64,000 nucleotides of DNA from an uncultured Bacteroidales bacterium (GTDB taxonomy: Bacteria > Bacteroidota > Bacteroidia > Bacteroidales > Muribaculaceae): assembly GCA_902760865.1 (NCBI GenBank), contig CACWID010000003.1:62001-126000 (forward strand). The letters run 5' to 3'. How positions within the stretch are numbered: position 1 is the first letter of the stretch; every line of letters starts with the position of its first letter. Below are positions 1-64,000 of this stretch, piece after piece. The position numbers and the translations under genes are program-made. The notes under the pieces are model-generated. The model saw only the letters and a program-made list of their open reading frames with translations, was not told the DNA's origin and ran no database searches.

Positions 1-531
1 GACTCGCTGTTCATCGTCGAGGGAGACATGGGCGAGGAGGCATCGCCCGACGTATCGGGCCTCATCGGCCAGTATGCCCACGGCAACGAGCCCAGCCACC
101 ATATCATCTATATGTACAACTATGTGGGACAGCCCTACAAGGCCGCACGTCTCATCCGTCAGGTCCTGCGGGAACAATACCGCAATGACGTGGACGGCCT
201 GAGCGGCAACGAGGACGTGGGCCAGATGTCGGCATGGTATGTCTTGTCGTCCATCGGCCTGTATCAGGAAGAACCCGCTGGCGGCAAGTACATCATCGGC
301 TCACCGCTGTTCAACGAGGCGACCATCAACGTGGGTGACGGCAAGACATTCACCGTCAAGACCATCAACAACAGCGACAAGAACATCTACGTTCAGAGCG
401 TCACCCTCAACGGCAAGCGCTACGACAAGAGCTACATCGACTACCGCGACATCATTGCCGGCGGCACGCTGCAACTCGTCATGGGTCCCAAGCCCGGCAA
501 GTGGGGCACGGCCAAGAAAAACAGGCCGTAG
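1..531 (+). CDS. GH92 family alpha-mannosidase, C-terminal fragment (gene starts before the window)
   Basis: The reading frame is open from base 1 and ends at TAG 529-531, so only the last 176 residues are present. Blocks such as GNEPSHHIIYMYNYVGQP, the GLSGNEDVGQMSAWYV run and the GLYQ...YIIGSPLF stretch are characteristic of the catalytic (alpha/alpha)6 domain of glycoside hydrolase family 92, followed by the small C-terminal beta domain. GH92 enzymes are calcium-dependent exo-mannosidases that remove alpha-linked mannose from N-glycans or yeast mannan. In Bacteroidota they are usually exported, but the signal peptide lies outside the window. The linkage specificity cannot be read from this fragment. 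A terminator-like hairpin follows at 571-604, so this gene probably ends its own transcription unit before the methylmalonyl-CoA genes. Confidence 0.93.
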   Translation, partial: DSLFIVEGDMGEEASPDVSGLIGQYAHGNEPSHHIIYMYNYVGQPYKAARLIRQVLREQYRNDVDGLSGNEDVGQMSAWYVLSSIGLYQEEPAGGKYIIGSPLFNEATINVGDGKTFTVKTINNSDKNIYVQSVTLNGKRYDKSYIDYRDIIAGGTLQLVMGPKPGKWGTAKKNRP

Positions 532-570
532 TCACCTATTCTCCAAACAGTCAATAACGTACTACACTTG

Positions 571-604
571 TGGCTATCTTTCAGCGAAAGATAGTCACTT
601 TTTT
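571..604 (+). terminator. rho-independent terminator after the GH92 gene
   Basis: A 9-bp perfect stem, CTATCTTTC (574-582) with GAAAGATAG (586-594) around a 3-base loop, extends by three more pairs including one G-U. It is followed after four bases by a run of seven T. Confidence 0.8.
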
Positions 605-641
605 TAGGCACTCTAATACATTATATAAAATATATTTTTTG

Positions 642-649
642 TAATTTTG
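642..649 (+). promoter_or_regulatory. Bacteroidota -7 element for the methylmalonyl-CoA operon
   Basis: TAATTTTG matches the TAnnTTTG consensus in an AT-rich gap. The predicted start lies about 50 bases before the epimerase ATG at 709. No clear TTG box sits at the ideal distance. Confidence 0.55.
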
Positions 650-708
650 TGCGATATTTTGAAATTTCACTTAATTTACTTAAATAAACATCTAATTAAC
701 AGAAAGTT

Positions 709-1128
709 ATGAACATTTCGCACATCGAACACGTGGGAATCGCCGTTACCTCGCTCGAGGAGGCCATTCCTTTCTACGAGAACATGCTGGGCTTCAAGTG
801 CTTTGCTATTGAAGAAGTTGCTGATCAGAAGGTAAGGACCGCTTTCTTCCAGGTGGGCCAGACCAAGATTGAGCTCCTCGAGGCTACCGCCCCCGAGAGC
901 GCTATCGCCAAGTTCATCGAGAAGAACGGTGGCCGCGGCGGCATCCAGCACATCGCATTTGCAGTACAGGATGGCGTGCAGAACGCACTGGACGAGGTAC
1001 AGGAGAAGGGTGGCCGCGTCGTTGACGCTCATCCCCGCAAGGGTGCTGAGGGCCTGAATATCGCCTTCCTGCATCCCAAGACTACCTGTGGCGCCCTGTT
1101 GGAACTCTGTGAGAAGCCTGCTGAGTAA
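709..1128 (+). CDS. mce: methylmalonyl-CoA epimerase
   Basis: A 139-residue single-domain protein of the vicinal-oxygen-chelate/glyoxalase fold, the usual length for this enzyme. It interconverts (R)- and (S)-methylmalonyl-CoA, linking methylmalonyl-CoA mutase to the decarboxylase encoded downstream. The N-terminal HIEHVGIAV with its metal-binding histidine, the FYENMLGF motif, the second-half HIAFAV with another metal histidine, and the C-terminal LLELCE with the metal-ligand glutamate are all visible. It is the first gene of a five-gene cluster for sodium-coupled propionate formation. The gap to the next gene is 103 bases and contains an inverted tandem-repeat structure. Confidence 0.95.
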   Translation: MNISHIEHVGIAVTSLEEAIPFYENMLGFKCFAIEEVADQKVRTAFFQVGQTKIELLEATAPESAIAKFIEKNGGRGGIQHIAFAVQDGVQNALDEVQEKGGRVVDAHPRKGAEGLNIAFLHPKTTCGALLELCEKPAE

Positions 1129-1144
1129 GTAAACCGATAGTCAT

Positions 1145-1220
1145 CAGTTTTCAGTTACTTGTTGACGCCGGCAACTGCCAGCGTTCCCCTAATAACTGAA
1201 GACTGAAAAACTGAAAACTT
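1145..1220. repeat. heptad-type tandem array forming an inverted repeat, between mce and mmdA
   Basis: The left arm (1145-1158) reads as CAGTTTT units. The right arm (1193-1220) reads as CTGAAAA/CTGAAGA units, the reverse complement. The two arms can pair into an RNA hairpin with a loop of about 35 bases. The unit is 7 bp with small variations. Confidence 0.75.
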
Positions 1221-1231
1221 AATAAAACAAA

Positions 1232-2845
1232 ATGGGAAAACAACTTGATAAGATTCAAGAGCTGATTGAGCGTCGCGAGAAAGCGCGCCTGGGCGGTGGC
1301 GAGAAGGCTATTGCCAAGCAGCACGAGAAGGGCAAATTCACTGCCCGTGAGCGCATCAATATGCTCCTTGACGAGGGCAGCTTCGAGGAACTGGACATGT
1401 TCGTTCAGCACCGCTGCACCAACTTCGGCATGGAGAAGAAGACCTTTGACGGCGACGGCGTTGTGACCGGTTTCGGTACCGTCGGCGGCCGCCTGGTTTA
1501 TGTCTTTGCACAGGATGCTACCGTCATCGGCGGCTCGCTGGGTGAGACCATGGCACTGAAGATGTGTAAGGTGATGGACCTCGCTATGAAGCAGGGTGCT
1601 CCTGTTGTCGGCCTGAATGACTCGGGCGGTGCCCGCATCCAGGAGAGCGTAAACGCTCTGGCCGGTTATGCCGAGATCTTCCAGCGCAACATCAACGCCT
1701 CGGGTGTGATTCCTCAGATCAGCGCCATCCTCGGCCCCTGTGCCGGTGGTGCCGTTTACTCCCCTGCCCTGACCGACTTCATCATCATGGCCAAGGGTAT
1801 CTCCTTCATGTTCCTGACTGGTCCCAAGGTCGTTAAGACCGTGACTGGCGAGAACGTGACCCAGGAGCAGCTGGGTGGCGCCGGTGTTCACGCCAGCAAG
1901 AGCGGTGTGGCACACTTTGCCGCCGAGACCGAGGAAGAGGCCATCGCTATCATCCGTCAGCTGTTGAGCTACATGCCCAGCAACAACATGGAAGAGACTC
2001 CCCGCGTGGAGTGCACCGATCCCATCGACCGCGTGGAGGATGCCCTGAACAGCATCATCCCCGAGAGCGCCAACGACCCCTACGACATGTATCAAGTCAT
2101 CAGCGCCATCGTTGATAACGGTGAGTTCCTCGAGGTTCACAAGGACTTCGCCAAGAACATCATCGTCGGCTTTGCACGCTTTAACGGCCAGGCTGTCGGC
2201 GTTGTCGCCAACCAGCCCAACTGCATGGCAGGTGTGCTCGACGTGAACGCTTCGAAGAAGGGCGGCCGCTTCGTCCGCTTCTGCGACGCCTTCAACATTC
2301 CTCTGGTAACCCTCGTTGACGTGCCCGGCTTCCTGCCCGGTACCGGTCAAGAGTACAACGCCGTCATCATGAACGGTGCCAAGTTGCTCTACGCCTACGG
2401 CGAGGCTACCGTGCCCAAGGTAACCGTTACCCTGCGCAAGAGCTACGGAGGTTCTCACATCGTGATGAGCTGCAAGCAGCTGCGTGGTGACTTGAACTAT
2501 GCATGGCCCAGCGCCGAGATCGCGGTGATGGGTGCTGCCGGTGCTGCCGAGATTCTCTATGCCAAGGACAGCAAGAACTTCAAGACCCAGGCCGAGGAGG
2601 CCAAGGCTGCAGGCGACGAGAAGAAGGCCAAGGAACTGCTCGAGCAGGGCAAGAAGTTCATCCAGGAGAAGGAAGACGAGTACAACAACCTCTTCTGCAC
2701 GCCTTACAATGCAGCCCGCTATGGCTACATCGATGACGTGATCGAGCCGAGGAACACCCGCTTCCGCGTGATCCGCGCCCTGGAGGTTCTGCGCACCAAG
2801 AAGTTGACCAACCCTGCCAAGAAGCATGGCAACATTCCTCTGTAA
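1232..2845 (+). CDS. mmdA: methylmalonyl-CoA decarboxylase / acyl-CoA carboxyltransferase alpha subunit
   Basis: A 537-residue carboxyltransferase of the propionyl-CoA carboxylase beta / MmdA family. The N-terminal half holds the acyl-CoA site (GDGVVTGFG, then DSGGARIQE and the GPCAGGAVYSPALTDF oxyanion region). The C-terminal half holds the carboxybiotin site (NQPNCMAGVLD, then DVPGFLPGTGQEY and SYGGSHIVMS). It transfers the carboxyl group of methylmalonyl-CoA to biotin on the carrier encoded at 3965, giving propionyl-CoA. The neighbours (OadG-like subunit, biotin carrier, Na+-pumping beta subunit) point to a decarboxylase working towards propionate rather than a biotin-dependent carboxylase; no biotin carboxylase gene is present. 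Codon use is strongly biased, suggesting high expression. Confidence 0.94.
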   Translation: MGKQLDKIQELIERREKARLGGGEKAIAKQHEKGKFTARERINMLLDEGSFEELDMFVQHRCTNFGMEKKTFDGDGVVTGFGTVGGRLVYVFAQDATVIGGSLGETMALKMCKVMDLAMKQGAPVVGLNDSGGARIQESVNALAGYAEIFQRNINASGVIPQISAILGPCAGGAVYSPALTDFIIMAKGISFMFLTGPKVVKTVTGENVTQEQLGGAGVHASKSGVAHFAAETEEEAIAIIRQLLSYMPSNNMEETPRVECTDPIDRVEDALNSIIPESANDPYDMYQVISAIVDNGEFLEVHKDFAKNIIVGFARFNGQAVGVVANQPNCMAGVLDVNASKKGGRFVRFCDAFNIPLVTLVDVPGFLPGTGQEYNAVIMNGAKLLYAYGEATVPKVTVTLRKSYGGSHIVMSCKQLRGDLNYAWPSAEIAVMGAAGAAEILYAKDSKNFKTQAEEAKAAGDEKKAKELLEQGKKFIQEKEDEYNNLFCTPYNAARYGYIDDVIEPRNTRFRVIRALEVLRTKKLTNPAKKHGNIPL

Positions 2846-2852
2846 ACCCTCA

Positions 2853-3869
2853 ATGCATCCTGTTATGAGTAAAAAAGCATTGACATTATTGATCCTGTGT
2901 GCCATCCTCGCACTGCCCACGTTCGCCCAAGGGCGCAGAAACGTGCGCATTAACGAGGTGATGGTGCAGCAGGACAGCACGGGCGGCAACGGCTGGGTCG
3001 AGTTCTATAACTCGTCCTACAGCTCCACTGCCGTCGAGCAGATGTTCATTACCACGCTGAGCCGCGAGGAGATCCAGAACGTGTTCGATAAGAACAAGGG
3101 CAACAAGAAAAAGCCCAAACAGATTCTGGTCGAACTCTGCGAGGCCCAGCCGATGGACATCTACGAGATTCCCCGTGGTGATGAGCGTAACACCAAGATT
3201 GCACCGCGCACCCACTTTGTCATGGAAGCCGACGGTGACCCCAAGTCCGGCACCTTCCACATGCCCTTCATCTTCACCCAGGGCAAGGACAACTACATCG
3301 CCCTGTATGACGTGAATGGTGACCTGGTTGACGACGTGACGATTCCCGCCTCGCTCAACTATGGCGAGACCTACGCCATCAAGGCCGAAGGCCGCCTGCC
3401 GAGCATCCTTGGTGACGGCAAGACCGAGTGGACCGTCAAGGACGGCAAGACCATCGAGACAGCGATCACCAAGGGCAACTACAACGTCCGCGAGGTGAAC
3501 GAGAACATCGAGGCCTTCCACGAGAAGGACCCCCACGGCTACTGGATCGCCCTGCTGGCGATGTCGGTTGTGTTCAGCGCCCTGGCCCTGCTCTACATCC
3601 TCTTCAAGCTGTTTGGCAAGTTTGCCAGCCGCAACCTGACCGAGGAGAAGGAACAGGCCGCTGCTCCCGTTGCCGCTTCATCGACCGCCATGTCAGCCCC
3701 GAGCGGCGACCTGGACGGCGAGAAGATGGCTGCCATCTGCTTCGCTCTGTATCAGCACTTGAACGCCCACGACAACGAGAGCGGTGTGCTGACGCTGGCT
3801 CCGCGCGACGGCAGTGCATGGTCAACCAAGTCCAACCTGATGCGTGAATTACCCGTTATCAAGAAATAA
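2853..3869 (+). CDS. OadG/MmdG-like membrane subunit fused to an N-terminal lamin-tail domain
   Basis: About 338 residues. An N-terminal signal peptide (LTLLILCAILALPTFAQG) precedes a lamin-tail-type (LTD) beta domain with INEVMVQ and a WVEFYNSS-type motif, covering roughly residues 25-220. A single transmembrane helix (IALLAMSVVFSALALLYILF) and a short charged, alanine-rich cytoplasmic tail follow, as in gamma/delta subunits of sodium-translocating decarboxylases, which assemble the carboxyltransferase and beta subunits. The frame is open from 2826, inside mmdA. I take ATG 2853, after the mmdA stop at 2845; ATG 2865 is equally possible and gives a cleaner signal peptide. The large exported domain is far bigger than a classical gamma subunit of about 80-100 residues. 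Confidence 0.82.
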   Translation: MHPVMSKKALTLLILCAILALPTFAQGRRNVRINEVMVQQDSTGGNGWVEFYNSSYSSTAVEQMFITTLSREEIQNVFDKNKGNKKKPKQILVELCEAQPMDIYEIPRGDERNTKIAPRTHFVMEADGDPKSGTFHMPFIFTQGKDNYIALYDVNGDLVDDVTIPASLNYGETYAIKAEGRLPSILGDGKTEWTVKDGKTIETAITKGNYNVREVNENIEAFHEKDPHGYWIALLAMSVVFSALALLYILFKLFGKFASRNLTEEKEQAAAPVAASSTAMSAPSGDLDGEKMAAICFALYQHLNAHDNESGVLTLAPRDGSAWSTKSNLMRELPVIKK

Positions 3870-3876
3870 TCACCTA

Positions 3877-3957
3877 TTCAGTTGCAAGTTTTCAGCGGCC
3901 AGTTGTCAGCATCATCAGCATGCAACTGAAAACTGAAAACTGAAAACTAAAAACTTA
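3877..3957. repeat. heptad array with hairpin between the OadG-like gene and the biotin carrier
   Basis: TTCAGTTGCA at 3877-3886 is the exact reverse complement of TGCAACTGAA at 3921-3930. The right arm then continues as tandem CTGAAAA, CTGAAAA, CTAAAAA units to about 3957, eight bases before the next ATG. Confidence 0.78.
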
Positions 3958-3964
3958 ATATAAA

Positions 3965-4396
3965 ATGAAGGAATACAAATATAAAATCAATGGCAACGAG
4001 TACACTGTTGCTGTCGATAACATTGAGGGCAATATCGCCCACATCCAGTTGAACGGCGTGGCTTATGATGTTGAGCTGCCCGAACAGCCCAAGGCCGCTC
4101 CCGCCGTGAAGCGTGTCGCCGTGAGTGACGCTCCCGCCGCCGCTCCCAAGCCTGCTCGCAAGGCCGCTCCCGCCGCAGCTGGTGGTCACGTGATCGAGTC
4201 CCCGCTGCCCGGCGTCATCAAGGACATCTTTGTCAAGGTGGGCCAGCAAGTGAAGGCCGACGACGTGGTATGCATCCTCGAGGCCATGAAGATGGGTAAC
4301 GAGATTCACGCCGGCGTTGACGGCACCGTCAAGAGCATCGAGGTATCGAAGGAGGATTCGGTACTCGAGGGTAACACAATCATGGTAATCGGATAA
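3965..4396 (+). CDS. mmdC: biotin carboxyl carrier protein of the methylmalonyl-CoA decarboxylase
   Basis: A 143-residue protein with three parts: a short N-terminal beta region (residues 1-40), a flexible alanine/proline/lysine linker (about 41-73), and a biotinyl domain. The biotin attachment motif is EAMKM with Lys109 as the predicted biotinylated residue. It shuttles the carboxyl group from the carboxyltransferase (1232) to the membrane beta subunit (4498), where decarboxylation drives Na+ export. The ATG is chosen because it follows the repeat array directly and the protein begins MKEYKYKING, typical of these carriers. The gap to the next gene is 101 bases and contains a long perfect hairpin. 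Confidence 0.93.
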   Translation: MKEYKYKINGNEYTVAVDNIEGNIAHIQLNGVAYDVELPEQPKAAPAVKRVAVSDAPAAAPKPARKAAPAAAGGHVIESPLPGVIKDIFVKVGQQVKADDVVCILEAMKMGNEIHAGVDGTVKSIEVSKEDSVLEGNTIMVIG

Positions 4397-4412
4397 TAAG
4401 TTTATAGTCCAA

Positions 4413-4487
4413 AGTTTCTAGTCCCTAGTTGGCATCTGCCTCCTAGCAACTCAAAAACTAGAAACTAGGGACTAGAAACTAGAAACT
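4413..4487. repeat. heptad array with an 18-bp perfect stem between biotin carrier and beta subunit
   Basis: Bases 4413-4430 are the exact reverse complement of 4463-4480. The right side runs as 7-bp units ACTAGAA, ACTAGGG, ACTAGAA, ACTAGAA, and the left arm is the same motif inverted. No T-run follows, so it is not an ordinary terminator; RNA processing or mRNA stabilisation is possible. Confidence 0.85.
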
Positions 4488-4497
4488 GGTTAAAGCT

Positions 4498-5652
4498 ATG
4501 GTACTTCTTGACAATTTTCTGTTCACTAAGTTGTTAGACTTCTGGCATTTTACCGGATTCTACAACTTTGACTATACTAACCTGATCATGATCTTGGTGG
4601 GTCTGTTCTTCATCTACCTCGCCATCAAGCATGATTTTGAGCCTATGCTGCTCGTGCCCATCGGCTTCGGTATCCTGATCGGTAACATACCCTTCCAGCC
4701 CGGCAATGAGATCGGCATCTACGAGGACGGTTCCGTTCTGAACATCTTGTATCAAGGTGTGCGCAACGGATGGTACCCGCCCTTGATCTTCCTGGGCATC
4801 GGTGCGATGACCGACTTCAGCGCCCTGCTGGCCAATCCCAAGCTGATGCTTGTGGGTGCAGCTGCACAGTTCGGTATCTTCGGCGCCTATATGATCGCCC
4901 TGTTCCTGGGCTTCATGCCCGACCAGGCTGGTGCTATCGCCATCATCGGCGGTGCCGACGGTCCTACCGCTATCTTCCTATCGTCTAAACTGGCACCTAA
5001 CTTGATGGGTGCGATTGCCGTGAGTGCCTACAGCTACATGGCACTCGTGCCGGTGATTCAGCCCCCCATCATGCGCCTGCTGACGACCAAGAAGGAGCGC
5101 TTGATGCGCATGAAACCCGCCCGCAAGGTCAGCCAGCTGGAGAAGATTGTCTTCCCCATCTTCGGCTTGATTCTCACCTGCTTCGTTGTGCCTTCGGCTA
5201 TCCCCCTGCTGGGTATGCTGTTCTTCGGCAACCTGTTGCGTGAGAGTGGCGTGACCAAGCGTCTGGCCAACACCGCCAGCAACGCTATGACCGACATTGT
5301 GACCATCCTCCTGGGTATGACCGTGGGTGCCTCCACTCAGGCATCGCAGTTCCTGACCAAGGAGACCTTGTTCATCTTCTTCCTCGGTTTCTGCGCCTTC
5401 ATCATCGCCACCTGCTCAGGTGTGCTGTTCGTGAAGATCTTCAACCTGATCTTGCCGAAGAGCAAGAAGTTGAACCCGCTGATTGGTAATGCCGGTGTAT
5501 CGGCAGTGCCTATGGCAGCACGCATCAGCAACGACCAGGGCCTCAAGGCCGATCCCAGCAACTACCTGCTCATGCACGCCATGGGTCCCAACGTGGCCGG
5601 CGTGATCGGTTCGGCAGTTGCCGCTGGTGTCCTCCTGGGCTTCTTGGGATAA
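4498..5652 (+). CDS. mmdB: Na+-translocating methylmalonyl-CoA decarboxylase, membrane beta subunit
   Basis: A 384-residue polytopic membrane protein of the OadB/MmdB/GcdB family with about ten or eleven hydrophobic segments. The family signature GGADGPTAIF lies in the middle of the protein. SNAMTDIVTILLG and NAGVSAVPMAARISN, the second of the inverted conserved regions, are also present, as is LLMHAMGPNVAGVIGSA near the C terminus. It decarboxylates carboxybiotin and exports about two Na+ per turnover, so propionate formation contributes to the sodium gradient. It is the last gene of the operon, followed by a heptad array (5658-5710) and a strong terminator (5730-5780). Confidence 0.95.
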   Translation: MVLLDNFLFTKLLDFWHFTGFYNFDYTNLIMILVGLFFIYLAIKHDFEPMLLVPIGFGILIGNIPFQPGNEIGIYEDGSVLNILYQGVRNGWYPPLIFLGIGAMTDFSALLANPKLMLVGAAAQFGIFGAYMIALFLGFMPDQAGAIAIIGGADGPTAIFLSSKLAPNLMGAIAVSAYSYMALVPVIQPPIMRLLTTKKERLMRMKPARKVSQLEKIVFPIFGLILTCFVVPSAIPLLGMLFFGNLLRESGVTKRLANTASNAMTDIVTILLGMTVGASTQASQFLTKETLFIFFLGFCAFIIATCSGVLFVKIFNLILPKSKKLNPLIGNAGVSAVPMAARISNDQGLKADPSNYLLMHAMGPNVAGVIGSAVAAGVLLGFLG

Positions 5653-5657
5653 GAGAT

Positions 5658-5710
5658 GTTAGACCTTAGACATTAGACGTTAGACGTTAGACTTTAGACA
5701 TTAGACGTCA
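5658..5710. repeat. 7-bp tandem array TTAGACN, seven copies
   Basis: Consecutive units are TTAGACC, TTAGACA, TTAGACG, TTAGACG, TTAGACT, TTAGACA and TTAGACG. Six positions are fixed and the seventh varies. One inverted copy (AGTCTAAT) follows just downstream. It lies between the mmdB stop and the terminator. Confidence 0.9.
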
Positions 5711-5729
5711 AATAGTCTAATAGTAATTA

Positions 5730-5780
5730 GAGAATAGTTGATAGTTGTGGTTCTCAGCCCGCTATCAACTATTCTCTTTT
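5730..5780 (+). terminator. rho-independent terminator of the methylmalonyl-CoA decarboxylase operon
   Basis: A 15-bp perfect stem (5730-5744 with 5762-5776) and a 17-base loop, followed by TTTTATTG. Confidence 0.9.
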
Positions 5781-5843
5781 ATTGTTGTCTGCTAAATGGC
5801 AAAAAGTAAATGAGAGAAATTTGAAAATAGCAGATATTTGTTT

Positions 5844-5851
5844 TAACTTTG
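5844..5851 (+). promoter_or_regulatory. -7 element for the 5898 gene
   Basis: TAACTTTG fits TAnnTTTG. The start would leave a leader of about 40 bases before ATG 5898. Confidence 0.5.
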
Positions 5852-5897
5852 CGGAGGAAATTAATAAACATCAACAAATTATAAAAAGCGAGAGAAG

Positions 5898-6410
5898 ATG
5901 AAAAAGAACGTACTATTGGCCGTTTTGTTGGTGACGGCTTTCACCGATGGCGCTCAGGAGAAGATGCTGATCGCATTTCTTGACTGCGACCCACCGTGCT
6001 CCTACATCTTGAACAAACCCAGTGGGGCCACCGTCATGACGCTGTCCTACGATGAGCCATACCTGTTCACTCTGTCATCGCCTCAGGACGGCTGGTGGAA
6101 AATCAATGACCTGTGGAATGCAGCCGACGATGAGGATACGACATCGCTTGCGGGCTCTGACACGGGTGAGTATTGGATTCACTACTCGGCCATTGGCCTC
6201 GGCACGAGCAACTATGGCGGGCAAGAACTGCACCTGCGTGCCGCTCCAGACCCGGAAGCTGACATCGTGTTCACCTTCAATCAAGAGCTCATGCTCATGC
6301 CACTGGATGTCCAGGGCGACTGGGTGAAAGTCAAGGTGGATGGTGATGATATCATCGGATGGATTGAGGCCGAGTGGCTCTGCAGCAATCCGTTGACCAA
6401 CTGCTGCTGA
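5898..6410 (+). CDS. small secreted protein with a C-terminal bacterial SH3-like domain
   Basis: 170 residues. The N terminus (MKKNVLLAVLLVTAFTDG) is a short signal-peptide-like segment. The second half has the LHLRAAPDPEADIVFTF...GDWVKVKVDG..IGWIEAEWL pattern of SH3b domains: an R/A-P turn, then a W-V-K-V strand, then GWI. SH3b domains bind peptidoglycan or other proteins in the envelope. Several cysteines occur (CDPPC near the start; C-x6-CC at the end), so disulphides are possible in the periplasm or outside. No enzyme domain is visible. The next gene follows after 53 bases on the same strand and may be cotranscribed. Confidence 0.72.
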   Translation: MKKNVLLAVLLVTAFTDGAQEKMLIAFLDCDPPCSYILNKPSGATVMTLSYDEPYLFTLSSPQDGWWKINDLWNAADDEDTTSLAGSDTGEYWIHYSAIGLGTSNYGGQELHLRAAPDPEADIVFTFNQELMLMPLDVQGDWVKVKVDGDDIIGWIEAEWLCSNPLTNCC

Positions 6411-6463
6411 CGAGCGCACTACCATTTAACCAATTAGTAGATCATTTTAAAATATAGACAATC

Positions 6464-7024
6464 ATGAAATATCTTCGACTCATCCTTCTTGCTACTTGCA
6501 TGCTCGCTGTTCTTGCCGTAGCAGCCGAGCAACCCGACCCTGTCATCTCATCGATTCAGACCGCCTACCAGAAGGCCAAGGAATCCATGAAGAGGGATAA
6601 GAATCTGGGCAACGAAATGGTTACCACACTCGACTATACCCTACGCGGTAACGGCAAAACCACCGAGAAGCTCCACTTCTTCTACACCACCGAAACGGGC
6701 ACCTATTGGCTCGCCGAAGGCGATGACCGTGATCCGAATTTCAACTATTATCCTCTCTATTTCATTACCCGCAATTACAATATCGGGAAAAAGAAATACT
6801 ACGAGGAGTACCTTTATGACGTAAACCAGAGGCTGATATTTGCTTTAACACAAGACTATGATGAGAATGGCAAGCGCTTTGACCGCCGCTTCTATTTCCA
6901 GGACGGAAGCATCTACCACGTCATCGGTCCAGAGCCCACCGCCTTCATGGTGGATAATGTCATCTATCAAGCCAACGAACTGAGACTCGCCTTTGACTGG
7001 ATCATAAGAAATCCCAAGGAATAG
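6464..7024 (+). CDS. secreted protein of unknown function
   Basis: 186 residues with a clear signal peptide (LILLATCMLAVLAVAAEQ). The mature part has no motif I recognise. It is rich in aromatic residues (FYTTETGTYWLAEGDD, PLYFITRNYNIGKKKYYEEY, RRFYFQDGSIYHVIG) spaced like beta strands of a lipocalin-like or meander sheet. Its place after the SH3b protein and before a strong convergent terminator suggests a two-gene unit of small envelope proteins. No function can be assigned from sequence alone. Confidence 0.7.
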   Translation: MKYLRLILLATCMLAVLAVAAEQPDPVISSIQTAYQKAKESMKRDKNLGNEMVTTLDYTLRGNGKTTEKLHFFYTTETGTYWLAEGDDRDPNFNYYPLYFITRNYNIGKKKYYEEYLYDVNQRLIFALTQDYDENGKRFDRRFYFQDGSIYHVIGPEPTAFMVDNVIYQANELRLAFDWIIRNPKE

Positions 7025-7047
7025 AACAATCAGCCCTAAAAAACAAA

Positions 7048-7100
7048 AATACAATAAAGACAATTCTTGTTGGTTATCAAGATTTTGTCTTTATTGTATT
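7048..7100. terminator. bidirectional terminator between 6464 (+) and smpB (-)
   Basis: A 16-bp perfect inverted repeat (7048-7063 with 7085-7100). The arms are A/T-rich at their outer ends, so a U-tract is formed in either direction. It sits between convergent genes. Confidence 0.88.
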
Positions 7101-7139
7101 ATTTGTTTTCTTGACCTTAGGTCTCAGTATGTCTGCGGG

Positions 7140-7610
7140 TTAGTGCTTGAACATGCGGTCAATGCTGCGCTTGTCCTCGCGCTCCTTGATGGACTGGCGC
7201 TTGTCGAACTGGCGCTTGCCTCGTGCAAGAGAGATGACCAGCTTGGCCAGCCCACGCTCGTTGATGAACAGACGCAACGGCACGATGGCGATACCGGGCT
7301 GCTGGGTGTCACGGGCGATGCGACGGATCTCCTTACGGTTAAGGAGCAGCTTGCGGTCGCGATGGGTCGTGTGATTATTGTATGAGCCGTAGCTGTACTC
7401 GGCAATGTACATGTTCTTGACCCAGACCTCGCCATTGATGACCATGCAATAGGTATCGGTCAAGCCGCACTTGCCTTGACGGATGGATTTGATCTCGGTA
7501 CCCGTGAGGACGATGCCCGCCGTGAAGGTCTCGAGAATCTCGTAGTCAAAGGTCGCCTTGCGGTTCTTGATATTGATGGTGTTGTTACTCTTATTGTTAT
7601 TTGAAGCCAT
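7140..7610 (-). CDS. smpB: SsrA-binding protein SmpB
   Basis: 156 residues, the standard length. It binds the tRNA-like domain of tmRNA and brings it to stalled ribosomes for trans-translation. The conserved N-terminal [18 protein letters not shown] with [11 protein letters not shown], the [13 protein letters not shown] core and the basic C-terminal tail ([18 protein letters not shown]) are all present. It lies 38 bases downstream of the YIP1 gene on the same strand, and both probably use the promoter at 8216-8223. Confidence 0.97.
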
Positions 7611-7648
7611 TTTTTCGTAAGTATTAATACGTTAAACAAGGCTACGCG

Positions 7649-8194
7649 TCAGATGACAAACAGTCCCAGCAGCGCCTCGAGGGCCAATGGTAATCCCAAC
7701 AGCAGCACAGACGAAATCACGACAAACCTGTTCACCTTGTCCTTATGAACAAAGAGATTGCCCGTGCCGCGATAGGCCATCCACGGCAAGTACAGCATCA
7801 GGAACAGCACCGGCGTGAAGTCGCTGGGCAGCAGGTTGCGCAATATCATCAGCAGGACGAGGAAGATCAGGTTGTAGAGGATGTAGTCGTTCAATCGCGC
7901 TGCCGAGCCCTGGGTCTTGACAAGCTCGGGATATGCTCCGCCAAGGAGATACACAATCATGTAGTAGCTGATGAAATAGGTCGAGAACATGACAATTCCC
8001 GTCATCAGCGACGTGGAAAACGGAATGGTCCTGTCATAAATCATGGGCACAAAGCATGACAGAGCCAGGACGAAAAGCAGGGGCAGGTAGGCACTGCGCA
8101 TCACCCTGCCTACCGGTATATTTGAGTCATTGATGACCTCCCAACCATAGCGCGGGGAGGTAATCACACAGAAGATATTATGCCAAATATTCAT
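7649..8194 (-). CDS. YIP1-family integral membrane protein
   Basis: 181 residues with about five hydrophobic segments. The pattern (N-terminal NIWHNIFCVITSPRYGWEVI amphipathic region, then helices at roughly 36-55, 65-90, 108-125 and 155-178) is that of bacterial YIP1-domain proteins, whose role is not well defined. A longer frame begins with TTG at 8218, but that TTG is part of a TATCTTTG -7 element (8216-8223). The start must therefore be ATG 8194, about 21 bases downstream of the element. It is probably cotranscribed with smpB. Confidence 0.75.
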   Translation of the reverse strand: MNIWHNIFCVITSPRYGWEVINDSNIPVGRVMRSAYLPLLFVLALSCFVPMIYDRTIPFSTSLMTGIVMFSTYFISYYMIVYLLGGAYPELVKTQGSAARLNDYILYNLIFLVLLMILRNLLPSDFTPVLFLMLYLPWMAYRGTGNLFVHKDKVNRFVVISSVLLLGLPLALEALLGLFVI

Positions 8195-8215
8195 GTCTGA
8201 AAAAAATTGCGGGTG

Positions 8216-8223
8216 CAAAGATA
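8216..8223 (-). promoter_or_regulatory. -7 element for YIP1-smpB
   Basis: The minus strand reads TATCTTTG followed by C, a perfect TAnnTTTG. It decides the YIP1 start (8194) over the TTG at 8218. Confidence 0.75.
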
Positions 8224-8282
8224 CAAAATTTACAAATATAAACCGTCACGGTATGAATTAATAATTGCAAAATCCGTGCCTG

Positions 8283-8316
8283 TTTGACGAATTCTTCAAA
8301 AATTTAATTACCTTTG
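8283..8316 (+). promoter_or_regulatory. promoter for the nitroreductase-like lipoprotein
   Basis: A TTTG box at 8283-8286 and TACCTTTG at 8309-8316 are separated by 22 bases. The leader to ATG 8373 is about 50 bases. Confidence 0.65.
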
Positions 8317-8372
8317 CGACAACAAAGTGCAAATCCGTTTATTTCTAACCCTTTAAACAACATGACAAAAAG

Positions 8373-9008
8373 ATGAAGAAATCACTGTTAGCTATCGCTG
8401 TTGCCCTGCTGGCGCTGGGCGCATGCACCACCCAGGGTGATGAGAACAAACAAGAGGCTGCAACGGCCGACAACGGCCAGGCCGCCATCGAGAACATCAT
8501 GACCCGCACGAGCATCCGCCAGTACAAGGACCAGCCCGTGGAGGATGAGAAAATCGACATCATGCTCAAGGCTGCCATGGCGGCTCCTACTGCCGTGAAC
8601 CTGCAGCCATGGCACTTCATTGTCATCACCGACAAGGAGACCATCGGCGTGCTCTCAGGTCGCCAGCCGACCAACGCTCCCCTGCTGATTGCAGTGTGTG
8701 GTGATACCGACAAGACCACGATGCCCGACGGCAACGGCAAGTTGCCCGACTTCTGGATTCAGGACGTGTCGGCAGCTACCGAGAATCTGCTTCTCGCCGC
8801 CCATGCGCTGGGCCTGGGTGCTGTCTGGACCGGCGTCTATCCCGTCATGGAGCGTACTGCCGAAGTCGCCAACGTGCTGAACTGCCCGAAGAACATCGTC
8901 CCGCTGGCCTTGGTGCGTGTGGGTTATCCTGACGAGGCACCTGCGCCTAAGGACAAATTCAAACAGGAGAACATCAGCTACAACAAGTTCGGCGGCAAGA
9001 AGGAGTGA
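8373..9008 (+). CDS. nitroreductase-family protein with a lipoprotein signal
   Basis: 211 residues. The N terminus (MKKSLLAIAVALLALGAC) is a lipoprotein signal with a lipobox LGAC, then an acidic spacer (about 20-38). The nitroreductase fold follows: RTSIRQYKDQPV (FMN-phosphate arginine region), APTAVNLQPWHFIVI (A-P-T-A-x-N-x-Q-P-W, the FMN site), AATENLLLAAHALGLGAVWTG, and a C-terminal VALVRVGYPDE-type strand. Such enzymes use FMN and NAD(P)H to reduce nitro groups, quinones or flavins and are normally cytoplasmic. Here the protein should be tethered to an envelope membrane, where no NAD(P)H is available, so its electron donor is unclear. It is flanked by its own promoter and, beyond a MITE-like element, a terminator. 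Confidence 0.85.
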   Translation: MKKSLLAIAVALLALGACTTQGDENKQEAATADNGQAAIENIMTRTSIRQYKDQPVEDEKIDIMLKAAMAAPTAVNLQPWHFIVITDKETIGVLSGRQPTNAPLLIAVCGDTDKTTMPDGNGKLPDFWIQDVSAATENLLLAAHALGLGAVWTGVYPVMERTAEVANVLNCPKNIVPLALVRVGYPDEAPAPKDKFKQENISYNKFGGKKE

Positions 9009-9034
9009 TTCACTCCCCGCTTGTAACCTTAACT

Positions 9035-9235
9035 AACGTGAGTTCACCGAAAGTAAGTTACTGATGCTCAATTCCTCCCCTAAGATAGGGGAGGTGGCGC
9101 GTAGCGCCGGAGGAGTATGATTCACCCTCGATGCATTTACTCTTGGGGCATCAACGCCCCCCAGCCCCCTCTAATCTTAGAGGGGGAGTTACTAACGCGC
9201 TGATTGACAATCAATCATTTCGTTGAACTCACGTT
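9035..9235. mobile_element. MITE-like element, 201 bp, with terminal inverted repeats
   Basis: The ends are 18-bp inverted repeats with one mismatch (9035-9052 and 9218-9235), the outer 12 bp perfect (AACGTGAGTTCA / TGAACTCACGTT). Inside are two further palindromes: CTCCCCTA...TAGGGGAG near 9075-9095, followed by GGCGCGTAGCGCC, and CCCCTCTAATCTTAGAGGGG near 9168-9186. There is no coding capacity. It lies between the nitroreductase stop and the shared terminator, so it has not broken a gene. Confidence 0.75.
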
Positions 9236-9244
9236 AACAACAAA

Positions 9245-9275
9245 GAACCCGCTTGGCAACGGCCAGGCGGGTTTC
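9245..9275. terminator. bidirectional terminator between nitroreductase (+) and the EpsG-like gene (-)
   Basis: AACCCGCTTGGC pairs with GCCAGGCGGGTT (one G-U) around a 4-base loop. It is flanked by A-rich and T-rich tracts on both sides, between convergent genes. Confidence 0.88.
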
Positions 9276-9286
9276 TTGTTGATGTT

Positions 9287-10447
9287 TCAGAAGAGGAAAG
9301 TGTGGTAGAGCTCGGGGACATAGATGCTGCCCGGAGCAAAATAGGCCTTGGCTATCTCGTAATAGACGTAGTAGAAGTTGAAGAACGCCGCGGCGGCAAA
9401 GGGCAGCCACAACCGGCGCTGCCACAAGTGATGCAGCAGGAAGCAGACCATGACCAGGAAGCAACTGCGCATCAATTCGCCCGGGCGCGTCAAGTACTGG
9501 GTAGTGTTGGCCAGCAGGTTGATATAGGCCATATAGAATACCGAGAACCGGAACAGCGCCGGCAGATACCTGTCACGGGCAAACTGCTGACGGATTGAAG
9601 GATAGTACCAGATGATCATCAGGCAGGTCAACAAGGGACACAGGCGAGCCGGACCCATGACATTACGGAAAGCGTACTCCAGGTTGTTGTTGACAAACAG
9701 ACGGTAATAATGGCCATAACCCAGGACCTGGGCAATGCTGCCGATGCGGTCAAACAGCCACTGGATCCACTGCGGGAAGGATCCCAGAACGAAGCACAGG
9801 CCCACAAGAGCAAACGCTATCCATCGGCGGTAGCCGCCAGGCACCTTGATGAGCGGGACAAAATAGAGCGGGACAAAGAGCACGCACATCTTGTGGAAAC
9901 AGACGGCGACCACGCTCAGCAGCAGGTAATACCAGAACTTGCGACGGACAATCAGCTCCACCATCAGCACGAAGAGCGCCTCAACGACCGACTGGCGCAC
10001 AAAGCCCATCCAGAAGATGAAGTAAGGGCCGAGAAACACGCACAGCGCCAGCCAGGGCAACAAGACCTTGCGATGCCTGAAGGCGTAGTACAGCAGTACT
10101 ACCTGCATGATGGCCCAAAGGGCAAAGTAGAGGGCAAAATGGCAGCCGGCACGGGCCATCACCTTGGTGACAAGTGCGAAGCCGGGCTCAAAGTTCACAC
10201 GGGAATACTGACCGATGGACTGCATGCTCACGTAGTAGCTGTAGTACATGTTGTAGTCCCAAGAGGTGAGCCAGCGGAACGAGGCCACCTGCACATAGAT
10301 GAACATCGCTGCCAGAATTTCCCATGAGGTGAAAGGCAACTCCCCTGCCCCGCCGGCCATGAGCCGCTGCTCGCGATGACCCACATGCCAACCCAGCCAT
10401 GCCATGATGGCTCCAGTACCGGTATAGACGACAAGGCTGAGAATCAT
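9287..10447 (-). CDS. EpsG-like polysaccharide biosynthesis membrane protein
   Basis: 386 residues with about ten to twelve hydrophobic helices. The N-terminal half (SFRWLTSWDYNMYYSYY, then VNFEPGFALVTKVMA and GFVRQSVVEALFVL) matches the EpsG family, whose members are thought to polymerise or flip exopolysaccharide or O-antigen repeat units in the inner membrane. Catalytic residues cannot be identified from sequence. It follows sprA by only 18 bases on the same strand, at the end of a five-gene run, which is unusual for a glycan polymerase: no glycosyltransferases lie nearby. A general O-antigen-ligase-like role is an alternative. Confidence 0.75.
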   Translation of the reverse strand: MILSLVVYTGTGAIMAWLGWHVGHREQRLMAGGAGELPFTSWEILAAMFIYVQVASFRWLTSWDYNMYYSYYVSMQSIGQYSRVNFEPGFALVTKVMARAGCHFALYFALWAIMQVVLLYYAFRHRKVLLPWLALCVFLGPYFIFWMGFVRQSVVEALFVLMVELIVRRKFWYYLLLSVVAVCFHKMCVLFVPLYFVPLIKVPGGYRRWIAFALVGLCFVLGSFPQWIQWLFDRIGSIAQVLGYGHYYRLFVNNNLEYAFRNVMGPARLCPLLTCLMIIWYYPSIRQQFARDRYLPALFRFSVFYMAYINLLANTTQYLTRPGELMRSCFLVMVCFLLHHLWQRRLWLPFAAAAFFNFYYVYYEIAKAYFAPGSIYVPELYHTFLF

Positions 10448-10465
10448 TGCTAGTAAAACCGTTTT

Positions 10466-13400
10466 TTACTTGACAAGTGACATGTTGATCGACAGACCGT
10501 AGTTGCTGCTGGTCGTGGGATAGGACGTGGTGGACACAAGCGGCGTGTTGGACGAATAATCGAAGTAGGCACCCATGGTGATGAGCTTGCTCACGACATA
10601 ATTGGCAGTGAAATTGATATTCCACGTGCGCGTTCCGTTGGTCGCCTGGGCGGTGTTGGTCTCAAACTTGCGGATGAGCGACGTGTTGCTCGCCATCTTG
10701 ATATTGAGGTTGAAGGTGAGGTCGTTGTTCACATTCTGCTGCTTGGTCTTGAGCTTGAGCACCTGGTTGAAGTTTGCGATCTTGTAGCTGCCGCCAACCG
10801 TGAAGGCACTGGTCACCGCTTCAACCAACTGTCCGGCCGAGGAATTGAGCGTAAGGGTGCGCTGCTTGTCCATCTGCATATTGAGCGAGATATCGTTCTT
10901 GAACGTTGCCGTGAATCCGATGACAGGTGCAAATTTCTCGTTCACTGATACCGAAGAGATGTTGTAGGGCGACGAGGGGATGGGGCCGCCGGTGAGCACA
11001 TCCCTAGTGAATCCGATACCGTCGCCGATGGTTACCCAGTCGCTGAACGAGTTGAACGAGCCGACGGAGTAGGTACACTGGTAAGCGTGGTTAAGGTTGA
11101 ACGCCTTGAAGATGCGCTTGAAGAACGGTACCCTCATCAGGCCGTCGTAGGTCACGCGCCAGTTGGGCAGGATAGCCTTCAGGCTCGGGAAGGGATTCAG
11201 GTCGATTGTCGAGGCATTCATGCCAGAGTAAGCCGCCACGAATGCAGGGATGAGCACATCACTGCTCGACGCATTGACAGCGCCGTTCTCGATGCTATAG
11301 GTATTGCCGGCGAAGGCCGTTCCCTGAAGGAAGCCCCTGTCGGGATAGGTCGTACCCATATATTGCTGCTGCAGACGGTCGGCAACAATAGGTATGTTGG
11401 CCAGGAACTTGTCAAACGTCGCGCTACGGTAGTTATCGTCGGCCTTAAATCCCTTGAAGGCGGTCGAGAGGGCCACATGGGTCTTGGAATAGCTACCGCC
11501 GTAGATGATTGTCGGGTCGGCAAACATGAACTGGATCTGGCTGGTGCGGTTATCCGTGCGGTTTCCGGTCAGCGTGATCTTCAGTCCGGAGATGGGCTCG
11601 AGCTGCAACTCCATGTTGAACTCATTGGTCCTCGCATAGATAGCCGGGGAGGTCTGTGTCTGGTCACCCTTGAGCCAGTTGCGCTCCTTGGCTCTCTCGA
11701 TATAGGACTGCCCGGCAAAGCCGAATGCGAAGTCCAGACCCGGAGCCATGACGTCATAGTGCGTTGTTTGGCCGAAGATGTCACCAATGTCGGGAATGAA
11801 CTGAGGCACCGACAGCGAGGTGGTATTCTTCAATCTGACGTTCAGGGTGCGCACGCTCATCAGCACACGACAGGTATATTCTGCCGCCTCGGTAAAGAAA
11901 TTGTGTTTCTCTTCCTTCTGCACCTCGGTAATGGAGAACTTTATGTTTTCATTACCCAGCGTGTTGATGATCACATTGTCTTTGTCCTTGACCTTGTATT
12001 CCACCTTGAAGGGTTTGTCGTCACTGGTCATGGCCGATACCTTGATGTTCTTGGTACCCAGCTTATGGTTGATGACGATGGCCGTGTCGGGGCTCAACTT
12101 GATGGTGCGGTTAAACTTCTTGGGTTTCTCCTTCTTGGGCGTGGTCTTCTTGCGGCCGGTGTTCTTGCTCGAAAAGCGTTCATCCACCTTCTTGAGATAT
12201 GGAATCTTGCTATAGAATTGCTCTAAGTTGAAGCGACCGTCGAGCGAGCGCGTCGTCTGGTTGGCAATCGTGTTACCCGATGAAACGCCATCGACAACGG
12301 TACCGCGATCCCAACGATAGGTGGAATTGTAGGAGGCGTTGGCGGTAATCCAGCTAAGGATGGGAATCTGGCTGAAAGGTGCCTTATAGGTGACGTTGAA
12401 GGTCTGGTTATAGGCCCAAGGTGTACCCAGGTGCCTGATCGAGTACATCACTGAGTCACGCCACTGTTCATACTCATCGCGGAACAACTTCCTGTTGACC
12501 TGCTGGCCGGCATTCTCAAAGATGGGCTCCATGATGTGAGCAGTAGTGTTGCTGTTGAACGATGCCGAGAGTGATTTAGTGAAACTCCACGACAGTGCAA
12601 ACTGACGGTCCCAGAGGAAGTTCCTGCTGACCGATACCGGCAATTCGACACTCAGTCCCGTCTCGTTGCGGGTCTGCTGCTCATAGTAGTACCTCGAGAT
12701 GTTGGTGCTGAAGGACAAGTTCGTCGGCAGCCATCGCAGCTCCCACTCATTGAGGAACTTCATGCTCTTGTTCTTATCATCGATGAAGTAAGAGAAGGGC
12801 TTGAAGGGCTTGATGTAGGGAGTCCAGCTATACTGCATCGAGCCGCGATAGTCGTTGGTATTCTCATAGACGTTGTTAGGATCGTTCAGGTGCTGCTTGT
12901 TGAAGGAGTAGCTGAACGAGAAGTTTGAGGGATCCCAAGGCATGGGATTCTTCATCGTCTTCACGTCAAACTTGAGTCCGGAGATAGAGAAGTTCTGGGC
13001 CGTGCGCTGAGTGACGGCATACTCCATGATACTGTCCTTCTGATGCTTGGTCTCACAGATCTTAATGGCCTCATCCAGTCTAACGTCCTGATCCATGGGG
13101 TTATACTTGGGTGTGGTCTTCTCGTTGCTGTAAGAATAATAGATCGGAGCCGTGAGCTTGACTTTCTCGGGGATGAAGCGTCCAAGGTCGCTCTGCACTG
13201 CGATGTTATACTGGTCATAGTTGTCAAGACGTCTGTTCGAGAGGCTCTGATCCACCGAACCGAAGCCTTCGGTCTCCTTGTGGAAGCCCATGTTGAGCGT
13301 GGCGATGTCACTCAGGTTGAGTGTCATCGATGCCTTGGCAGCCCAGCCGCCTTCGGAGTCGAAGTCGGTAACACGCAGCTCATCGACCCAAACGACGCAG

Positions 13401-16400
13401 CTCTTGGTCGACGGTGAATTATTACGGACACCGATAAGCATCACGCGCACCTTGCTCAAGGACGGGTTACCGATGACATAGATCTTGTTGTTGGGATGAT
13501 CCTCATCAATGTCCTGATACCTGATGCTATAGCCTATGCCCTCGATACCGGCCATCTTGTCGGCATTACGTTTCTTTTTGGCATTGACAAGGACGTCCAG
13601 GTTGATGTCGAGCATGTTCTCATCAGGCCATACGATGAGGCGGTGGCTGGAATTGTTGTTGCTGTAGACACCCGGGGGCGTGACGGTCAACGGAATCTCA
13701 TACTCATAGTAGTTGTTCTTCACGTCTGAGCCCAGACGGACAAACAGCGAGATATCACCGTTGCGCAGGTTTGTCTCATTGTCGATGGTTGCCTCGTTGT
13801 GGACAAACATCTGCAAGCGCTTGTAGGTGCGCAGGTCCAGGTCGGTATTACGGTACACACCACGGGCATCACCGGCATCGAGGTCGTCGATGGTGAGCTG
13901 CATGGACTGCTCGTTGAGCTGGGTAATCTGTGACTGACCGCTGTCGATAATACGTGACACGCCAGGAGGCAGCACGTAGTTGACAGGCTCACGTGAGTTG
14001 TTCTCCTCGATGTTCACCGTATTGATGCTGATGGAGCCATTAGCAGGCTGCTCGCCGCGCATGTTCAGGTTATACTTGTAGTTGCGCCACTCGCCGCGTA
14101 CAAGTTCGAGCGATGCAAATCGCAGGTGGGTCGTCCCCTTGAAGCCCGTCATGAACATTCTCATGAAACGGATAGTGGAGAAGTCCTGGATGGTTCCGAC
14201 CTTCTTCTTATAGTCCGACAGAGGAATAGTAAACTGGTACCAGGTCACCTGCTGGGTCTTGCGGTTGCGGGTTGTGACATTGGCGACACGGCGGTCGGTG
14301 ATGTAATTGGTACCGACCTGCAACGAGTCAGGATGCAGCGCTACCCTGTACTGGAAGTAACGCTCATACTCGTTCAGGGTGTTGTCCTGGTTGATGTCCT
14401 CGACATCAGGAGTGGAGCGTGATGTCTGATACTGACCTTCGCCAGCATCACTTTGAGAAAGCGAGTTTCCGTCGGTGCCGTTATAGTGCTTATAGCGGTC
14501 GTTGATGGTCGCATAGGTCTGATCGTAGTAACCGTTCCTGTAGAAAGAGTAGTTGTCGCTGGCAGGGTCGTTGTAGGGGGAGAACGGATCCTCCATCATC
14601 GCTGCTTTAGTGGCAGGATATCCTTCAAAGACCTCATCCAGCTCTTTCAGGAAGTTGGCATAGGTGGAATGGTTTTTCTCCTCAGTAGTGGAGAGTCCGT
14701 CAAGACCGACATCCTGCAGGATGCGTGCGCCGTTAGTGTTGTCAAAGGCATAAGTCAGCGACGTCTGTGACGAGACCTTGCCCCAGACGGTATTGGTCAC
14801 ATAGGTCGTATCGCCGTTGATGGGCAAGCCGTTCTCATAGCTCTTGAGTCCGTCCTTCAGGATATCCTCACTGACCTCACCCAGGTTAAAGTAGAGGTAT
14901 CCGCCATCCTCGTTGTGGAGGTTCTCGGTATCCAAGAACGGGTCAAGCAGCCAGAACTGGATGTACTCGATATTGGACTGCTCAAAGTTGGTGTTGTCAC
15001 CTGTCTTGCGCATGATGCCGCCCCAGCGTTGTTCGGGGAAAAGCAGGTTACCGGTCTCAGGATCCACCTTGTCACCGTCCAGGTTGTACGGACCGCGCTC
15101 GTTGGGATAGAACGAGAGGTTAAGCGTCTGGATCACCGAGGACTCACCATAGTTGAGCTCACGACCGGGGAACACCTCGCTGTAGGAAACCTCACGGGCA
15201 TAGGGATAGGACAAGGCATCCTCGTCGTTCTTGATGTATGCCGGAGCAAACGACGAGTTGCGCTGGGTGAACAGACGGTCCACATAGTACCACGACAGCA
15301 GGGCTCGGTTCTTGCCATAGTTCACATTATTAGTAAAGAAGGCCTCCGGGAACAGGGCATCTTCTGACGGGTCATAGGGTGTCGAAGCCAAGCCCCAGGA
15401 AAAAGGCGAGCGCATATCGATACCGGACTGAGTGGACTCGAAGTCATCGATATAGGAGCTACCGGAGTTAGAGCCGGTCTTGGCACGATGGGGCACCAGC
15501 TGGGCGAACTCGCCCTGGAAGGTGATGCTTGAGGGTGCCACAGCATTGACGGTAGGTATCTTGTTGAGCAGGTTGGTCAGCCACATGAACTGGGTGTTAT
15601 AGGACATGTTCACACCCCATATCGTGTTGTTGACCAGCTCACTACCGATGGCCACCTTGTCGCCGATGGCCTTTTCGCCATAGTGCATGACGGTACCGCC
15701 GATGTGGAAATTCTTGTTGAACGCATAGTCGAGGTCGAGTCCTAGCAGCGTCTTTCGCTGCATGCTGAAGGTGGACTGGTTCTCGAGCGAGACGCTGATG
15801 TTGGTACCGGCGTCGATGATACTCTGGTTGGTGATTGTGACTGTACCCATGGTATAGTCCACGGTATAGTCACTGTTCTCGGTAAGTGTCTGACCGGCTG
15901 CTGTTACGACAACCGACCCTCGGGCCACGTTGGTCGCGTTGAGCTTGATGACGCTACCTGAGCTGGACTGGTATTCACCCTGAAGGATGAATTTGTTCTT
16001 ATCGCTGAACTGCTGTGCCACAGTCAGCGTGGAGTCATAGAGCTCAGTATAGATATATTCCTTGGCTAGCTCCTGATCAATGAATTGCTTGCGCAGGTGC
16101 TCGCCGAAGGGCTCAGCCACGGGGAAGATGATTTTACCCGTAGAGGACTGAACCGTATAACCCTCGATGTAGTCAAACTTACCGTCGATGTGCGTCTCCT
16201 GGTTGGCATCCAAGCGGTCCAGGTTCATGACCTGCAACAGGGGCACACCATTGATTGTGTCGGCAGGGATATAGGTCAATTCATTACCCGTCGTGTCACT
16301 CAGGTACTTGATATTGAGCTTGAAGTTGTTCTTCTGGATCTGATAGGCGCCCAGGGCATAGACATTCTTCATCGCCAGGTCCCACATGGGGAAATAGGGC

Positions 16401-17965
16401 GAGGAGGTCGTGCCCTTCAGCATCTTGACATAGAGCGACTGGTCGGTCGAGGTGATGTCACCCGAGAACTCACCGACCTGATAGGTCTTGCCGCCATAAT
16501 TGTACTGATAGGCCACGGCGAGGATCTCATCGCTGGCCAGGGCCTGCTTGAGCATAATATAACCCAAGTTGGCATTGAGGGTATATTCCGACGCATTCAG
16601 CAGTCGAGCACTCTCGATTTTCTCATAGTCCTTACCACCCTCAAATTCAAATTCCTTCAATGGCAACAGGGCCGTCGAGGCTTTGCTCATGTAACGGGCA
16701 TCAGGGAAGAACTCCTTGATCTCGCTCATCAGGGTATTTGACTCGTTCGAGGGCAACGACCCTTCAACGCCCTGCCAGTGAGGGTTACTGATGTTCTTCA
16801 AGTCACCTTCGCCGACATCCATAAATGCCATGATGTTGCGTGACTCGTTGAAGTTGTTGCGCTTGTTGGTAATCCACACCTCGATACGAGTAATCTGTAC
16901 ACCCGACGAAACAAGAGGCAACTTTGAGCACCAGGTGTCATAGTTGTCGCGGAAGAAATGTGACAGGAAGAAGTTGCGGTTCTGGTCATACTTGTCAGCC
17001 GAGATCGTGAATTCGTTGGTCTGTGAACCGCCCTTGCTGCTCACGGTCTGGGTCTCACTGTTCTGCTGCGACACGAGTGCCGTGGCGGTGAGTTTACCGA
17101 ACTGCAGTTTGGTTTTAATACCGAACAGGGCTGCACTACCGTGAATGAGCGACGAACCGGTGGTCATGCTCACATTACCGGCCTCGATGTTCTTGATGAT
17201 CTCGTCTTCCTTGCCTTCGTAGGCGAGTTTGAGGTTCTTGCTGTCGAAGTCAAAGGTCGCTCCCGTGTTATATGACATGTTGAAGCGCATCTTGTCGCCG
17301 ACCGTCGCAGTGATGTTGGCCTGGATCTTCTGGTCAAAGTCAAAATAGGTCTTGCGGCGCTGCGAAACCGACAACGAGGGGTTGTCCGTCGAGTTGGACT
17401 TTACGCCCATGTTGATGACCACCGAACCGGTCGTCTTCAACTGCAAGCCACCGGGACCAAACACGGTCTCGAGCGGTCCCATGCCGAACTGCATTTCCAG
17501 GAAGTTGAAGGGGTCTTTCTCGGTGTCCTGAGCGCTCTCGGCGTTCTTCTGTCGATAATACTCCATCATCGACCTCCTGAAGTCTGAATTGCTGTAGTCA
17601 TCAGGAGACATGATGTAGGGGGTGATGATGTCATTGTCACCCAGGCGGGTATGCACCACATAGCATCCCGTCTCAGGGTCAAACTCCACGACAGAGGTGA
17701 TGTTTGAAGGATCTTTCAGGTCGGCGGCATATTCGCCCATGCCACGCACCTCGTCATAGGTCGTGGGGGTCGTCGGCCTGACGTTATAGTGCAGGTCCAG
17801 TGTCGGGGTCTGTTGCTGCTGAGCCGAGGGACGCGTGTCAGGTGGAGGCGGTGGAGGCGGCAGTGTGCTGGTCACGTACTGCGCCAGCACGGTGTCATTT
17901 CCCGCCCACCATCCGATGAGCGCTCCAATGATTATCGCAATTATTATTTTTTTTCGGTTCAGCAT
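10466..17965 (-). CDS. sprA: type IX secretion system outer-membrane translocon protein SprA
   Basis: 2,499 residues, the size expected of SprA/Sov, the 36-strand outer-membrane barrel through which type IX cargo passes. An N-terminal membrane-targeting segment (IIIAIIIGALIGWWAG) is followed by a proline-rich stretch and the SprA N-terminal domains, including FNFLEMQFGMGPLETVFGPGG, INMGVKSNST and the DKMRFNMSYNTGATFDFD block. Long stretches of alternating beta strands run to the C terminus, which ends in an aromatic-rich barrel strand. The frame is intact over 7.5 kb. ruvA lies immediately upstream (78-base gap), a neighbour also seen in other Bacteroidota. A working type IX system would also need PorK/L/M/N and others that are not in this window. 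Confidence 0.95.
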   Translation of the reverse strand: MLNRKKIIIAIIIGALIGWWAGNDTVLAQYVTSTLPPPPPPPDTRPSAQQQQTPTLDLHYNVRPTTPTTYDEVRGMGEYAADLKDPSNITSVVEFDPETGCYVVHTRLGDNDIITPYIMSPDDYSNSDFRRSMMEYYRQKNAESAQDTEKDPFNFLEMQFGMGPLETVFGPGGLQLKTTGSVVINMGVKSNSTDNPSLSVSQRRKTYFDFDQKIQANITATVGDKMRFNMSYNTGATFDFDSKNLKLAYEGKEDEIIKNIEAGNVSMTTGSSLIHGSAALFGIKTKLQFGKLTATALVSQQNSETQTVSSKGGSQTNEFTISADKYDQNRNFFLSHFFRDNYDTWCSKLPLVSSGVQITRIEVWITNKRNNFNESRNIMAFMDVGEGDLKNISNPHWQGVEGSLPSNESNTLMSEIKEFFPDARYMSKASTALLPLKEFEFEGGKDYEKIESARLLNASEYTLNANLGYIMLKQALASDEILAVAYQYNYGGKTYQVGEFSGDITSTDQSLYVKMLKGTTSSPYFPMWDLAMKNVYALGAYQIQKNNFKLNIKYLSDTTGNELTYIPADTINGVPLLQVMNLDRLDANQETHIDGKFDYIEGYTVQSSTGKIIFPVAEPFGEHLRKQFIDQELAKEYIYTELYDSTLTVAQQFSDKNKFILQGEYQSSSGSVIKLNATNVARGSVVVTAAGQTLTENSDYTVDYTMGTVTITNQSIIDAGTNISVSLENQSTFSMQRKTLLGLDLDYAFNKNFHIGGTVMHYGEKAIGDKVAIGSELVNNTIWGVNMSYNTQFMWLTNLLNKIPTVNAVAPSSITFQGEFAQLVPHRAKTGSNSGSSYIDDFESTQSGIDMRSPFSWGLASTPYDPSEDALFPEAFFTNNVNYGKNRALLSWYYVDRLFTQRNSSFAPAYIKNDEDALSYPYAREVSYSEVFPGRELNYGESSVIQTLNLSFYPNERGPYNLDGDKVDPETGNLLFPEQRWGGIMRKTGDNTNFEQSNIEYIQFWLLDPFLDTENLHNEDGGYLYFNLGEVSEDILKDGLKSYENGLPINGDTTYVTNTVWGKVSSQTSLTYAFDNTNGARILQDVGLDGLSTTEEKNHSTYANFLKELDEVFEGYPATKAAMMEDPFSPYNDPASDNYSFYRNGYYDQTYATINDRYKHYNGTDGNSLSQSDAGEGQYQTSRSTPDVEDINQDNTLNEYERYFQYRVALHPDSLQVGTNYITDRRVANVTTRNRKTQQVTWYQFTIPLSDYKKKVGTIQDFSTIRFMRMFMTGFKGTTHLRFASLELVRGEWRNYKYNLNMRGEQPANGSISINTVNIEENNSREPVNYVLPPGVSRIIDSGQSQITQLNEQSMQLTIDDLDAGDARGVYRNTDLDLRTYKRLQMFVHNEATIDNETNLRNGDISLFVRLGSDVKNNYYEYEIPLTVTPPGVYSNNNSSHRLIVWPDENMLDINLDVLVNAKKKRNADKMAGIEGIGYSIRYQDIDEDHPNNKIYVIGNPSLSKVRVMLIGVRNNSPSTKSCVVWVDELRVTDFDSEGGWAAKASMTLNLSDIATLNMGFHKETEGFGSVDQSLSNRRLDNYDQYNIAVQSDLGRFIPEKVKLTAPIYYSYSNEKTTPKYNPMDQDVRLDEAIKICETKHQKDSIMEYAVTQRTAQNFSISGLKFDVKTMKNPMPWDPSNFSFSYSFNKQHLNDPNNVYENTNDYRGSMQYSWTPYIKPFKPFSYFIDDKNKSMKFLNEWELRWLPTNLSFSTNISRYYYEQQTRNETGLSVELPVSVSRNFLWDRQFALSWSFTKSLSASFNSNTTAHIMEPIFENAGQQVNRKLFRDEYEQWRDSVMYSIRHLGTPWAYNQTFNVTYKAPFSQIPILSWITANASYNSTYRWDRGTVVDGVSSGNTIANQTTRSLDGRFNLEQFYSKIPYLKKVDERFSSKNTGRKKTTPKKEKPKKFNRTIKLSPDTAIVINHKLGTKNIKVSAMTSDDKPFKVEYKVKDKDNVIINTLGNENIKFSITEVQKEEKHNFFTEAAEYTCRVLMSVRTLNVRLKNTTSLSVPQFIPDIGDIFGQTTHYDVMAPGLDFAFGFAGQSYIERAKERNWLKGDQTQTSPAIYARTNEFNMELQLEPISGLKITLTGNRTDNRTSQIQFMFADPTIIYGGSYSKTHVALSTAFKGFKADDNYRSATFDKFLANIPIVADRLQQQYMGTTYPDRGFLQGTAFAGNTYSIENGAVNASSSDVLIPAFVAAYSGMNASTIDLNPFPSLKAILPNWRVTYDGLMRVPFFKRIFKAFNLNHAYQCTYSVGSFNSFSDWVTIGDGIGFTRDVLTGGPIPSSPYNISSVSVNEKFAPVIGFTATFKNDISLNMQMDKQRTLTLNSSAGQLVEAVTSAFTVGGSYKIANFNQVLKLKTKQQNVNNDLTFNLNIKMASNTSLIRKFETNTAQATNGTRTWNINFTANYVVSKLITMGAYFDYSSNTPLVSTTSYPTTSSNYGLSINMSLVK

Positions 17966-18043
17966 TCTTGTTTTATATCATAAAATTGTCGGCTGCAGGT
18001 CATCAGTTGTCGGCAATCGGCCGATAACTATTCACCTGTCCGC

Positions 18044-18634
18044 TTACATCATCTTGAGGGCCTGCTTGATGGCACCCTCTACCGTCAACGACGGATTCTT
18101 GGCGAATAGTGACTTAAGTGCCTTATTTGAAGCTTGTTGCGTGAACCCCAGCATAATGAGGGCAGCAAGTGCTTCATCAAAGGCTTCACCTCCGCCTTGT
18201 CCTTTTTCTATTAATAACGTATCACCAGTGGGTTTTATTTTATCTTTTAGGTCAACTATTATTCTTTGGGCTGTTTTTCCGCCCACGCCCTTGACCGTCT
18301 TGAACATGGCCACGTTGCCCTGGGCCACGGCCTGGGAGAATTCATCGACACTCATCGACGAGAGCACCATGCGCGCGGTGTTGGGGCCGACTCCAGACAC
18401 GGAGATGAGGAGCAGAAAGGCTTCACGCTCCTGTTTGGTGGCAAATCCGTAGAGCGTATGGGCGTCTTCCCTGATGACCTCATAGGCATAGAGCATGGCT
18501 TCATCCTTGCCGGACTTGTTCATCACGTCAAAGGTCGAGAGCGTGATATTCATCATGTACCCCACCCCGTGATTATCAATCACGGCGTACGTCGGATTGA
18601 GTTCGGCGACAGTTCCTTTAATATAATCTATCAT
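18044..18634 (-). CDS. ruvA: Holliday junction branch migration protein RuvA
   Basis: 196 residues. An N-terminal OB-fold (MIDYIKGTVAELNP...VDNHGVGYMM-like start) is followed by two helix-hairpin-helix motifs (LISVSGVGPNTARMVL and FKTVKGVGGKTAQRIIVDLKDK). The C-terminal three-helix domain that contacts RuvB ends in QALKMM. It forms tetramers on four-way DNA junctions and recruits the RuvB motor; ruvB is not in the window. It is squeezed between a subtilase gene (9 bases upstream) and sprA (78 bases downstream), so it is likely transcribed with both. Confidence 0.96.
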   Translation of the reverse strand: MIDYIKGTVAELNPTYAVIDNHGVGYMMNITLSTFDVMNKSGKDEAMLYAYEVIREDAHTLYGFATKQEREAFLLLISVSGVGPNTARMVLSSMSVDEFSQAVAQGNVAMFKTVKGVGGKTAQRIIVDLKDKIKPTGDTLLIEKGQGGGEAFDEALAALIMLGFTQQASNKALKSLFAKNPSLTVEGAIKQALKMM

Positions 18635-18643
18635 AGCTATAAT

Positions 18644-20746
18644 TCACTTAAAAATCAGGTCAATAATACAATTAACATCGGCAATGAGAATCTCGCAGTC
18701 ACGGTTGACGTCGGCACGCAGCAACGTGGCTTCATCATAACGGCCCTCACCCGAGAGAATGATATCGATCAGGGTCATGACATCGGCAATGTTGACCTCG
18801 TGGTCGTTGTTCACATCGCCGGGGAGCAAGGTCGTCCTGATCACATGATCGACGGCGGCCGTGGCGTCCAGCTTGCCGAAGCCCCATTGCTCAGGATTAC
18901 CGTGGATGACGTAGCTGTCGGCAACGGCACTGCTTCTCAAGGCTTTTCTGACGGCAGACGGGCTCAATTCGGGATTGGCCTGCAACATCAGTGCAATGGC
19001 ACCGGCCACAAGCGGCGACGACATGGATGTGCCTTGATTGGCATAATAAGGATACTCCACTCCATCAAATATCACCGGAGCAGGCCACTGCTGACGGCTG
19101 GAGACGGTGTCATATCGGCTGGCCGACGACATCAGCACCATGCCTGGCGCGCAGATGTCCGGCCGGGTAATGCCGTGTTCATCAGGGCCAAAGGAGGAGA
19201 ATGCGGCAATATCACCGGGGTTGCAGCCATCGATGTGTACGGGGTCGCCTGTGTTCGCCACATAACTGCCGCGCGAGCAATACGCACCCACCGAGATGAC
19301 ACTGTCGGTCGTCGCCATGTCACTGATTGAGCCGGAATACTGGCCTCCGGTCACTCCCTCGATGCCGAAGGTGTAGAAGTAGCAGGTCTTAGACGTCCAT
19401 GCCGTGATGCTGACGGGCTCATCGGCAACATACTGCACGCCCAGCAGGTGTCCGGCCTGGACAGATGTCGCATCCAGCATCCAGTAGGCGTTGTAGCGTC
19501 CGTCTTCGACCAGTTGTCCATTGTTGTCATATCGCGGTTGCAATGCGCTGGCAAACAGCACTTCACCGTCATAATAGCGTGCAAATCCGGCATCGTCGGT
19601 GCTGTTGACTGAGAAAACGCTGTCCTCGGGCAACAGGCCCATGAAGGGGGAGGCATATTCCAGGGCTCCGGTCGCCCTGTTGATGACCACTAGGCGTGAA
19701 CGGTGACATTGCGTCCCGTCACTCCAAGCGCTGACAAAGCCCTGGCGCTGCAGACCGCCCCATTGGTTACGCAGCAATGTTGTCACGGTGTCCCCCACCC
19801 CCTTGATGTCAGCACGCAGGCAGATGGGCGCGTTGCCGTCATTACCCGCCGACACGACACAGATGCGTCCCGGGCCGGTCAGGTCGTTGAAAGCACGGCA
19901 CAAGTAGGAGGACCCGTCGTTGGGGCCGCCGTTGCTGCCGATGCTCAAATTGATGACACACGGCTTGCCCACCCTGTCAGCGTAATCAAAGATATACATC
20001 ACTGCACTCAGGATATTGACATCGGTAAGTTCTGGCGCCGGAATGCCGCACACGACGATATCAGCATCAGGGGCCATGCCATACCAGCCGTTGATATCAC
20101 ATCCGCCCGCTGCCGTGCCGGTGGTGTGTGTGCCGTGTGATGAGGCGGGATAATCGGTCGTCAAGGCTGCAATCTGCCAGGGCGTCTCATAGCAGCTGCC
20201 CGGCAACGTATCACCCTTGACAATGGGTGCCGTCCCTGAATCGTCTTCAGGCATATAGACGGCACGGACACGTGAACGGCCCTCACGGTCACACAGGTTG
20301 ATGTGGTTGAAGTCAATACCCGTGTCTATCACCCCGACAATCACTCCTTTTCCGGTCAAGGGGGCCACCAGCGTGGTCGCGTGATGGAGGGGATTGACGT
20401 TCACCAGGTAACGGGCCGTGTCATTGCACAACTGCAGATGACGGGCGAGCGAAATTTTCTGCACCTCGGCAAGGGCGGCTACCTCACTGAGAGCCTCAGC
20501 AGGAATGTCGGCGATGACAAAGCCGTCGAGCGAAGCGCTGATCTTGACGCCTTGACGCCTCAACTCGCTGACAACCGCGTCGTCATCGACACTGACAAAT
20601 GCACGGAAAAACTGCAGATGTGAAGCCACGGCGGTGCTATGGCGTCTTGCCAGAGCGACACGCGACGCTGCGTCCAGCGGGTTCACTGCTCCTGCATCCA
20701 GGACGAGCAGGAGCAACGACACTATGACCAGAACGCAATTCTTCAC
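18644..20746 (-). CDS. secreted S8 subtilisin-like protease with C-terminal dockerin-type repeat
   Basis: 700 residues. A signal peptide (CVLVIVSLLLLVLDAGA) precedes a propeptide-like region (about 25-115) and the S8 domain. The catalytic triad is intact: Asp141 in GVIDTGIDFNH, His204 in SSHGTHTTG and Ser574 in GTSMSSP. The large spacing between His and Ser reflects an inserted beta domain, as in CspA-like S8 proteases. Residues from about 640 form two dockerin-type EF-hand-like repeats (GDVNNDHEVNIADVMTLID and ADVNRDCEILIADVNCIID). It is a paralogue of the next gene upstream, 7 bases away. A role in processing exported proteins or degrading dietary protein is inference. Confidence 0.9.
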   Translation of the reverse strand: MKNCVLVIVSLLLLVLDAGAVNPLDAASRVALARRHSTAVASHLQFFRAFVSVDDDAVVSELRRQGVKISASLDGFVIADIPAEALSEVAALAEVQKISLARHLQLCNDTARYLVNVNPLHHATTLVAPLTGKGVIVGVIDTGIDFNHINLCDREGRSRVRAVYMPEDDSGTAPIVKGDTLPGSCYETPWQIAALTTDYPASSHGTHTTGTAAGGCDINGWYGMAPDADIVVCGIPAPELTDVNILSAVMYIFDYADRVGKPCVINLSIGSNGGPNDGSSYLCRAFNDLTGPGRICVVSAGNDGNAPICLRADIKGVGDTVTTLLRNQWGGLQRQGFVSAWSDGTQCHRSRLVVINRATGALEYASPFMGLLPEDSVFSVNSTDDAGFARYYDGEVLFASALQPRYDNNGQLVEDGRYNAYWMLDATSVQAGHLLGVQYVADEPVSITAWTSKTCYFYTFGIEGVTGGQYSGSISDMATTDSVISVGAYCSRGSYVANTGDPVHIDGCNPGDIAAFSSFGPDEHGITRPDICAPGMVLMSSASRYDTVSSRQQWPAPVIFDGVEYPYYANQGTSMSSPLVAGAIALMLQANPELSPSAVRKALRSSAVADSYVIHGNPEQWGFGKLDATAAVDHVIRTTLLPGDVNNDHEVNIADVMTLIDIILSGEGRYDEATLLRADVNRDCEILIADVNCIIDLIFK

Positions 20747-20753
20747 CTGTATG

Positions 20754-22790
20754 TTATGACAGAATGATGTCGATAATCATGTTGATGTCACTGACACCGA
20801 TCTCGCCGTCACTGTTGACGTCGGCACGGCGCATGACATCATCAGCGTATGAACCGCCCAGGATGATGTCGATCACCACATTGATGTCACTCAAATTGAC
20901 CTCACCGTCACCATTGACGTCTCCATTCTTGTCCTCAATGTGAAGGACATAGCGCATACCGGCCTCGATATCAAGTTTGCCGGAGCCCCATCGCTCGGGA
21001 TTTCCTCTCGTGACATAGCTGTCCTTGTAGCTGCTGTGCTTGAGTACATTGCGCACGTTGGCAGCGCTCAGGTTGGGATTGGCCTGTAGCCATAGCGCGA
21101 TGGCTCCGGTCACGACAGGAGCTGACATCGAGGTGCCCAAGTCTGGACAGAAGGGGTACTCAACGCCATTGACAAATGCCGACGGCTGCCAGTACTGGAG
21201 ATTATGGGGATGGGTGTCATATCTGTTGGCCGACGAAATGACTACGCTGCCGGGGGCACACACGTCAGGGCGCGATACGCCGTTCTCGTCGGGGCCGTAG
21301 GAACTGTAATATGACATCTGCAAGGGCTCGCTATCGGGGCGGAAGTACAGGCTTCCGTCACGCAGGGGCACATATTGCTTGGAATTATAGGAACCCACCG
21401 AGATGACGCTGTCTGATGTCGCCAGCTCATTGATGGAACCGACCGACGTGCCCGACGACACCCAATTAATTCCGTAGGTGTTGAAATAGGCATACTGTGA
21501 CGTCCAGATACTCAAGTCGGTTGCCAGCGGGCTATAGTACTGCACGCCGATGATATAGTAGGATTCTTTGGCCGTCATGTTAAGCGTGATCAGCGAGGAA
21601 CCGTGACCACCCTCCTCGATGGTGCCCGAGAAGTCCATCGTGCCGGTATAAAACTCTGCCAGCTGTGCATCGGTCTCGGTGTCAAAATGTTCGGTCACAC
21701 CAGTGGTGGTAGTACCCAGCGAACGGGACTGATACACAATCTTCCTGGTGCGGGTATCAACGACAATCAATTTTGAGTTAAAGGGGGTTGCACCTTTACT
21801 CCAGGCATTGACACAGCCCGAGCGTGTCCTGCCACCGGTCTTGGCATAGCCGTTCAGCAGTGCGGTAACGGTATCGGTCTTGGTCTTCAACGACTCATGG
21901 ATACACACCGGTTCGTCACCGTCGTTACCTGCCGAGACCACAAATACGCGTCCGGGGCCGGAAAACTGCTTGATGACGGTGGAAAGATAGGATGTGCCGT
22001 CGTGGGCGCCCACATTACACCCCATGCTGATGTTGACGACATAGGGTTTGCCCATGCGTTTGGCATAATCATCGATGTAGCTGATGCAATGGGCCAGCTT
22101 CACGTCATTCAACTCGCCCTCGGGCATACCGCAAGCCACGATGTCGGCTCCAGGCGCGATGCCATACCACCCGTTGTCACGGTAACTGCCGGCTGCGATA
22201 CCCGCTGTCTGCGTGCCGTGGGTAGTGGCGGGGTCGTCGGTAGTGAGAGCCAGGATGCGCTCCGGCGTCTCAAAACACGTGCCAGGCAGCACAATCCTGT
22301 TGACCATGATGGTCCTGCCCGTGTTGTTAAACGGCAGATATACCGCCTTGACCCTCGTGTTGCCGTTCTCATCCCAGAAGTTGACGTGATTGAAGTCGAA
22401 GCCGCAGTCGATCACGCCCACGATGATACCCGAGCCGTCATAGGGCATGTCTAGACGCTCGCCCAGATGGACAGCATCGGCATGCGACAAGTAGCGGGCA
22501 CTGTCGCTGTAAGTCAAGATGGGAATTGACCTTGAGGCGCTAAGGATGCCGCTGAAGTTCCTCAAGTCACTAGGCATATAATTATTGGGAACCTCGGCAG
22601 TGATGATACCATCATAACGGGCTGTAATCTTCAGGCCGGCATTGCGCAGCTGGGTCAGGTCAACATTATCATTGACCGATATAAACGCATCATAGTAGCC
22701 TTCCTCGACAGCCTGTGCCTCAAAGGGCACACCCATAAAAGACCACCAGGCCACAATTGCCATTGCAAGCAATAGATTCTTCATTTCCAT
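20754..22790 (-). CDS. secreted S8 subtilisin-like protease with dockerin-type repeat, paralogue of the 18644 gene
   Basis: 678 residues (ATG 22790; ATG 22784 also possible). A signal peptide (LLLAMAIVAWWSFMGVPFEAQA) is followed by a propeptide region and an S8 domain with Asp128 (GVIDCGFDFNH), His191 (TTHGTQTAG) and Ser554 (GTSMSAP). The second histidine of the usual HGTH motif is glutamine here; the catalytic histidine itself is kept, so activity is expected. The C terminus carries two dockerin-type repeats (GDVNGDGEVNLSDINVVID and ADVNSDGEIGVSDINMIID), better preserved than in the neighbour. It is the first gene of the run S8-S8-ruvA-sprA-epsG-like, and its promoter is at 22825-22832. Confidence 0.9.
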   Translation of the reverse strand: MEMKNLLLAMAIVAWWSFMGVPFEAQAVEEGYYDAFISVNDNVDLTQLRNAGLKITARYDGIITAEVPNNYMPSDLRNFSGILSASRSIPILTYSDSARYLSHADAVHLGERLDMPYDGSGIIVGVIDCGFDFNHVNFWDENGNTRVKAVYLPFNNTGRTIMVNRIVLPGTCFETPERILALTTDDPATTHGTQTAGIAAGSYRDNGWYGIAPGADIVACGMPEGELNDVKLAHCISYIDDYAKRMGKPYVVNISMGCNVGAHDGTSYLSTVIKQFSGPGRVFVVSAGNDGDEPVCIHESLKTKTDTVTALLNGYAKTGGRTRSGCVNAWSKGATPFNSKLIVVDTRTRKIVYQSRSLGTTTTGVTEHFDTETDAQLAEFYTGTMDFSGTIEEGGHGSSLITLNMTAKESYYIIGVQYYSPLATDLSIWTSQYAYFNTYGINWVSSGTSVGSINELATSDSVISVGSYNSKQYVPLRDGSLYFRPDSEPLQMSYYSSYGPDENGVSRPDVCAPGSVVISSANRYDTHPHNLQYWQPSAFVNGVEYPFCPDLGTSMSAPVVTGAIALWLQANPNLSAANVRNVLKHSSYKDSYVTRGNPERWGSGKLDIEAGMRYVLHIEDKNGDVNGDGEVNLSDINVVIDIILGGSYADDVMRRADVNSDGEIGVSDINMIIDIILS

Positions 22791-22824
22791 AGATCAGAAT
22801 ATAACTTTGACACACATTAATCTG

Positions 22825-22832
22825 CAAAATTA
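22825..22832 (-). promoter_or_regulatory. -7 element for the S8-S8-ruvA-sprA operon
   Basis: The minus strand reads TAATTTTG followed by C, about 35 bases before ATG 22790, in AT-rich DNA. Confidence 0.65.
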
Positions 22833-23171
22833 CGATTATTTTTCAATAACCACATTATTTAAATAAAGAAAAACTGAAAAAAACTATCTGAAACCAAGTA
22901 AATGCGTTTGCAACTGGGGCTCTGCCATAAATCAATTGCTAGAATGATAACCGCCCTGCAGGCGGTAACCTCTAGCTCGCCGAAGCCAAATTAATCAAAT
23001 CAATTGTTATTCTTTTATCTAAATAAATATTAATTTTAATTTTAAAATTTGTTTAATTTCCCGTGCGCTAGCACGGTTACATATTACCGTGTCGCAATTA
23101 TGACACACCGCCAGGGGGAGGTGATTCCAGGCGTTACAATTATCCGCCATGTAGAGACGTACAAAAACACT
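22833..23171. other. intergenic region with several small palindromes, no gene seen
   Basis: The gap between the S8 promoter and the TPR terminator contains ACCGCCTGCAGGGCGGT-like (about 22950), CCGTGCGCTAGCACGG (about 23060) and TGTCGCAATTATGACAC-type (about 23091-23106) inverted repeats separated by AT-rich DNA. A 62-codon frame at 23019-23207 on the minus strand overlaps these structures and has no protein-like features. It may be decayed repeat-element DNA. Confidence 0.4.
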
Positions 23172-23207
23172 GCGGGCGGAGGAAATACATGATTCCTCCG
23201 CCCGCAT
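23172..23207 (-). terminator. terminator of the TPR/PstS-like transcript
   Basis: A 14-bp perfect, very GC-rich stem (23172-23185 with 23194-23207). On the minus strand it is followed by GTGTTTTTGT. It lies about 35 bases after the TPR stop. Confidence 0.85.
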
Positions 23208-23243
23208 GGGTCGTTATTTCAGGTCAACCGTGTGACCCGTGGT

Positions 23244-24869
23244 TTACTTCAGACTGTTAACGTAGTTGCGCAGCGACTCGTTCTCGGGATCATACTCCAG
23301 CCATTTCTGGTAGTAGGTCTTGGCAGTTGCCTTGTCGCCCTTACCGAAGTAGTAGGTTGCCAAATAGTTGTAGGCATACTTGTAGTAGCGGGCGTAGTCG
23401 GCCTTGTCCTCCTTTGCATCGAGAATCTGCAGCAGCTCGTTGTAAGCGTTCAGGGCTGCGCCAGTGTTGTTGTCACCCTCGCGAACCTTGGCAATCTTGG
23501 CCTTCTGGTTCACAATCTGTACGTTGCCGGGAACCAGCTTGTCTACCTCGTCGATGTACTTCTGCGACTTGTTCAGTGCATCGGCCCTGGTGGCAGCATC
23601 GAGGGTCTCGGTGTTGGCAATGCCCAGGTAGTAGTTAGACAGGGTGAAGAGGTCGTTCGACTTGTTGTTGCCACCGTCAACCAGACGCTGGTAGTACTCA
23701 GCAGCCTTCACGAAGTTCTCAGTATCGGCATAGCTGTCACCCATGAAGCGGATCAGGTCAGCGTTGTTGGGATTGAGCTCAATGGCCTTCTCATAGGCTA
23801 CGATTGCCTCCTCGGGATGACCGGCGGTCTGCAGTGCCATACCATAGTCGGTGTAGTCGCGAACCTCATAGTTGGAACCCTGGGGAACTGCGTTGGCGAA
23901 GAACGAGCGGCCAGCCTCAACAGCCTCATTCCATTTCTGGAGCTGCACCAGGTTGTAAAGCTGCATACGCTTCATGTAGAACACCTTGCTGTCGGTGGGA
24001 TTCAGCTTGCGAACCAGGTCGGAAGCCAGCTGATAGGAATCCTCATACTTCTCGCCGAAGAACAGCAGCTGAACATAGCGTACCTCGTCCTGAGCAAAGT
24101 GGTTGGGGTTCTTAATGTACTTGCCGTACTGCTCGGCAGCCTTGGTGCCCAGGTTGTCAGCATAGTACATCTCTGCAAGCTCGCGCTGAACGAGTGCCGA
24201 GTTGGGAACCTTGGCCTGGAGCTCCTCGAGCCGACCGATCGCCATCTCGGGATTCACGTTGAAATAGGTGTTGGCATACTTCACATAAGCCTCGATGTTG
24301 TTGGGATCCTTGTCAAAAGCGAGCTCATAGATACCGGCTGCATTGCCCCAGTCCTTCTTGTCGGCCTTGGTGTCGGCCTCAAAGATGTAGCTGTCAGGAT
24401 CATCGGCATTCCACTTGCGGGCATTCTTGATGCACTTCTCGATGTCCTTGGCATAGGTCGTGGGATTGGCATCATAGTAGGCACGAGCGATTTCCATCTC
24501 CAGCTTGGCGTCCTTCTTGGTCAGCTTGCGAGCCTTCTCGAGCAGTCCCTTCACGTCGCCGCCGTTCTTCAGTGCGAGAGCAGCCTGGCCTACATAGTTG
24601 TAGGGATTCATGGCGTTGGCAGCGATGCCCTTCTCAAAGTTGGCAGCGGCAGCTGCTACGTTGCCCTGGTGCAGTGCGATTTGTCCGAGATAGTAGTAGG
24701 CCTCGGCCTTGTCGGTGCTTGCAGCGTTCAGGTTGCGTTCGAGCAGTTCCTTTGCGTTGTCCAGTTTGTCAACCTTGTAGTACTCAATACCGTCCTTGTA
24801 GCCCTGTGCGTTGGCTACCAGTGATGCACCCATCAACAAGAGTGATGCAATAAAGAATTTCCTTTTCAT
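23244..24869 (-). CDS. secreted tetratricopeptide repeat protein
   Basis: 541 residues. The signal peptide (FFIASLLLMGASLVANAQG) is followed by about a dozen degenerate TPR units. The clearest are AEAYYYLGQIALHQGN, NPYNYVGQAALALKNG, DYGMALQTAGHPEEAIVAYE and YLATYYFGKGDKATAKTYYQ. TPR arrays are protein-binding scaffolds, so the protein is expected to be periplasmic. It follows the phosphate-binding-like lipoprotein gene by 82 bases on the same strand. In many Bacteroidota this pair sits beside TonB/ExbB/ExbD genes, which suggests a role in an energy-transducing envelope complex, but those genes are not in this window. Confidence 0.85.
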   Translation of the reverse strand: MKRKFFIASLLLMGASLVANAQGYKDGIEYYKVDKLDNAKELLERNLNAASTDKAEAYYYLGQIALHQGNVAAAAANFEKGIAANAMNPYNYVGQAALALKNGGDVKGLLEKARKLTKKDAKLEMEIARAYYDANPTTYAKDIEKCIKNARKWNADDPDSYIFEADTKADKKDWGNAAGIYELAFDKDPNNIEAYVKYANTYFNVNPEMAIGRLEELQAKVPNSALVQRELAEMYYADNLGTKAAEQYGKYIKNPNHFAQDEVRYVQLLFFGEKYEDSYQLASDLVRKLNPTDSKVFYMKRMQLYNLVQLQKWNEAVEAGRSFFANAVPQGSNYEVRDYTDYGMALQTAGHPEEAIVAYEKAIELNPNNADLIRFMGDSYADTENFVKAAEYYQRLVDGGNNKSNDLFTLSNYYLGIANTETLDAATRADALNKSQKYIDEVDKLVPGNVQIVNQKAKIAKVREGDNNTGAALNAYNELLQILDAKEDKADYARYYKYAYNYLATYYFGKGDKATAKTYYQKWLEYDPENESLRNYVNSLK

Positions 24870-24951
24870 TGTAGTAACAATTTAATGTTGATATTTATTA
24901 GTTCGTTCTGTTTGATTATTCAGTTTGCAATTTCCGTGCCAAGTCATCAAA

Positions 24952-25938
24952 TCACTGTACTTCAACATATCTGACTGGCTCTGCAGCAGGCAGGATGCCC
25001 GTCTGGAGGATGATTTTCTGTCCGATGACACCGGTCAGGAAGGTGAAGAACCCGTGGTCGAGCATGCCGTTGTAAGATGCATCGATGGCCCAGATTTCAC
25101 GCACCAGGGGGTATTCACCACTGTAGATATGGGCTTGGTAGGGCTTCACGCCTTGCACCTTGTCGTCACCACGCAGCGGCATCACCTTGATGCGGTCGGT
25201 AAAGTCGATGACACTCACCTCGTTGTTGTTCTTGAGTTCCTCATATTTCTCGGCAATGGGTTTCTCGGCGGCCTTCAGGTCGCTGGTAATCCAGCTGACG
25301 CCGATAAAACCGATTACATTTTTATACTTTTCAACGGCATCAAATACGTCAAGGCTCGACTGACGTGCGTACACGTTGGGACCGAAGTTGCCGCCATTGA
25401 GGAATTTGTTCTTCATATAGTGGACGACGCCGGTGCCCGAGCCGTCGAACATGACCTTGATGGTATCGTTCTTGAGTTTGGTGGGGAATACCTCGCCCCA
25501 GCGTTTCACCTTACCGGTGAAAATGTCACGCAGGTCCTCCATCGACAGCTCGTCGATGTCGTTCTGCTTGTTGACGATGATTGCAATGGCGTCCACCGCA
25601 ATCATCCTGGTGCGATAACCGCGGCCGGCCTTCTTGAGAAGCTTCTTCTGCTCGGCTGTCAAGTCATGGGACGTGATGATCAGGTCCACCTTTTTGTTGA
25701 AGAGCGAGTCAAGGGCAGCACCCTCGTTCACATAGTCGGGCATGATGCTGGCCTCGGGGTACTGGTACTCAAACACGGCGATCTCCTGTTCCAGCACGCT
25801 CTGGAACGACTCGTCACACATGATGCGCGCTATGCCGCGCGTGCTGGTGCTCTTGGGACGACGGTCACCACAGGCCGATGCCAGCATCGCCAGCACCAGC
25901 AGTGACACCATCACCAGTATATTACTTCTTCTCATCAT
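24952..25938 (-). CDS. PstS-like phosphate/anion-binding lipoprotein
   Basis: About 328 residues. A lipoprotein signal (NILVMVSLLVLAMLASAC, lipobox ASAC) is followed by a type II periplasmic binding protein fold of the PstS family: RGIARIMCDESFQSVLEQEI, the DLIITSHDLT region, FDGSGTGVVHYM with the anion-binding S-G-T-G loop, and VIGFIGVSW. Start choice: an upstream in-frame ATG at 26004 lies inside the preceding gene and gives a charged leader. ATG 25938 (or 25935) gives a normal lipoprotein signal and a short overlap with the upstream stop at 25922. No PstCAB or PhoU genes are adjacent, so classical phosphate import is unproven. Confidence 0.85.
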   Translation of the reverse strand: MMRRSNILVMVSLLVLAMLASACGDRRPKSTSTRGIARIMCDESFQSVLEQEIAVFEYQYPEASIMPDYVNEGAALDSLFNKKVDLIITSHDLTAEQKKLLKKAGRGYRTRMIAVDAIAIIVNKQNDIDELSMEDLRDIFTGKVKRWGEVFPTKLKNDTIKVMFDGSGTGVVHYMKNKFLNGGNFGPNVYARQSSLDVFDAVEKYKNVIGFIGVSWITSDLKAAEKPIAEKYEELKNNNEVSVIDFTDRIKVMPLRGDDKVQGVKPYQAHIYSGEYPLVREIWAIDASYNGMLDHGFFTFLTGVIGQKIILQTGILPAAEPVRYVEVQ

Positions 25939-26221
25939 CTTTATTGTCCTCCAATGCTTTAAGACGTTCGCTATAGGTCGTGTACTGCTCCTCCTCGTCG
26001 TCATAGCGGCGCATGCCGTAGGTGTGCTCGCCCTTTACCTCGCGATAACCGCGATAGAGGCCATAGGCCGCAAAAACGACGGCAAAGAACCAGCTGAGAT
26101 ACCGTGGCAGGAGAAAGACATTCATGACCATCATCGCAGCCACGCCCAAGTAGAACAGCACCATGAAAATGCCGAAGAACATCTTCACCTTTTGTACCAT
26201 ACCAGATTGTTTGTTACTCAT
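25922..26221 (-). CDS. small membrane protein, first gene of the PstS-like/TPR unit
   Basis: 99 residues with two transmembrane helices (MFFGIFMVLFYLGVAAMMV and LSWFFAVVFAAYGLYRGY, roughly residues 14-33 and 42-60) and a charged cytoplasmic tail rich in Glu, Asp, Arg and Lys. The family is not one I can name. Its stop overlaps the start of the PstS-like gene by about 17 bases, which implies translational coupling and a shared job in the inner membrane. A -7-like element lies at 26309-26316, giving a leader of about 85 bases. Confidence 0.75.
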   Translation of the reverse strand: MSNKQSGMVQKVKMFFGIFMVLFYLGVAAMMVMNVFLLPRYLSWFFAVVFAAYGLYRGYREVKGEHTYGMRRYDDEEEQYTTYSERLKALEDNKDDEKK

Positions 26222-26308
26222 TTCTGTTGTCTATTTTCAACTATAGCCTAACGGACGTTACTGCCCTTAGACTACCATTCCTCAAAATGGTTTACAACTA
26301 TCAAACGA

Positions 26309-26316
26309 CAAAATTA
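26309..26316 (-). promoter_or_regulatory. -7-like element for the 26221-23244 unit
   Basis: The minus strand reads TAATTTTG. No convincing upstream box is seen. Confidence 0.4.
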
Positions 26317-26452
26317 ACAATTAATCCCGATTTACCATGTTAAATTAATAAAATTTCTTGCATGTCTGAGATAAAAATCGCCGAATCGGACCAGTGGATT
26401 TATTCACTTTAATTTGACAAGCAGAAAAAACAGGAATAATTCAGTAAAATTG

Positions 26453-26483
26453 TTGTACATTATAAATAAATAATGTATCTTTG
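26453..26483 (+). promoter_or_regulatory. strong orphan promoter
   Basis: TTG at 26453-26455, a 20-base spacer, and TATCTTTG at 26476-26483 followed by C. This is the best-spaced promoter in the region, yet no plus-strand gene lies downstream. Confidence 0.75.
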
Positions 26484-26489
26484 CAACAC

Positions 26490-26560
26490 CTTAAATCAAA
26501 CTTTTATTCATACTATTTTTTCCTAGGGCACCTTCGTTGTGAAACGAAGTGCTTTTTTTA
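26490..26560 (+). ncRNA. candidate small RNA, about 70 nt
   Basis: Transcription from the promoter at 26453-26483 would begin near 26490. It would run through an unstructured A/U-rich stretch into a terminator hairpin (GCAC, one bulged C, TTCGTT at 26528-26538 with AACGAAGTGC at 26543-26552) followed by seven T. There is no open frame of note. On both sides the next genes are on the minus strand, so the unit is free-standing. No known family is recognised. Confidence 0.6.
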
Positions 26561-26615
26561 CCGACCAACACACTCCGATAATTCCGTTATTCCCGTTTAA
26601 AGCATAAGAAAAAAC

Positions 26616-26655
26616 AACAGGTGGCAACAAGGACGATACCCTGTTGCCACCTGTT
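26616..26655 (-). terminator. terminator of the proS transcript
   Basis: A 14-bp perfect stem (26616-26629 with 26642-26655). Read on the minus strand it is followed by GTTTTTTCTT. Confidence 0.85.
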
Positions 26656-26701
26656 ATTCTTTCAGCAGCCCTCCCCATCCTCCGATGGAGCGCCCACATA
26701 A

Positions 26702-26758
26702 TAGCTAAAGGCTAAAGGCTAACAGCTAAAGGCTAATAGCTAATAGCTAATGGCTAAA
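26702..26758. repeat. 7-bp tandem array, units of the form GCTAANN, eight copies
   Basis: Units are GCTAAAG, GCTAAAG, GCTAACA, GCTAAAG, GCTAATA, GCTAATA, GCTAATG and a final GCTAA. The array ends next to the proS stop codon (26759-26761). Confidence 0.92.
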
Positions 26759-28240
26759 TCAATAATTGCGTGCGAAGATCACACGACGCTTGCTGGGCTT
26801 GCCGCTATAGACGCACTTGCCCTCCTCCTCAGGAGCATCCAGAGGGATGCAGCGGATGGTCGCCTTAGTCTCTTCCTTGATCTTGTCCTCGGTCTCGCTG
26901 GTGCCGTCCCAGTGTGCCAGGATGAAGCCGCCCTTCTCGATCTGATCCTTGAATTCCTCCCAGGTGTCCACCTTGTAGGTCATGCGCTCACGCTGATTGA
27001 GGGCCTTGGTGTAGATATTCTGCTGGATTTCCTCGAGCAGGTCCTTGACACGGTTCTCGATGCCGTCGAGCTGCTCACTGCTCTTCTCGAGCGTGTCGCG
27101 GCGCATCACCTCGATAGTGCCGGACTCGATGTCACGGGCACCGAGCACAAGGCGAACGGGAACACCCTTGAGCTCGTAGTCAGCAAACTTGAAGCCCGGG
27201 CGCTTGTTATCGGCGTTGTCATACTTGACCGAGACGCCCATGCCGCGCAGGTTGGCAACGATGGGTTCTACCACCTTGTCGATCTGCTCCAGCTGGTCGT
27301 TGGTCTTGTAGACGGGAACGATGACAACCTGGATGGGAGCCAGATGCGGAGGCAGCACCAGACCGTTGTCGTCGCTGTGGGTCATGATCAGGGCACCCAT
27401 CAGGCGCGTCGATACACCCCACGACGTGGCCCACACGTCCTGCAGCTTGTTCTCCTTGTCGATGAACTTCACGTCAAAGGCCTTGGCGAAGTTCTGGCCC
27501 AGGAAGTGGCTCGTACCTGACTGCAGGGCCTTGCCGTCCTGCATCATGGCCTCGATGGTGTAGGTCTCGAGGGCACCGGCGAAGCGCTCATTCGGGGTCT
27601 TGATACCCTTGATGACGGGCACTGCCATGTATTTCTCGGCGAAGTCGGCATAGACGTTCAGCATCTCAATGGCCTTGGCCTCAGCCTCTTCCTTGGTAGC
27701 GTGGGCGGTGTGGCCCTCCTGCCACAGGAACTCGGCGGTGCGCAGGAACATGCGGGTGCGCATCTCCCAACGGAACACGTTGGCCCACTGGTTGATGAGC
27801 AGAGGCAGGTCACGGTAGCTGTTGATCCAGTTGCGGTAGGTGTTCCAGATGATGGTCTCGCTGGTGGGACGGATAACCAGTTCCTCCTCCAGGCGGGCAG
27901 CGGGGTCAACCACGACACCCTTGCCGTTCGGGTCATTCATCAGGCGGTAGTGGGTAACCACGGCGCACTCCTTGGCGAAGCCCTCCACATGGTCAGCCTC
28001 ACGGCTAAGGAACGACTTCGGGATGAGCAGGGGGAAATAAGCGTTCTGCACGCCCGTTGCCTTGAACATATCGTCCAGCTGGCGCTGCATCTTCTCCCAG
28101 ATTGCGTAGCCGTAGGGCTTGATGACCATACAACCGCGCACAGCCGACTGCTCAGCGAGATCGGCCTTCACTACCAGTTCATTATACCATTGAGAGTAAT
28201 TATCAGCTCTCTTCGTTAAATCCTTTAATTCTTTTGCCAT
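26759..28240 (-). CDS. proS: prolyl-tRNA synthetase, short eukaryote/archaea-type
   Basis: 493 residues, the length of ProRS lacking the bacterial editing insertion. It charges tRNA-Pro with proline. Class II motifs are visible: motif 2 in the [24 protein letters not shown] region and motif 3 in the [15 protein letters not shown] segment. The anticodon-binding domain ([10 protein letters not shown]...) and the C-terminal ProRS-type extension ending in FARNY are also present. This ProRS type is normal in Bacteroidota. A heptad array and then a strong terminator lie directly downstream. Confidence 0.97.
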
Positions 28241-28282
28241 TTTATTATTGTTATCTGTTCTAATTTTTCAGTAATCAACCCA

Positions 28283-28339
28283 ATACCTAATAATCTAAGG
28301 TCTAAAGTCTAACATCTAACGTCTAAAATCTAAAGTCTA
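28283..28339. repeat. 7-bp tandem array, units NNTCTAA, seven copies; supplies the stop codon of the OmpA-like gene
   Basis: Units from the right-hand part are AATCTAA, GGTCTAA, AGTCTAA, CATCTAA, CGTCTAA, AATCTAA and AGTCTAT. On the minus strand this is TTAGAC-like, the same motif as the array at 5658. The stop codon of the 28981-28337 gene (TAG, minus strand 28339-28337) lies in the last unit. Confidence 0.92.
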
Positions 28340-28981
28340 TTTCTCCTTAGAGATATGACTGATGTTGATGACGCCCTTCTTGGCCTGCTGCAGCATCGTC
28401 TTCTCGGGAACAAGATAGATTTCCAGGCGACGGTTGCGCTTGCGGTTCTCGACCGAGTTGTTGTCCACAATGGGGTCGGTATCGCCCAATGCATAGGGAA
28501 CAACATAGTCCACACTGCCGTGCTCGTCAAACCAGTCAAAGATTGCGTTCACGCGCTGGCGCGTCAGGTTGAGCGTATAGGCCTCGCTGCCCGTGTTGTC
28601 GCTGTGCATCACCAGGAGCATCTTGTAGAAACCGGGATTCTTGATCATCCTCAAGAAGGGCTCCAGGCGCTCCTCGCCAATCTTGTTCAGCACCGTGTCG
28701 TTGGCATTAAACAGCTGGCTGGCAGGAATGGTGATGACAATCACCTCGTCATCGCGCATGATTTCCACATCATAGTTCGATTTCTTGAACGCCACCGCCA
28801 TGTCATACTGGTATTCCTGTATTCTGTCGGCATGTTTATCGTTCTTGATTTCAGGCAGCTCAAGGTTCTCGTCAAGTGACAGGTCATAGATGTCATAATC
28901 GTCCTTGGCGTTAAGCGTCTGCTGCCCCGCCAGCATCAGCAGGGCCATCAAAGCAATGATGATATGTTTTGAACGTCGCAT
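28337..28981 (-). CDS. OmpA-family C-terminal domain protein
   Basis: 214 residues. A signal peptide (IIIALMALLMLAGQQTLNA) is followed by a linker and an OmpA-like peptidoglycan-binding domain (about residues 85-195): VITIPASQLFNANDTVL, a MLLVMHSDNTGSEAYTL segment in place of the usual G-H-T-D/S, NLTRQRVNAIFDWF, and the RKRNRRLEIYLVP strand. Such domains anchor envelope proteins to peptidoglycan. There is no beta-barrel. It lies 17 bases after rimM on the same strand. Confidence 0.88.
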   Translation of the reverse strand: MRRSKHIIIALMALLMLAGQQTLNAKDDYDIYDLSLDENLELPEIKNDKHADRIQEYQYDMAVAFKKSNYDVEIMRDDEVIVITIPASQLFNANDTVLNKIGEERLEPFLRMIKNPGFYKMLLVMHSDNTGSEAYTLNLTRQRVNAIFDWFDEHGSVDYVVPYALGDTDPIVDNNSVENRKRNRRLEIYLVPEKTMLQQAKKGVINISHISKEK

Positions 28982-28998
28982 TAGTCCATGTTTTAATC

Positions 28999-29535
28999 TC
29001 AGTCGTTCAACTCAATGAGGCCTTCAGGTAGGTCCATGACCATAACTTTCTCGTCAGTATCAAACTCCACGATCAACTCATCGTTGGCCGGCACCATGAT
29101 GTCAACATCGCCACGGCGCGTGATGAACAGCGCATTGTCGGTCTGTTCATCGACGGCGACAATCTCGCCGACCGTGCTGCCGTCACTGTCCCTCAGCTCA
29201 TAACCGATGAAGTAGTCCAGCGGATAGCCGTCGGCATCGGCATCCTCGCACGCCTGGGCGTAGTCGCGCTTGAGGGCAAAGATGTCCTTGTTCACCAGGC
29301 TGACCACGTCATGCTCGTTGACGATGCCGTCGATGCTCAGCAGGACGGTCTCGGCGCTCTTGGTGCGGCAGGCATTGACAAAGAAAGGCACATAGATGCC
29401 ATCCATGTCACTGACCAGGCAGCTCAGCGACTGCAGCACATCAACGTCCACATCGATCGTCGCCGAGATTTCTCCGGCAACGCCATGCGGCTTGTTGTAG
29501 TGCCCCACCAATATCAGTTCCTCGCGCCTAATCAT
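28999..29535 (-). CDS. rimM: ribosome maturation factor RimM
   Basis: 178 residues. The N-terminal RimM beta-barrel opens with the conserved LVGHYNKPHGVAGEI motif. The C-terminal PRC-barrel carries LDYFIGYELRDSDGSTVGEI and ends IMVPANDELIVEFD...VMDLPEGLIEL, the usual family ending. It binds ribosomal protein S19 and helps mature the 30S head. It is downstream of the DUF4290 gene, separated by a heptad array. Confidence 0.95.
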   Translation of the reverse strand: MIRREELILVGHYNKPHGVAGEISATIDVDVDVLQSLSCLVSDMDGIYVPFFVNACRTKSAETVLLSIDGIVNEHDVVSLVNKDIFALKRDYAQACEDADADGYPLDYFIGYELRDSDGSTVGEIVAVDEQTDNALFITRRGDVDIMVPANDELIVEFDTDEKVMVMDLPEGLIELND

Positions 29536-29544
29536 AATAATTAC

Positions 29545-29618
29545 ACCTAAAACCTATCACCTAAAGTCTAATGTCTAGAATCTAATGTCTAGAATCTAAA
29601 GCCTAAAGTCTAAACCTA
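29545..29618. repeat. 7-bp tandem array, ten copies; supplies the stop codon of the DUF4290 gene
   Basis: Units are ACCTAAA, ACCTATC, ACCTAAA, GTCTAAT, GTCTAGA, ATCTAAT, GTCTAGA, ATCTAAA, GCCTAAA and GTCTAAA. The TAG stop of the 30212-29616 gene (minus strand) forms the end of the array. All ten units share CTA at positions 3-5. Confidence 0.92.
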
Positions 29619-30212
29619 CTTCTTTTTCTTCTTCTTGCCGGCAGGCTGTGCGGGCTTCACGATCTGGTATTCGTGCAGGTGGTGCGTCTCGGGGTCGAGA
29701 CGTATCACGCCATGGCTGTAGTGAGCCAGGTCACGGAAGATTTTAGCATCTTCCACATCCTCGTTGTTGATTTGGAAGATGAGCTTCTTCATGTGGTTGG
29801 CCAGAAGCATCACCAGGGCATCACGCTCCTCACCCTCGGGGTACTCGGCAGCGCGTGCAATCATACGCTCGATGTTCTTGCCGTAGTGACGGAACTTGAT
29901 GGGTTCCAGCTCATAGCGGATAGGATCGGGCTTGGTGTCCAGGTTCTCCTCCCTGATAATGTCGTCAAAGGGGAAATCCACGTCCAGCTGGAAACCGCTC
30001 ATGATCATCAGGTGGTCCCACAGCTTGTGCTGGTAGTCGGTCTCGGCACGCAGCAGCGGGAACATGTTGGCCATGTTCTGAACGATGGTATAAGCGCAGT
30101 GGGTGCGCTCGTCGCGGTTCTCGATGGTCAGGCAATGGTCCACCATCTGCTGTATGTTGCGCCCGTATTCGGGCAGCACCAGTTTCTTGAGTTGTGAGTT
30201 ATAGGTCAGCAT
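29616..30212 (-). CDS. DUF4290 family protein
   Basis: 198 residues from ATG 30212. The family is restricted to Bacteroidota and has no known function. The conserved opening LTYNSQLKKLVLPEYGRNIQ, the central FRHYGKNIERMI and the C-terminal lysine-rich tail (KKKKKK) are seen. A longer frame starts at 30251, but a TATTTTTG -7 element at 30219-30226 lies between the two starts, so translation from 30212 is favoured. Only six bases separate the element from the ATG, so the transcript would have almost no leader. Confidence 0.88.
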   Translation of the reverse strand: MLTYNSQLKKLVLPEYGRNIQQMVDHCLTIENRDERTHCAYTIVQNMANMFPLLRAETDYQHKLWDHLMIMSGFQLDVDFPFDDIIREENLDTKPDPIRYELEPIKFRHYGKNIERMIARAAEYPEGEERDALVMLLANHMKKLIFQINNEDVEDAKIFRDLAHYSHGVIRLDPETHHLHEYQIVKPAQPAGKKKKKK

Positions 30213-30218
30213 AGTTTG

Positions 30219-30226
30219 CAAAAATA
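30219..30226 (-). promoter_or_regulatory. -7 element directly before the DUF4290 start
   Basis: The minus strand reads TATTTTTG, C, then AAACT and ATG. It decides the start codon at 30212. Confidence 0.6.
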
Positions 30227-30273
30227 ATACATTTTTTTCAATTGCGGGCAATCATGTCCGCAATTTTGTTCTA

Positions 30274-30984
30274 TCAGCCCTGCAAGGCCTGTATCGGGTT
30301 CTTGGGCTTGGTAGCCTGGAACTCCTTGAGATAGAGCGGTGTGCTATAGGCCACATCGATGAAATCCTGGCCGCGATAGGCGCGCTCGGCAAGAGCCAGC
30401 ATATCGACAGCGACGGGTTTGATGCCGCCGATGAAGCGCACGTTGTCGCGCGTCAGCACCTGACGGGCCTTATCGCTGCCATTACCCATCATCACCAGCG
30501 TGTAACCCTGCCCTATCAGGTCCTCGAACGAGTGCTCGTCAAGGATCATCGCCTGGGGCTCCAGCAGGGGCTCGAGCGCGGCAGTATAGGCCGCGGTATA
30601 GACCTCCATGCGGCGGGCGTCAATCATGGGGACGTAGGCCACCTTGTCCTCTTCGATGAAGTGGTTGAACATCGTGCTCACCGTCAGCAGCTGCAGGGTG
30701 TTGACGCCGATGAGCGGCACCTGTAGGCCGAAGGCCAGTCCCTTGGCCTCGCTCAACCCGATGCGCAGGCCCGTATAGGAACCGGGGCCGATGCTCACGG
30801 CAATCGCGTCAAGCTTCATTTCCCTCGTGCGGGCATAATCCAGCATATCCTTGACATACTGGCTCAGCAGGGTGGCATGGGTCTGGCCCTCGTAGTTCTC
30901 ACGATGGTCAACGACCTGTCCCTCGCTGGTCAGCGCAACAGAGCACACGTCTGTCGATGTCTCTATATTCAATATATTAGCCAT
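30274..30984 (-). CDS. tsaB: tRNA threonylcarbamoyladenosine biosynthesis protein TsaB
   Basis: 236 residues of the ASKHA fold. The first strand (ILNIETSTDVCSVALT) and the IGPGSYTGLRIGLSEAKGLAFG motif are typical of TsaB, as are the PLIGVNTLQLL segment and the PMIDARRMEVYTA region. TsaB is the scaffold partner of TsaD in making t6A37 on ANN-decoding tRNAs. The promoter TACCTTTG is at 31006-31013, about 21 bases upstream of the ATG. Confidence 0.95.
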   Translation of the reverse strand: MANILNIETSTDVCSVALTSEGQVVDHRENYEGQTHATLLSQYVKDMLDYARTREMKLDAIAVSIGPGSYTGLRIGLSEAKGLAFGLQVPLIGVNTLQLLTVSTMFNHFIEEDKVAYVPMIDARRMEVYTAAYTAALEPLLEPQAMILDEHSFEDLIGQGYTLVMMGNGSDKARQVLTRDNVRFIGGIKPVAVDMLALAERAYRGQDFIDVAYSTPLYLKEFQATKPKNPIQALQG

Positions 30985-31005
30985 CTACTCTATCTAAAAA
31001 ACGTG

Positions 31006-31013
31006 CAAAGGTA
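31006..31013 (-). promoter_or_regulatory. -7 element for tsaB
   Basis: The minus strand reads TACCTTTG followed by C, about 21 bases before ATG 30984. Confidence 0.7.
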
Positions 31014-31175
31014 CGCAAAATTGTTGACACAGCCGTTAAATCACGTGAAAAAGCGCCACAATCAACACTCCACAACCATTACGGCAACCCCATAGCACCC
31101 TGTCTTTGCCGTCAACCATGTAGGCAGCAGTTCCTCGCGGCTTGGTGAAAGTTGCCCATCACATTACACACAAGA

Positions 31176-31215
31176 ACCCAGGGTCGCACAGGCCGATGGC
31201 CTGTGTGCCCTGGGT
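31176..31215. repeat. long GC-rich hairpin in the tsaB/LRR gap
   Basis: ACCCAGGG and CACAGGCC (31176-31194) pair with GGCCTGTG and CCCTGGGT (31198-31215) around a 3-base loop, with a small internal mismatch. A second palindrome (GGCGTTGTTAACGCC) lies near 31280-31295. The gap 31014-31309 shows no gene. The hairpin has no U-tract on either strand and looks like a dispersed palindromic repeat. Confidence 0.6.
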
Positions 31216-31309
31216 AGAAATCGAACGCCTTGCCGAGGCAAATTGAGCACACGACTCGTCCGCGTTGTCCAGTACGCGGCGTTGTTAACGCCGCCATTCA
31301 CCGACCGCC

Positions 31310-32317
31310 TTACTCCTCAGGCTCAGGCTCATCGCTGGGCCAGGAACCGGAGAGCAGATAGTTGATCAGCGTGGTCACGTCGCTGATGGTTACCTTGCCG
31401 TCACCGTCGGTGTCAGCGCCAGAAACGCCAGAGGCGGTGTTGGAGAGCAGACTATTGATCAACGTGGTCACGTCGCCGATGGTTACCTTACCGTCACCGT
31501 CCACGTCACCCTTCTGGGCCGCACCGATGATGTGGGTGAACTGGGACCACATGTTAGCCGTGGAATAATAGGGAACCGATTCGCCGGGGACACGCAGCTG
31601 GGCATTGCTGTACACTGAGGTGGAGAAACAATCCAGCGAAGCGCAGTAGGGCGGATTCTCGGCCTCACAAGTGACGATGGTCAGGTTGTCACAGCCGTAG
31701 AACGACCGCTCACCCATGTCCTCGACAGAGCTGGGAATCACCACCGATGTCAGACCCGTGCAGTTCTTGAAGGCCTCGTCGAGATAGCGCACAGCCGCCG
31801 GGATGGTCACCTCGGTCAAGCTGCTACAGCCCTTGAATGTGCCATAAAGCTCAGTAACACCGCTGGGGATGTTGACGCTGGTCAGGTTTGTGCAGTAGTA
31901 GAACGCATTCCAGCCCAGAGAAGTCACCGAGTTAGGGATGTCGATGCTGGTCAGCGAGATACAGTTGCCGAAAGCACTCTCGCCAATATACTGCAGTGTG
32001 GTCGGCAACGAGATGCTGGTGATGGAACTACCATAGAAGGCCGACTCTCCGATGCCAGTCACAGTAGCGTTCACAGTCCAGAACTCACCATAGTAAAAAC
32101 CTTGAACCTCAATCGTCACAGTCTCAGGGATGACAATGTCTCCACTGTAATTTCCAGAGGGCAAAGCTGACACCTCGACGGTGTAAGGGTAAGAATTAGT
32201 AACGGTGTAGTTGATGCCACTTACCATCTCGGCGCGGGATACCAAAGAGACTCCTGCAACGAGGACCAGCAGCCATACTACTTTCAGCCACGAGTACGTC
32301 AAAATCTGCTTTTTCAT
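31310..32317 (-). CDS. BspA-type leucine-rich repeat surface protein with dockerin-type repeats
   Basis: 335 residues. A signal peptide (VVWLLVLVAGVSLVSRA) precedes a beta-rich stretch and about six LRR_5 (BspA-type) repeats with the I.LP..L..IG..AF..C..L pattern, for example SLPTTLQYIGESAFGNC and DIPNSVTSLGWNAFYYC. Two dockerin-type repeats (GDVDGDGKVTIGDVTTLIN and ADTDGDGKVTISDVTTLIN) and an acidic tail ending EPEPEE follow. BspA-like repeats mediate binding to host matrix or other bacteria in some species. The protein should be exported; how it is fixed to the surface is not clear. Confidence 0.88.
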   Translation of the reverse strand: MKKQILTYSWLKVVWLLVLVAGVSLVSRAEMVSGINYTVTNSYPYTVEVSALPSGNYSGDIVIPETVTIEVQGFYYGEFWTVNATVTGIGESAFYGSSITSISLPTTLQYIGESAFGNCISLTSIDIPNSVTSLGWNAFYYCTNLTSVNIPSGVTELYGTFKGCSSLTEVTIPAAVRYLDEAFKNCTGLTSVVIPSSVEDMGERSFYGCDNLTIVTCEAENPPYCASLDCFSTSVYSNAQLRVPGESVPYYSTANMWSQFTHIIGAAQKGDVDGDGKVTIGDVTTLINSLLSNTASGVSGADTDGDGKVTISDVTTLINYLLSGSWPSDEPEPEE

Positions 32318-32527
32318 CGCTAGTTAATAATTAATTGGAGGATTACCGTCAGCCCACCAGCAACCCGTGTGTTGAACTAAATACAGAGCGCGGACTGATC
32401 ATGCCCACCTTGCCGCAGGGATGGTCCAGCAGTTATATCCAGCAACGAAGTAAACAGGGCGCTCTTCATGTTGATACAATAGAACTCGACTGAAGGACCA
32501 CAGTTCCTTCAATCGCCTGCAAAATTA
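32318..32527 (-). promoter_or_regulatory. promoter and unusually long leader of the LRR protein gene
   Basis: The minus-strand -7 element TAATTTTG is at 32520-32527, about 200 bases before ATG 32317. The leader begins with a small hairpin (TGAAGGA / TCCTTCA, 32491-32511). It also contains a 30-codon open frame (ATG 32469 to TAG 32377) that overlaps no other gene. No known riboswitch is recognised. Confidence 0.5.
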
Positions 32528-32603
32528 CAAAAAACCATAGTAATAACCAAGGAATTACTACCAAAAAAAGGAGAAAAAAGAGGAGAGATAGCGAGAGGCT
32601 ATG

Positions 32604-33626
32604 TCACAGGGCGGCGATGAGGGCATCGACGTCCTCGGGGCGGGTGGCCCAGCTGGTGACGAAGCGGCAGTTCATCATGTCGCCGACGGGGAACCACTGC
32701 TCGAAGACGAAGTCTTTTTCCAGGCGCTGGATGGTCTCGTCGTCCAGCAGGACAAACAGCTGGTTGGTGGGCGAATTGCTATACATCTTGTACCCCTTGG
32801 CAATAAAAGCATCCCGCAGGCGCATGGCCTGGTCGACGGCATGGCGGGCAATCTTGAAGTAGAGCCCGTCCTCCATCAGCGTGTCAAACTGGATGCCCAG
32901 CAGACGGCCCTTGGCCATCAGGGCTCCATGCTGCTTGACGGTGGTGAAGAAATGGGCCGGAGCCTTCATGCCCGAGAACACGACGGCCTCGCCGCACAGC
33001 GCTCCGCACTTGGTGCCGCCCAGGTAGAAGACGTCACACAGGCGGGCCAGCTGAGGCAAGGTGACATCACAGCCCTCCGCCATCAGGCCGTAGCCCAGGC
33101 GTGCGCCGTCGATAAACAGCGGCAATTCATAGTGCTTGCACACGTCATAAATCGCCTCGAGTTCAGCTCGGCTGTAGATAGTGCCCATCTCGGTGGCAAA
33201 GGTGATATAGACCATACCCGGGAAGACCATGTGCTCATAGGCTATATCGCCATAGAACGCCTCGAGCCACTGCTGCAGCTCGCCGGCATCCATCTTGCCG
33301 TCGTGCGACGGCAGGGCCAGCACCTTGTGGCCTCCGAACTCGATGGCGCCTGACTCGTGGACGTTGATGTGTCCCGTCTCGACCGACAGCACGCCCTGGT
33401 AACCCCGCAGCAAGGCATCGATCACGGTGGCGTTGGTCTGGGTCCCGCCGACGAGGAAGAAGACGTCGGCATCGGGCATCTCGCAGGCGGCACGCACCTT
33501 GTCGCGGGCTGCGTTGCAGAAGTCGTCCAGGCCGTAGCCCGTGGCGCGTTCGTCGTTGGTCTCGATCAGTCTCTTGAGGATGGACTCGTGGCATCCGTTA
33601 TTGTAATCACTCTCGAATGAAATCAT
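32604..33626 (-). CDS. low-specificity threonine aldolase
   Basis: 340 residues of PLP-dependent fold type I, beta-eliminating lyase family. It cleaves L-threonine or allo-threonine to glycine and acetaldehyde. Seen are the N-terminal F.SDYNNG, FLVGGTQTNAT (the cofactor-phosphate region), the FIDGARLGYG aspartate (Asp173) and the Schiff-base lysine Lys206 in YLGGTKCGA. It is a cytoplasmic enzyme. It shares a 120-base divergent promoter region with the GH13 gene; its own -7 element is at 33675-33682. Stereospecificity cannot be decided from sequence. Confidence 0.92.
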   Translation of the reverse strand: MISFESDYNNGCHESILKRLIETNDERATGYGLDDFCNAARDKVRAACEMPDADVFFLVGGTQTNATVIDALLRGYQGVLSVETGHINVHESGAIEFGGHKVLALPSHDGKMDAGELQQWLEAFYGDIAYEHMVFPGMVYITFATEMGTIYSRAELEAIYDVCKHYELPLFIDGARLGYGLMAEGCDVTLPQLARLCDVFYLGGTKCGALCGEAVVFSGMKAPAHFFTTVKQHGALMAKGRLLGIQFDTLMEDGLYFKIARHAVDQAMRLRDAFIAKGYKMYSNSPTNQLFVLLDDETIQRLEKDFVFEQWFPVGDMMNCRFVTSWATRPEDVDALIAAL

Positions 33627-33674
33627 CTGTGTAAATGTGTCGTTTTTTTTAGTAATATGATGTCAGTTATGGCG

Positions 33675-33682
33675 CAAAGGTA
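33675..33682 (-). promoter_or_regulatory. -7 element for threonine aldolase
   Basis: The minus strand reads TACCTTTG then C, about 48 bases before ATG 33626. Its upstream box region overlaps the GH13 promoter. Confidence 0.7.
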
Positions 33683-33705
33683 ATTCAAAAAAGGGAAAAA
33701 TGCAC

Positions 33706-33713
33706 TACCTTTG
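33706..33713 (+). promoter_or_regulatory. -7 element for the GH13 gene, next to its start codon
   Basis: TACCTTTG is followed by only four bases (CAGC) and then ATG 33718. The in-frame ATG at 33700 lies upstream of or within the element and cannot be the start from this promoter. Confidence 0.7.
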
Positions 33714-33717
33714 CAGC

Positions 33718-35385
33718 ATGAAAGAGAAGAAAAAGGCGATTATCTATCAATTAATGCCACGGTGGTTCACCAATTGCCGTGAGAATTGTGTCCCTAACGG
33801 TAGCATACGACAGAACGGCGTAGGCAAGTTCAACGACATCGACGAGACAAAGCTGCGCTCCATCAAGTCGCTGGGAGCGAGCCACGTGTGGTACACCGGC
33901 GTCATCGAGCACGCGACGGCCACCGACTATTCCCGCCAGGGCATCCTGCCCTGCAACGCCCATGTGGTGAAGGGCAAGGCCGGCTCGCCTTATGCCATCC
34001 GCGACTACTATGACGTGTGTCCAGATTTTGCTGTCAAGGTGAAGAACCGTATGGCGGAGTTTGAATCGCTGGTAGAGCGCACCCACCGCACGGGGCTGAA
34101 GGTCATCATCGACTTCGTGCCCAACCACGTGGCGCGTGAATATGAGAGCGACGCCAAGCCCGTCGGTGTCAGCGATTTGGGCGAGGGCGATAATCCGATG
34201 ATGTTCTTCGACCCGAAGAACAATTTCTACTACATCACGGGGCAGGAATTTGCCCCCGTCGGCGTTGACCTGGGGCATGGCGATGGCGCATACAGCGAAT
34301 TTCCCGCACGCGCCACCGGCAACGACTGCTACACCGCCTCGCCCGGGCGTGACGACTGGTACGAGACCGTCAAACTCAACTACGGCATCGACCCGTGGAA
34401 CGGCAGCAAGCACTTCGATCCCGTCCCGTCCACCTGGACCAGGATGCTCGACATCCTCAAGTTCTGGACCGGCAAGGGGGTTGACGGCTTCCGCTGCGAC
34501 ATGGCCCACATGGTGCCGGTTGAGTTCTGGCAATGGGCCATCAGGCAGATCAAGCAGATCAATCCCGATGTGGTTTTCATCGCCGAAATCTACGACGTGG
34601 CCCTCTATCGCAGCTACATCTTCGACGGCGGCTTTGACTACCTGTATGACAAGGTGACGCTCTATGACACGCTGCGAGGCATCCTGTGCAACGGCTGGTC
34701 GGCCAGCGAACTGACCCGCTGCTGGCAGACGGTGGAAGGCATCGGCGACCACATGCTCAATTTCCTTGAGAACCATGACGAGCAGCGCATCGCCTCCCAG
34801 CAGTTCCTGGGAGACCCCTTCAAGGCCCTGCCGGCTCTGGTTGTCAGTGCCACGATGTCCACGGCGCCCTTCATGCTCTACTCCGGGCAGGAACTCGGCG
34901 AACCGGCAGCCGACGCCGAGGGCTACAGCGGCCGTGACGGACGGACGACGATCTTTGACTACTGGAGCATCCCTACCCTGCGCCGCTGGCACCAGGGCAA
35001 GCCCACTGCCGACGAGCGCCGCCTGCGCTCCTTGTACCGCAAGGTGCTCCACCTGGCACGCAGCGAGAAGTCGTTGTCGCGCGGCGGGTTCTTCGACTTG
35101 ATGTACGTCAACCAAGACACGCTCGACGTACACCGTCAGTACGCCTACCTGCGCCACTGCGAGGGAGAAATGGCACTCGTTGTCGCTAATTTCGGCGACA
35201 CGGAGGTAGATGCCTCGGTACGCATTCCCCAGCATGCGCTGGAGTGCGCCCAGATGCCTCACGGCAACTATCATGGCGAGGAACTGCTGAGCGGCACGAC
35301 CGTTGACCTCACCTTCAACGGCGAGGACTCCGTTCGCGTCCACATTCCAGCCCACCATGCCGTGATCTGGAAGTACACCCACTAG
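33718..35385 (+). CDS. cytoplasmic GH13 alpha-amylase family enzyme
   Basis: 555 residues from ATG 33718. GH13 regions are clear: KVIIDFVPNHVAREY (region I), GVDGFRCDMAH with nucleophile Asp261 (region II), FIAEIYDVALY with acid/base Glu290 (region III) and NFLENHDEQRIAS with Asp354 (region IV). A C-terminal beta-sandwich follows. There is no signal peptide, so it acts on internal alpha-glucans or imported oligosaccharides, unlike the outer-membrane SusG amylase. Subfamily and product (amylase, maltogenic or transferase activity) are not resolved. A terminator lies at 35403-35434. Confidence 0.92.
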   Translation: MKEKKKAIIYQLMPRWFTNCRENCVPNGSIRQNGVGKFNDIDETKLRSIKSLGASHVWYTGVIEHATATDYSRQGILPCNAHVVKGKAGSPYAIRDYYDVCPDFAVKVKNRMAEFESLVERTHRTGLKVIIDFVPNHVAREYESDAKPVGVSDLGEGDNPMMFFDPKNNFYYITGQEFAPVGVDLGHGDGAYSEFPARATGNDCYTASPGRDDWYETVKLNYGIDPWNGSKHFDPVPSTWTRMLDILKFWTGKGVDGFRCDMAHMVPVEFWQWAIRQIKQINPDVVFIAEIYDVALYRSYIFDGGFDYLYDKVTLYDTLRGILCNGWSASELTRCWQTVEGIGDHMLNFLENHDEQRIASQQFLGDPFKALPALVVSATMSTAPFMLYSGQELGEPAADAEGYSGRDGRTTIFDYWSIPTLRRWHQGKPTADERRLRSLYRKVLHLARSEKSLSRGGFFDLMYVNQDTLDVHRQYAYLRHCEGEMALVVANFGDTEVDASVRIPQHALECAQMPHGNYHGEELLSGTTVDLTFNGEDSVRVHIPAHHAVIWKYTH

Positions 35386-35402
35386 GCTCATTGCAAGTAA
35401 TT

Positions 35403-35434
35403 AAGGGGCGATTCCCGCCCTTGCTATTTTTTTT
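35403..35434 (+). terminator. terminator after the GH13 gene
   Basis: AAGGGGCG and CCGCCCTT pair with a small bulge around a 4-base loop, followed by TGCTA and a run of eight T. Confidence 0.7.
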
Positions 35435-35466
35435 AATAAGAAAAGTCAAATTTTCTTGAAAATCCT

Positions 35467-35496
35467 TTTGCATTTGAAAGAAAATACATAATTTTG
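35467..35496 (+). promoter_or_regulatory. promoter of the C10 protease gene
   Basis: TTTG at 35467-35470, an 18-base spacer, and TAATTTTG at 35489-35496 followed by C. The leader to ATG 35559 is about 55 bases. A TTG-start frame from 35520 is therefore rejected. Confidence 0.7.
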
Positions 35497-35558
35497 CATC
35501 AAAATGAGGCTAATCACTATTGTATCTTTTTACTATTAACAACTTTATCACGTATCAA

Positions 35559-37193
35559 ATGAAAATCAAGAAATTATTCTCTGCTGGTGCTGTAGCAGCA
35601 CTGGCAATGTTTGCTATTACCGCACAGGCAAACAGCATCGACGCTAATGCTGCACGCCAAGCTGCAAGTAATTTCATGAAGCGCAGCATGGCCTCGAAGG
35701 GCATGCTCAAGGCCCCCTCGACTGCCGACATCAAGCTGGCATACACCGAGGCGTCCAGTGTAGAAGGCAATGCATTCTACGTGTTCAACATCGACGGCGG
35801 CGGCTGGATCATCATGGCTGGTGACGACCGCGCTAAAGAGGTGCTGGCCTATGGCGACAAGGGCAACATCAACATGAATGAACTGCCCGGCAATATGAAG
35901 GCTTTCCTGAACATGCTCAAGGGCCAGATTGAAACCGCACAGGCCTATAAGGGCAAAACCGTTCCAGTGAAGGCGTCCAAAAACAGGACCGTTGTCGAGC
36001 CGTTACTGAAGACCACCTGGGGACAAGGTGAACCCTGGAATCGCCTGTGCCCAACGAACGCCTCTGGACAACGCACTTCGGTGGGTTGTGCCCCCCTTGC
36101 CATGGCACAAGTCGTGTACTACTGGAAATACCCGAACGAAGTATCGGAAATCCCCGGCTACGCGGGAACAAACTTCCAGTATTACTCAAATCTGCCCGCC
36201 ACCACATTTGATTATAACCTGATTCTTGACCAATACCGCTACTACGATCCCGTGACTGGTGCCCCTACTGTTGTAGACTATACCGATGAGCAGGCCAATG
36301 AAGTTGCCAAGTTGTGCCGCTACTGCGGACAAGCATGCAAGTCTCGCTATGGAAACAGCGGCACAAGTACAGGTAGTTATTCTTACGATCAGCGAGACGC
36401 TTTCAAAACCTTCGGTTACAATGAGAACTTGAAGTTGATTGGTAAAGATCCCTCATACTACAACGATAATTCTAACAGATATACTATTGAGGAATGGTGT
36501 GAACTGATACGCATCGAGCTTGAAGCCGGTCATCCTATCCCCTACCATGACCTCTGGGAAGGTCACGCTTGGGTACTTGATGGTGTTGATGCCGATGGCA
36601 AGTTCCACATGAACTGGGGTTTCAATGGCAAGTTCGACGGCTGGTATGAAATCAACGCTCTTGTATTCAATCCTTATGGTGACGATGAGGTGTGGGATTT
36701 CAGCCAAAGCAGCAACAGTGGTAATGAGATGGTTATCAACTGCTACCCCTACGATGGTTATGTAATTCCCGGTGCCACAACGACTCCTCGACCCTCCATT
36801 TCATACCAGCTGGGCGATGGTACCGTCACCTTCAGTGCTCAAGGCAATGGTGATGTTCACATGTACATCGATGGACAAGAAGTTACTTCTCCCTACACCA
36901 TGAACCTTGGTGCTAACGAGGTGACCGTTGTTGTATCTGCAACCGCTCAGGAGCAAGGCATGGAAATCAGCGAAACTGTGGAGAATACCTACGTTATTCC
37001 CGTAGCATCGTTCGTTCGTGGTGACGTCAACAAGGATGGCAATGTAACCATCGCCGACGTGACTGCATTGATCAACTACCTGCTCACCAATCCTGACGCT
37101 ATCATCATTCGCAACGACACTAACAGCAATGGCAATGTAAATATCTCGGATGTGACTTCCTTGGTCAACTATCTGCTGAGCAAGCATTGGTAA
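35559..37193 (+). CDS. secreted C10 (streptopain-type) cysteine protease with dockerin-type repeats
   Basis: 544 residues. A signal peptide (LFSAGAVAALAMFAITAQA) is followed by a Spi/C10-type propeptide (about 25-135: AYTEAS..., AFYVFNIDGGGWIIMAGDDR). The mature papain-like domain has nucleophile Cys177 in SVGCAPLAMAQV and general-base His336 in GHAWVLDGVD. The region from about residue 411 to 485 is a beta module (ISYQLGDGTVTFSAQG, then VHMYIDGQEV) also found twice in the 57215 protein. Two dockerin-type repeats (GDVNKDGNVTIADVTALIN and NDTNSNGNVNISDVTSLVN) end the protein. It is probably an extracellular protease. Confidence 0.92.
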   Translation: MKIKKLFSAGAVAALAMFAITAQANSIDANAARQAASNFMKRSMASKGMLKAPSTADIKLAYTEASSVEGNAFYVFNIDGGGWIIMAGDDRAKEVLAYGDKGNINMNELPGNMKAFLNMLKGQIETAQAYKGKTVPVKASKNRTVVEPLLKTTWGQGEPWNRLCPTNASGQRTSVGCAPLAMAQVVYYWKYPNEVSEIPGYAGTNFQYYSNLPATTFDYNLILDQYRYYDPVTGAPTVVDYTDEQANEVAKLCRYCGQACKSRYGNSGTSTGSYSYDQRDAFKTFGYNENLKLIGKDPSYYNDNSNRYTIEEWCELIRIELEAGHPIPYHDLWEGHAWVLDGVDADGKFHMNWGFNGKFDGWYEINALVFNPYGDDEVWDFSQSSNSGNEMVINCYPYDGYVIPGATTTPRPSISYQLGDGTVTFSAQGNGDVHMYIDGQEVTSPYTMNLGANEVTVVVSATAQEQGMEISETVENTYVIPVASFVRGDVNKDGNVTIADVTALINYLLTNPDAIIIRNDTNSNGNVNISDVTSLVNYLLSKHW

Positions 37194-37226
37194 GTTTCTG
37201 ATTGACTGATAATTTGATCAATAATT

Positions 37227-37257
37227 GACGGGTGCCCTTGACGGGCATCCGTCTTTT
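37227..37257 (+). terminator. terminator after the C10 protease gene
   Basis: GACGGGTGCCC (37227-37237) pairs with GGGCATCCGTC (37243-37253, with a G-U pair), followed by TTTTCTGTT. Confidence 0.8.
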
Positions 37258-37328
37258 CTGTTATTGTGTTCACTATACTATCAAAGAAAAAACTGGCAGC
37301 CGACAACTCAAATCTGAAAACTTATTAT

Positions 37329-37336
37329 TAACTTTG
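37329..37336 (+). promoter_or_regulatory. -7 element for the 37370-dxs-trk unit
   Basis: TAACTTTG followed by C, about 33 bases before ATG 37370. Confidence 0.6.
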
Positions 37337-37369
37337 CAGGTTATAAATGACAGTTGAATTGGGACAAAT

Positions 37370-37546
37370 ATGACAACAGGAAACGCTATCCGATTTGTTT
37401 GCATCCTGCTCCTGTGGGTGGGATTGTGCTGGATGCTGCTCACGAGAGCCGCCCGCATCGACTTCATGGTGGTCTTTACTATCGTGGCGTCGGGCATCAT
37501 TGTGTTTGTCCCTCTTTATAAGAAATATGTGAGAAAAAAAGACTAA
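37370..37546 (+). CDS. 58-residue small membrane protein upstream of dxs
   Basis: The frame starts MTTGNAIRFVCILLLWVG and has two hydrophobic segments (about residues 8-25 and 33-50). It ends in a basic tail (KKYVRKKD). The stop is three bases before the dxs ATG and a -7 element precedes it at a sensible distance, so it is very likely translated and coupled to dxs. I do not recognise the family. The two-helix hairpin with a positive C terminus suggests both ends are in the cytoplasm. Confidence 0.7.
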   Translation: MTTGNAIRFVCILLLWVGLCWMLLTRAARIDFMVVFTIVASGIIVFVPLYKKYVRKKD

Positions 37547-37549
37547 ACC

Positions 37550-39469
37550 ATGACCAAGAACTCATACATACAAGAACATTGCCCGCTGCTGGCACAGATC
37601 GACAGCCCTGCCGACTTGAGGAGACTCGACATCGACAAGTTGCCGCAAGTGTGCCACGAGCTGCGGCAATTCATGATACATGAGCTGTCGAGCAACCCGG
37701 GGCACTTCGCCTCGAGCATGGGTGCGGTCGAGATCATCGTGGCTCTCCACTATGTCTTCAACACGCCCAGCGACCGCCTGGTATGGGACGTCGGCCACCA
37801 GGCCTATGCCCACAAGATACTGACGGGACGCCGCGACCAGTTTGATGACAACCGCAAGCTTGACGGCCTGAGCGGCTTCCCCAACCCCGACGAAAGCGAG
37901 TACGACACCTTCACTGCCGGCCATGCGTCCAACTCCATCTCGGCGGCGCTGGGTATGGCCATTGCCGCCGAACTGCAGCACAATAGCGACCGCAAGGTGG
38001 TGGCCATCATCGGCGACGCGAGCATCAGTGGCGGTCTGGCCTTTGAAGGCATCAACAACGCCACGACCAACCCTAACAACCTGATCATCGTCCTCAACGA
38101 CAACGATATGGCCATAGACGCCAATGTGGGTGCCTTGAGTTCCTACATGAGCGACCTGCACACCTCGCGCCGTTACAACAAGCTGCGCTACAAGACCTAC
38201 CAGTTCCTGCGCCGCCACAATGTCATCAACGACAACCGCAAGGGGCTGATCATGCGCTTCAGCAATGCGCTCAAGTCGCTGTTCTCTGGCCAGCAGAACA
38301 TCTTTGAGGGCTTGAACATCCGTTACTTCGGCCTCTATGACGGCCATGACGTGAAACGCCTTGTCAAGGTGTTCAGGGAAATCAAGGACATGACGGGACC
38401 CAAGCTGGTACACGTGCGCACCGTCAAGGGCAAGGGCTTTGCCGCTGCCGAGGCCGACCCCGCCACGTGGCATGCTCCCGGAAAGTTTGACGAGGAGACC
38501 GGCGAACGCATCAAGGGCGGCAAGGGCGGCCCCATCAAGTATCAGGATGTGTTCGGCAAGACGCTGGTCGAGCTGGCTGAAAAGAATGACAAGATTGTCG
38601 GTATCACCGCAGCCATGCCCAGCGGCACATCCATGTCGCTGATGCTGGAAGCCATGCCCGAACGCGCCTTTGACGTGGGTATCAGCGAGGGCCATGCCGT
38701 GACCTTTGCCGGCGGACTGGCCAAGGACGGCATGCACCCCTACTGCGCCATCTACAGCACCTTCCTGCAGCGCGCCTATGACTCCATCATCCACGATGTG
38801 GCCATCCAGGGGCTGCCGGTAACCTTCTGCATCGACCGCGGTGGCATCGTCGGCGAGGACGGCGTCACCCACCACGGCCTGTTCGACCTGGCCTACCTGC
38901 GCTGCATCCCCGGCATGGTGGTGTCATCACCGCTCAACGAGCACGACCTGCGCAACCTCATGTTCACGGCGCAGCAGCAGGGCATGGGCCCGTTCGCCAT
39001 CCGCTATCCACGCGGCAAGGGCACTATCGCCGAGTGGCACAACGAGATGCAGGTGCTGCCCGTCGGTAAGGGACGACGCCTGAGCGAGGGCGACAAGGTG
39101 GCGGTGCTGAGCATCGGCCACATCGGCAACGAGGTCATCGAGGTGGTCAACCGACTGGCTGAGCGCGGCATCAAGGTGGGCCACTACGACATGATCTACC
39201 TCAAGCCCATCGACGAGGAAATCCTGAAAGAGGCCACCAGCCGCTACAACAGCCTGATCACCATTGAGGACGGCACCGTGACCGGCGGACTGGGTTCGGC
39301 TGTCGCCGAGTGGCTGACGCGCAACGACAAGCACACCCGGCTGAAGATGCTAGGCGTGCAAGACGTGTTTGTGCACCAGGGCACCGTTGCCGAGCTGTAC
39401 AAGTGCTGTGGCATGGATGCACAGTCACTCGAGAATGCCATCCTTGAACTTTTAGCAGCCAACAACTGA
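37550..39469 (+). CDS. dxs: 1-deoxy-D-xylulose-5-phosphate synthase
   Basis: 639 residues. This thiamine-diphosphate enzyme condenses pyruvate and glyceraldehyde 3-phosphate, the first step of the MEP isoprenoid pathway. Seen are the N-terminal SSNPGHFASSMGAVEI, VWDVGHQAYAHKILTGR, and the ThDP site GDASISGGLAFEGINN...NDNDMAID. The pyrimidine-domain TFAGGLAKDGMHPYCAIYS and the C-terminal transketolase-like domain (TIEDGTVTGGLGSAVAEW) follow. The order dxs-trkA-trkH is common in Bacteroidota. A heptad array lies in the gap to trkA. Confidence 0.97.
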   Translation: MTKNSYIQEHCPLLAQIDSPADLRRLDIDKLPQVCHELRQFMIHELSSNPGHFASSMGAVEIIVALHYVFNTPSDRLVWDVGHQAYAHKILTGRRDQFDDNRKLDGLSGFPNPDESEYDTFTAGHASNSISAALGMAIAAELQHNSDRKVVAIIGDASISGGLAFEGINNATTNPNNLIIVLNDNDMAIDANVGALSSYMSDLHTSRRYNKLRYKTYQFLRRHNVINDNRKGLIMRFSNALKSLFSGQQNIFEGLNIRYFGLYDGHDVKRLVKVFREIKDMTGPKLVHVRTVKGKGFAAAEADPATWHAPGKFDEETGERIKGGKGGPIKYQDVFGKTLVELAEKNDKIVGITAAMPSGTSMSLMLEAMPERAFDVGISEGHAVTFAGGLAKDGMHPYCAIYSTFLQRAYDSIIHDVAIQGLPVTFCIDRGGIVGEDGVTHHGLFDLAYLRCIPGMVVSSPLNEHDLRNLMFTAQQQGMGPFAIRYPRGKGTIAEWHNEMQVLPVGKGRRLSEGDKVAVLSIGHIGNEVIEVVNRLAERGIKVGHYDMIYLKPIDEEILKEATSRYNSLITIEDGTVTGGLGSAVAEWLTRNDKHTRLKMLGVQDVFVHQGTVAELYKCCGMDAQSLENAILELLAANN

Positions 39470-39477
39470 AATCAACC

Positions 39478-39512
39478 ACTAGAAACTAGGGACTAGGGAC
39501 TAGAAACTAAAT
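39478..39512. repeat. 7-bp tandem array ACTAGAA/ACTAGGG, four to five copies
   Basis: Units are ACTAGAA, ACTAGGG, ACTAGGG, ACTAGAA and ACTAAAT. They are the same unit types as in the array at 4463-4487, 35 kb away. Confidence 0.88.
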
Positions 39513-39521
39513 GATAAGACA

Positions 39522-40853
39522 ATGAGAATCGTTATTGCCGGCGCAGGAGAAGTCGGGACACATCTGGCCAAGATGCTCAGCGACGAGGAACAAGACATCA
39601 TCGTCATGGACGTTGATAACAAGAAGCTTGAGCCTCTCGAGAACTACAACCTGCTCACTCATCAGGGCAGCGCCATCTCCTTCAGCGACCTGAACGCCAT
39701 CAAGACGGGCGTTTGTGACCTGTTCATTGCCGTCACCAAGAGCGAGGCGCGCAACATCCTGGCCTGCTCGATGGCCAAGCGACTGGGCGCCAAGAAGACA
39801 GTGGCCCGCGTTGACAATGACGAGTTCTTTAACCCCAAGTGGCGCGAGCACATCACCAACCTGGGCATCGATCACCTGATTTACCCTGAGATGCTTGCCG
39901 CCAAGGAAATCGCCAGCGCACTGAAGCGGACCTGGGCCCGCAACTGGTTTGAGCTGTTCGACGGCGAGCTAATTGTTGTCGGTGTAAAAATCCGCTCCAA
40001 TGCCCGCATCGTGAACCAGATGCTCAAGGACGTGTCCAACATCAGCCACTTCCTGCATGTGTCCGCCATCAAGCGCGACCGCGAAATCATCATTCCGCGT
40101 GGCGACGACCGCATCAAGGAGAACGACATCGTCTATATCGCCACCACACGTGATCACATCGACGAGGTGCGCGATGCCTGCGGAAAGATTCAGACCGACG
40201 TTGACAATGTGCTCATCGTGGGAGGAAACGACATTGCCGAGCAGCTCATCAAGCGCCTGGGCAAGACCGTGGACATCAAAATCATCGAGCAGGACATGAA
40301 CCGCTGTGACGAGCTGTCACAACGCTACCCCAACTGCAAACTGGTGCAGGGCGACTTCAGCGACACCGAGCTGAGCGAGGAGGAGAGCGTGAGCAACTAC
40401 GACGCCTTCATCGCCCTGGGCGAGAACAGTGCCGTCAACATGATGGCATGCATGATTGCCAAGACCAACGGCGTGCCCAAGACCATCGCCCAGGTCGAGG
40501 ACATCCAGTTCATCAACGAGGCCGAGGCCCTCAACATCGGCACCATCGTCAACAAGAAGCTGCTGGCCTCAAGCCGCATCTACCAGATCATGATTGACGC
40601 CGACGAGGACAACGCCCGCTGCCTGGCTCTGGCTGACGCCGAGGTGGCCGAGGTCATCGTGCAGGAGGGTGACCGGGTGACGCGCTCTCAGGTGAAAGAC
40701 CTGAAACTGAGCCGCGACTTCACTATCGCCGGTCTCGTGCGCGACGGCAAAGGACAACTCGTGGACGGCAGCACTCGCATCCAGGCCGGCGACCACGTGG
40801 TGGTATTCTGCCTGCAGGGTGCCATCCACAAACTTGACAAATACTTCTCATAA
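39522..40853 (+). CDS. trkA: Trk potassium transport regulatory subunit TrkA
   Basis: 443 residues forming two tandem RCK units, the full TrkA architecture. The first Rossmann domain has GAGEVGTHLAKML and the acidic end of strand 2 (VMDVDNKKLE). The second has the IVGGNDIAEQLIKRL motif and a comparable strand. Each is followed by an RCK_C domain (ELIVVGVKIRSNARI..., VAEVIVQEGDRVTRSQV...). It binds NAD(H)/ATP and gates TrkH at the inner membrane. It is 2 bases upstream of trkH, so the two are translationally coupled. Confidence 0.96.
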   Translation: MRIVIAGAGEVGTHLAKMLSDEEQDIIVMDVDNKKLEPLENYNLLTHQGSAISFSDLNAIKTGVCDLFIAVTKSEARNILACSMAKRLGAKKTVARVDNDEFFNPKWREHITNLGIDHLIYPEMLAAKEIASALKRTWARNWFELFDGELIVVGVKIRSNARIVNQMLKDVSNISHFLHVSAIKRDREIIIPRGDDRIKENDIVYIATTRDHIDEVRDACGKIQTDVDNVLIVGGNDIAEQLIKRLGKTVDIKIIEQDMNRCDELSQRYPNCKLVQGDFSDTELSEEESVSNYDAFIALGENSAVNMMACMIAKTNGVPKTIAQVEDIQFINEAEALNIGTIVNKKLLASSRIYQIMIDADEDNARCLALADAEVAEVIVQEGDRVTRSQVKDLKLSRDFTIAGLVRDGKGQLVDGSTRIQAGDHVVVFCLQGAIHKLDKYFS

Positions 40854-40855
40854 CT

Positions 40856-42337
40856 ATGCCCAAACGCACCAATGAACATATCAATTTCGCCATTGTGCTG
40901 CGCATGCAGGGCTGGCTGTTGCTCATCGAGGCTGCATTCATGGTGTTGCCCCTGCTCATCTCATGGTGGTTTGACGAGCCCACATCGCTGCGGGCATTCT
41001 TCTACAGCGCCGCTATCACTGCTTTAGCCGGCGTGATCATGGCCTTCGGCATCAAGCCTCGCAGCAAGTCGATGCACAAGCGCGAGGGTCTGATGCTCAC
41101 CGCCACCGTCTGGGTGTTCTTCTCGGTGTTCGGCATGCTGCCTTATCTGTTCTCCGACACGTTCAACAACGTGACCGACGCCTTCTTCGAGACCATGGCT
41201 GGCTTCACCACTACAGGCTCGAGCGTCATCCGCTATGTCGAAGAGATCCCGCGCGGCGTGCTGTTCTGGCGTGCCATGACCCAGTGGATCGGTGGCATGG
41301 GAATCATCCTGTTCACCCTTGCCGTCATCCCCATGCTGAACCAGAAGGGCGGCATCGCCCTGTTCAATTCCGAGGTGACGGGCATCACCCACGAACGCCT
41401 GCGCCCGCGAGTAAGCCAGACGGCTAAAGACCTGTGGCTGATTTACATCGGCCTGACGGCCTTGCTCTCCATCCTGCTCTATGTGGGGCCCATGGACTGG
41501 TTTGACGCGGTATGCCACGCGATGACGACGACCTCGACAGGCGGATATTCCACCAAGAACATCGGCCTGGACTATTGGCAGTCGAGCTATGTGTTCATTG
41601 TGGTCATCATCTTCATGTTCATCGGTGGTATCAGCTTCTCGATCATCGCCGCCACCCTTCGAGGCAACTTCAAGTTCATCAGGAAGAACAACACCTTCAG
41701 ATGGTACTGGATGACGACGTTGGTTACCACGGTGGGCATCTTCCTGTATATGATTTACATGGGTTTCCTCGACAACCACGGTGACCGGTTGATTTACGGC
41801 GCGTTCGACACCTTGTCGGCAATCACGTCAACAGGTTTCTCGACCTTCGACTACGAGAATAGCGGTGAATTTGTCACCGTCATCCTGATGGTGATGATGT
41901 TCTTCGGCGGCATGGCGGGCTCCACGTCGGGCGGCGCCAAGATGGACCGCCTGATTGTGCTGCTCAAGCACACCGCCAACGAATTCTACCGCGTGCTGCA
42001 CACCAACTCGGTGCGCGCGGTCCACATCGACGGCAAGCCCATCCCTAACCACGTGGTGAGCAAGGTGAACACGTTCTTCACGGTCTATATCCTTATCATT
42101 ATGGTGGTGGCCCTGTATCTCACCTTTTACGGCATTCCCGTGTTTGACGCAATGTACACCTCGATGTCGGCCATCAGCAACGTGGGTATCGGCTACGGCG
42201 TGACCGGTTCCAATGGTTCATGGGTAGCCCTGCATCCCGGTGCCAAGTGGGTGCTCGCCTTCGAGATGATGGTGGGCCGTCTGGAACTCTTCACCGTCCT
42301 TGTGGTATTCACCCGCTCCTTCTGGAAGAAAGACTAA
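40856..42337 (+). CDS. trkH: Trk potassium uptake membrane subunit TrkH
   Basis: 493 residues with about ten to twelve transmembrane helices. The selectivity-filter repeats typical of TrkH are visible: FTTTGSSVI, TTTSTGGYST, ITSTGFSTFD and a fourth near SAISNVGIGYGV. FFGGMAGSTSGGAKMDRLIVL is the conserved loop before the last membrane pair. With TrkA it imports K+ driven by the membrane potential. Its last 29 bases overlap the end of the convergent AlkZ-like gene. Confidence 0.96.
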   Translation: MPKRTNEHINFAIVLRMQGWLLLIEAAFMVLPLLISWWFDEPTSLRAFFYSAAITALAGVIMAFGIKPRSKSMHKREGLMLTATVWVFFSVFGMLPYLFSDTFNNVTDAFFETMAGFTTTGSSVIRYVEEIPRGVLFWRAMTQWIGGMGIILFTLAVIPMLNQKGGIALFNSEVTGITHERLRPRVSQTAKDLWLIYIGLTALLSILLYVGPMDWFDAVCHAMTTTSTGGYSTKNIGLDYWQSSYVFIVVIIFMFIGGISFSIIAATLRGNFKFIRKNNTFRWYWMTTLVTTVGIFLYMIYMGFLDNHGDRLIYGAFDTLSAITSTGFSTFDYENSGEFVTVILMVMMFFGGMAGSTSGGAKMDRLIVLLKHTANEFYRVLHTNSVRAVHIDGKPIPNHVVSKVNTFFTVYILIIMVVALYLTFYGIPVFDAMYTSMSAISNVGIGYGVTGSNGSWVALHPGAKWVLAFEMMVGRLELFTVLVVFTRSFWKKD

Positions 42338-43361
42338 ATCTCTTGTACCTGCCCCACTCTTCTTGAACACCAGCATCATGCTGCCCGAGAAAGAAATCGG
42401 CTTGATGGTCGTCCTTGAAAGGTTTCCAGTTGCCACAGACGATGCCATCGTGGACGATTATGGGCTGAAAGATGCCGCTGTTATTGTGTGCCTTGTGTCT
42501 AAAGTCCGGTGATAGGACAATGTCGCGGCTCTTGTAGCTGATGAGGTATTCGTCATAAGGGGGAATCAGGAGGTAACGGCCCTTACGGAAACCGCGTGTG
42601 CGGCATCCATCAGCCATGTAGAATGACCTTCCACGCCATTTTTCTTCATGTATCGTGTTGCCCATGAGTTCAATGCCATGGCGGCAGTCGCCAATGTTCA
42701 GCCCCGACCACCACGCGAAGTCCTCAAGCGTTGCGGGCTGGCGGCTCTGGAAATATTTCCGTGTCAGCATCAATAGCGCCTCGTCACGGTCAACAACCGG
42801 CATGCTGGGCTTCACTTTATCGGCAGTAAGCGCATAGGTAGCCTTCATGGGCAAGAGATCGCCACTGCACAAGATACCCGACAGTTCTGCCATACGGATG
42901 TGATAAGAGAGCCGGTGGTCGTCCATTGTTATATCTCTCGTAATCAAAGCCTGGACGAAGTCCTCCTTGGTGGCGCTTCCAAAGTCGCCAGCGGTCCTGA
43001 TAAGGATGTCGTGGATGCGCGACACCTCCTCGTCGGGGATGCTGATGTGGTTGCTATGCATCCAGCCCTGTGTCACCGCCATGGCTTTGGGAGCACACAG
43101 GGCGAGCAAGAGCCAATAGTCTTGGGACGACACCAACTGCCATGTGCCACGCATCAAGTGCAGACGGATAATCTGCCCGCTGTCATAAGCTCGCTTGAAG
43201 GCCTGTGCCGAGGGCTTGCGGGTGCGCATAGCGACAGCCCAGCGCATCATGCGGTATTCCTGGGCCTGAATGGCGCCCATGTGGTTCACCACCTCGGCAG
43301 GGTCGTTGAACTGGGGGCAGATAAGCTGCTGATTGAGAAGTCTAATGGCGATTGGATTCAT
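42309..43361 (-). CDS. winged-helix DNA glycosylase of the AlkZ-like (HTH_42/YcaQ) family
   Basis: 350 residues. The N-terminal block NHMGAIQAQEYRMMRWAV and the RLHLMRGTWQLVS segment are typical of the AlkZ-like fold, a tandem winged-helix protein. The QAQ tripeptide at about residues 32-34 fits the Q-x-Q catalytic motif described for AlkZ, which unhooks DNA interstrand crosslinks and excises bulky N-alkylpurines. The YcaQ branch has Q-x-D instead. LEDFAWWSGL and the LLIPPYDEYLISYK block near the C terminus are other family features. It is the last gene of a four-gene operon with two acetyltransferases and a flavoprotein. The substrate is inferred from the family, not shown. Confidence 0.82.
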   Translation of the reverse strand: MNPIAIRLLNQQLICPQFNDPAEVVNHMGAIQAQEYRMMRWAVAMRTRKPSAQAFKRAYDSGQIIRLHLMRGTWQLVSSQDYWLLLALCAPKAMAVTQGWMHSNHISIPDEEVSRIHDILIRTAGDFGSATKEDFVQALITRDITMDDHRLSYHIRMAELSGILCSGDLLPMKATYALTADKVKPSMPVVDRDEALLMLTRKYFQSRQPATLEDFAWWSGLNIGDCRHGIELMGNTIHEEKWRGRSFYMADGCRTRGFRKGRYLLIPPYDEYLISYKSRDIVLSPDFRHKAHNNSGIFQPIIVHDGIVCGNWKPFKDDHQADFFLGQHDAGVQEEWGRYKRFSLSSRRSG

Positions 43362-43362
43362 C

Positions 43363-44088
43363 TTACTCTATCACAAAACTGCGGGGATAGTAGTCGCTGT
43401 AGAAGCGCCCGTCGGTTGCCGTAAACTTCAGCACGCAATAGTTGGGGTCGGTGACACCACCGGAATAGTACTCGGTATCGCCGTCTCGCCAGATCATCTC
43501 TTTGCTCGCTGCATCGGTCAACACCTCCATCGTGCCGCGCAGCATCATGCCTTTGAACCCTTCGGTATCACAGAAGTAGATGGACGCCTTGGGATTGGCT
43601 TTGTAATGCGCCACACGCAGGGAGAAGGTGTTAGTAGTAAAGTAGAACACCTTAATACCCTCACGCACACGAGGCGACAACATCGCCTTAGTGCAGGGAT
43701 AGCCATCCTCGTCCACCGACGAGATAAAAGTAACGGGCAACGTGTCGGCCATCCTGGCAATCAGGTCTTTAACACCCGCCAGGGCGGGGTTTTCGGGCAT
43801 TGCTTCATGGATGGTCAACTCCCTGCGCCAGCGCTTCAGGTGAGGGAAGTACATCTTCATCTGACCGATGTATTCTTCCCGAGTGATGGGCTGCGACAGT
43901 CCCTTGTTAACCTCGTCGACAAACTGGGCACAATGTTCAATCATCTCATCCATCGTGCAATCCTGCAGGAACTTACCGTCCCTGTAGCAATAGATGCAGT
44001 AGTCCTCGTTCTTACTGCCGTCGGCATTGGTGCCGAGCAATTCCTCGGTGAGCGGCATTCCGCAGCTCTGACAAAATTTCTGTTCCAT
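43363..44088 (-). CDS. Zn-ribbon plus PNPOx-like flavin-binding protein
   Basis: 241 residues. An N-terminal zinc ribbon (FCQSCGMPL ... EDYCIYCYRDG, two C-x2-C pairs) and a helical stretch are followed by a split-barrel pyridoxamine-phosphate-oxidase-like domain (from about residue 110): LPVTFISSVDEDGYPCTKAM, IKVFYFTTNTFSLRVAHY and the NPKASIYFCDTEG strand. The PNPOx fold binds FMN or F420-like cofactors and includes antibiotic-modifying enzymes, but the reaction here is unknown. One base separates it from the AlkZ-like start, so the two are coupled. The zinc ribbon fusion is seen in other Bacteroidota and Firmicutes. Confidence 0.82.
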   Translation of the reverse strand: MEQKFCQSCGMPLTEELLGTNADGSKNEDYCIYCYRDGKFLQDCTMDEMIEHCAQFVDEVNKGLSQPITREEYIGQMKMYFPHLKRWRRELTIHEAMPENPALAGVKDLIARMADTLPVTFISSVDEDGYPCTKAMLSPRVREGIKVFYFTTNTFSLRVAHYKANPKASIYFCDTEGFKGMMLRGTMEVLTDAASKEMIWRDGDTEYYSGGVTDPNYCVLKFTATDGRFYSDYYPRSFVIE

Positions 44089-44110
44089 CGTTATACTGTT
44101 ATTAACTGAT

Positions 44111-44737
44111 TTAATTCATTTTTAATCCACTGATAGTCTTTTGCAGTTCATCCAGGAAGAGGGCTGCGTGGCCACCGTCCATCTGTACATGATGGAACTG
44201 GAAGGAAATGGAGAGGGTGACTCTTAGCCACTTCTTGCGATAACGGCCCCACATCACCATCGGGTTGCAGAACTGGTCGGTGTACTGGTTGACGATGCTT
44301 TCGAGTTCAGTCGCCGTCATGGCCGATGTTCCTATCACCATGGCATCGTCTACAAAGGTGCTCTGACACGAACTGCTTGCCGATTGAGTCAACGCCGTAT
44401 AGTCCCTGTTGAATTTCTCCAAGTCTTCACAATCGGGGACATCGCAAGAGTTGATGCCCCCATTGCAGTTATTCACTATCACATTGATGGCCAAGCGGTC
44501 ATACTTGTACAGTTTCCCGTTCTGAGGCAACAAGTAAAACTCATCAATCCGTGATGCAGCCTTGCCGATACACCAGCACAGCAACATGTTGAACTTCAGC
44601 CCGCTCCGCCGGCTCACCTTATACAGCCGAGACACGTCAAAGGTCTTGGTGAGCGTCACCATCGGCATGGGTGATTTCATCCACAACTCGAATGCCTCCG
44701 CCCGACTGGTATCCTTTGGATTGATTTCCTGTTTCAT
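44111..44737 (-). CDS. chloramphenicol acetyltransferase-like (CatA family) protein
   Basis: 208 residues, the size of a type A CAT monomer. The catalytic motif HHVQMDG near the C terminus has the reactive histidine (His183) and the supporting Asp187 at the right spacing (H-x3-D-G). WCIGKAASRI, the YDRLAINVIVNN strand region and the C-terminal FLDELQ helix are also family features. True CATs acetylate chloramphenicol with acetyl-CoA and are trimers. Divergent chromosomal members often have other or unknown substrates, so a resistance phenotype is not assured. It sits 11 bases after the GNAT gene. Confidence 0.85.
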   Translation of the reverse strand: MKQEINPKDTSRAEAFELWMKSPMPMVTLTKTFDVSRLYKVSRRSGLKFNMLLCWCIGKAASRIDEFYLLPQNGKLYKYDRLAINVIVNNCNGGINSCDVPDCEDLEKFNRDYTALTQSASSSCQSTFVDDAMVIGTSAMTATELESIVNQYTDQFCNPMVMWGRYRKKWLRVTLSISFQFHHVQMDGGHAALFLDELQKTISGLKMN

Positions 44738-44748
44738 TTCCTCGATGA

Positions 44749-45378
44749 CTATACCAGTTGTCCCGGCAGGTGAAGTTTTACCTTCGCGGGGAAGGTCGCC
44801 TCATAGGCCTCAAAGGCCTCGGGGTTCTCGTCGGCGACGAAGTAGCCCTTGGGCGGACCATAGGTCGCCTCAGTGACACCCTTGCTCTCCAGCCAGCCGG
44901 GGATGAGTTCCTGGGCAAGGAAATAAGGTACCTCGGCATCGCGCGGCTCGGCATGATAATGTATGCCCAATTTACAGGCCAAGTCGAATCCCGCATGGCG
45001 GTAGAAGTCGATGTTGCCCTCCATACAGATGAAGCCGATGCCCATTTCGCGGGCTTTCTCCAGGGCATAGTTCAGCAACTTGAGTCCGTAACCCTTGCGC
45101 TTGTAGTCGGGATGGATGCTGATGGGGCCGAAGGTCCATGACGGCACCCTCGTGCCGTCGTCGAGGACGAGTTCTGCCCTAGAGAACATCACATGGCCTA
45201 TAATCCTGCCATCCTCCTCCATCACGAGGTCGAGCTCGGGAATGAAGTCGGGATTACTCCTGTACTGATTGAGTACGTAATGCTCGGTGCAGCCGGGACG
45301 ATAGACGTTCCAGAAAGCCTCACGGGTGAGGTTTTCCACCTCACGGTAATCACTGGGTTGTTCTAATCTGATATTCAT
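44749..45378 (-). CDS. GNAT-family N-acetyltransferase
   Basis: 209 residues from ATG 45378. The alternative ATG at 45402 adds eight residues and lies at the edge of a repeat array. The start MNIRLEQPSDYREVENLTREAF is a typical GNAT first strand/helix. Strand 4 and the acetyl-CoA loop are in TFGPISIHPDYKRKGYGLKLL with the Q/R-x2-G-x-G/A-like element (RKGYGL). FICMEGNIDFYRHAGFD is the usual C-terminal strand. The YHAEPRDAEVPYF region resembles YhbS-like acetyltransferases. It is the first gene of the four-gene accessory operon; the substrate is unknown. Confidence 0.85.
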   Translation of the reverse strand: MNIRLEQPSDYREVENLTREAFWNVYRPGCTEHYVLNQYRSNPDFIPELDLVMEEDGRIIGHVMFSRAELVLDDGTRVPSWTFGPISIHPDYKRKGYGLKLLNYALEKAREMGIGFICMEGNIDFYRHAGFDLACKLGIHYHAEPRDAEVPYFLAQELIPGWLESKGVTEATYGPPKGYFVADENPEAFEAYEATFPAKVKLHLPGQLV

Positions 45379-45405
45379 CGTTCTTTCTGTTGATTGTAGC
45401 ATTAG

Positions 45406-45450
45406 GGTCCTTAAGGTCCTTAAGGTCTTTAAAGTCTTAACGACCCTAAC
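45406..45450. repeat. 9-bp tandem array, five copies
   Basis: Units are GGTCCTTAA, GGTCCTTAA, GGTCTTTAA, AGTCTTAAC and GACCCTAAC. It lies between the TonB-receptor-like stop (45460) and the GNAT start. Confidence 0.85.
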
Positions 45451-45459
45451 TGCAAAATA

Positions 45460-47811
45460 TTACATTCTCGCCTTCTGCTTCTCGCCGGCACCGGTGCCGC
45501 GGTACTTGCTGCCGGCACTGTTGAACTTCCAGGTGAGGTCAAGGGAGAAGGTGCGGCGGGCGGGATTGCTTGTGGTCAACTCGCGCGGTCCGAATATGGT
45601 AGCCCCGGCCTTGCTGGTGTTGAAAATGTCCATGCAGCGTGCGTCAACGGTCAGTGAGCCAAGGTGCTGCAGGTTGATGTCCTTCTGCACTCCGATGCCG
45701 CTATAGAACCTGCTCTTGGTGATGCGGAAGTTGTCGTAGTCACCGCGCGATGTCACTTGTAACATGGCGTTCAGGCGCCAATCGTGCGGCAGCTCGATGT
45801 CGTTGTTCCACGTCAAGCCCAGATACGGATGGTTCAGCGTGAGGATGGAACCGTCGGCAGTCGGCGTCTTGTAGTTCTGGAAGATGGCAATCGCCGTCCA
45901 TGTGGGATGCCAGCAACCAAACACGGGCCTCAACGACGGCATGACGGTCAGCCGGTTATAGCTCTCCTTGCTGTTGATGGGATGCACGAGGCTGACGAGC
46001 GGATCATCGGAGCCGGGATAAGGCTCGGTGGACATCGTCTCGGAGTCCTTGATGCGTGCATAGTTCAGCGACAGGTTCATCCACCGGTAGGCGGCATTGA
46101 AGACTAGGCTGTGGGTGTAGGTGGGCTTCAGGTAGGGATTGCCACTCTGATAGCTGTAACGGTTGATATAGACGGTCGAGCTGGTGAGGCTGCTGTAGGC
46201 GGGGCGCTGGATGTCGCGGCGGTAGGACAGCGACAGCTGCACCTTGCCAACGGGAGCCGAGATGATCGCCGTGGGGAACCAGTCGCCATAGTCACGGCAC
46301 ACCTCATCTTCACGCTCATTGAAGTTGTAGTAGTCGTTCTTCAGGTGCTCGTAGCGCAAGCCCACCTGGGCGAATACCATGCCGAAGCGGCGGCCAAACT
46401 CCACAAAGGCTGCCGTTGACGACTCGTTGATCTCGGTGTCGGTGGCCTTGACGGGAACACTTGCCGTTGCCGAGAACGAGTAGGCATCGGTGCGGTGGTT
46501 GTGGGAGTACTCACCGCCCGCCGACAGGTTGCCCTGCCAAACGGGGTAACTCAGGATGAGCTTCGAGGCCCAGAAGTTGTTGCGGCTGACGGTATTGCTC
46601 TCGATGCTGCGGCTGACGGTGACGCCGTCCAGGACGGTTGTCTCGCTGGTACTTCCCGGCGTCTCGGTGCGGTCAAACAGGCCGTCCACGTTCAAGTCAA
46701 TGCCCAGCGAACCCACCTTGCCGTTGTAATAGGCATTGAAAATGTGCTTCCTGAAACGGTCATGCTGCTCGACGTCGCTCACCGAGCGCTCGGTGAAGAC
46801 GCCATTCACATAGCTATCGGTAATGAACTGGTCATGGAAATCGGCACTGGGATGGCGGTCAAATTTGTAAAAGGCGCCAAAACTGTGATTATCGTTGACC
46901 ACATAATTCACCTGAAGTTGGGGCGATAGGCCTTTCCAGATGTTCTTGCCCTCCTGCGTGACACGGCCCTCGACCCAGTCAGGGCCCACAAAATAAGACA
47001 ACTGGTTTTCCTGCAGCATCTTGGCGTGCCCGAAGCGGCCTGCCCAGAACGAAGCGGTGATGTCCAATCCGCCTGTGCGGTAGTTCAGGTCCAGGTTGTT
47101 GGTAATCGTGTGGCCATACTGGTACATGCCCATCAGGTTGTCCTGGAAACTGAAGCCGTCACCCTGCGCCTTCTTGAGTGTGATGCGCACCACGGCCTTG
47201 GTCGAGGCGGCATAGCGGGCACCGGGGTTCTGAATGACGTCGATGTGCTGGATCTGGTCCGAGCGCAGGCGGGACAATTCGCTCACGTCCTGCACCTTGC
47301 GGCCATTGATATACACCTCGGCCTCGCCGCGTCCCAGCACCGTCACGGCGCCATCGCGCTTGGCCTCCAGCGAGGGCACACGTGCCAACGCGTCGGCCAC
47401 GGTACCTGCCTTCTCGAGAATCGTGCCCTCGACGGTCGTGCGCATGGCCTCGCCCTTGACGCGCGTCTTGGGCAACTGGCTCTTCACCACCACCTCGCCG
47501 AGCAGCAGGGCATCCTCTTTCATCCTGATGGTCAGGCCGGGGGCCGCCTTCAGGTATTGCGTCTGGTAGCCGATACACGACACCTTGAGCAAGGCGCCAT
47601 CCTTAGGGGTCACAATCTGGAAAACACCCTGGTCGTCGGTCATCGCGCCCTGCACAAAGGCCGAGTCGGGCAAGGAAAGCATGACCACGTTAACATACGG
47701 CATCGGCTCGCCGTTCTCGTCAATTACCACACCGTTCAGATCCGGTGCTTTGCCAAAAGCCATCACTGACGACAGCAAAGCCATCGTCATGAAAAGCGTT
47801 CTGATTTTCAT
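45460..47811 (-). CDS. TonB-dependent-receptor-like outer-membrane beta-barrel protein
   Basis: 783 residues from ATG 47811. An in-frame ATG at 47865 would add a second hydrophobic segment. A signal peptide (LFMTMALLSSVMAFG) is followed by a carboxypeptidase-regulatory-like domain (GVVIDENGEPMPYVNVVM, residues about 25-110) and a plug domain (GEVVVKSQLPKT, LEKAGTVADALARVP, VYINGRKVQD, IQNPGARY). A 22-strand-type barrel follows, ending in an aromatic strand near LDLTWKFN. It is most like the outer-membrane beta-barrel branch of TonB receptors common in Bacteroidota. No SusD partner is adjacent, so it is probably not a polysaccharide Sus pair. It lies 86 bases downstream of the LiaF-like gene on the same strand; the regulator at 48648 is divergent. 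Confidence 0.88.
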   Translation of the reverse strand: MKIRTLFMTMALLSSVMAFGKAPDLNGVVIDENGEPMPYVNVVMLSLPDSAFVQGAMTDDQGVFQIVTPKDGALLKVSCIGYQTQYLKAAPGLTIRMKEDALLLGEVVVKSQLPKTRVKGEAMRTTVEGTILEKAGTVADALARVPSLEAKRDGAVTVLGRGEAEVYINGRKVQDVSELSRLRSDQIQHIDVIQNPGARYAASTKAVVRITLKKAQGDGFSFQDNLMGMYQYGHTITNNLDLNYRTGGLDITASFWAGRFGHAKMLQENQLSYFVGPDWVEGRVTQEGKNIWKGLSPQLQVNYVVNDNHSFGAFYKFDRHPSADFHDQFITDSYVNGVFTERSVSDVEQHDRFRKHIFNAYYNGKVGSLGIDLNVDGLFDRTETPGSTSETTVLDGVTVSRSIESNTVSRNNFWASKLILSYPVWQGNLSAGGEYSHNHRTDAYSFSATASVPVKATDTEINESSTAAFVEFGRRFGMVFAQVGLRYEHLKNDYYNFNEREDEVCRDYGDWFPTAIISAPVGKVQLSLSYRRDIQRPAYSSLTSSTVYINRYSYQSGNPYLKPTYTHSLVFNAAYRWMNLSLNYARIKDSETMSTEPYPGSDDPLVSLVHPINSKESYNRLTVMPSLRPVFGCWHPTWTAIAIFQNYKTPTADGSILTLNHPYLGLTWNNDIELPHDWRLNAMLQVTSRGDYDNFRITKSRFYSGIGVQKDINLQHLGSLTVDARCMDIFNTSKAGATIFGPRELTTSNPARRTFSLDLTWKFNSAGSKYRGTGAGEKQKARM

Positions 47812-47897
47812 TAGTTTAAAAATTGCCATCACTAATGCAATTGATATGATGATTACTGATACCATATTCTTATCCTATTAATTGTTTATAAATACGC

Positions 47898-48446
47898 TTA
47901 TTGATGCTTGATGCTCACGCCGCCCAGAAAGTTGCTGGCAGTGACATGGAGGGTGTGGGCTTCCTCGTTGGGGCACTTATCGGTCTCGTCACTCGTGCCG
48001 CCGATGAAACTGTGGCTCTTCACTACCACATTGACGTGGGTGGGAACGAGCAATTCCACTCCACCCAGGAAGGTGTGGATATCAATCTCCTCGTCCTCGC
48101 TGATGGTTGCCTGGCGCAAATCCAGCCTCAAGCCGCCGCAGAAGGCGTCCAACCTGGCTCCGCGGAACGGTTCACCCCTGAAGATGTAACCATCGGCACC
48201 AAAATTGACCGAACAATGCATGCGCTTGCCGTCTTCGCCCTGCGGCAAGGGGCGCTGCAACCACTGCGATGGGTAGTGGCTGAAGTTGTATATCAGCAAT
48301 TCAATACCTATATAGAGCAACAGCACGGGACCGAAATACTCCGTCCACGAGTGTGCCCAATCAAGTTGAATGATGCCCCACATGTCTGCCAGCTTGAGCA
48401 AAGCAGCCACGATGAAAATGATTCCGATAATTTTTCTCCTGTTCAT
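47898..48446 (-). CDS. LiaF-like transmembrane/cell-wall-stress response protein
   Basis: 182 residues. Two N-terminal helices (IIGIIFIVAALLKLADMWGI and YFGPVLLLYIGIELLIYNF) precede a beta-rich C-terminal domain. Its repeated G-G-x-R/V-x-L/L-V pattern (DAFCGGLRLDLRQA, TFLGGVELLVP, NFLGGVSIKHQ) is that of the LiaF C-terminal/DUF2154 superfamily. In Firmicutes LiaF represses a cell-wall stress kinase; the Bacteroidota members are usually paired with LytTR proteins, as here (divergent gene at 48648). A role in sensing envelope stress is inference. Confidence 0.82.
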   Translation of the reverse strand: MNRRKIIGIIFIVAALLKLADMWGIIQLDWAHSWTEYFGPVLLLYIGIELLIYNFSHYPSQWLQRPLPQGEDGKRMHCSVNFGADGYIFRGEPFRGARLDAFCGGLRLDLRQATISEDEEIDIHTFLGGVELLVPTHVNVVVKSHSFIGGTSDETDKCPNEEAHTLHVTASNFLGGVSIKHQ

Positions 48447-48608
48447 AACTTTAGTTTTTATGCAGTCCAGCGGACCGCGATTTTCGTTTTTTGATGATGC
48501 AAAGTTGCTGCCAATCGGCCATTACTGCAAGTTTCTGGGATATTCTGCAGCATTCTGTGACGAACGGCAGATACTTGAGTGATAAAATGCATAATTGTGA
48601 CGAATGGC

Positions 48609-48639
48609 TTGTCCGTGTGATGGATTTATCCTACCTTTG
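48609..48639 (+). promoter_or_regulatory. promoter of the LytTR regulator
   Basis: TTG at 48609-48611, a 20-base spacer, and TACCTTTG at 48632-48639. ATG 48648 lies only eight bases after the element. On the minus strand a weaker element (CAACTTTG near 48492-48499) could serve the LiaF-like gene. Confidence 0.72.
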
Positions 48640-48647
48640 TCACACCG

Positions 48648-49577
48648 ATGAGTAAAGAACAAAAAGAGACATTGAGGGTACGTCTGGTCAGCGTCGGATT
48701 CACGGTGCTGGCATTGGCTGTGTTCAAGCCTTTCGGGCTGCGGGCAGGGCAATGGGAGACCTATGTCCACCTGCTGGTGATATGGGCACTGGGTTGTGTC
48801 GTGTGCATGATCACCGAGGGCATCCTGAAATACATTGTCAAAAAACCGCGCTCACTCGAGCAAGGTGTCGACTACATCATCCGCCGCAACCTGTGGTTCC
48901 AACTCATCAACACCCCTCTGGTATCGCTGATGATCTGCCTTTACCGGCATGGCGTGTTGAGTGACCGCCTGCCAGGCAACGTGCTCAGTTGGAGCAACTT
49001 CCTCGAGACACTGCTCATCATCGCCTTCTGCAGCTTTGCCATCGGCCTGTATTGGAGGTTCAAGTATCGCAGCAAGTACCTGACCGCCGAACTCGAAGAG
49101 ACACGACTCCTCAACGTGCGGTTACAGCAATTACAGGAAAAAGCGGTTAGAGATGCGCAGTCGGTACGCACAACCGTCAGTGAATCAACCGATAAGCAGG
49201 AATCACCGATGACTACGCCACTACCGCCGTCCTCGGTCACCCTCACGGGCTCGACCAGCGAGACGGTCACGTTACAGATTCCTGACCTATTATATATAGA
49301 GGCTGTCGGCAACTATGTAAAAGTCTATCATCTCGTTGAGAACCAGGTGCATAACGACATGCTGCGTGCCACATCCAAACAGATAGAGGTGGACCTGGGT
49401 GCTTATCCCATGATCGTGCGCTGCCACCGCGCCTTCCTGGTCAACCTGCAACAAGTAGAACAGATCATCTCACATGCTGGAACCATGCAGTTAAAGATTA
49501 AGCATTGCGACGACAGCATCCCCGTCTCGCGCAGCAATATGGCACAAGTCAAGGAAGCCATCGGCGGGGCCAGATAA
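48648..49577 (+). CDS. membrane-anchored LytTR-family transcription regulator
   Basis: 309 residues. The N-terminal half has four hydrophobic helices (about 10-28, 36-60, 85-105 and 118-140). A coiled, glutamate-rich linker and a LytTR DNA-binding domain (about 205-305) follow: VTLQIPDLLYIEAVGNYVKVY, RCHRAFLVNLQQVEQI and a final SRSNMAQVKEAI. LytTR domains bind short direct repeats next to promoters. There is no receiver domain, so this is a one-component membrane-bound regulator. It is divergent from the LiaF-like and TonB-barrel genes, the likely targets. Confidence 0.9.
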   Translation: MSKEQKETLRVRLVSVGFTVLALAVFKPFGLRAGQWETYVHLLVIWALGCVVCMITEGILKYIVKKPRSLEQGVDYIIRRNLWFQLINTPLVSLMICLYRHGVLSDRLPGNVLSWSNFLETLLIIAFCSFAIGLYWRFKYRSKYLTAELEETRLLNVRLQQLQEKAVRDAQSVRTTVSESTDKQESPMTTPLPPSSVTLTGSTSETVTLQIPDLLYIEAVGNYVKVYHLVENQVHNDMLRATSKQIEVDLGAYPMIVRCHRAFLVNLQQVEQIISHAGTMQLKIKHCDDSIPVSRSNMAQVKEAIGGAR

Positions 49578-49717
49578 GCACATCCGGGAGCCGTCACTAC
49601 AAACGACGGTTAAAAAATATTTTTTTTGAAAAAAATTGTGAGATTTGCGTTTGTAAATCAATTTTATTTTGTAATTTTACACCCCCAAATTGAAAACTAC
49701 AGCAATACGATAGCAAG

Positions 49718-52204
49718 ATGAGTAAGAATAAAGGTAACCAGAATACGAAAATGAATGACAGTCAGGGCTTTTACCCCGACATTACCGGTGTGCAACAGTC
49801 CGAGGACTACCTCAGGAGACAAGAGGCCGAACAGGCCATCGACAACGAAAAAATTACCAAATGGCAACGGTTCACGGCGTTCTTCAAGAACGGCAACTTC
49901 AAGTTTGCCACTGGCATCCTGATGGTCTTTATCGGCATCTACCTGCTGATATCCTTCCTGTCGTTCTTCCTGTCCTCAGGCATGAGTGACCAGGACCGCA
50001 TCACCAATTACTCGATGATTGAGAATGCTCAGGTCCCGGACCAGATACGCAACACGGGAGCTGCGCTCGGAGCCTCGTTGAGTGACTTCTTCATCTCGAG
50101 TGGTGTGGGAGTTGCCGCCTTTATCATCGTGCTGTGGTTCGTCACGATCGGCATGCGTCTTATCCGAAAGAAGAAGGCCCATTTCTTCTCCTACACGTTC
50201 GTGTGCCTGTTCAGCATCTTCACGTTCTCAATGATTGTGGGTGCCGCGACCTATTTCGTCAAGCCCATCACCTTCTTCCCGCTAGGCGGCTACTTCGGTT
50301 TTTATGCCAACAAGTGGCTGCTCGGCCTGGTCGGGATTTATGGAATGGTCTTCGTGAATATATTCATCTTCATCCTCTGGCTGTTCCTCACCTACAAGAC
50401 TTTTACCGCACTTTATCACCAGTTGCAACAGGAAATAGAACGCAAGCGCAGCCACAGTAAGGATGAGGCCGAGAAGGTGGTCATTCAACCCGGTGAGTCT
50501 GCCTTCCTGGGCGGTGAGCAGCGTGTGAGCGAGGATTCCTCTCGGGATGACGCTGACGAGAAACCGTCGCCGTCATTCCGTAAGCGGACGCGCAAGACCC
50601 AGCCCGCCACCGAGGGCAACGGCGAGACCGCACGCCTCAAGCCCATCACAGCCAGCCGCGACGTGAGCAACCCTCATGATCCCACCGGTGAATACCGCCA
50701 CTACCGCTTCCCCACCCTGGACCTGCTGCAGGACATCCGCATGAACCCCAACAGCGTGGACAAGCAGGAACAGGACGAGAACAAGGAGCGCATCCGTGAC
50801 ACCTTGAGCAAATACGGTATTGAGATCAAGGAAATCATGGTACACGTGGGTCCCACCGTGACGCTGTTCGAGATTGTACCGCAGGACGGCGTGCGCGTCA
50901 ACAAGATCCGCGGCCTGGAAGACGACATCGCGCTGAGCCTTGCCGCCCTGGGCATCCGCATCATCGCGCCCATGCCCGGCAAGGGTACCATCGGCATCGA
51001 AGTGCCCAACCGTGACCCGCAGGTCGTGCCCATGCGCGAGGTGCTGGGTTCCAAAGCCTTCCAGGAGAGCCGCGCCAAGCTGCCGATGTGCCTGGGCTGC
51101 ACGGTAAGCAATGAGGTATTTGTTGCTGACTTGACCAAGATGCCGCACCTGCTGGTGGCCGGTGCAACCGGTAAGGGTAAATCTGTCGGTCTGAACGCCA
51201 TCATCGCATCGCTGCTCTACAAGAAAGGGCCTTCGGAGCTGAAGTTTGTCCTTGTCGATCCCAAGCGCGTGGAGTTCAGCGTGTATGCCGACCTGGAGAA
51301 ATACTACTTCGCCAAGACTCCCGGCGAGGAGAAAGCCATCATCACCGACACCGACCGCGTCATCAAGACCCTGAACTGCCTGGTACAGGAGATGGAGGAC
51401 CGCTACAAGCTGCTCGAGGAAGTGAGGGTGCGCAACGTGGTGGACTACAACGACCTGTGGCGTCGTGAACTGCGCGAGGTTCGCGATGAGCATGGCGAGA
51501 AGAAATACCCCTACATGCCCTATATCGTGGGCGTTATCGACGAGTTCAGCGACATGATCATGACCGCCGGCAAGGAGGTCGAGACTCCGCTCGTACGCAT
51601 CGCCCAGAAGGCTCGTGCCGTCGGCATCCACATGATCATCGCCACCCAGCGCCCGTCATCCAAGGTCATCACCGGCCTGATCAAGGGTAACTTCCCGGGT
51701 CGCATCGCCTTTGCCGTGGCACAGCGCGTCGATAGCCAGATCATCATCGACCGCACGGGAGCCCAGCAGCTCATCGGACGCGGCGACATGCTGTTCCAGA
51801 TTGACGGCGAGGTGACCCGTCTGCAATGCCCCTTCATCGACACGCCCGACATCGTACGCATCAGCGACTTCATCAAGGAGCAGGAGGACAACGACCGCGA
51901 CATCAACCACGAGCAGCCCTACATGTTGCCCGAATACGTCGGCAAGGACGAGGGCGGCAGCGGCGACGCCAATGTGGGTAACGTCAAGGACCGCGACCCG
52001 CTGTTTGAGGAGGCTGTTCGCTTCGTCGTCATGGGCAACACCGCCAGCACATCATCACTGCAGCGTCGTTACGAGATCGGCTACAACCGGGCCGGACGAC
52101 TGATGGACCAGATGGAGCATGCCGGCATCGTCGGCCCCGCCCAAGGCAGCAAGCCACGCCAGGTACTTGTCAGCCCCATGGACATCGACCAGCTGTTCAG
52201 CTGA
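49718..52204 (+). CDS. ftsK: DNA translocase FtsK
   Basis: 828 residues. An N-terminal domain with four transmembrane helices (about 65-250) precedes a charged linker and the motor. The alpha and beta domains carry Walker A GATGKGKS (residues 482-489), VLVDPKRVEFS and Walker B VIDEFSDM. The TQRPSSKVITGLIKGN switch and the C-terminal winged-helix gamma domain (SLQRRYEIGYNRAGRLMDQME) follow. It pumps chromosomal DNA at the division septum towards dif and activates XerCD. The gamma domain would read Bacteroidota KOPS-like motifs. The lolA-like gene follows, a common order in this phylum. Confidence 0.97.
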   Translation: MSKNKGNQNTKMNDSQGFYPDITGVQQSEDYLRRQEAEQAIDNEKITKWQRFTAFFKNGNFKFATGILMVFIGIYLLISFLSFFLSSGMSDQDRITNYSMIENAQVPDQIRNTGAALGASLSDFFISSGVGVAAFIIVLWFVTIGMRLIRKKKAHFFSYTFVCLFSIFTFSMIVGAATYFVKPITFFPLGGYFGFYANKWLLGLVGIYGMVFVNIFIFILWLFLTYKTFTALYHQLQQEIERKRSHSKDEAEKVVIQPGESAFLGGEQRVSEDSSRDDADEKPSPSFRKRTRKTQPATEGNGETARLKPITASRDVSNPHDPTGEYRHYRFPTLDLLQDIRMNPNSVDKQEQDENKERIRDTLSKYGIEIKEIMVHVGPTVTLFEIVPQDGVRVNKIRGLEDDIALSLAALGIRIIAPMPGKGTIGIEVPNRDPQVVPMREVLGSKAFQESRAKLPMCLGCTVSNEVFVADLTKMPHLLVAGATGKGKSVGLNAIIASLLYKKGPSELKFVLVDPKRVEFSVYADLEKYYFAKTPGEEKAIITDTDRVIKTLNCLVQEMEDRYKLLEEVRVRNVVDYNDLWRRELREVRDEHGEKKYPYMPYIVGVIDEFSDMIMTAGKEVETPLVRIAQKARAVGIHMIIATQRPSSKVITGLIKGNFPGRIAFAVAQRVDSQIIIDRTGAQQLIGRGDMLFQIDGEVTRLQCPFIDTPDIVRISDFIKEQEDNDRDINHEQPYMLPEYVGKDEGGSGDANVGNVKDRDPLFEEAVRFVVMGNTASTSSLQRRYEIGYNRAGRLMDQMEHAGIVGPAQGSKPRQVLVSPMDIDQLFS

Positions 52205-52218
52205 TTAACATGACACCA

Positions 52219-52250
52219 AGTGCCAGCCCCACAAGGGTTGGCACTATTCT
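52219..52250 (+). terminator. weak terminator-like hairpin after ftsK
   Basis: AGTGCCAGCCC (52219-52229) pairs with GGGTTGGCACT (52235-52245), followed only by ATTCTTG. The T-run is poor, so termination may be partial. Confidence 0.5.
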
Positions 52251-52272
52251 TGCAGTCCAGATATTCCAGAAT

Positions 52273-52293
52273 AACTAACGACTAGCGACTAAA
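52273..52293. repeat. short 7-bp array, three copies
   Basis: AACTAAC, GACTAGC and GACTAAA lie just before the lolA-like start. It shares the CTA core with the longer arrays. Confidence 0.55.
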
Positions 52294-52303
52294 CTACTGA
52301 ATA

Positions 52304-52909
52304 ATGAAGAGAGTATTTATTGCAATCCTCAGTGCTGTGGCAGCCATCATGGCAATAGCCCAGACTCCCAGCGCCATGCTTGACAAGTGCGTGGCAAGCA
52401 TCAATGCGGGCGGAGGCGTCACTGCCACCTATAGCATCACCACCAGTGAGGGCACCAGTCAAGGTACCCTTGCCATGCAGGGTAACAAATTCCGGGTCAT
52501 ATCACCCGAGGCCAAATGCTGGTATGACGGCAAGACACAATGGTCTTGGTCGCCTGTCACCGGCGAAGTGAACATCACGGCCCCCACTCCCGACGAGTTG
52601 CAGCTGACCAATCCCATCGCCGCCGTTCAGCACTTCAAGGCGGCCTTCAACATGAAGCGGGCCAAGGCCAAGACTGCCAAGACCTATGTCATCAAACTCA
52701 CCCCCAAGAAGAAGGACAACATCAAGACGCTGTGGCTCTATTTCGACGAGAACACCTCGCTCCTGCGCACAGCGCGCTTCGAGATGAGCGACAAGTCGGT
52801 CTATACGATTAAAATCACCGACTACCGCCACAAGTCCCTGCCCACGTCGACATTCACCTTTGACAAGGCTCAGGTGCCCGCGGGAACCCAAGTCGTGGAC
52901 TTGCGATAA
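52304..52909 (+). CDS. LolA-like periplasmic lipoprotein carrier
   Basis: 201 residues. A signal peptide (VFIAILSAVAAIMAIAQ) is followed by a LolA/LolB-type open barrel: a helix with the LDKCVASINAGGGVTATY start, strands with GTLAMQGNKFRVISPEAKCWYDGKTQWSW, and a C-terminal YTIKITDYRHKSLPTSTFTF strand. Such proteins ferry lipoproteins from the LolCDE complex to the outer membrane. It is smaller in Bacteroidota than in E. coli. The gene follows ftsK and precedes DUF445 by 19 bases. Confidence 0.88.
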   Translation: MKRVFIAILSAVAAIMAIAQTPSAMLDKCVASINAGGGVTATYSITTSEGTSQGTLAMQGNKFRVISPEAKCWYDGKTQWSWSPVTGEVNITAPTPDELQLTNPIAAVQHFKAAFNMKRAKAKTAKTYVIKLTPKKKDNIKTLWLYFDENTSLLRTARFEMSDKSVYTIKITDYRHKSLPTSTFTFDKAQVPAGTQVVDLR

Positions 52910-52928
52910 CCACCACTACAGGAAAGAA

Positions 52929-53834
52929 ATGATACATTATCTTATAGGTCCCGCTGTGGGCGCTGTCATCGGCTATATCACCAACGATATCGCCATCCGC
53001 ATGCTGTTCAGGCCACATCAGGCGAAGTACATCATGGGCATACATGTGCCCTTCACCCCGGGCATCATTCCCAAGGAGAAAAACCGCATCGCAACGGCCA
53101 TCGGCAAGGCAATCAGCGACAACCTGATGAACCGCGAGGTGCTCGAGAAGAGCCTGCTCAGCGACGACATGATTGCCAAGATCGGCAGTGCCATCGACGA
53201 GTTTGTGGCGACCCAGAGCCAGAACGACGAGACCGTCGAGCAGTTTGCCAGCCACTACCTGCCCAAAGAGGACATCGACGCCATGCGCGACGATGTGACC
53301 CATGGCATCGTCAAGATGATCACGGGTAAACTGGAGGACAGCCACCTGGGCGAAAACATCGCCCGCATGGCGACCGAACACGTCATGGAGAAGACCCGCA
53401 ACAGCCTGGCGGGCCGATTCGGGGCCGAAATGCTGCTACATCCTGTGGCACAGTTGGTTGAAGGGTTTCTGGCCAAACATATCAACGAAATCCTGCACAA
53501 CAACTCCCGACAAATGGTCGAGGGACTGGTCAAGGAAGAATCCAGCCACCTCACGGCCATGACGATGAAACAGATTATCGGTGAACACGACGAGCAAGTG
53601 GCTCAGGCCAAAAACGGCATCCTCAGCGCCTATCGGGTCATCATCACCGAGCACCTGCCCCGCATCCTGCGCGACATCGACATCAGCTCCATCATCGAAC
53701 AGCGCATCAACGATATGGACATGGCCGAGGCCGAGACCATCATCCTCGACGTGATGCAGAAGGAGCTACGGGCCATCGTGTGGCTTGGAGCGCTCTTGGG
53801 TTCCATCATGGGAACCATCACGACATTCTTATAA
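52929..53834 (+). CDS. DUF445 family membrane protein
   Basis: 301 residues from ATG 52929; a frame open from 52860 overlaps lolA and is rejected. The family opening (IGPAVGAVIGYITNDIAIRMLF, with the short N-terminal helix) and the FTPGIIPKEKNRIATAIGKAI block are present. A long amphipathic/coiled central part and a C-terminal helix (VWLGALLGSIMGTITTFL) follow. Helices at both ends suggest a membrane-anchored, largely cytoplasmic coiled protein. No function is established. Confidence 0.88.
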   Translation: MIHYLIGPAVGAVIGYITNDIAIRMLFRPHQAKYIMGIHVPFTPGIIPKEKNRIATAIGKAISDNLMNREVLEKSLLSDDMIAKIGSAIDEFVATQSQNDETVEQFASHYLPKEDIDAMRDDVTHGIVKMITGKLEDSHLGENIARMATEHVMEKTRNSLAGRFGAEMLLHPVAQLVEGFLAKHINEILHNNSRQMVEGLVKEESSHLTAMTMKQIIGEHDEQVAQAKNGILSAYRVIITEHLPRILRDIDISSIIEQRINDMDMAEAETIILDVMQKELRAIVWLGALLGSIMGTITTFL

Positions 53835-53839
53835 AAAAA

Positions 53840-53870
53840 CAGGCGGCCCGCACGGGGTCGCCTGATTTTT
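53840..53870. terminator. bidirectional terminator between DUF445 (+) and korB (-)
   Basis: CAGGCGGCCC pairs with GGGGTCGCCTG around a short loop. A tracts on the left and T tracts on the right (AAAAAAA, TTTTTT) give a U-run in both directions. Confidence 0.85.
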
Positions 53871-53889
53871 TCCATATCTGGGATTACGA

Positions 53890-54927
53890 TTACTCGACTT
53901 CCCAGGTGTCACCAGCCATGATGACGTCATGCAGGCAGGTGAAACCGTGAGCGGCCTTAGCCTGCTCAACCTGCTCAGCAACGGCGGTCTCATAGGTCGG
54001 AGCCTCGACTGAGCGGATGACGCCGAGGGCCACGGGCAGGTCAGTGCCGTCCATCTTTGCCAGCATCTGATGCAGGAAGTTGCTCTCGCAGTGGGCATCA
54101 TGCACCAGCACGTCATCGATGGTGTAGCCATCCTCGCCGATGGTCACAGCTTTAAGACCGAAACCGTCCTGTACGAGTCCGCGATTCATGTCCTTGCCAA
54201 AGATCATCTTCTCGCCATGCACGAGGTGGATCGTGCGGTCGGCGCGATGCTCACGGTCGGTGATGTAGTTGTGGATGCCGTTGTTGAAAATCATGCAGTT
54301 CTGCAGGATCTCGACCACCGAGCAACCCTTGTGATTGGCTGCTGCCATCATCACTTCCTGGCTGATGTCGAGCGCCACGTCGAGGCTGCGGGCAAAGAAG
54401 GTGCCACGAGCGCCGAAAGTCAATTCAGCGGGCACAAACGGGTCCTCGGTCGTGCCGTAGGGCGACGACTTGGACTTGAAGCCACGGGCACTCGTGGGAG
54501 AGAACTGACCCTTGGTAAGGCCATAGATGCGGTTGTTCAGCAACAACAGATTGACGTCGATATTGCGACGGACCTCGTGGATGAAGTGGTTACCGCCGAT
54601 AGCCAGACAGTCACCGTCACCGGAAATCTGCCATACCGTCATGTCGGGATTAGCAGTCTTGAAGCCGGTGGCCACTGCACCGCCACGTCCGTGAATGGTG
54701 TGGAAGGCATAGGTGCGGGTGTAGTAAGGCAGACGCGAGCTGCAACCGATACCCGAAATCACAGCAGTCTTCTCGGGAGCGATATCAAGCTGGGCCATGG
54801 CCTTGAGCAGGACATTGAGCACAGCGTGGTCACCACAACCGGGGCACCAGCGCACGGGCTGATTGTTCTTGTAGTCAAGCGGTTTGCGGGCCATTGAGGC
54901 CTGATTGCTATTATTGTTCTTTTCCAT
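53890..54927 (-). CDS. korB: 2-oxoacid:ferredoxin oxidoreductase, beta subunit
   Basis: 345 residues. This thiamine-diphosphate subunit has RWCPGCGDHAVLN, GIGCSSRLPYY and the GDGDCLAIGGNHF metal/ThDP motif, ending in an NNRIYGLTKGQFSPTS stretch. With KorA it oxidatively decarboxylates 2-oxoglutarate (or the reverse), passing electrons to ferredoxin. Its start overlaps the korA stop by one base. The alpha subunit architecture fits 2-oxoglutarate better than pyruvate, but the substrate is not certain. Confidence 0.92.
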   Translation of the reverse strand: MEKNNNSNQASMARKPLDYKNNQPVRWCPGCGDHAVLNVLLKAMAQLDIAPEKTAVISGIGCSSRLPYYTRTYAFHTIHGRGGAVATGFKTANPDMTVWQISGDGDCLAIGGNHFIHEVRRNIDVNLLLLNNRIYGLTKGQFSPTSARGFKSKSSPYGTTEDPFVPAELTFGARGTFFARSLDVALDISQEVMMAAANHKGCSVVEILQNCMIFNNGIHNYITDREHRADRTIHLVHGEKMIFGKDMNRGLVQDGFGLKAVTIGEDGYTIDDVLVHDAHCESNFLHQMLAKMDGTDLPVALGVIRSVEAPTYETAVAEQVEQAKAAHGFTCLHDVIMAGDTWEVE

Positions 54928-56786
54928 TACAATTCCTCCTCCATCATGATGTTTTTAACTCCGTCTACGATTTCCTGAACCAGGAACGGCTGACCCTGCA
55001 CCTTGTTGATGTGGCAGATGTTCAGGTTAGGTATCTTGCTCTGCAGGTAATCCGCAAGCTGGCCGTTGTTCAACTCGGCAACAATCACCGTCTTGAAGCG
55101 GCTCAGCAGCTCGGCGGTATTCTTGGGCAGCGGGTTGATATAGCGGATGTGGGTCATCGCGATCCTGAAGCCGTCCTCATTCAGACGATTGACGGCATCA
55201 AGGATGTGGCCATAGGTGCTACCCCAGCCCAGGATAATGGTATCGGCACCCGAGTCGCCCTTGAGCTTGAGCTCGGGGATGTCGTTGGCAACATTGGCAA
55301 TCTTCAGGCGACGGGTCTCGACCATGTGGGCATGGTTGATCGGGTCGTTGCTGAGCACACCCAGGTTGTAGTCCTTCTCCAGACCGCCGACCACGTGCTC
55401 CAGACCGGGAGTGCCGGGAATTGCCCAGTAGCGGATGCCCAGTGCATTACGCATGAACGGGGTCCACGTGGGTTTCAAGGCCTCGGGGACATAGTTGGGC
55501 TTGATGGCGGGATATTCACCCTCTTCGGGGATGCGCCATGCCGATGAACCGTTGGCGATGAAGGCATCGGTGAGCAGGATGACGGGGGTCATGTGCTCGA
55601 TGGCAAGACGTGCTGCCTGGAAGGCCATCTTGAAGCAGTCGGTAGGCGATGCTGCGGCCAGCACCACGAGGGGGCTCTCACCGCTGCGGCCATACAGGGC
55701 CTGGTTCAAGTCGGTCTGCTCGGTCTTCGTGGGAAGGCCGGTCGAGGGACCGCCGCGCTGCACATCAACGAGCACAAGGGGCAACTCGGCCATCACGGCC
55801 AGTCCCAGGGCTTCGCTCTTCAGTGCCAGGCCGGGGCCCGAGGTGGTGGTCACAGCCAGGTGGCCGGCAAATGCGGCACCGATGGCTGAGCAGATACCGC
55901 CGATCTCGTCCTCCATCTGGATGGCCTTGACGCCGAGGTCGCGGCGCTTGGCCAGCTCATGCAGGATGTCGGTGGCGGGGGTAATGGGATAGGAGCCCAG
56001 GAACAGGGGGCGTCCGCTCATCTCCGAGGCCATGATCAGACCCCAAGCGGTAGCCTTGTTGCCGCTCACGTCGGTATAGGTGCCAGGACGAACATCGTCG
56101 CTCTGGATACGGTAAGTCGAAACCGTGGCGTGGATATTGTGGCCATAGTTGTATCCGCCCTTGATAACCAACTCATTGGCGGCATAGACCTCGGGCTTCT
56201 CAGCAAACTTGGCCTTGAGGAACTTCAGCGGGGCTTCCATGGGACGGTTGAACAACCAGCACACCAGACCAAGGGCAAACATATTGCGACACTTGAGCTG
56301 TGCCTTCAAGTCCATACCGGTGTCCTTGAGGGCCTCTTTGACCATCGTGGTGATGGGGGCTTCAATGACCTGGGCCTTGAGGTTCAGCTCCTCATAGGGG
56401 TCATCGGTGGTATAAAGGGCCTTGTCCAGGCCTGCCTGGTTGAAGGTGTCGATATCAACAATAGCGGCACCGCCCTTGCGCAGGAACTGAGCATTCACCT
56501 TGAGCGCTGCGGGGTTCATAGCCACAAGCACATCACACTCGTCACCAGGGGTGTGGACACCATGACCGATGTGTACCTGGAAACCAGACACACCGCCCAG
56601 TGAACCCTGCGGGGCACGCACCTCGGCGGGGTAATCGGGGAACGTGGAAATACGGTCACCCAGACCCGCACTTACATTAGAGAAAATGTTGCCAGCCAGC
56701 TGCATACCGTCGCCGCTATCACCTGAAAAGCGCACGACAATACTCTGCCGGAACTGGACTTTAGCTTTTTCTGCTTTTTCTGCCAT
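54927..56786 (-). CDS. korA: 2-oxoacid:ferredoxin oxidoreductase, alpha (gamma-alpha fused) subunit
   Basis: 619 residues. The gamma domain is fused in front (VVRFSGDSGDGMQLAGNIFS, then YPAEVRAPQG), followed by the alpha domain (LGSYPITPATDILHELAK, MEDEIGGICSAIGAAFAG, TTTSGPGLALKSEALG). This gamma-alpha fusion is typical of KorA in Bacteroidota. It forms the pyruvate/2-oxoglutarate:ferredoxin oxidoreductase with KorB, a low-potential electron source in anaerobes. Two -7-like elements precede it, at 56834-56841 and at 56794-56801; the nearer one is only seven bases from the ATG. Confidence 0.94.
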   Translation of the reverse strand: MAEKAEKAKVQFRQSIVVRFSGDSGDGMQLAGNIFSNVSAGLGDRISTFPDYPAEVRAPQGSLGGVSGFQVHIGHGVHTPGDECDVLVAMNPAALKVNAQFLRKGGAAIVDIDTFNQAGLDKALYTTDDPYEELNLKAQVIEAPITTMVKEALKDTGMDLKAQLKCRNMFALGLVCWLFNRPMEAPLKFLKAKFAEKPEVYAANELVIKGGYNYGHNIHATVSTYRIQSDDVRPGTYTDVSGNKATAWGLIMASEMSGRPLFLGSYPITPATDILHELAKRRDLGVKAIQMEDEIGGICSAIGAAFAGHLAVTTTSGPGLALKSEALGLAVMAELPLVLVDVQRGGPSTGLPTKTEQTDLNQALYGRSGESPLVVLAAASPTDCFKMAFQAARLAIEHMTPVILLTDAFIANGSSAWRIPEEGEYPAIKPNYVPEALKPTWTPFMRNALGIRYWAIPGTPGLEHVVGGLEKDYNLGVLSNDPINHAHMVETRRLKIANVANDIPELKLKGDSGADTIILGWGSTYGHILDAVNRLNEDGFRIAMTHIRYINPLPKNTAELLSRFKTVIVAELNNGQLADYLQSKIPNLNICHINKVQGQPFLVQEIVDGVKNIMMEEEL

Positions 56787-56793
56787 TTCTTTG

Positions 56794-56841
56794 CAAAAAT
56801 ACTGTTGTAAATACCTGTTTCAAAAAACTTCTGCAAAAGTA
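56794..56841 (-). promoter_or_regulatory. two -7 elements for korAB
   Basis: On the minus strand TACTTTTG (56841-56834) and TATTTTTG (56801-56794) both match TAnnTTTG and are followed by C. The second is seven bases before ATG 56786. Confidence 0.55.
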
Positions 56842-57100
56842 CAACTTATTTCTGGCACTCAGGCATTTTTCGTGAATATTTTGTGAATATAATTGTCAAT
56901 TTTGCTTGATTTGGGGCCAGGAAGGGGGATTTCTCATGACATGCCGCTGATGATTCAGCATCAGGTCAAAAAAACGGGACATCGCCTGCATCATAAGTGG
57001 CAGGAGACTTACCTGACATCCATTTTTCTGCGACTTCAGAGACAAAAAATTAAGTGATATTTTTTTTATAGATTTTGCACTCTATTTTAAAAATAATTTT

Positions 57101-57108
57101 TAATTTTG
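57101..57108 (+). promoter_or_regulatory. -7 element and AT-rich leader for the 57215 gene
   Basis: TAATTTTG followed by C, with a TTTG at 57074-57077 upstream. The leader of about 100 bases is almost pure A/T. The rest of the gap, 56842-57100, shows no gene. Confidence 0.6.
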
Positions 57109-57214
57109 CCTTTTGAATGTTACATAAGGCAAGCAATGGTTATAATCCAGTATTTTTATAAGGATTTTTAGTTTTTAATTTTTATATATTATTAATTTTA
57201 AACATGTAATTTTT

Positions 57215-59890
57215 ATGAAAAAATTTTTTACTCTTCTAGTTACGATGGGTATGCTGGCCTTCACTTCGCAGGCTGCATGCTACATTGTGGGTAATGACCC
57301 CTTCGGCAACTGGAATCCGGCAGATGGTGTCGAGATGACGGAGAACGCCGACGGAAGCTACAGCTACACCGCCACCATCAACGGCTCGGTGTGGTTCGTA
57401 TTTTCTACCGGTCTTGATAGCGACTGGGATGTGTTCAACACTCAGTATCGTTATGGCCCCAGCACTGGCGCTGACGAGACCGTAGAGGCTGGCAATTGGG
57501 TTCACACCCAGCTGCAGGGCAACGGCAACGGTGCCTACAAGTTCACTGGTTCGGGCGACGACTATGTCTTCACTTTCATCCCCGCTGCCGGTATGTTCAA
57601 GATTGAAGGTGATGTTGATATCAAGCCCATCGAGGTTTATACTGTTGCCGGTACTCCCGTCAGCGTATTCGGTACCGAGTGGGATCCCAACAACACCGAG
57701 AACGACATGACCAAGAAGCCCAACGGCATGTATGAGCTGGAGAAATTCAACTGCCTGCTGAACGCTGGCTCTGAGCTGCAGTTCAAGGTGGTCGGTGATC
57801 GCGACTGGGGCAATGCATGGCCCGCCGAGAACCGCACCCTCACTGTTGAGCAGACCGGTTACTACAACCTGAAGTTCACCTTCGAGCCCAACTCGACCTT
57901 CTGTGGCGTACAGGCTTCGTTGGCTGGCACCGCTCCCGATCCCCGCACGGGTGACCTGTTCATCCTGGGTGAGGTTAACGGCAACACTTGGGCTCCCAAC
58001 GTTGCTCTGCAGATGACCACCACCGACCAGAACATCTACACCGCTCGTTTCACCACCAACGGTGAGAACCCTGACGAGGATGGCATCGGCTACAGCTACT
58101 TCTCATTTACCTCGATGCTGGGTACCGACTGGAGCGAGATCGACGTTTATCGTCTGGGCGCTGACCAGGCCGACTACCTGATCAGTGAGGATCAGATGGG
58201 CATCGAGCTGGCGCTCGGTGGGTTTGGTACCAACAACAGCTACAAGATTCCCGCCGGTGAGTATGAGGCAACCGTTAATCTGGATGCCATGACCCTGGTT
58301 ATCACCAAGGTTGAGAAGGAAATCACCGCTACCCCCGTTATCTCCTACGAGGTAACCGACGACGAGGTTATCATCACTGTAACCGGTGATGGCGAGATCC
58401 ACGTTTATGTTGACGGCGTTGAGGTTGAGAACCCCTACATCATTCCCCGTGGCGATGAGGACGTAACCATTACCGTTACCGCTACCGCTCAGGAGGATGG
58501 CAAGGAAATCAGCGAGACCGCTACCGAGGAGATCACCGTTCCTGCTAAGGAGGTTCCCGAGGTAACCGCTACCCCCGTTATCTCCTATGAGATTACCGAC
58601 GATGAGGTCATCATCACCGTAACCGGTGACGGTGAGGTTCACGTATATGTTGACGGTGTTGAGGTTGAGAACCCCTACACCATCGCTCGTGGCGAGGAAG
58701 ACGTAACCGTTGTTGTTACCGCTACCGCTCAGGAAGAGGGCAAGCTCATCAGCGAGACCGCTACCGAGGAGATCACCGTTCCTGCTAAGGAAACTGTTGA
58801 GCCCAGCGAGTATGAGATCGAGCCTATTTGGATCATCGACGACCTGTCATTCCTGAGCGTTGGCGACGTTCGTCAGGGCTTCGGTATGGATGGTAAGTTC
58901 TACATCAATGACAAGGCCAACCAGAAGGTTATCGTTATCGACGAGAACGGTCTGCTCAACACCGAGTATCCCGGTGGTGCCAACTGCGGTATCACCCGCG
59001 ACGAGGCCGGCAACCTGGTTGTCAGCAACGCCACCTTCCCCAATCCTTGGGCCGAGGCCACCATTAAGGTGATCAACCCCGAGACTAACGAGATGAAGGA
59101 ATACATCGTACCTGAGGAGTGTGGTCTGCAAGGCCGCTGCGACTTCCTGGGCTTTGCCAAGGGCAACCTCATGGAAGATGGTGTTATCTTCTTGACCGGC
59201 GGTACTGTGAATGCCACTCCCGAAACCAGCCCCTTCAACACTGGCGTGGTTATCCTGACCATCAGTGGTGGTGAGGTGAACGTCGATGAGTGCTACGAGG
59301 CCACCTGCGACGGTGTTTCTTCGACCACTTCGACTGTAATCAACTATTACACCGACCTCGCTGGCGAGGAGGCTCTGCTCTATGTAACCCGCAACGCTGC
59401 CCTCCAGAAGCTCGCTGCTGATGGAGACAACTTCGTTGCCCAAGCCTTGACTCTGCCTGGCAAGGGTGCTTGCAACGGTACATTCCCGTTCATCTGGGAC
59501 GAGAAGGAATTCTTCGTATACCCCACTCTGCCCAACTACTTCGACGGCTTCGCTGTAGCTGAAGCTGGCGCCGAAGCTCCCATTGTGGAGATTCCCGCAA
59601 TCGCTACTGCCAATGCCAATAGCTACCAGGCTAACTGGCTGAATGCCGAGGTAAACGAGAAGGACGTTACCATATATCAGTACTATCCCGGTGGTTACAT
59701 CGCCGTTTATCGCCTGTTCAAGCACGGCGAGGGTGGTGTTCAGGAGCTGATCAACGACAACAACAAGGTTGTTGCTGGTGTTCGCTACTACAACATCATG
59801 GGCCAGGAGATGACCGAGGTTAATGGTCTCACCATCATCGTTACCACCTACACCGACGGCAGCCAGAGCGCTGTTAAGGTGATCAAGTAA
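57215..59890 (+). CDS. large secreted modular protein with a type IX-like C-terminal tail
   Basis: 891 residues. The signal peptide is LLVTMGMLAFTSQA. The N-terminal 350 residues contain about three beta-sandwich segments (YIVGNDPFGNWNPADGVEMT, FGTEWDPNNTENDM and DLFILGEVNGNTWAPNVALQ) resembling SusE/SusF-type starch-binding modules. Residues 371-450 and 451-530 are two 80-residue beta repeats (TATPVISYE ... YVDGVEVENPY ... TATEEITVP) that recur once in the C10 protease at 35559. Residues about 540-850 look propeller-like (DKANQKVIVIDENG). The tail (GVRYYNIMGQEM then GLTIIVTTYTDG) resembles a type IX sorting domain. Glycan binding and surface location are inference. Codon use is very biased towards GTT, GCT, AAC and CGT, suggesting abundant expression. 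Confidence 0.85.
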   Translation: MKKFFTLLVTMGMLAFTSQAACYIVGNDPFGNWNPADGVEMTENADGSYSYTATINGSVWFVFSTGLDSDWDVFNTQYRYGPSTGADETVEAGNWVHTQLQGNGNGAYKFTGSGDDYVFTFIPAAGMFKIEGDVDIKPIEVYTVAGTPVSVFGTEWDPNNTENDMTKKPNGMYELEKFNCLLNAGSELQFKVVGDRDWGNAWPAENRTLTVEQTGYYNLKFTFEPNSTFCGVQASLAGTAPDPRTGDLFILGEVNGNTWAPNVALQMTTTDQNIYTARFTTNGENPDEDGIGYSYFSFTSMLGTDWSEIDVYRLGADQADYLISEDQMGIELALGGFGTNNSYKIPAGEYEATVNLDAMTLVITKVEKEITATPVISYEVTDDEVIITVTGDGEIHVYVDGVEVENPYIIPRGDEDVTITVTATAQEDGKEISETATEEITVPAKEVPEVTATPVISYEITDDEVIITVTGDGEVHVYVDGVEVENPYTIARGEEDVTVVVTATAQEEGKLISETATEEITVPAKETVEPSEYEIEPIWIIDDLSFLSVGDVRQGFGMDGKFYINDKANQKVIVIDENGLLNTEYPGGANCGITRDEAGNLVVSNATFPNPWAEATIKVINPETNEMKEYIVPEECGLQGRCDFLGFAKGNLMEDGVIFLTGGTVNATPETSPFNTGVVILTISGGEVNVDECYEATCDGVSSTTSTVINYYTDLAGEEALLYVTRNAALQKLAADGDNFVAQALTLPGKGACNGTFPFIWDEKEFFVYPTLPNYFDGFAVAEAGAEAPIVEIPAIATANANSYQANWLNAEVNEKDVTIYQYYPGGYIAVYRLFKHGEGGVQELINDNNKVVAGVRYYNIMGQEMTEVNGLTIIVTTYTDGSQSAVKVIK
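58325..58804 (+). repeat. two tandem 240-bp (80-codon) coding repeats
   Basis: 58325-58564 and 58565-58804 both begin ACCGCTACCCCCGTTATCTC and agree over most of their length. The period is exactly 240 bases and in frame. The few differences are mostly synonymous or conservative. Confidence 0.92.
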
Positions 59891-59916
59891 ACAAAACCTG
59901 TTTACAAGCCCAAATA

Positions 59917-59949
59917 AAAGAGGCGGCTCAAATGAGTCGCCTCTTTTTT
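59917..59949 (+). terminator. terminator after the 57215 gene
   Basis: A 14-bp stem (59917-59930 with 59933-59946, one G-U pair) and six or more T. Read on the opposite strand it also begins with an A-rich tract. Confidence 0.88.
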
Positions 59950-59993
59950 ATCTCACATAGCCTTTTACCCTAGAAAGATGCCCGCCATCCCAC

Positions 59994-60069
59994 TATCTTT
60001 GCCCCATCTAGAAAATCTAGTACATCTAGAACATCTAGAGCATCTAGTCAATCTAGAGCATCTAGAAAA
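59994..60069. repeat. 9-bp tandem array TCTAGNNNN, seven copies, after a -7-like element
   Basis: From 60007 the units are TCTAGAAAA, TCTAGTACA, TCTAGAACA, TCTAGAGCA, TCTAGTCAA, TCTAGAGCA and TCTAGAAAA. TATCTTTG then C at 59994-60002 on the plus strand matches a -7 element directly before the array. No plus-strand gene follows; recQ ends at 60157 on the minus strand. The gap 60070-60156 shows nothing else. Confidence 0.88.
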
Positions 60070-60156
60070 CCCAGCGCCCCGCCAGAAACCAAAATCTCTG
60101 GCAATCAACTAAATAACAAAGATTTAACAGTATTTTAACACTCTCCCCCCGAAAAA

Positions 60157-62070
60157 TCACCGCTTCACGGCGCGATAAGTATCATCATCAAGGTGCTCAA
60201 CAAATCCCTCGTCAACCAGGAAAGACAGCATCGAGAGAATCTCGTCTTTGGGAAAAGACAGCGTATTGAGGAAGTCCTCCAGGCGGCGGGGACGCAGGCC
60301 TGCCATGTACAGGATGCCCTGCTGCACATCGTCAGCAGTGTGGTCAGCATGCTTGCGGCGGTCGATGCACAGGTCACAGTGTCCGCACTCCTCATCGGCC
60401 CGCTCTCCAAAATAGCCGAGCAGCATGCGCTCGCGGCACCCCAGGTCACTGTAAGCATAATTGATGATGGCCTCAATACGATCATTCATGCGCTGACGCA
60501 GCTCCTCATAAACGGCTTTGGGTATCAGCACATGCTTCGGTTCCTCGCGCGAGGTGGTATATATTATATAAGGTGTACGCTTGCGGGGCACATAATGAAG
60601 GATGTGCATGCGTGTCATTTCAAGCAAGGACTTGTAGATGGTCTCTTGGTCAAGGCCCGTATTGAATGCGATAACGTCCTCGTTGATAAAGACATAATCG
60701 GCAAACAGGCCGGTATAGAGGCGCAAAATCGCCTGCAGCACCCGGTCGGCACCGGGCGTAACGGTTTCGAGGTCATAGAGTTGTTCCTTGCGAGCCAAGA
60801 TCATCACGCGGGACTGCGTCTCGATTTCCTCGACAAACTCAATATAGCCCGCCTGGGTAAGGATTTTCAAGGCATTGTGGGTGGGCAACACGGGAAGGTC
60901 AAACGTGCGGCAGAAGAGGTTGAAATTGAAGTCATACATCTGCCGGAAGCCTTCTCCGATGCAGACTCCCAAGAAGTTGCCCACGCGCTCATACACGCTA
61001 CGGATATAGGCCTTGTCGGGGAAAGCCTCGGTCACATGGCGGCGCAGGACACGCTGGTCGGTGTGCTTGACCAGCAGCACGGCATAGGAGCGCTTGCCGT
61101 CACGGCCTGCCCTACCCGCTTCCTGGTAATACTCCTCCAGAGAATTGGGAATATCGACATGGACGACCAGGCGCACGTCGGGTTTGTCGATTCCCATGCC
61201 GAAGGCGTTGGTAGCCACCATCACACGGCATTCGTTGCTGGTCCATTTGTTCTGCTTGTCATCCTTGTCCTCGATGTAGAGGCCGGCATGATAATAGTCG
61301 GCGCGGATGCCCGCACGGTTCAGCTCGTCACAGATCTGCTTGGTTCGCTTGCGGGAACGGACATAAACGATAGCAGTGCCCGGCACAGACCGGAGAATGT
61401 GTATGAGCTCGGTGACCTTCTCCTCGGTCGGACGCACGACATAGGACAGATTGCTGCGGGCAAAACTCATCGTGAAGACATTAGGCGCCTTGAAGTTCAG
61501 GCAGCGCTGTATGTCCTCTACCACGACAGGAGTCGCTGTGGCAGTCAGTGCCAACACGGGTACTGTCGGGAACAGCTTGCGCACCTGGGCAATGCGCAGG
61601 AACGACGGCCTGAAGTCATAGCCCCACTGCGAGATGCAATGGGCCTCATCGACGACAAGAAGCTTGATGGGCATCTGGCGGAGGCGCTCCAGGAAAGATT
61701 GGGACTGGAGGCGTTCAGGGGAAACGTACAGGAACTTGTAGTTGCCGTAGAGGCACTTCTCATAGGCCCGGTTGACCTCTGCTCGCGTCAAGCCCGCATA
61801 GAGGTAAGTCGCCTTGATATTCAGCCCGCGCAAGCGATCCACCTGGTCCTTCATCAGCGAGATGATGGGCGTGACAACAAGGGCCATGCCGTCGATGGCC
61901 ATCGTGGGAACCTGAAATGTAATGGATTTGCCGCCGCCCGTGGGCATCAAGCCCAACGTGTCACGGCCCTCGAGAACCGACTCGATGATGTCTTGCTGCA
62001 AAGGCCTGAAGGAGTCATACCCCCAGTATTTCTTGAGGATATCAAGAATCGGCTTGCTCGGCGTCGGCAT
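60157..62070 (-). CDS. recQ: ATP-dependent DNA helicase RecQ
   Basis: 637 residues. The superfamily 2 helicase motifs are present: Walker A LMPTGGGKS (Lys48), the DEAH box at 141-144 (VVDEAHCISQWGYDFRP), LALTATATP and the QEAGRAGRDGK motif VI. A zinc-binding domain (GCRERMLLGYFGE...CGHCDLC) and a winged-helix end follow. No separate HRDC domain is evident; the C-terminal 60 residues form a small helical/winged extension. It unwinds recombination intermediates 3'-5'. Its first 29 bases overlap the end of recJ, so the two are translationally coupled. Confidence 0.95.
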   Translation of the reverse strand: MPTPSKPILDILKKYWGYDSFRPLQQDIIESVLEGRDTLGLMPTGGGKSITFQVPTMAIDGMALVVTPIISLMKDQVDRLRGLNIKATYLYAGLTRAEVNRAYEKCLYGNYKFLYVSPERLQSQSFLERLRQMPIKLLVVDEAHCISQWGYDFRPSFLRIAQVRKLFPTVPVLALTATATPVVVEDIQRCLNFKAPNVFTMSFARSNLSYVVRPTEEKVTELIHILRSVPGTAIVYVRSRKRTKQICDELNRAGIRADYYHAGLYIEDKDDKQNKWTSNECRVMVATNAFGMGIDKPDVRLVVHVDIPNSLEEYYQEAGRAGRDGKRSYAVLLVKHTDQRVLRRHVTEAFPDKAYIRSVYERVGNFLGVCIGEGFRQMYDFNFNLFCRTFDLPVLPTHNALKILTQAGYIEFVEEIETQSRVMILARKEQLYDLETVTPGADRVLQAILRLYTGLFADYVFINEDVIAFNTGLDQETIYKSLLEMTRMHILHYVPRKRTPYIIYTTSREEPKHVLIPKAVYEELRQRMNDRIEAIINYAYSDLGCRERMLLGYFGERADEECGHCDLCIDRRKHADHTADDVQQGILYMAGLRPRRLEDFLNTLSFPKDEILSMLSFLVDEGFVEHLDDDTYRAVKR

Positions 62071-63799
62071 CTTCGTGCAGTTTTATAGCCTTCACCATAA
62101 GTTGCACCGAGGAGTTCATGCGATGTCTCGTCTCTTCGATGGTGTAGCAGATGTCTATCGGCTTGCCGGCCTTGAGCGCTTCGCTAAACCCGGCTTGACC
62201 GAATGCAATCGCATTGGTCACCTTGTTGCCTTCCTCGTCCCTGAGGTCGAGCTTGATGTGCTCCATCTTCTTGCCGACGACCTTGCTAGTGCCGATGTCA
62301 TAGACCTTGCGGGTAATGAACACGGGCTTGCTGTTGCCCGGCCCGTAAGGATTGAGCATGCGCAGGTAACGCAGCAGGGCTCCGTTGATCTCGCTGAACT
62401 TGATCTCGCAATCAATGTCCATGGCGGGGGTCACCTGTTCGTCCTCGATATGGTCCTCGACATACTCGGTGAGGCGGCGCCTGAACTCGGGGATATTCTC
62501 CTCCTTGATCGACAGGCCCACGGCATTGGTGTGGCCGCCGAAGGTCTCGAGCAGGTCACGGCAGGACTTGATGGCCGTATAGACATCAAAACCGCGTACC
62601 GAACGCGACGAGCCGGTGGCAATGCCATCGGCATAATAGGTCAGCACGACAGACGGGCGGAAGTAAAGTTCGGCCAAACGGGCAGCAACAATGCCGATGA
62701 CGCCCTTATGCCAGTTGCGGTCATAGATGACGATGGGCTTCTTGCCGTCAAGCACCTGGGCGTGACGGTCGATGATTTCATTGGCCTCGACGGTCACCTG
62801 GCTGTCCAGCTCCTTACGGTTGCTGTTATACTGGTCGATGCGCTTGGAAATCTCCATAGCGCTGGCCATGTTGCGGCTAACCAGCAGCTCGACAGACTCT
62901 TGACCTGACTCCATGCGTCCCGAAGCATTGATGCGGGGACCGATCTTGAAGATAATGTCGTTGATGGTCAAGTCGTGACGATTCAAGCCACAGGTTCGGA
63001 TGATGCTGCGCAGACCCACATTGGGGTTATTGTTCAGCCGTCGCAGGCCGTAGAACATCATCACCCTGTTTTCGCCGGTGAGCGGCACGATGTCAGCAGC
63101 GATGCTCACTGCCACGAGGTCGAGCATGGCCTCGAGATTGTACATCGTCCCCAGGCCGTTGCTCTTGGAGAATGCCTGCATGAACTTGAAGCCCACGCCA
63201 CAACCCGAGAGCCCCTTGTAGGGGTAGGTGTCGTCAACGAGTTTGGGATTAAGGATGGCCGAAGCATCGGGCAGCACATCGTCCGGGACATGGTGGTCAC
63301 ACACGATGAAGTCTATACCCTTCTGCTTGGCATAGGCGATTTCGTCGATTGCCTTGATGCCGCAATCGAGCACTATGATCAACTTCACTCCAATCGACTC
63401 TGCATAGTCAATGCTCTGCAGTGAGATGCCATATCCGTCGTCATCACGCGTCGGGATATAGTAAGTCAGCTTGGAGTAAATGTTCTGAAGATACTTATAC
63501 ACGAGCGCTACGGCTGTGGTTCCATCCACGTCGTAGTCCCCGTAAATCATGATCTTCTCTTTTGCCCCTAACGCCTGGTTGAGCCTTGCAACCGCCTTGT
63601 CCATGTTCTTCATCAAGAACGGATCGTGCAGCTGCTGGAGTGACGGGTAGAGGAAGTCGTGGACGTCGTCCGCCGTCTTCAGCCCCCTGAGCACCAACAG
63701 CCGAGCGAGGGCGGGACAGTTGGGGAACTGGGCCGCCAGCTGCTCCTTTGCAATGCGTTCGTCGGATGTTAGAGGTAAGTAATTCCATTTACTTATCAT
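62042..63799 (-). CDS. recJ: single-stranded-DNA-specific exonuclease RecJ
   Basis: 585 residues. DHH-family phosphodiesterase motifs are visible: GDYDVDGTTAVAL (residues 87-99), VLDCGIKA, the VCDHH motif (168-170) and the RINASGRM loop, then the DHHA1 domain (AVGLSIKEENIPEFRRRL) and a C-terminal OB-like region. It degrades single-stranded DNA 5'-3' and works with RecQ in RecF-type gap repair. The recJ-recQ overlap supports their joint action. A leader of about 165 bases precedes it. Confidence 0.95.
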   Translation of the reverse strand: MISKWNYLPLTSDERIAKEQLAAQFPNCPALARLLVLRGLKTADDVHDFLYPSLQQLHDPFLMKNMDKAVARLNQALGAKEKIMIYGDYDVDGTTAVALVYKYLQNIYSKLTYYIPTRDDDGYGISLQSIDYAESIGVKLIIVLDCGIKAIDEIAYAKQKGIDFIVCDHHVPDDVLPDASAILNPKLVDDTYPYKGLSGCGVGFKFMQAFSKSNGLGTMYNLEAMLDLVAVSIAADIVPLTGENRVMMFYGLRRLNNNPNVGLRSIIRTCGLNRHDLTINDIIFKIGPRINASGRMESGQESVELLVSRNMASAMEISKRIDQYNSNRKELDSQVTVEANEIIDRHAQVLDGKKPIVIYDRNWHKGVIGIVAARLAELYFRPSVVLTYYADGIATGSSRSVRGFDVYTAIKSCRDLLETFGGHTNAVGLSIKEENIPEFRRRLTEYVEDHIEDEQVTPAMDIDCEIKFSEINGALLRYLRMLNPYGPGNSKPVFITRKVYDIGTSKVVGKKMEHIKLDLRDEEGNKVTNAIAFGQAGFSEALKAGKPIDICYTIEETRHRMNSSVQLMVKAIKLHEDADAEQADS

Positions 63800-63978
63800 T
63801 TATGTTAGTTTTTTAGTATGCAATAACAGGGGGCTCGATGCAGCGTGACATCGAACTCGTGGAGATGGGTATATATCTTTTTGCGGTTCAGTCAGTTAAC
63901 GCACCAGTTTTCAAGAAGCCCCGTTGATAGGATGCCACCGGTAGCACGACCGAACCCTTTTTCAGTGCCACAAAATTA
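63800..63978 (-). promoter_or_regulatory. promoter and long leader of recJ-recQ
   Basis: The minus-strand -7 element TAATTTTG is at 63971-63978. The leader to ATG 63799 is about 165 bases. It contains a small hairpin (CGATG...CATCG, 63836-63853) and a possible closing pair (GGGGCT 63830-63835 with AGCCCC 63917-63922). No tRNA, SRP RNA or known riboswitch is recognised, and no frame fills it. Confidence 0.45.
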
Positions 63979-64000
63979 CTGCAAAAGTGACATTTTTCAA

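Follow-up and report, generated by a model that had tools for sequence, protein, structure and literature searches.

Tandem arrays in the window

The window (the whole 64-kb stretch of DNA that was analysed) carries short tandem arrays at the edges of many of its genes. The first-pass annotation had listed arrays with periods of 7 or 9 bp, and Tandem Repeats Finder gave a match at or near every one of them. The neighboring genes that it had named also hold up: Pfam gives OAD_beta (its mmdB), OmpA, and DUF4290. Genes were called with a codon-usage script made for this analysis, so start positions are approximate. The features are as follows, with the source in parentheses.

1141..1157, plus strand: TCATCAGTTTTCAGTTA, a T-rich partial partner of the array at 1194-1219 (position counted by hand)
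1194..1219, plus strand: AACTGAA array, 5' of a carboxyl transferase gene that starts at 1232 (Tandem Repeats Finder, Pfam)
3924..3955, plus strand: AACTGAA array, 9 nt 5' of a biotin-carrier gene at 3965 (Tandem Repeats Finder, Pfam)
4413..4430, plus strand: AGTTTCTAGTCCCTAGTT, the inverted partner of the array at 4443-4487, followed by GGCATCTGCC, a variant of the interior core (counted by hand)
4443..4487, plus strand: ACTAGAA/ACTAGGG array, 5' of the OAD_beta gene at 4498 (Tandem Repeats Finder, Pfam)
5659..5706, plus strand: TTAGACN array, 6 nt past the OAD_beta stop codon, with the G+T strand as the sense strand (Tandem Repeats Finder)
26699..26758, minus strand: TTAGC-type array, abutting the stop of a prolyl-tRNA synthetase gene (26759-28240, minus strand) (Tandem Repeats Finder, Pfam)
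28287..28339, minus strand: TTAGAY array that holds, in register, the TAG stop of an OmpA-like gene (28337-28981, minus strand) (Tandem Repeats Finder, Pfam)
29547..29614, minus strand: TTAGRY array, abutting the TAG stop of a DUF4290 gene (29616-30251, minus strand) (Tandem Repeats Finder, Pfam)
39478..39509, plus strand: ACTAGAA/ACTAGGG array, in a 52-nt gap 3' of a DXP synthase gene (Tandem Repeats Finder, Pfam)
45402..45440, minus strand: 9-bp array TTAAGGNCC, in a co-directional gap (Tandem Repeats Finder)
52274..52292, plus strand: weak ACTAACG array, about 2.7 copies, score 31 (Tandem Repeats Finder)
60005..60069, no strand assigned: 9-bp array, palindromic TCTAGA plus three bases, in a convergent gap (Tandem Repeats Finder)

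Periods 7, 8, and 9 are in excess in intergenic DNA

We scanned the window and another 400 kb (together 464 kb, or 14% of the genome) at periods of 2-13. Among the 274 intergenic segments (73 kb), 38 had a lag-match score of at least 12 at period 7, 16 at period 9, and 7 at period 8; each of the remaining periods had 0-2 such segments. Dinucleotide shuffles of the intergenic DNA gave 0.0-0.2 segments (0.0 for period 7, instead of 38). Coding DNA from the same sample had 4 such segments at period 6, 4 at period 12, and 2 at period 9, and it lacked them at periods 7 and 8. Across the whole genome, TTAGACNTTAGACNTTAGAC (with up to 2 mismatches) is found at 67+44 places, versus 1+1 for a reversed control. 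The first-pass annotation had staked its claim on an excess of periods 7 and 9, and the sample has one, which is not due to chance: head-to-tail 7-nt units occur in this non-coding DNA above expectation, as in other heptanucleotide intergenic repeats. Relatives carry similar arrays, as do many named isolates and MAGs, which makes it very unlikely that the arrays are a local assembly artefact.

Some arrays contain duplicated blocks of several units. For example, 29567-29599 is a 100% match at period 14 (Tandem Repeats Finder), and there are 21-bp blocks at C1:259974-260077 in the same genome. Such blocks are expected if the arrays arise by plain, non-directional slippage, with a seven-base step that is set by the polymerase and tolerated in gaps. 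Heptanucleotides are also frequent among the long SSRs of bacteria (Mrazek 2007, as cited in PMC4679880 and PMC4692102). This explanation would have to attribute the polarity that we describe below to errors in gene calling, to common ancestry among arrays, and to local skew in base composition.

Most units share a core

The first-pass annotation described the units as unrelated. In fact, most 7-bp units have a CTRR core in common, so it is less paradoxical that they share one period. Across ten species of the genus, NCTRRNN, mostly without runs of three or more G, is the unit in 93 of 107 arrays of period 7 or 14. A single genome carries many families of heptamer units, and ACTGA is only one of them. 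The 9-bp units are mostly a palindromic hexamer plus 3 nt, with TCTAGA or CTATAG in 13 of 19 (by eye).

CTGG accounts for 0 of the 538 units in the genus, versus 5.1 expected if the two variable positions were independent, but the units of one array are interdependent, and at the level of arrays fewer than 1 is expected, so its absence is suggestive only. Our counts of orientation by unit cover arrays within 60 nt of a gene and leave out the 14 of 107 arrays in which CTRR units are not the majority; the Fisher test on unit orientation leaves out CTAG-majority arrays as well.

Arrays point away from genes and face each other

The main new fact, which was absent from the first-pass annotation, is that the arrays have a polarity. 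Most arrays sit within 15 nt of a gene, and at this distance, the G+T-rich strand leaves the gene in 91:9 cases near starts and 78:27 near stops, although arrays that share a gap or a genome are not independent in these counts. The polarity is the same whichever way the neighboring gene is transcribed. Farther from genes it is weaker and uneven (at 41-80 nt, 12:8 for starts and 5:7 for stops). A comparable pattern is seen in 118 loci from other genomes, including distant bacteria; the orientation count for these covers the arrays within 60 nt of a gene, which leaves 26 of the 118 outside. In the 118 loci, the bias is back at 81-160 nt from starts (7:1, few cases). Unless a lower cut-off is given, array counts are for arrays that are not mostly coding and that score at least 12 (at least 14 for some counts on the 118 loci).

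Where two arrays share a gap, they usually face each other. In the genus, this holds for 14 of 14 pairs if the best period is 7 or 14 (a count with period 7 only has 11 pairs instead). At a score of at least 12 and period 7, the pairs in the 118 loci are 38 facing, 5 back to back, and 14 in the same direction. With lower cut-offs, the facing pairs number 17 of 19 for the genus and 51 of 82 for the 118 loci.

These results make plain slippage improbable. CTAA arrays have stops on both strands and are strongly polar, so a bias towards open frames cannot produce the polarity. Ordinary gaps past stops are A-rich (A 0.32, T 0.26), which is opposite to the orientation of the arrays there, so base composition is ruled out as the cause near stops. 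Gene-calling errors do not fit well either, as the 118 loci show the polarity again, and so does published work that used other annotation. The polarity hints at a directional repeat-forming process. The first-pass annotation had raised a dedicated generating process, and the polarity makes a directional one of greater interest.

The polarity might also be due to selection at the ends of mRNAs. Under this hypothesis, A/C-rich repeats before starts would aid translation initiation or bind a regulator, arrays past stops would affect termination or mRNA stability, and other orientations would be purged. The rule at starts is nearly absolute (CTGA arrays there are in the sense orientation in 11 of 11 cases in the genus and 54:1 in the 118 loci), stop triplets are kept and CTGG is missing, and translational control has been proposed for TAACTGA repeats (MacGregor 2015, PMC4679880). 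But starts and stops would need opposite rules, and convergent gaps obey the stop-side rule as well (10:0 in the genus). The A-rich composition past stops runs against the orientation of the arrays. Also, the arrays adjoin housekeeping genes, and they differ between close species. As for a regulator, RRM proteins that bind UAG or UUAG were candidates but were rejected: PF00076 was found in 0 of 37 genomes of the genus versus 16 of 24 from other families. Overall, we think that selection at mRNA ends is unlikely to be the main explanation.

Stop codons

The units retain stop triplets and often provide the stop codon of the adjoining gene. TAG is the stop codon of 22 of the 49 genes next to stop-side arrays, versus 157 of 1139 genes overall, and 15 of these 22 stops are in register with the array, which is partly by construction where the two overlap. 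The first-pass suggestion of selection on reading-frame phase thus has limited support. Frame phase is not a general rule, though, because 25 of 37 ACTGA arrays near stops in the 118 loci are in the stop-free sense orientation. Nor can stops set the polarity, because CTAA units carry them on both strands; the 118 loci also weaken the idea that sense-strand stops are the only cause.

In the genus, TCAG is rare on the stop side (1 of 210 units), and this scarcity may be due in part to open reading frames that run through stop-free arrays. The stop-side and start-side unit counts omit 19 arrays of unexpected orientation (11 stop-side and 8 start-side), so they lean towards the rule; the orientation counts by unit and the polarity counts by distance are not filtered by orientation.

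Turnover and interior cores

We compared orthologous gaps at the level of species, rather than in a series of strains. Turnover is fast: the same gap can have different units, or no array, depending on the species. For instance, the array in the DUF4290 gap (29547-29614) is missing from genomes G025 and G024. One of the ten species (G011) is array-free in its 120-kb sample. Among genomes of the genus, 16 have TTAGAC arrays and 21 lack them. Because array-rich and array-poor species coexist in one genus, the question of "why seven bases" is testable.

Some arrays lie beside a 9-nt interior core. GGCATCCGC or its complement occurs 47 times in 232 kb of non-coding DNA versus 36 times in 1341 kb of coding DNA, which is 7.5 times denser. 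Among 106 arrays, the core is 3' of the G+T-rich strand in 18 and 5' in 1. The same cores are found again at unrelated gaps, which suggests that whole elements are copied.

This leads to a strong rival to our preferred explanation, although we consider it rather unlikely: that these are composite mobile elements, each with a short core between two inward-facing heptamer arrays. Either a transposase or ectopic gene conversion between arrays would copy the element as a unit into gene junctions, and the heptamers would form its ends. If an arm is always outermost, then any array in contact with a gene will necessarily be directed away from that gene, and the polarity would follow from geometry. 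The facing pairs, the filled and empty sites at orthologous gaps, and the density and position of the core all fit. In the genus, the units of the two arms are more complementary than permuted ones (5.29 versus 4.73 of 7, p = 0.015, 17 pairs), but in the 118 loci they are not specifically complementary (p = 0.28, 38 pairs). Furthermore, such a core is missing within 60 nt of 87 of the 106 arrays, and G025, G034, and G011 have no non-coding copy of it in their samples. We looked by eye for target-site duplications at orthologous gaps and saw none, and no transposase is linked to the arrays. An array's own partner beat swapped partners (top 5%) in just 5 of 67 gaps. That result also argues against hairpins as a general rule, which several gaps had hinted at.

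We considered Y1 transposases separately. Y1_Tnp is also present in the array-free G011, with no link to arrays. We read the flanks of one of the four Y1 genes (L081), and they bear other repeats, which is not the arrangement of a REP/RAYT system, where palindromes accompany a Y1 transposase gene.

Elhai reportedly described, in 2008, small dispersed repeats embedded in cyanobacterial heptamer arrays. These are said to have a core of 21-27 nt, a shared structure, compensatory changes, and recent mobility. Both those repeats and ours have short dispersed cores amid heptamer arrays, but the sequences differ, and here we have only the enrichment and the position of a 9-nt core.

A tentative explanation

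Our preferred explanation, which we hold tentatively and at somewhat less than even chances, is that the arrays are heptanucleotide satellites at gene junctions that grow by slippage and survive when they are directed away from genes. Slipped or template-switched synthesis would lengthen the arrays by seven bases at a time, and would favor the 3' side of the G+T-rich strand. Arrays directed towards a gene would enter coding DNA and be lost, while outward ones would persist, so that gene edges would keep arrays that run outward and gaps would keep pairs that face each other. The CTRR core gives a stop triplet in all three frames of one strand (CTAA and CTAG do so on both strands), so an array might reach the last codon of a gene, or even supply its stop, harmlessly. 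Any regulatory role would be secondary.

These satellites would account for the excess of period 7 in non-coding DNA, the 14- and 21-bp blocks, the turnover at orthologous gaps, the facing pairs, and a polarity that ignores gene orientation and is strongest within 15 nt. The TAG stops, often in register, and the core's place 3' of the G+T-rich strand are also as expected. Rehm et al. 2015 (PMC4692102) describe the same polarity for the unrelated units GGGAATC and GGGGAYT. Against growth at the tip, unit identity shows no gradient from gene to tip (0.886, 0.890, 0.875), and such growth might have left one. The return of the start-side bias at 81-160 nt is not expected either. Slippage leaves the narrow CTRR vocabulary unexplained, the satellite model does not require arrays to be concentrated within 15 nt of genes, and the cores that recur at unrelated gaps suggest copying of whole elements. 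Ku-dependent end joining was rejected as a source: there was no match to Ku in 61 genomes, while the control was found in B. subtilis.

A broader and more speculative idea, which we think is probably wrong, is that the heptamer arrays of many phyla, whatever their unit, reflect one directional process, in which the G+T-rich strand is lengthened seven bases at a time, outward from coding DNA. If true, this process would be a bacterial analogue of repeat addition, by a putative enzyme, that continually rebuilds intergenic DNA.

Comparison with known heptamer repeats

Heptanucleotides are a leading class among long SSRs of 5-11 nt in many bacteria, and a link to polymerase slippage was proposed (Mrazek 2007, as cited in PMC4679880 and PMC4692102). 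Their dominance is thus already in print; what is new here is the polarity rule for the CTRR families. Polarity and facing pairs are not mentioned where those two papers, in the portions we draw on, cite this work.

MacGregor 2015 (PMC4679880) described TAACTGA direct repeats in Beggiatoaceae, Cyanobacteria, and five Bacteroidetes. As in the arrays here, there are forward ACTGA heptamers a few nucleotides before start codons, with stops in all frames, as well as one reverse-oriented set past a stop. Relatives have gaps that lack the repeats, and some of the same gaps have other heptamers. In contrast, one-base variants are rarely tandem in that genome, while here many families are tandem. Among the 80 titles listed for our 118 loci are phyla beyond those in the MacGregor abstract.

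Rehm et al. 2015 (PMC4692102) described heptameric repeats, GGGAATC and GGGGA(C/T)T, in Xanthomonas and Nostoc. These also have a period of 7, are mostly intergenic and near genes, lie closer to the 5' neighboring ORF regardless of its orientation, form convergent pairs (in Xanthomonas), sometimes overlap stop codons, and differ in length and sequence between related species. However, those units can form G-quadruplexes, while the CTRR units have no G-tracts. One unit type is described for each species there, instead of many families per genome, and 83% of positions were common to two Xanthomonas, whereas here gaps lose or swap arrays.

Earlier accounts treated each case separately, with G-quadruplexes invoked for Xanthomonas, translational control for Beggiatoa, and slippage in general. 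Here, many G-tract-free families in one genome obey the polarity, and form the facing pairs, that were reported for G-rich units. The rule spans different units, gene orientations, and distant genomes, and so points to the way in which arrays arise or are filtered, rather than to the function of any single sequence.

Tandem arrays in intergenic DNA

The first-pass annotation had described head-to-tail arrays in the gaps of the window, with different unit sequences but one period, and proposed an excess of periods 7 and 9. Tandem Repeats Finder and direct reading of the window bore out the coordinates, and Pfam agreed with the names of the neighboring genes (OAD_beta, OmpA, and DUF4290). The window sits in contig 3 of a 3.35-Mb genome (61 contigs), and its genes, DUF4290 among them, point to a member of the Bacteroidota. 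In intergenic DNA from the window and 400 kb of the same genome, we counted lag segments at periods 2 to 13, and found 38 at period 7, 16 at period 9, and 7 at period 8, versus 0–2 at each of the remaining periods. Shuffled intergenic DNA from this sample had almost no lag segments, and its coding DNA had no period-7 segments. The observation holds up, and the case for it is stronger than first put. No Rfam family reached its gathering score anywhere in the window.

Samples totaling 1.57 Mb came from ten species of the genus. Their non-coding DNA held 107 arrays with a period of 7 or 14, 13 with period 8, and 23 with period 9, and their coding DNA held 3 with a period of 7 or 14. The density in non-coding DNA was highest in the source genome (40 arrays in 69 kb) and lowest in G011 (none in the 17 kb sampled). 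Other periods occur in other families of the order: G060 has five 10-bp arrays within 20 kb (L120:10239-10562). In G046, a TAACAATT array has a period of 8 bp (L109:1-66). Within the window, the ORF at 57215-59890 contains a 240-bp tandem repeat (about 2 copies, 88% match, 58325-58791).

Most units belong to one loose class

The single period held up, but the sequence difference largely did not. NCTRRNN units account for 93 of the 107 period-7 or -14 arrays. In a subset of 61 arrays, a CTRA or CTAG core was present in 58, and shuffling letters within each unit gave 12 on average. The units thus mostly form one loosely defined sequence class in which some positions are free. Among the 538 units of the NCTRRNN arrays, the core was CTAA in 408, CTGA in 52, CTAG in 50, and CTGG in none. 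The 9-bp units are mostly a palindromic hexamer plus three free bases.

Arrays turn over at orthologous gaps

Upstream of the OAD_beta gene, we found arrays by eye at 12 of 27 genus loci (including the source genome), and no array at the other 15. The unit types number at least five: ACTAG, ACTGA, ACTTACA/ACTAAAA, GCTAATN, and ACTAACG. The gap at 3870-3964 has ACTGA units in the window, ACTAGAA/ACTAAAG in G006, and ACTTACA/ACTAAAA in G018; six other species have no array there. The gap at 29536-29615, 80 nt long in the window, is practically absent from G025. Some arrays have block periods of 14 or 21 bp, which shows that several units were duplicated at once.

TTAGAC arrays occur in 16 of 37 genus genomes versus 1 of 24 genomes from other families, where a reversed control pattern matched in only 3. 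RRM_1 proteins had no match in the 37 genus genomes and are present in 16 of the 24 others. At about 5730-5780 of the window, a terminator-like hairpin (GAGAATAGTTGATAGTTG...CTATCAACTATTCTCTTTT) has a heptamer-like stem, and L052, L059, and L060 have similar stems near the same gene.

Arrays near genes mostly point away from them

We considered genus arrays within 60 nt of a gene, leaving out self-complementary (CTAG-majority) arrays. Arrays nearest a start had CTRR on the sense strand (39:3), while arrays nearest a stop had the reverse strand, TTAG, in sense (35:5; Fisher p = 3e-14, with arrays partly non-independent). In other words, the G+T-rich strand is directed outward from the gene at start and stop alike. 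Stop-side orientation was 10:0 in convergent gaps, and the rule also holds in the few divergent cases. All 14 pairs of neighboring arrays that share a gap in the genus are facing pairs.

We also searched a single genome of each species for (AACTGAM)4, which gave at least 118 stretches. The 80 listed titles name Bacteroidota, Planctomycetes, Acidobacteria, Cyanobacteria, Poribacteria, Chloroflexi, Spartobacteria, Gamma- and Deltaproteobacteria, Omnitrophica, and Firmicutes. Among the 118 matches listed, ACTGA arrays ahead of starts were in sense (54:1), and those behind stops were reversed (25:12); for 6 of 8 listed co-directional exceptions, the next start was within 64 nt. Adjacent pairs among these matches were facing (38), back to back (5), or in the same direction (14). 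Further arrays at these loci, which had been selected for a period-7 array, had periods of 7 (114), 8 (13), 9 (7), and 10 (4). With genus arrays and listed matches pooled, polarity was strongest beside genes and fell farther off, with one small exception at starts.

Polarity by distance from the gene (with the rule:against it; genus arrays and matches listed, pooled)
Within 15 nt: starts 91:9; stops 78:27
16-40 nt: starts 24:5; stops 12:7
41-80 nt: starts 12:8; stops 5:7
81-160 nt: starts 7:1; stops 3:6
Beyond 160 nt: starts 4:5

Polarity is not a by-product of hairpins, because single arrays without a complementary partner obey the rule (18:1 at stops, 16:2 at starts). Nor does base composition account for the stop side, as ordinary gaps downstream of stops are A-rich.

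Contact or overlap with the stop codon was seen for 19 of 49 stop-side arrays, and 23 start within 15 nt of it. The adjoining gene ends in TAG in 22 of the 49, versus 157 of 1,139 genes overall; 15 of these 22 stops match the array's register, and where array and stop overlap this follows in part by construction. Orthologues in the sample were available for 18 genes, and the protein ends were mostly within 2 residues of each other (the exceptions were a lysine tail, a match with 18 unaligned residues, and a domain-level match). Together, the overlaps and the near-equal ends imply that arrays extend to the last codon and can provide the stop. Such an array does no harm because it has stop triplets on one or both strands, but these triplets do not account for polarity.

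Possible origins: slippage or composite elements

For 18 of 106 arrays, a copy of GGCATCCGC or its complement is found no more than 60 nt away on the 3' side of the G+T-rich strand, versus 1 of 106 on the 5' side. Its density in non-coding DNA of the genus sample is 7.5 times that in coding DNA, with wide differences among species. Spacers of facing pairs contain this core and a second, GATTACC-like core (found by eye). These findings make the copying of composite elements into gaps, as units, a serious rival to slippage.

Dispersed palindromes also occur. One around TGTAGAGACGCAAAATCTTGCGTCTCTACA has 13-mers in 7–8 of 309 gaps of the source genome (L031-L050 and the window), and at one place (C1 49149-49320) it separates a GATTAG array from ACTGA units. 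The convergent gap at 9009-9286 of the window is composed of CCCCCTCTAATCTTAGAGGGGG and CTCCCCTAAGATAGGGGAG types, with 13-mers in 4–7 gaps of the sample. At L081:1483-1926, a Y1 (IS200/RAYT-like) transposase has, upstream of it, tandem copies of a repeat about 70–80 bp long with hairpin GACGTGGGTGTCAACCCACG; this repeat is REP-like and separate from the heptamers.

That polarity spans unrelated units and loci from several phyla points to a cause acting on DNA. We favor directional slippage, which would extend the arrays, followed by selection against growth into genes, which would filter them.

Relation to known repeats

These arrays are of a known kind, heptanucleotide intergenic repeats. 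MacGregor 2015 (PMC4679880) describes TAACTGA sets that are forward before starts, with one reverse set after a stop, and Rehm et al. 2015 (PMC4692102) already describe polarity, for quadruplex-forming heptamers. In one open-access library, short of most subscription journals, we found no text linking the two patterns. What is new is the many unit families within one genome, their common CTRR core, their rapid replacement at orthologous gaps, and the extension of the polarity known for quadruplex-forming repeats to unrelated units, in this genus and at loci from several phyla.
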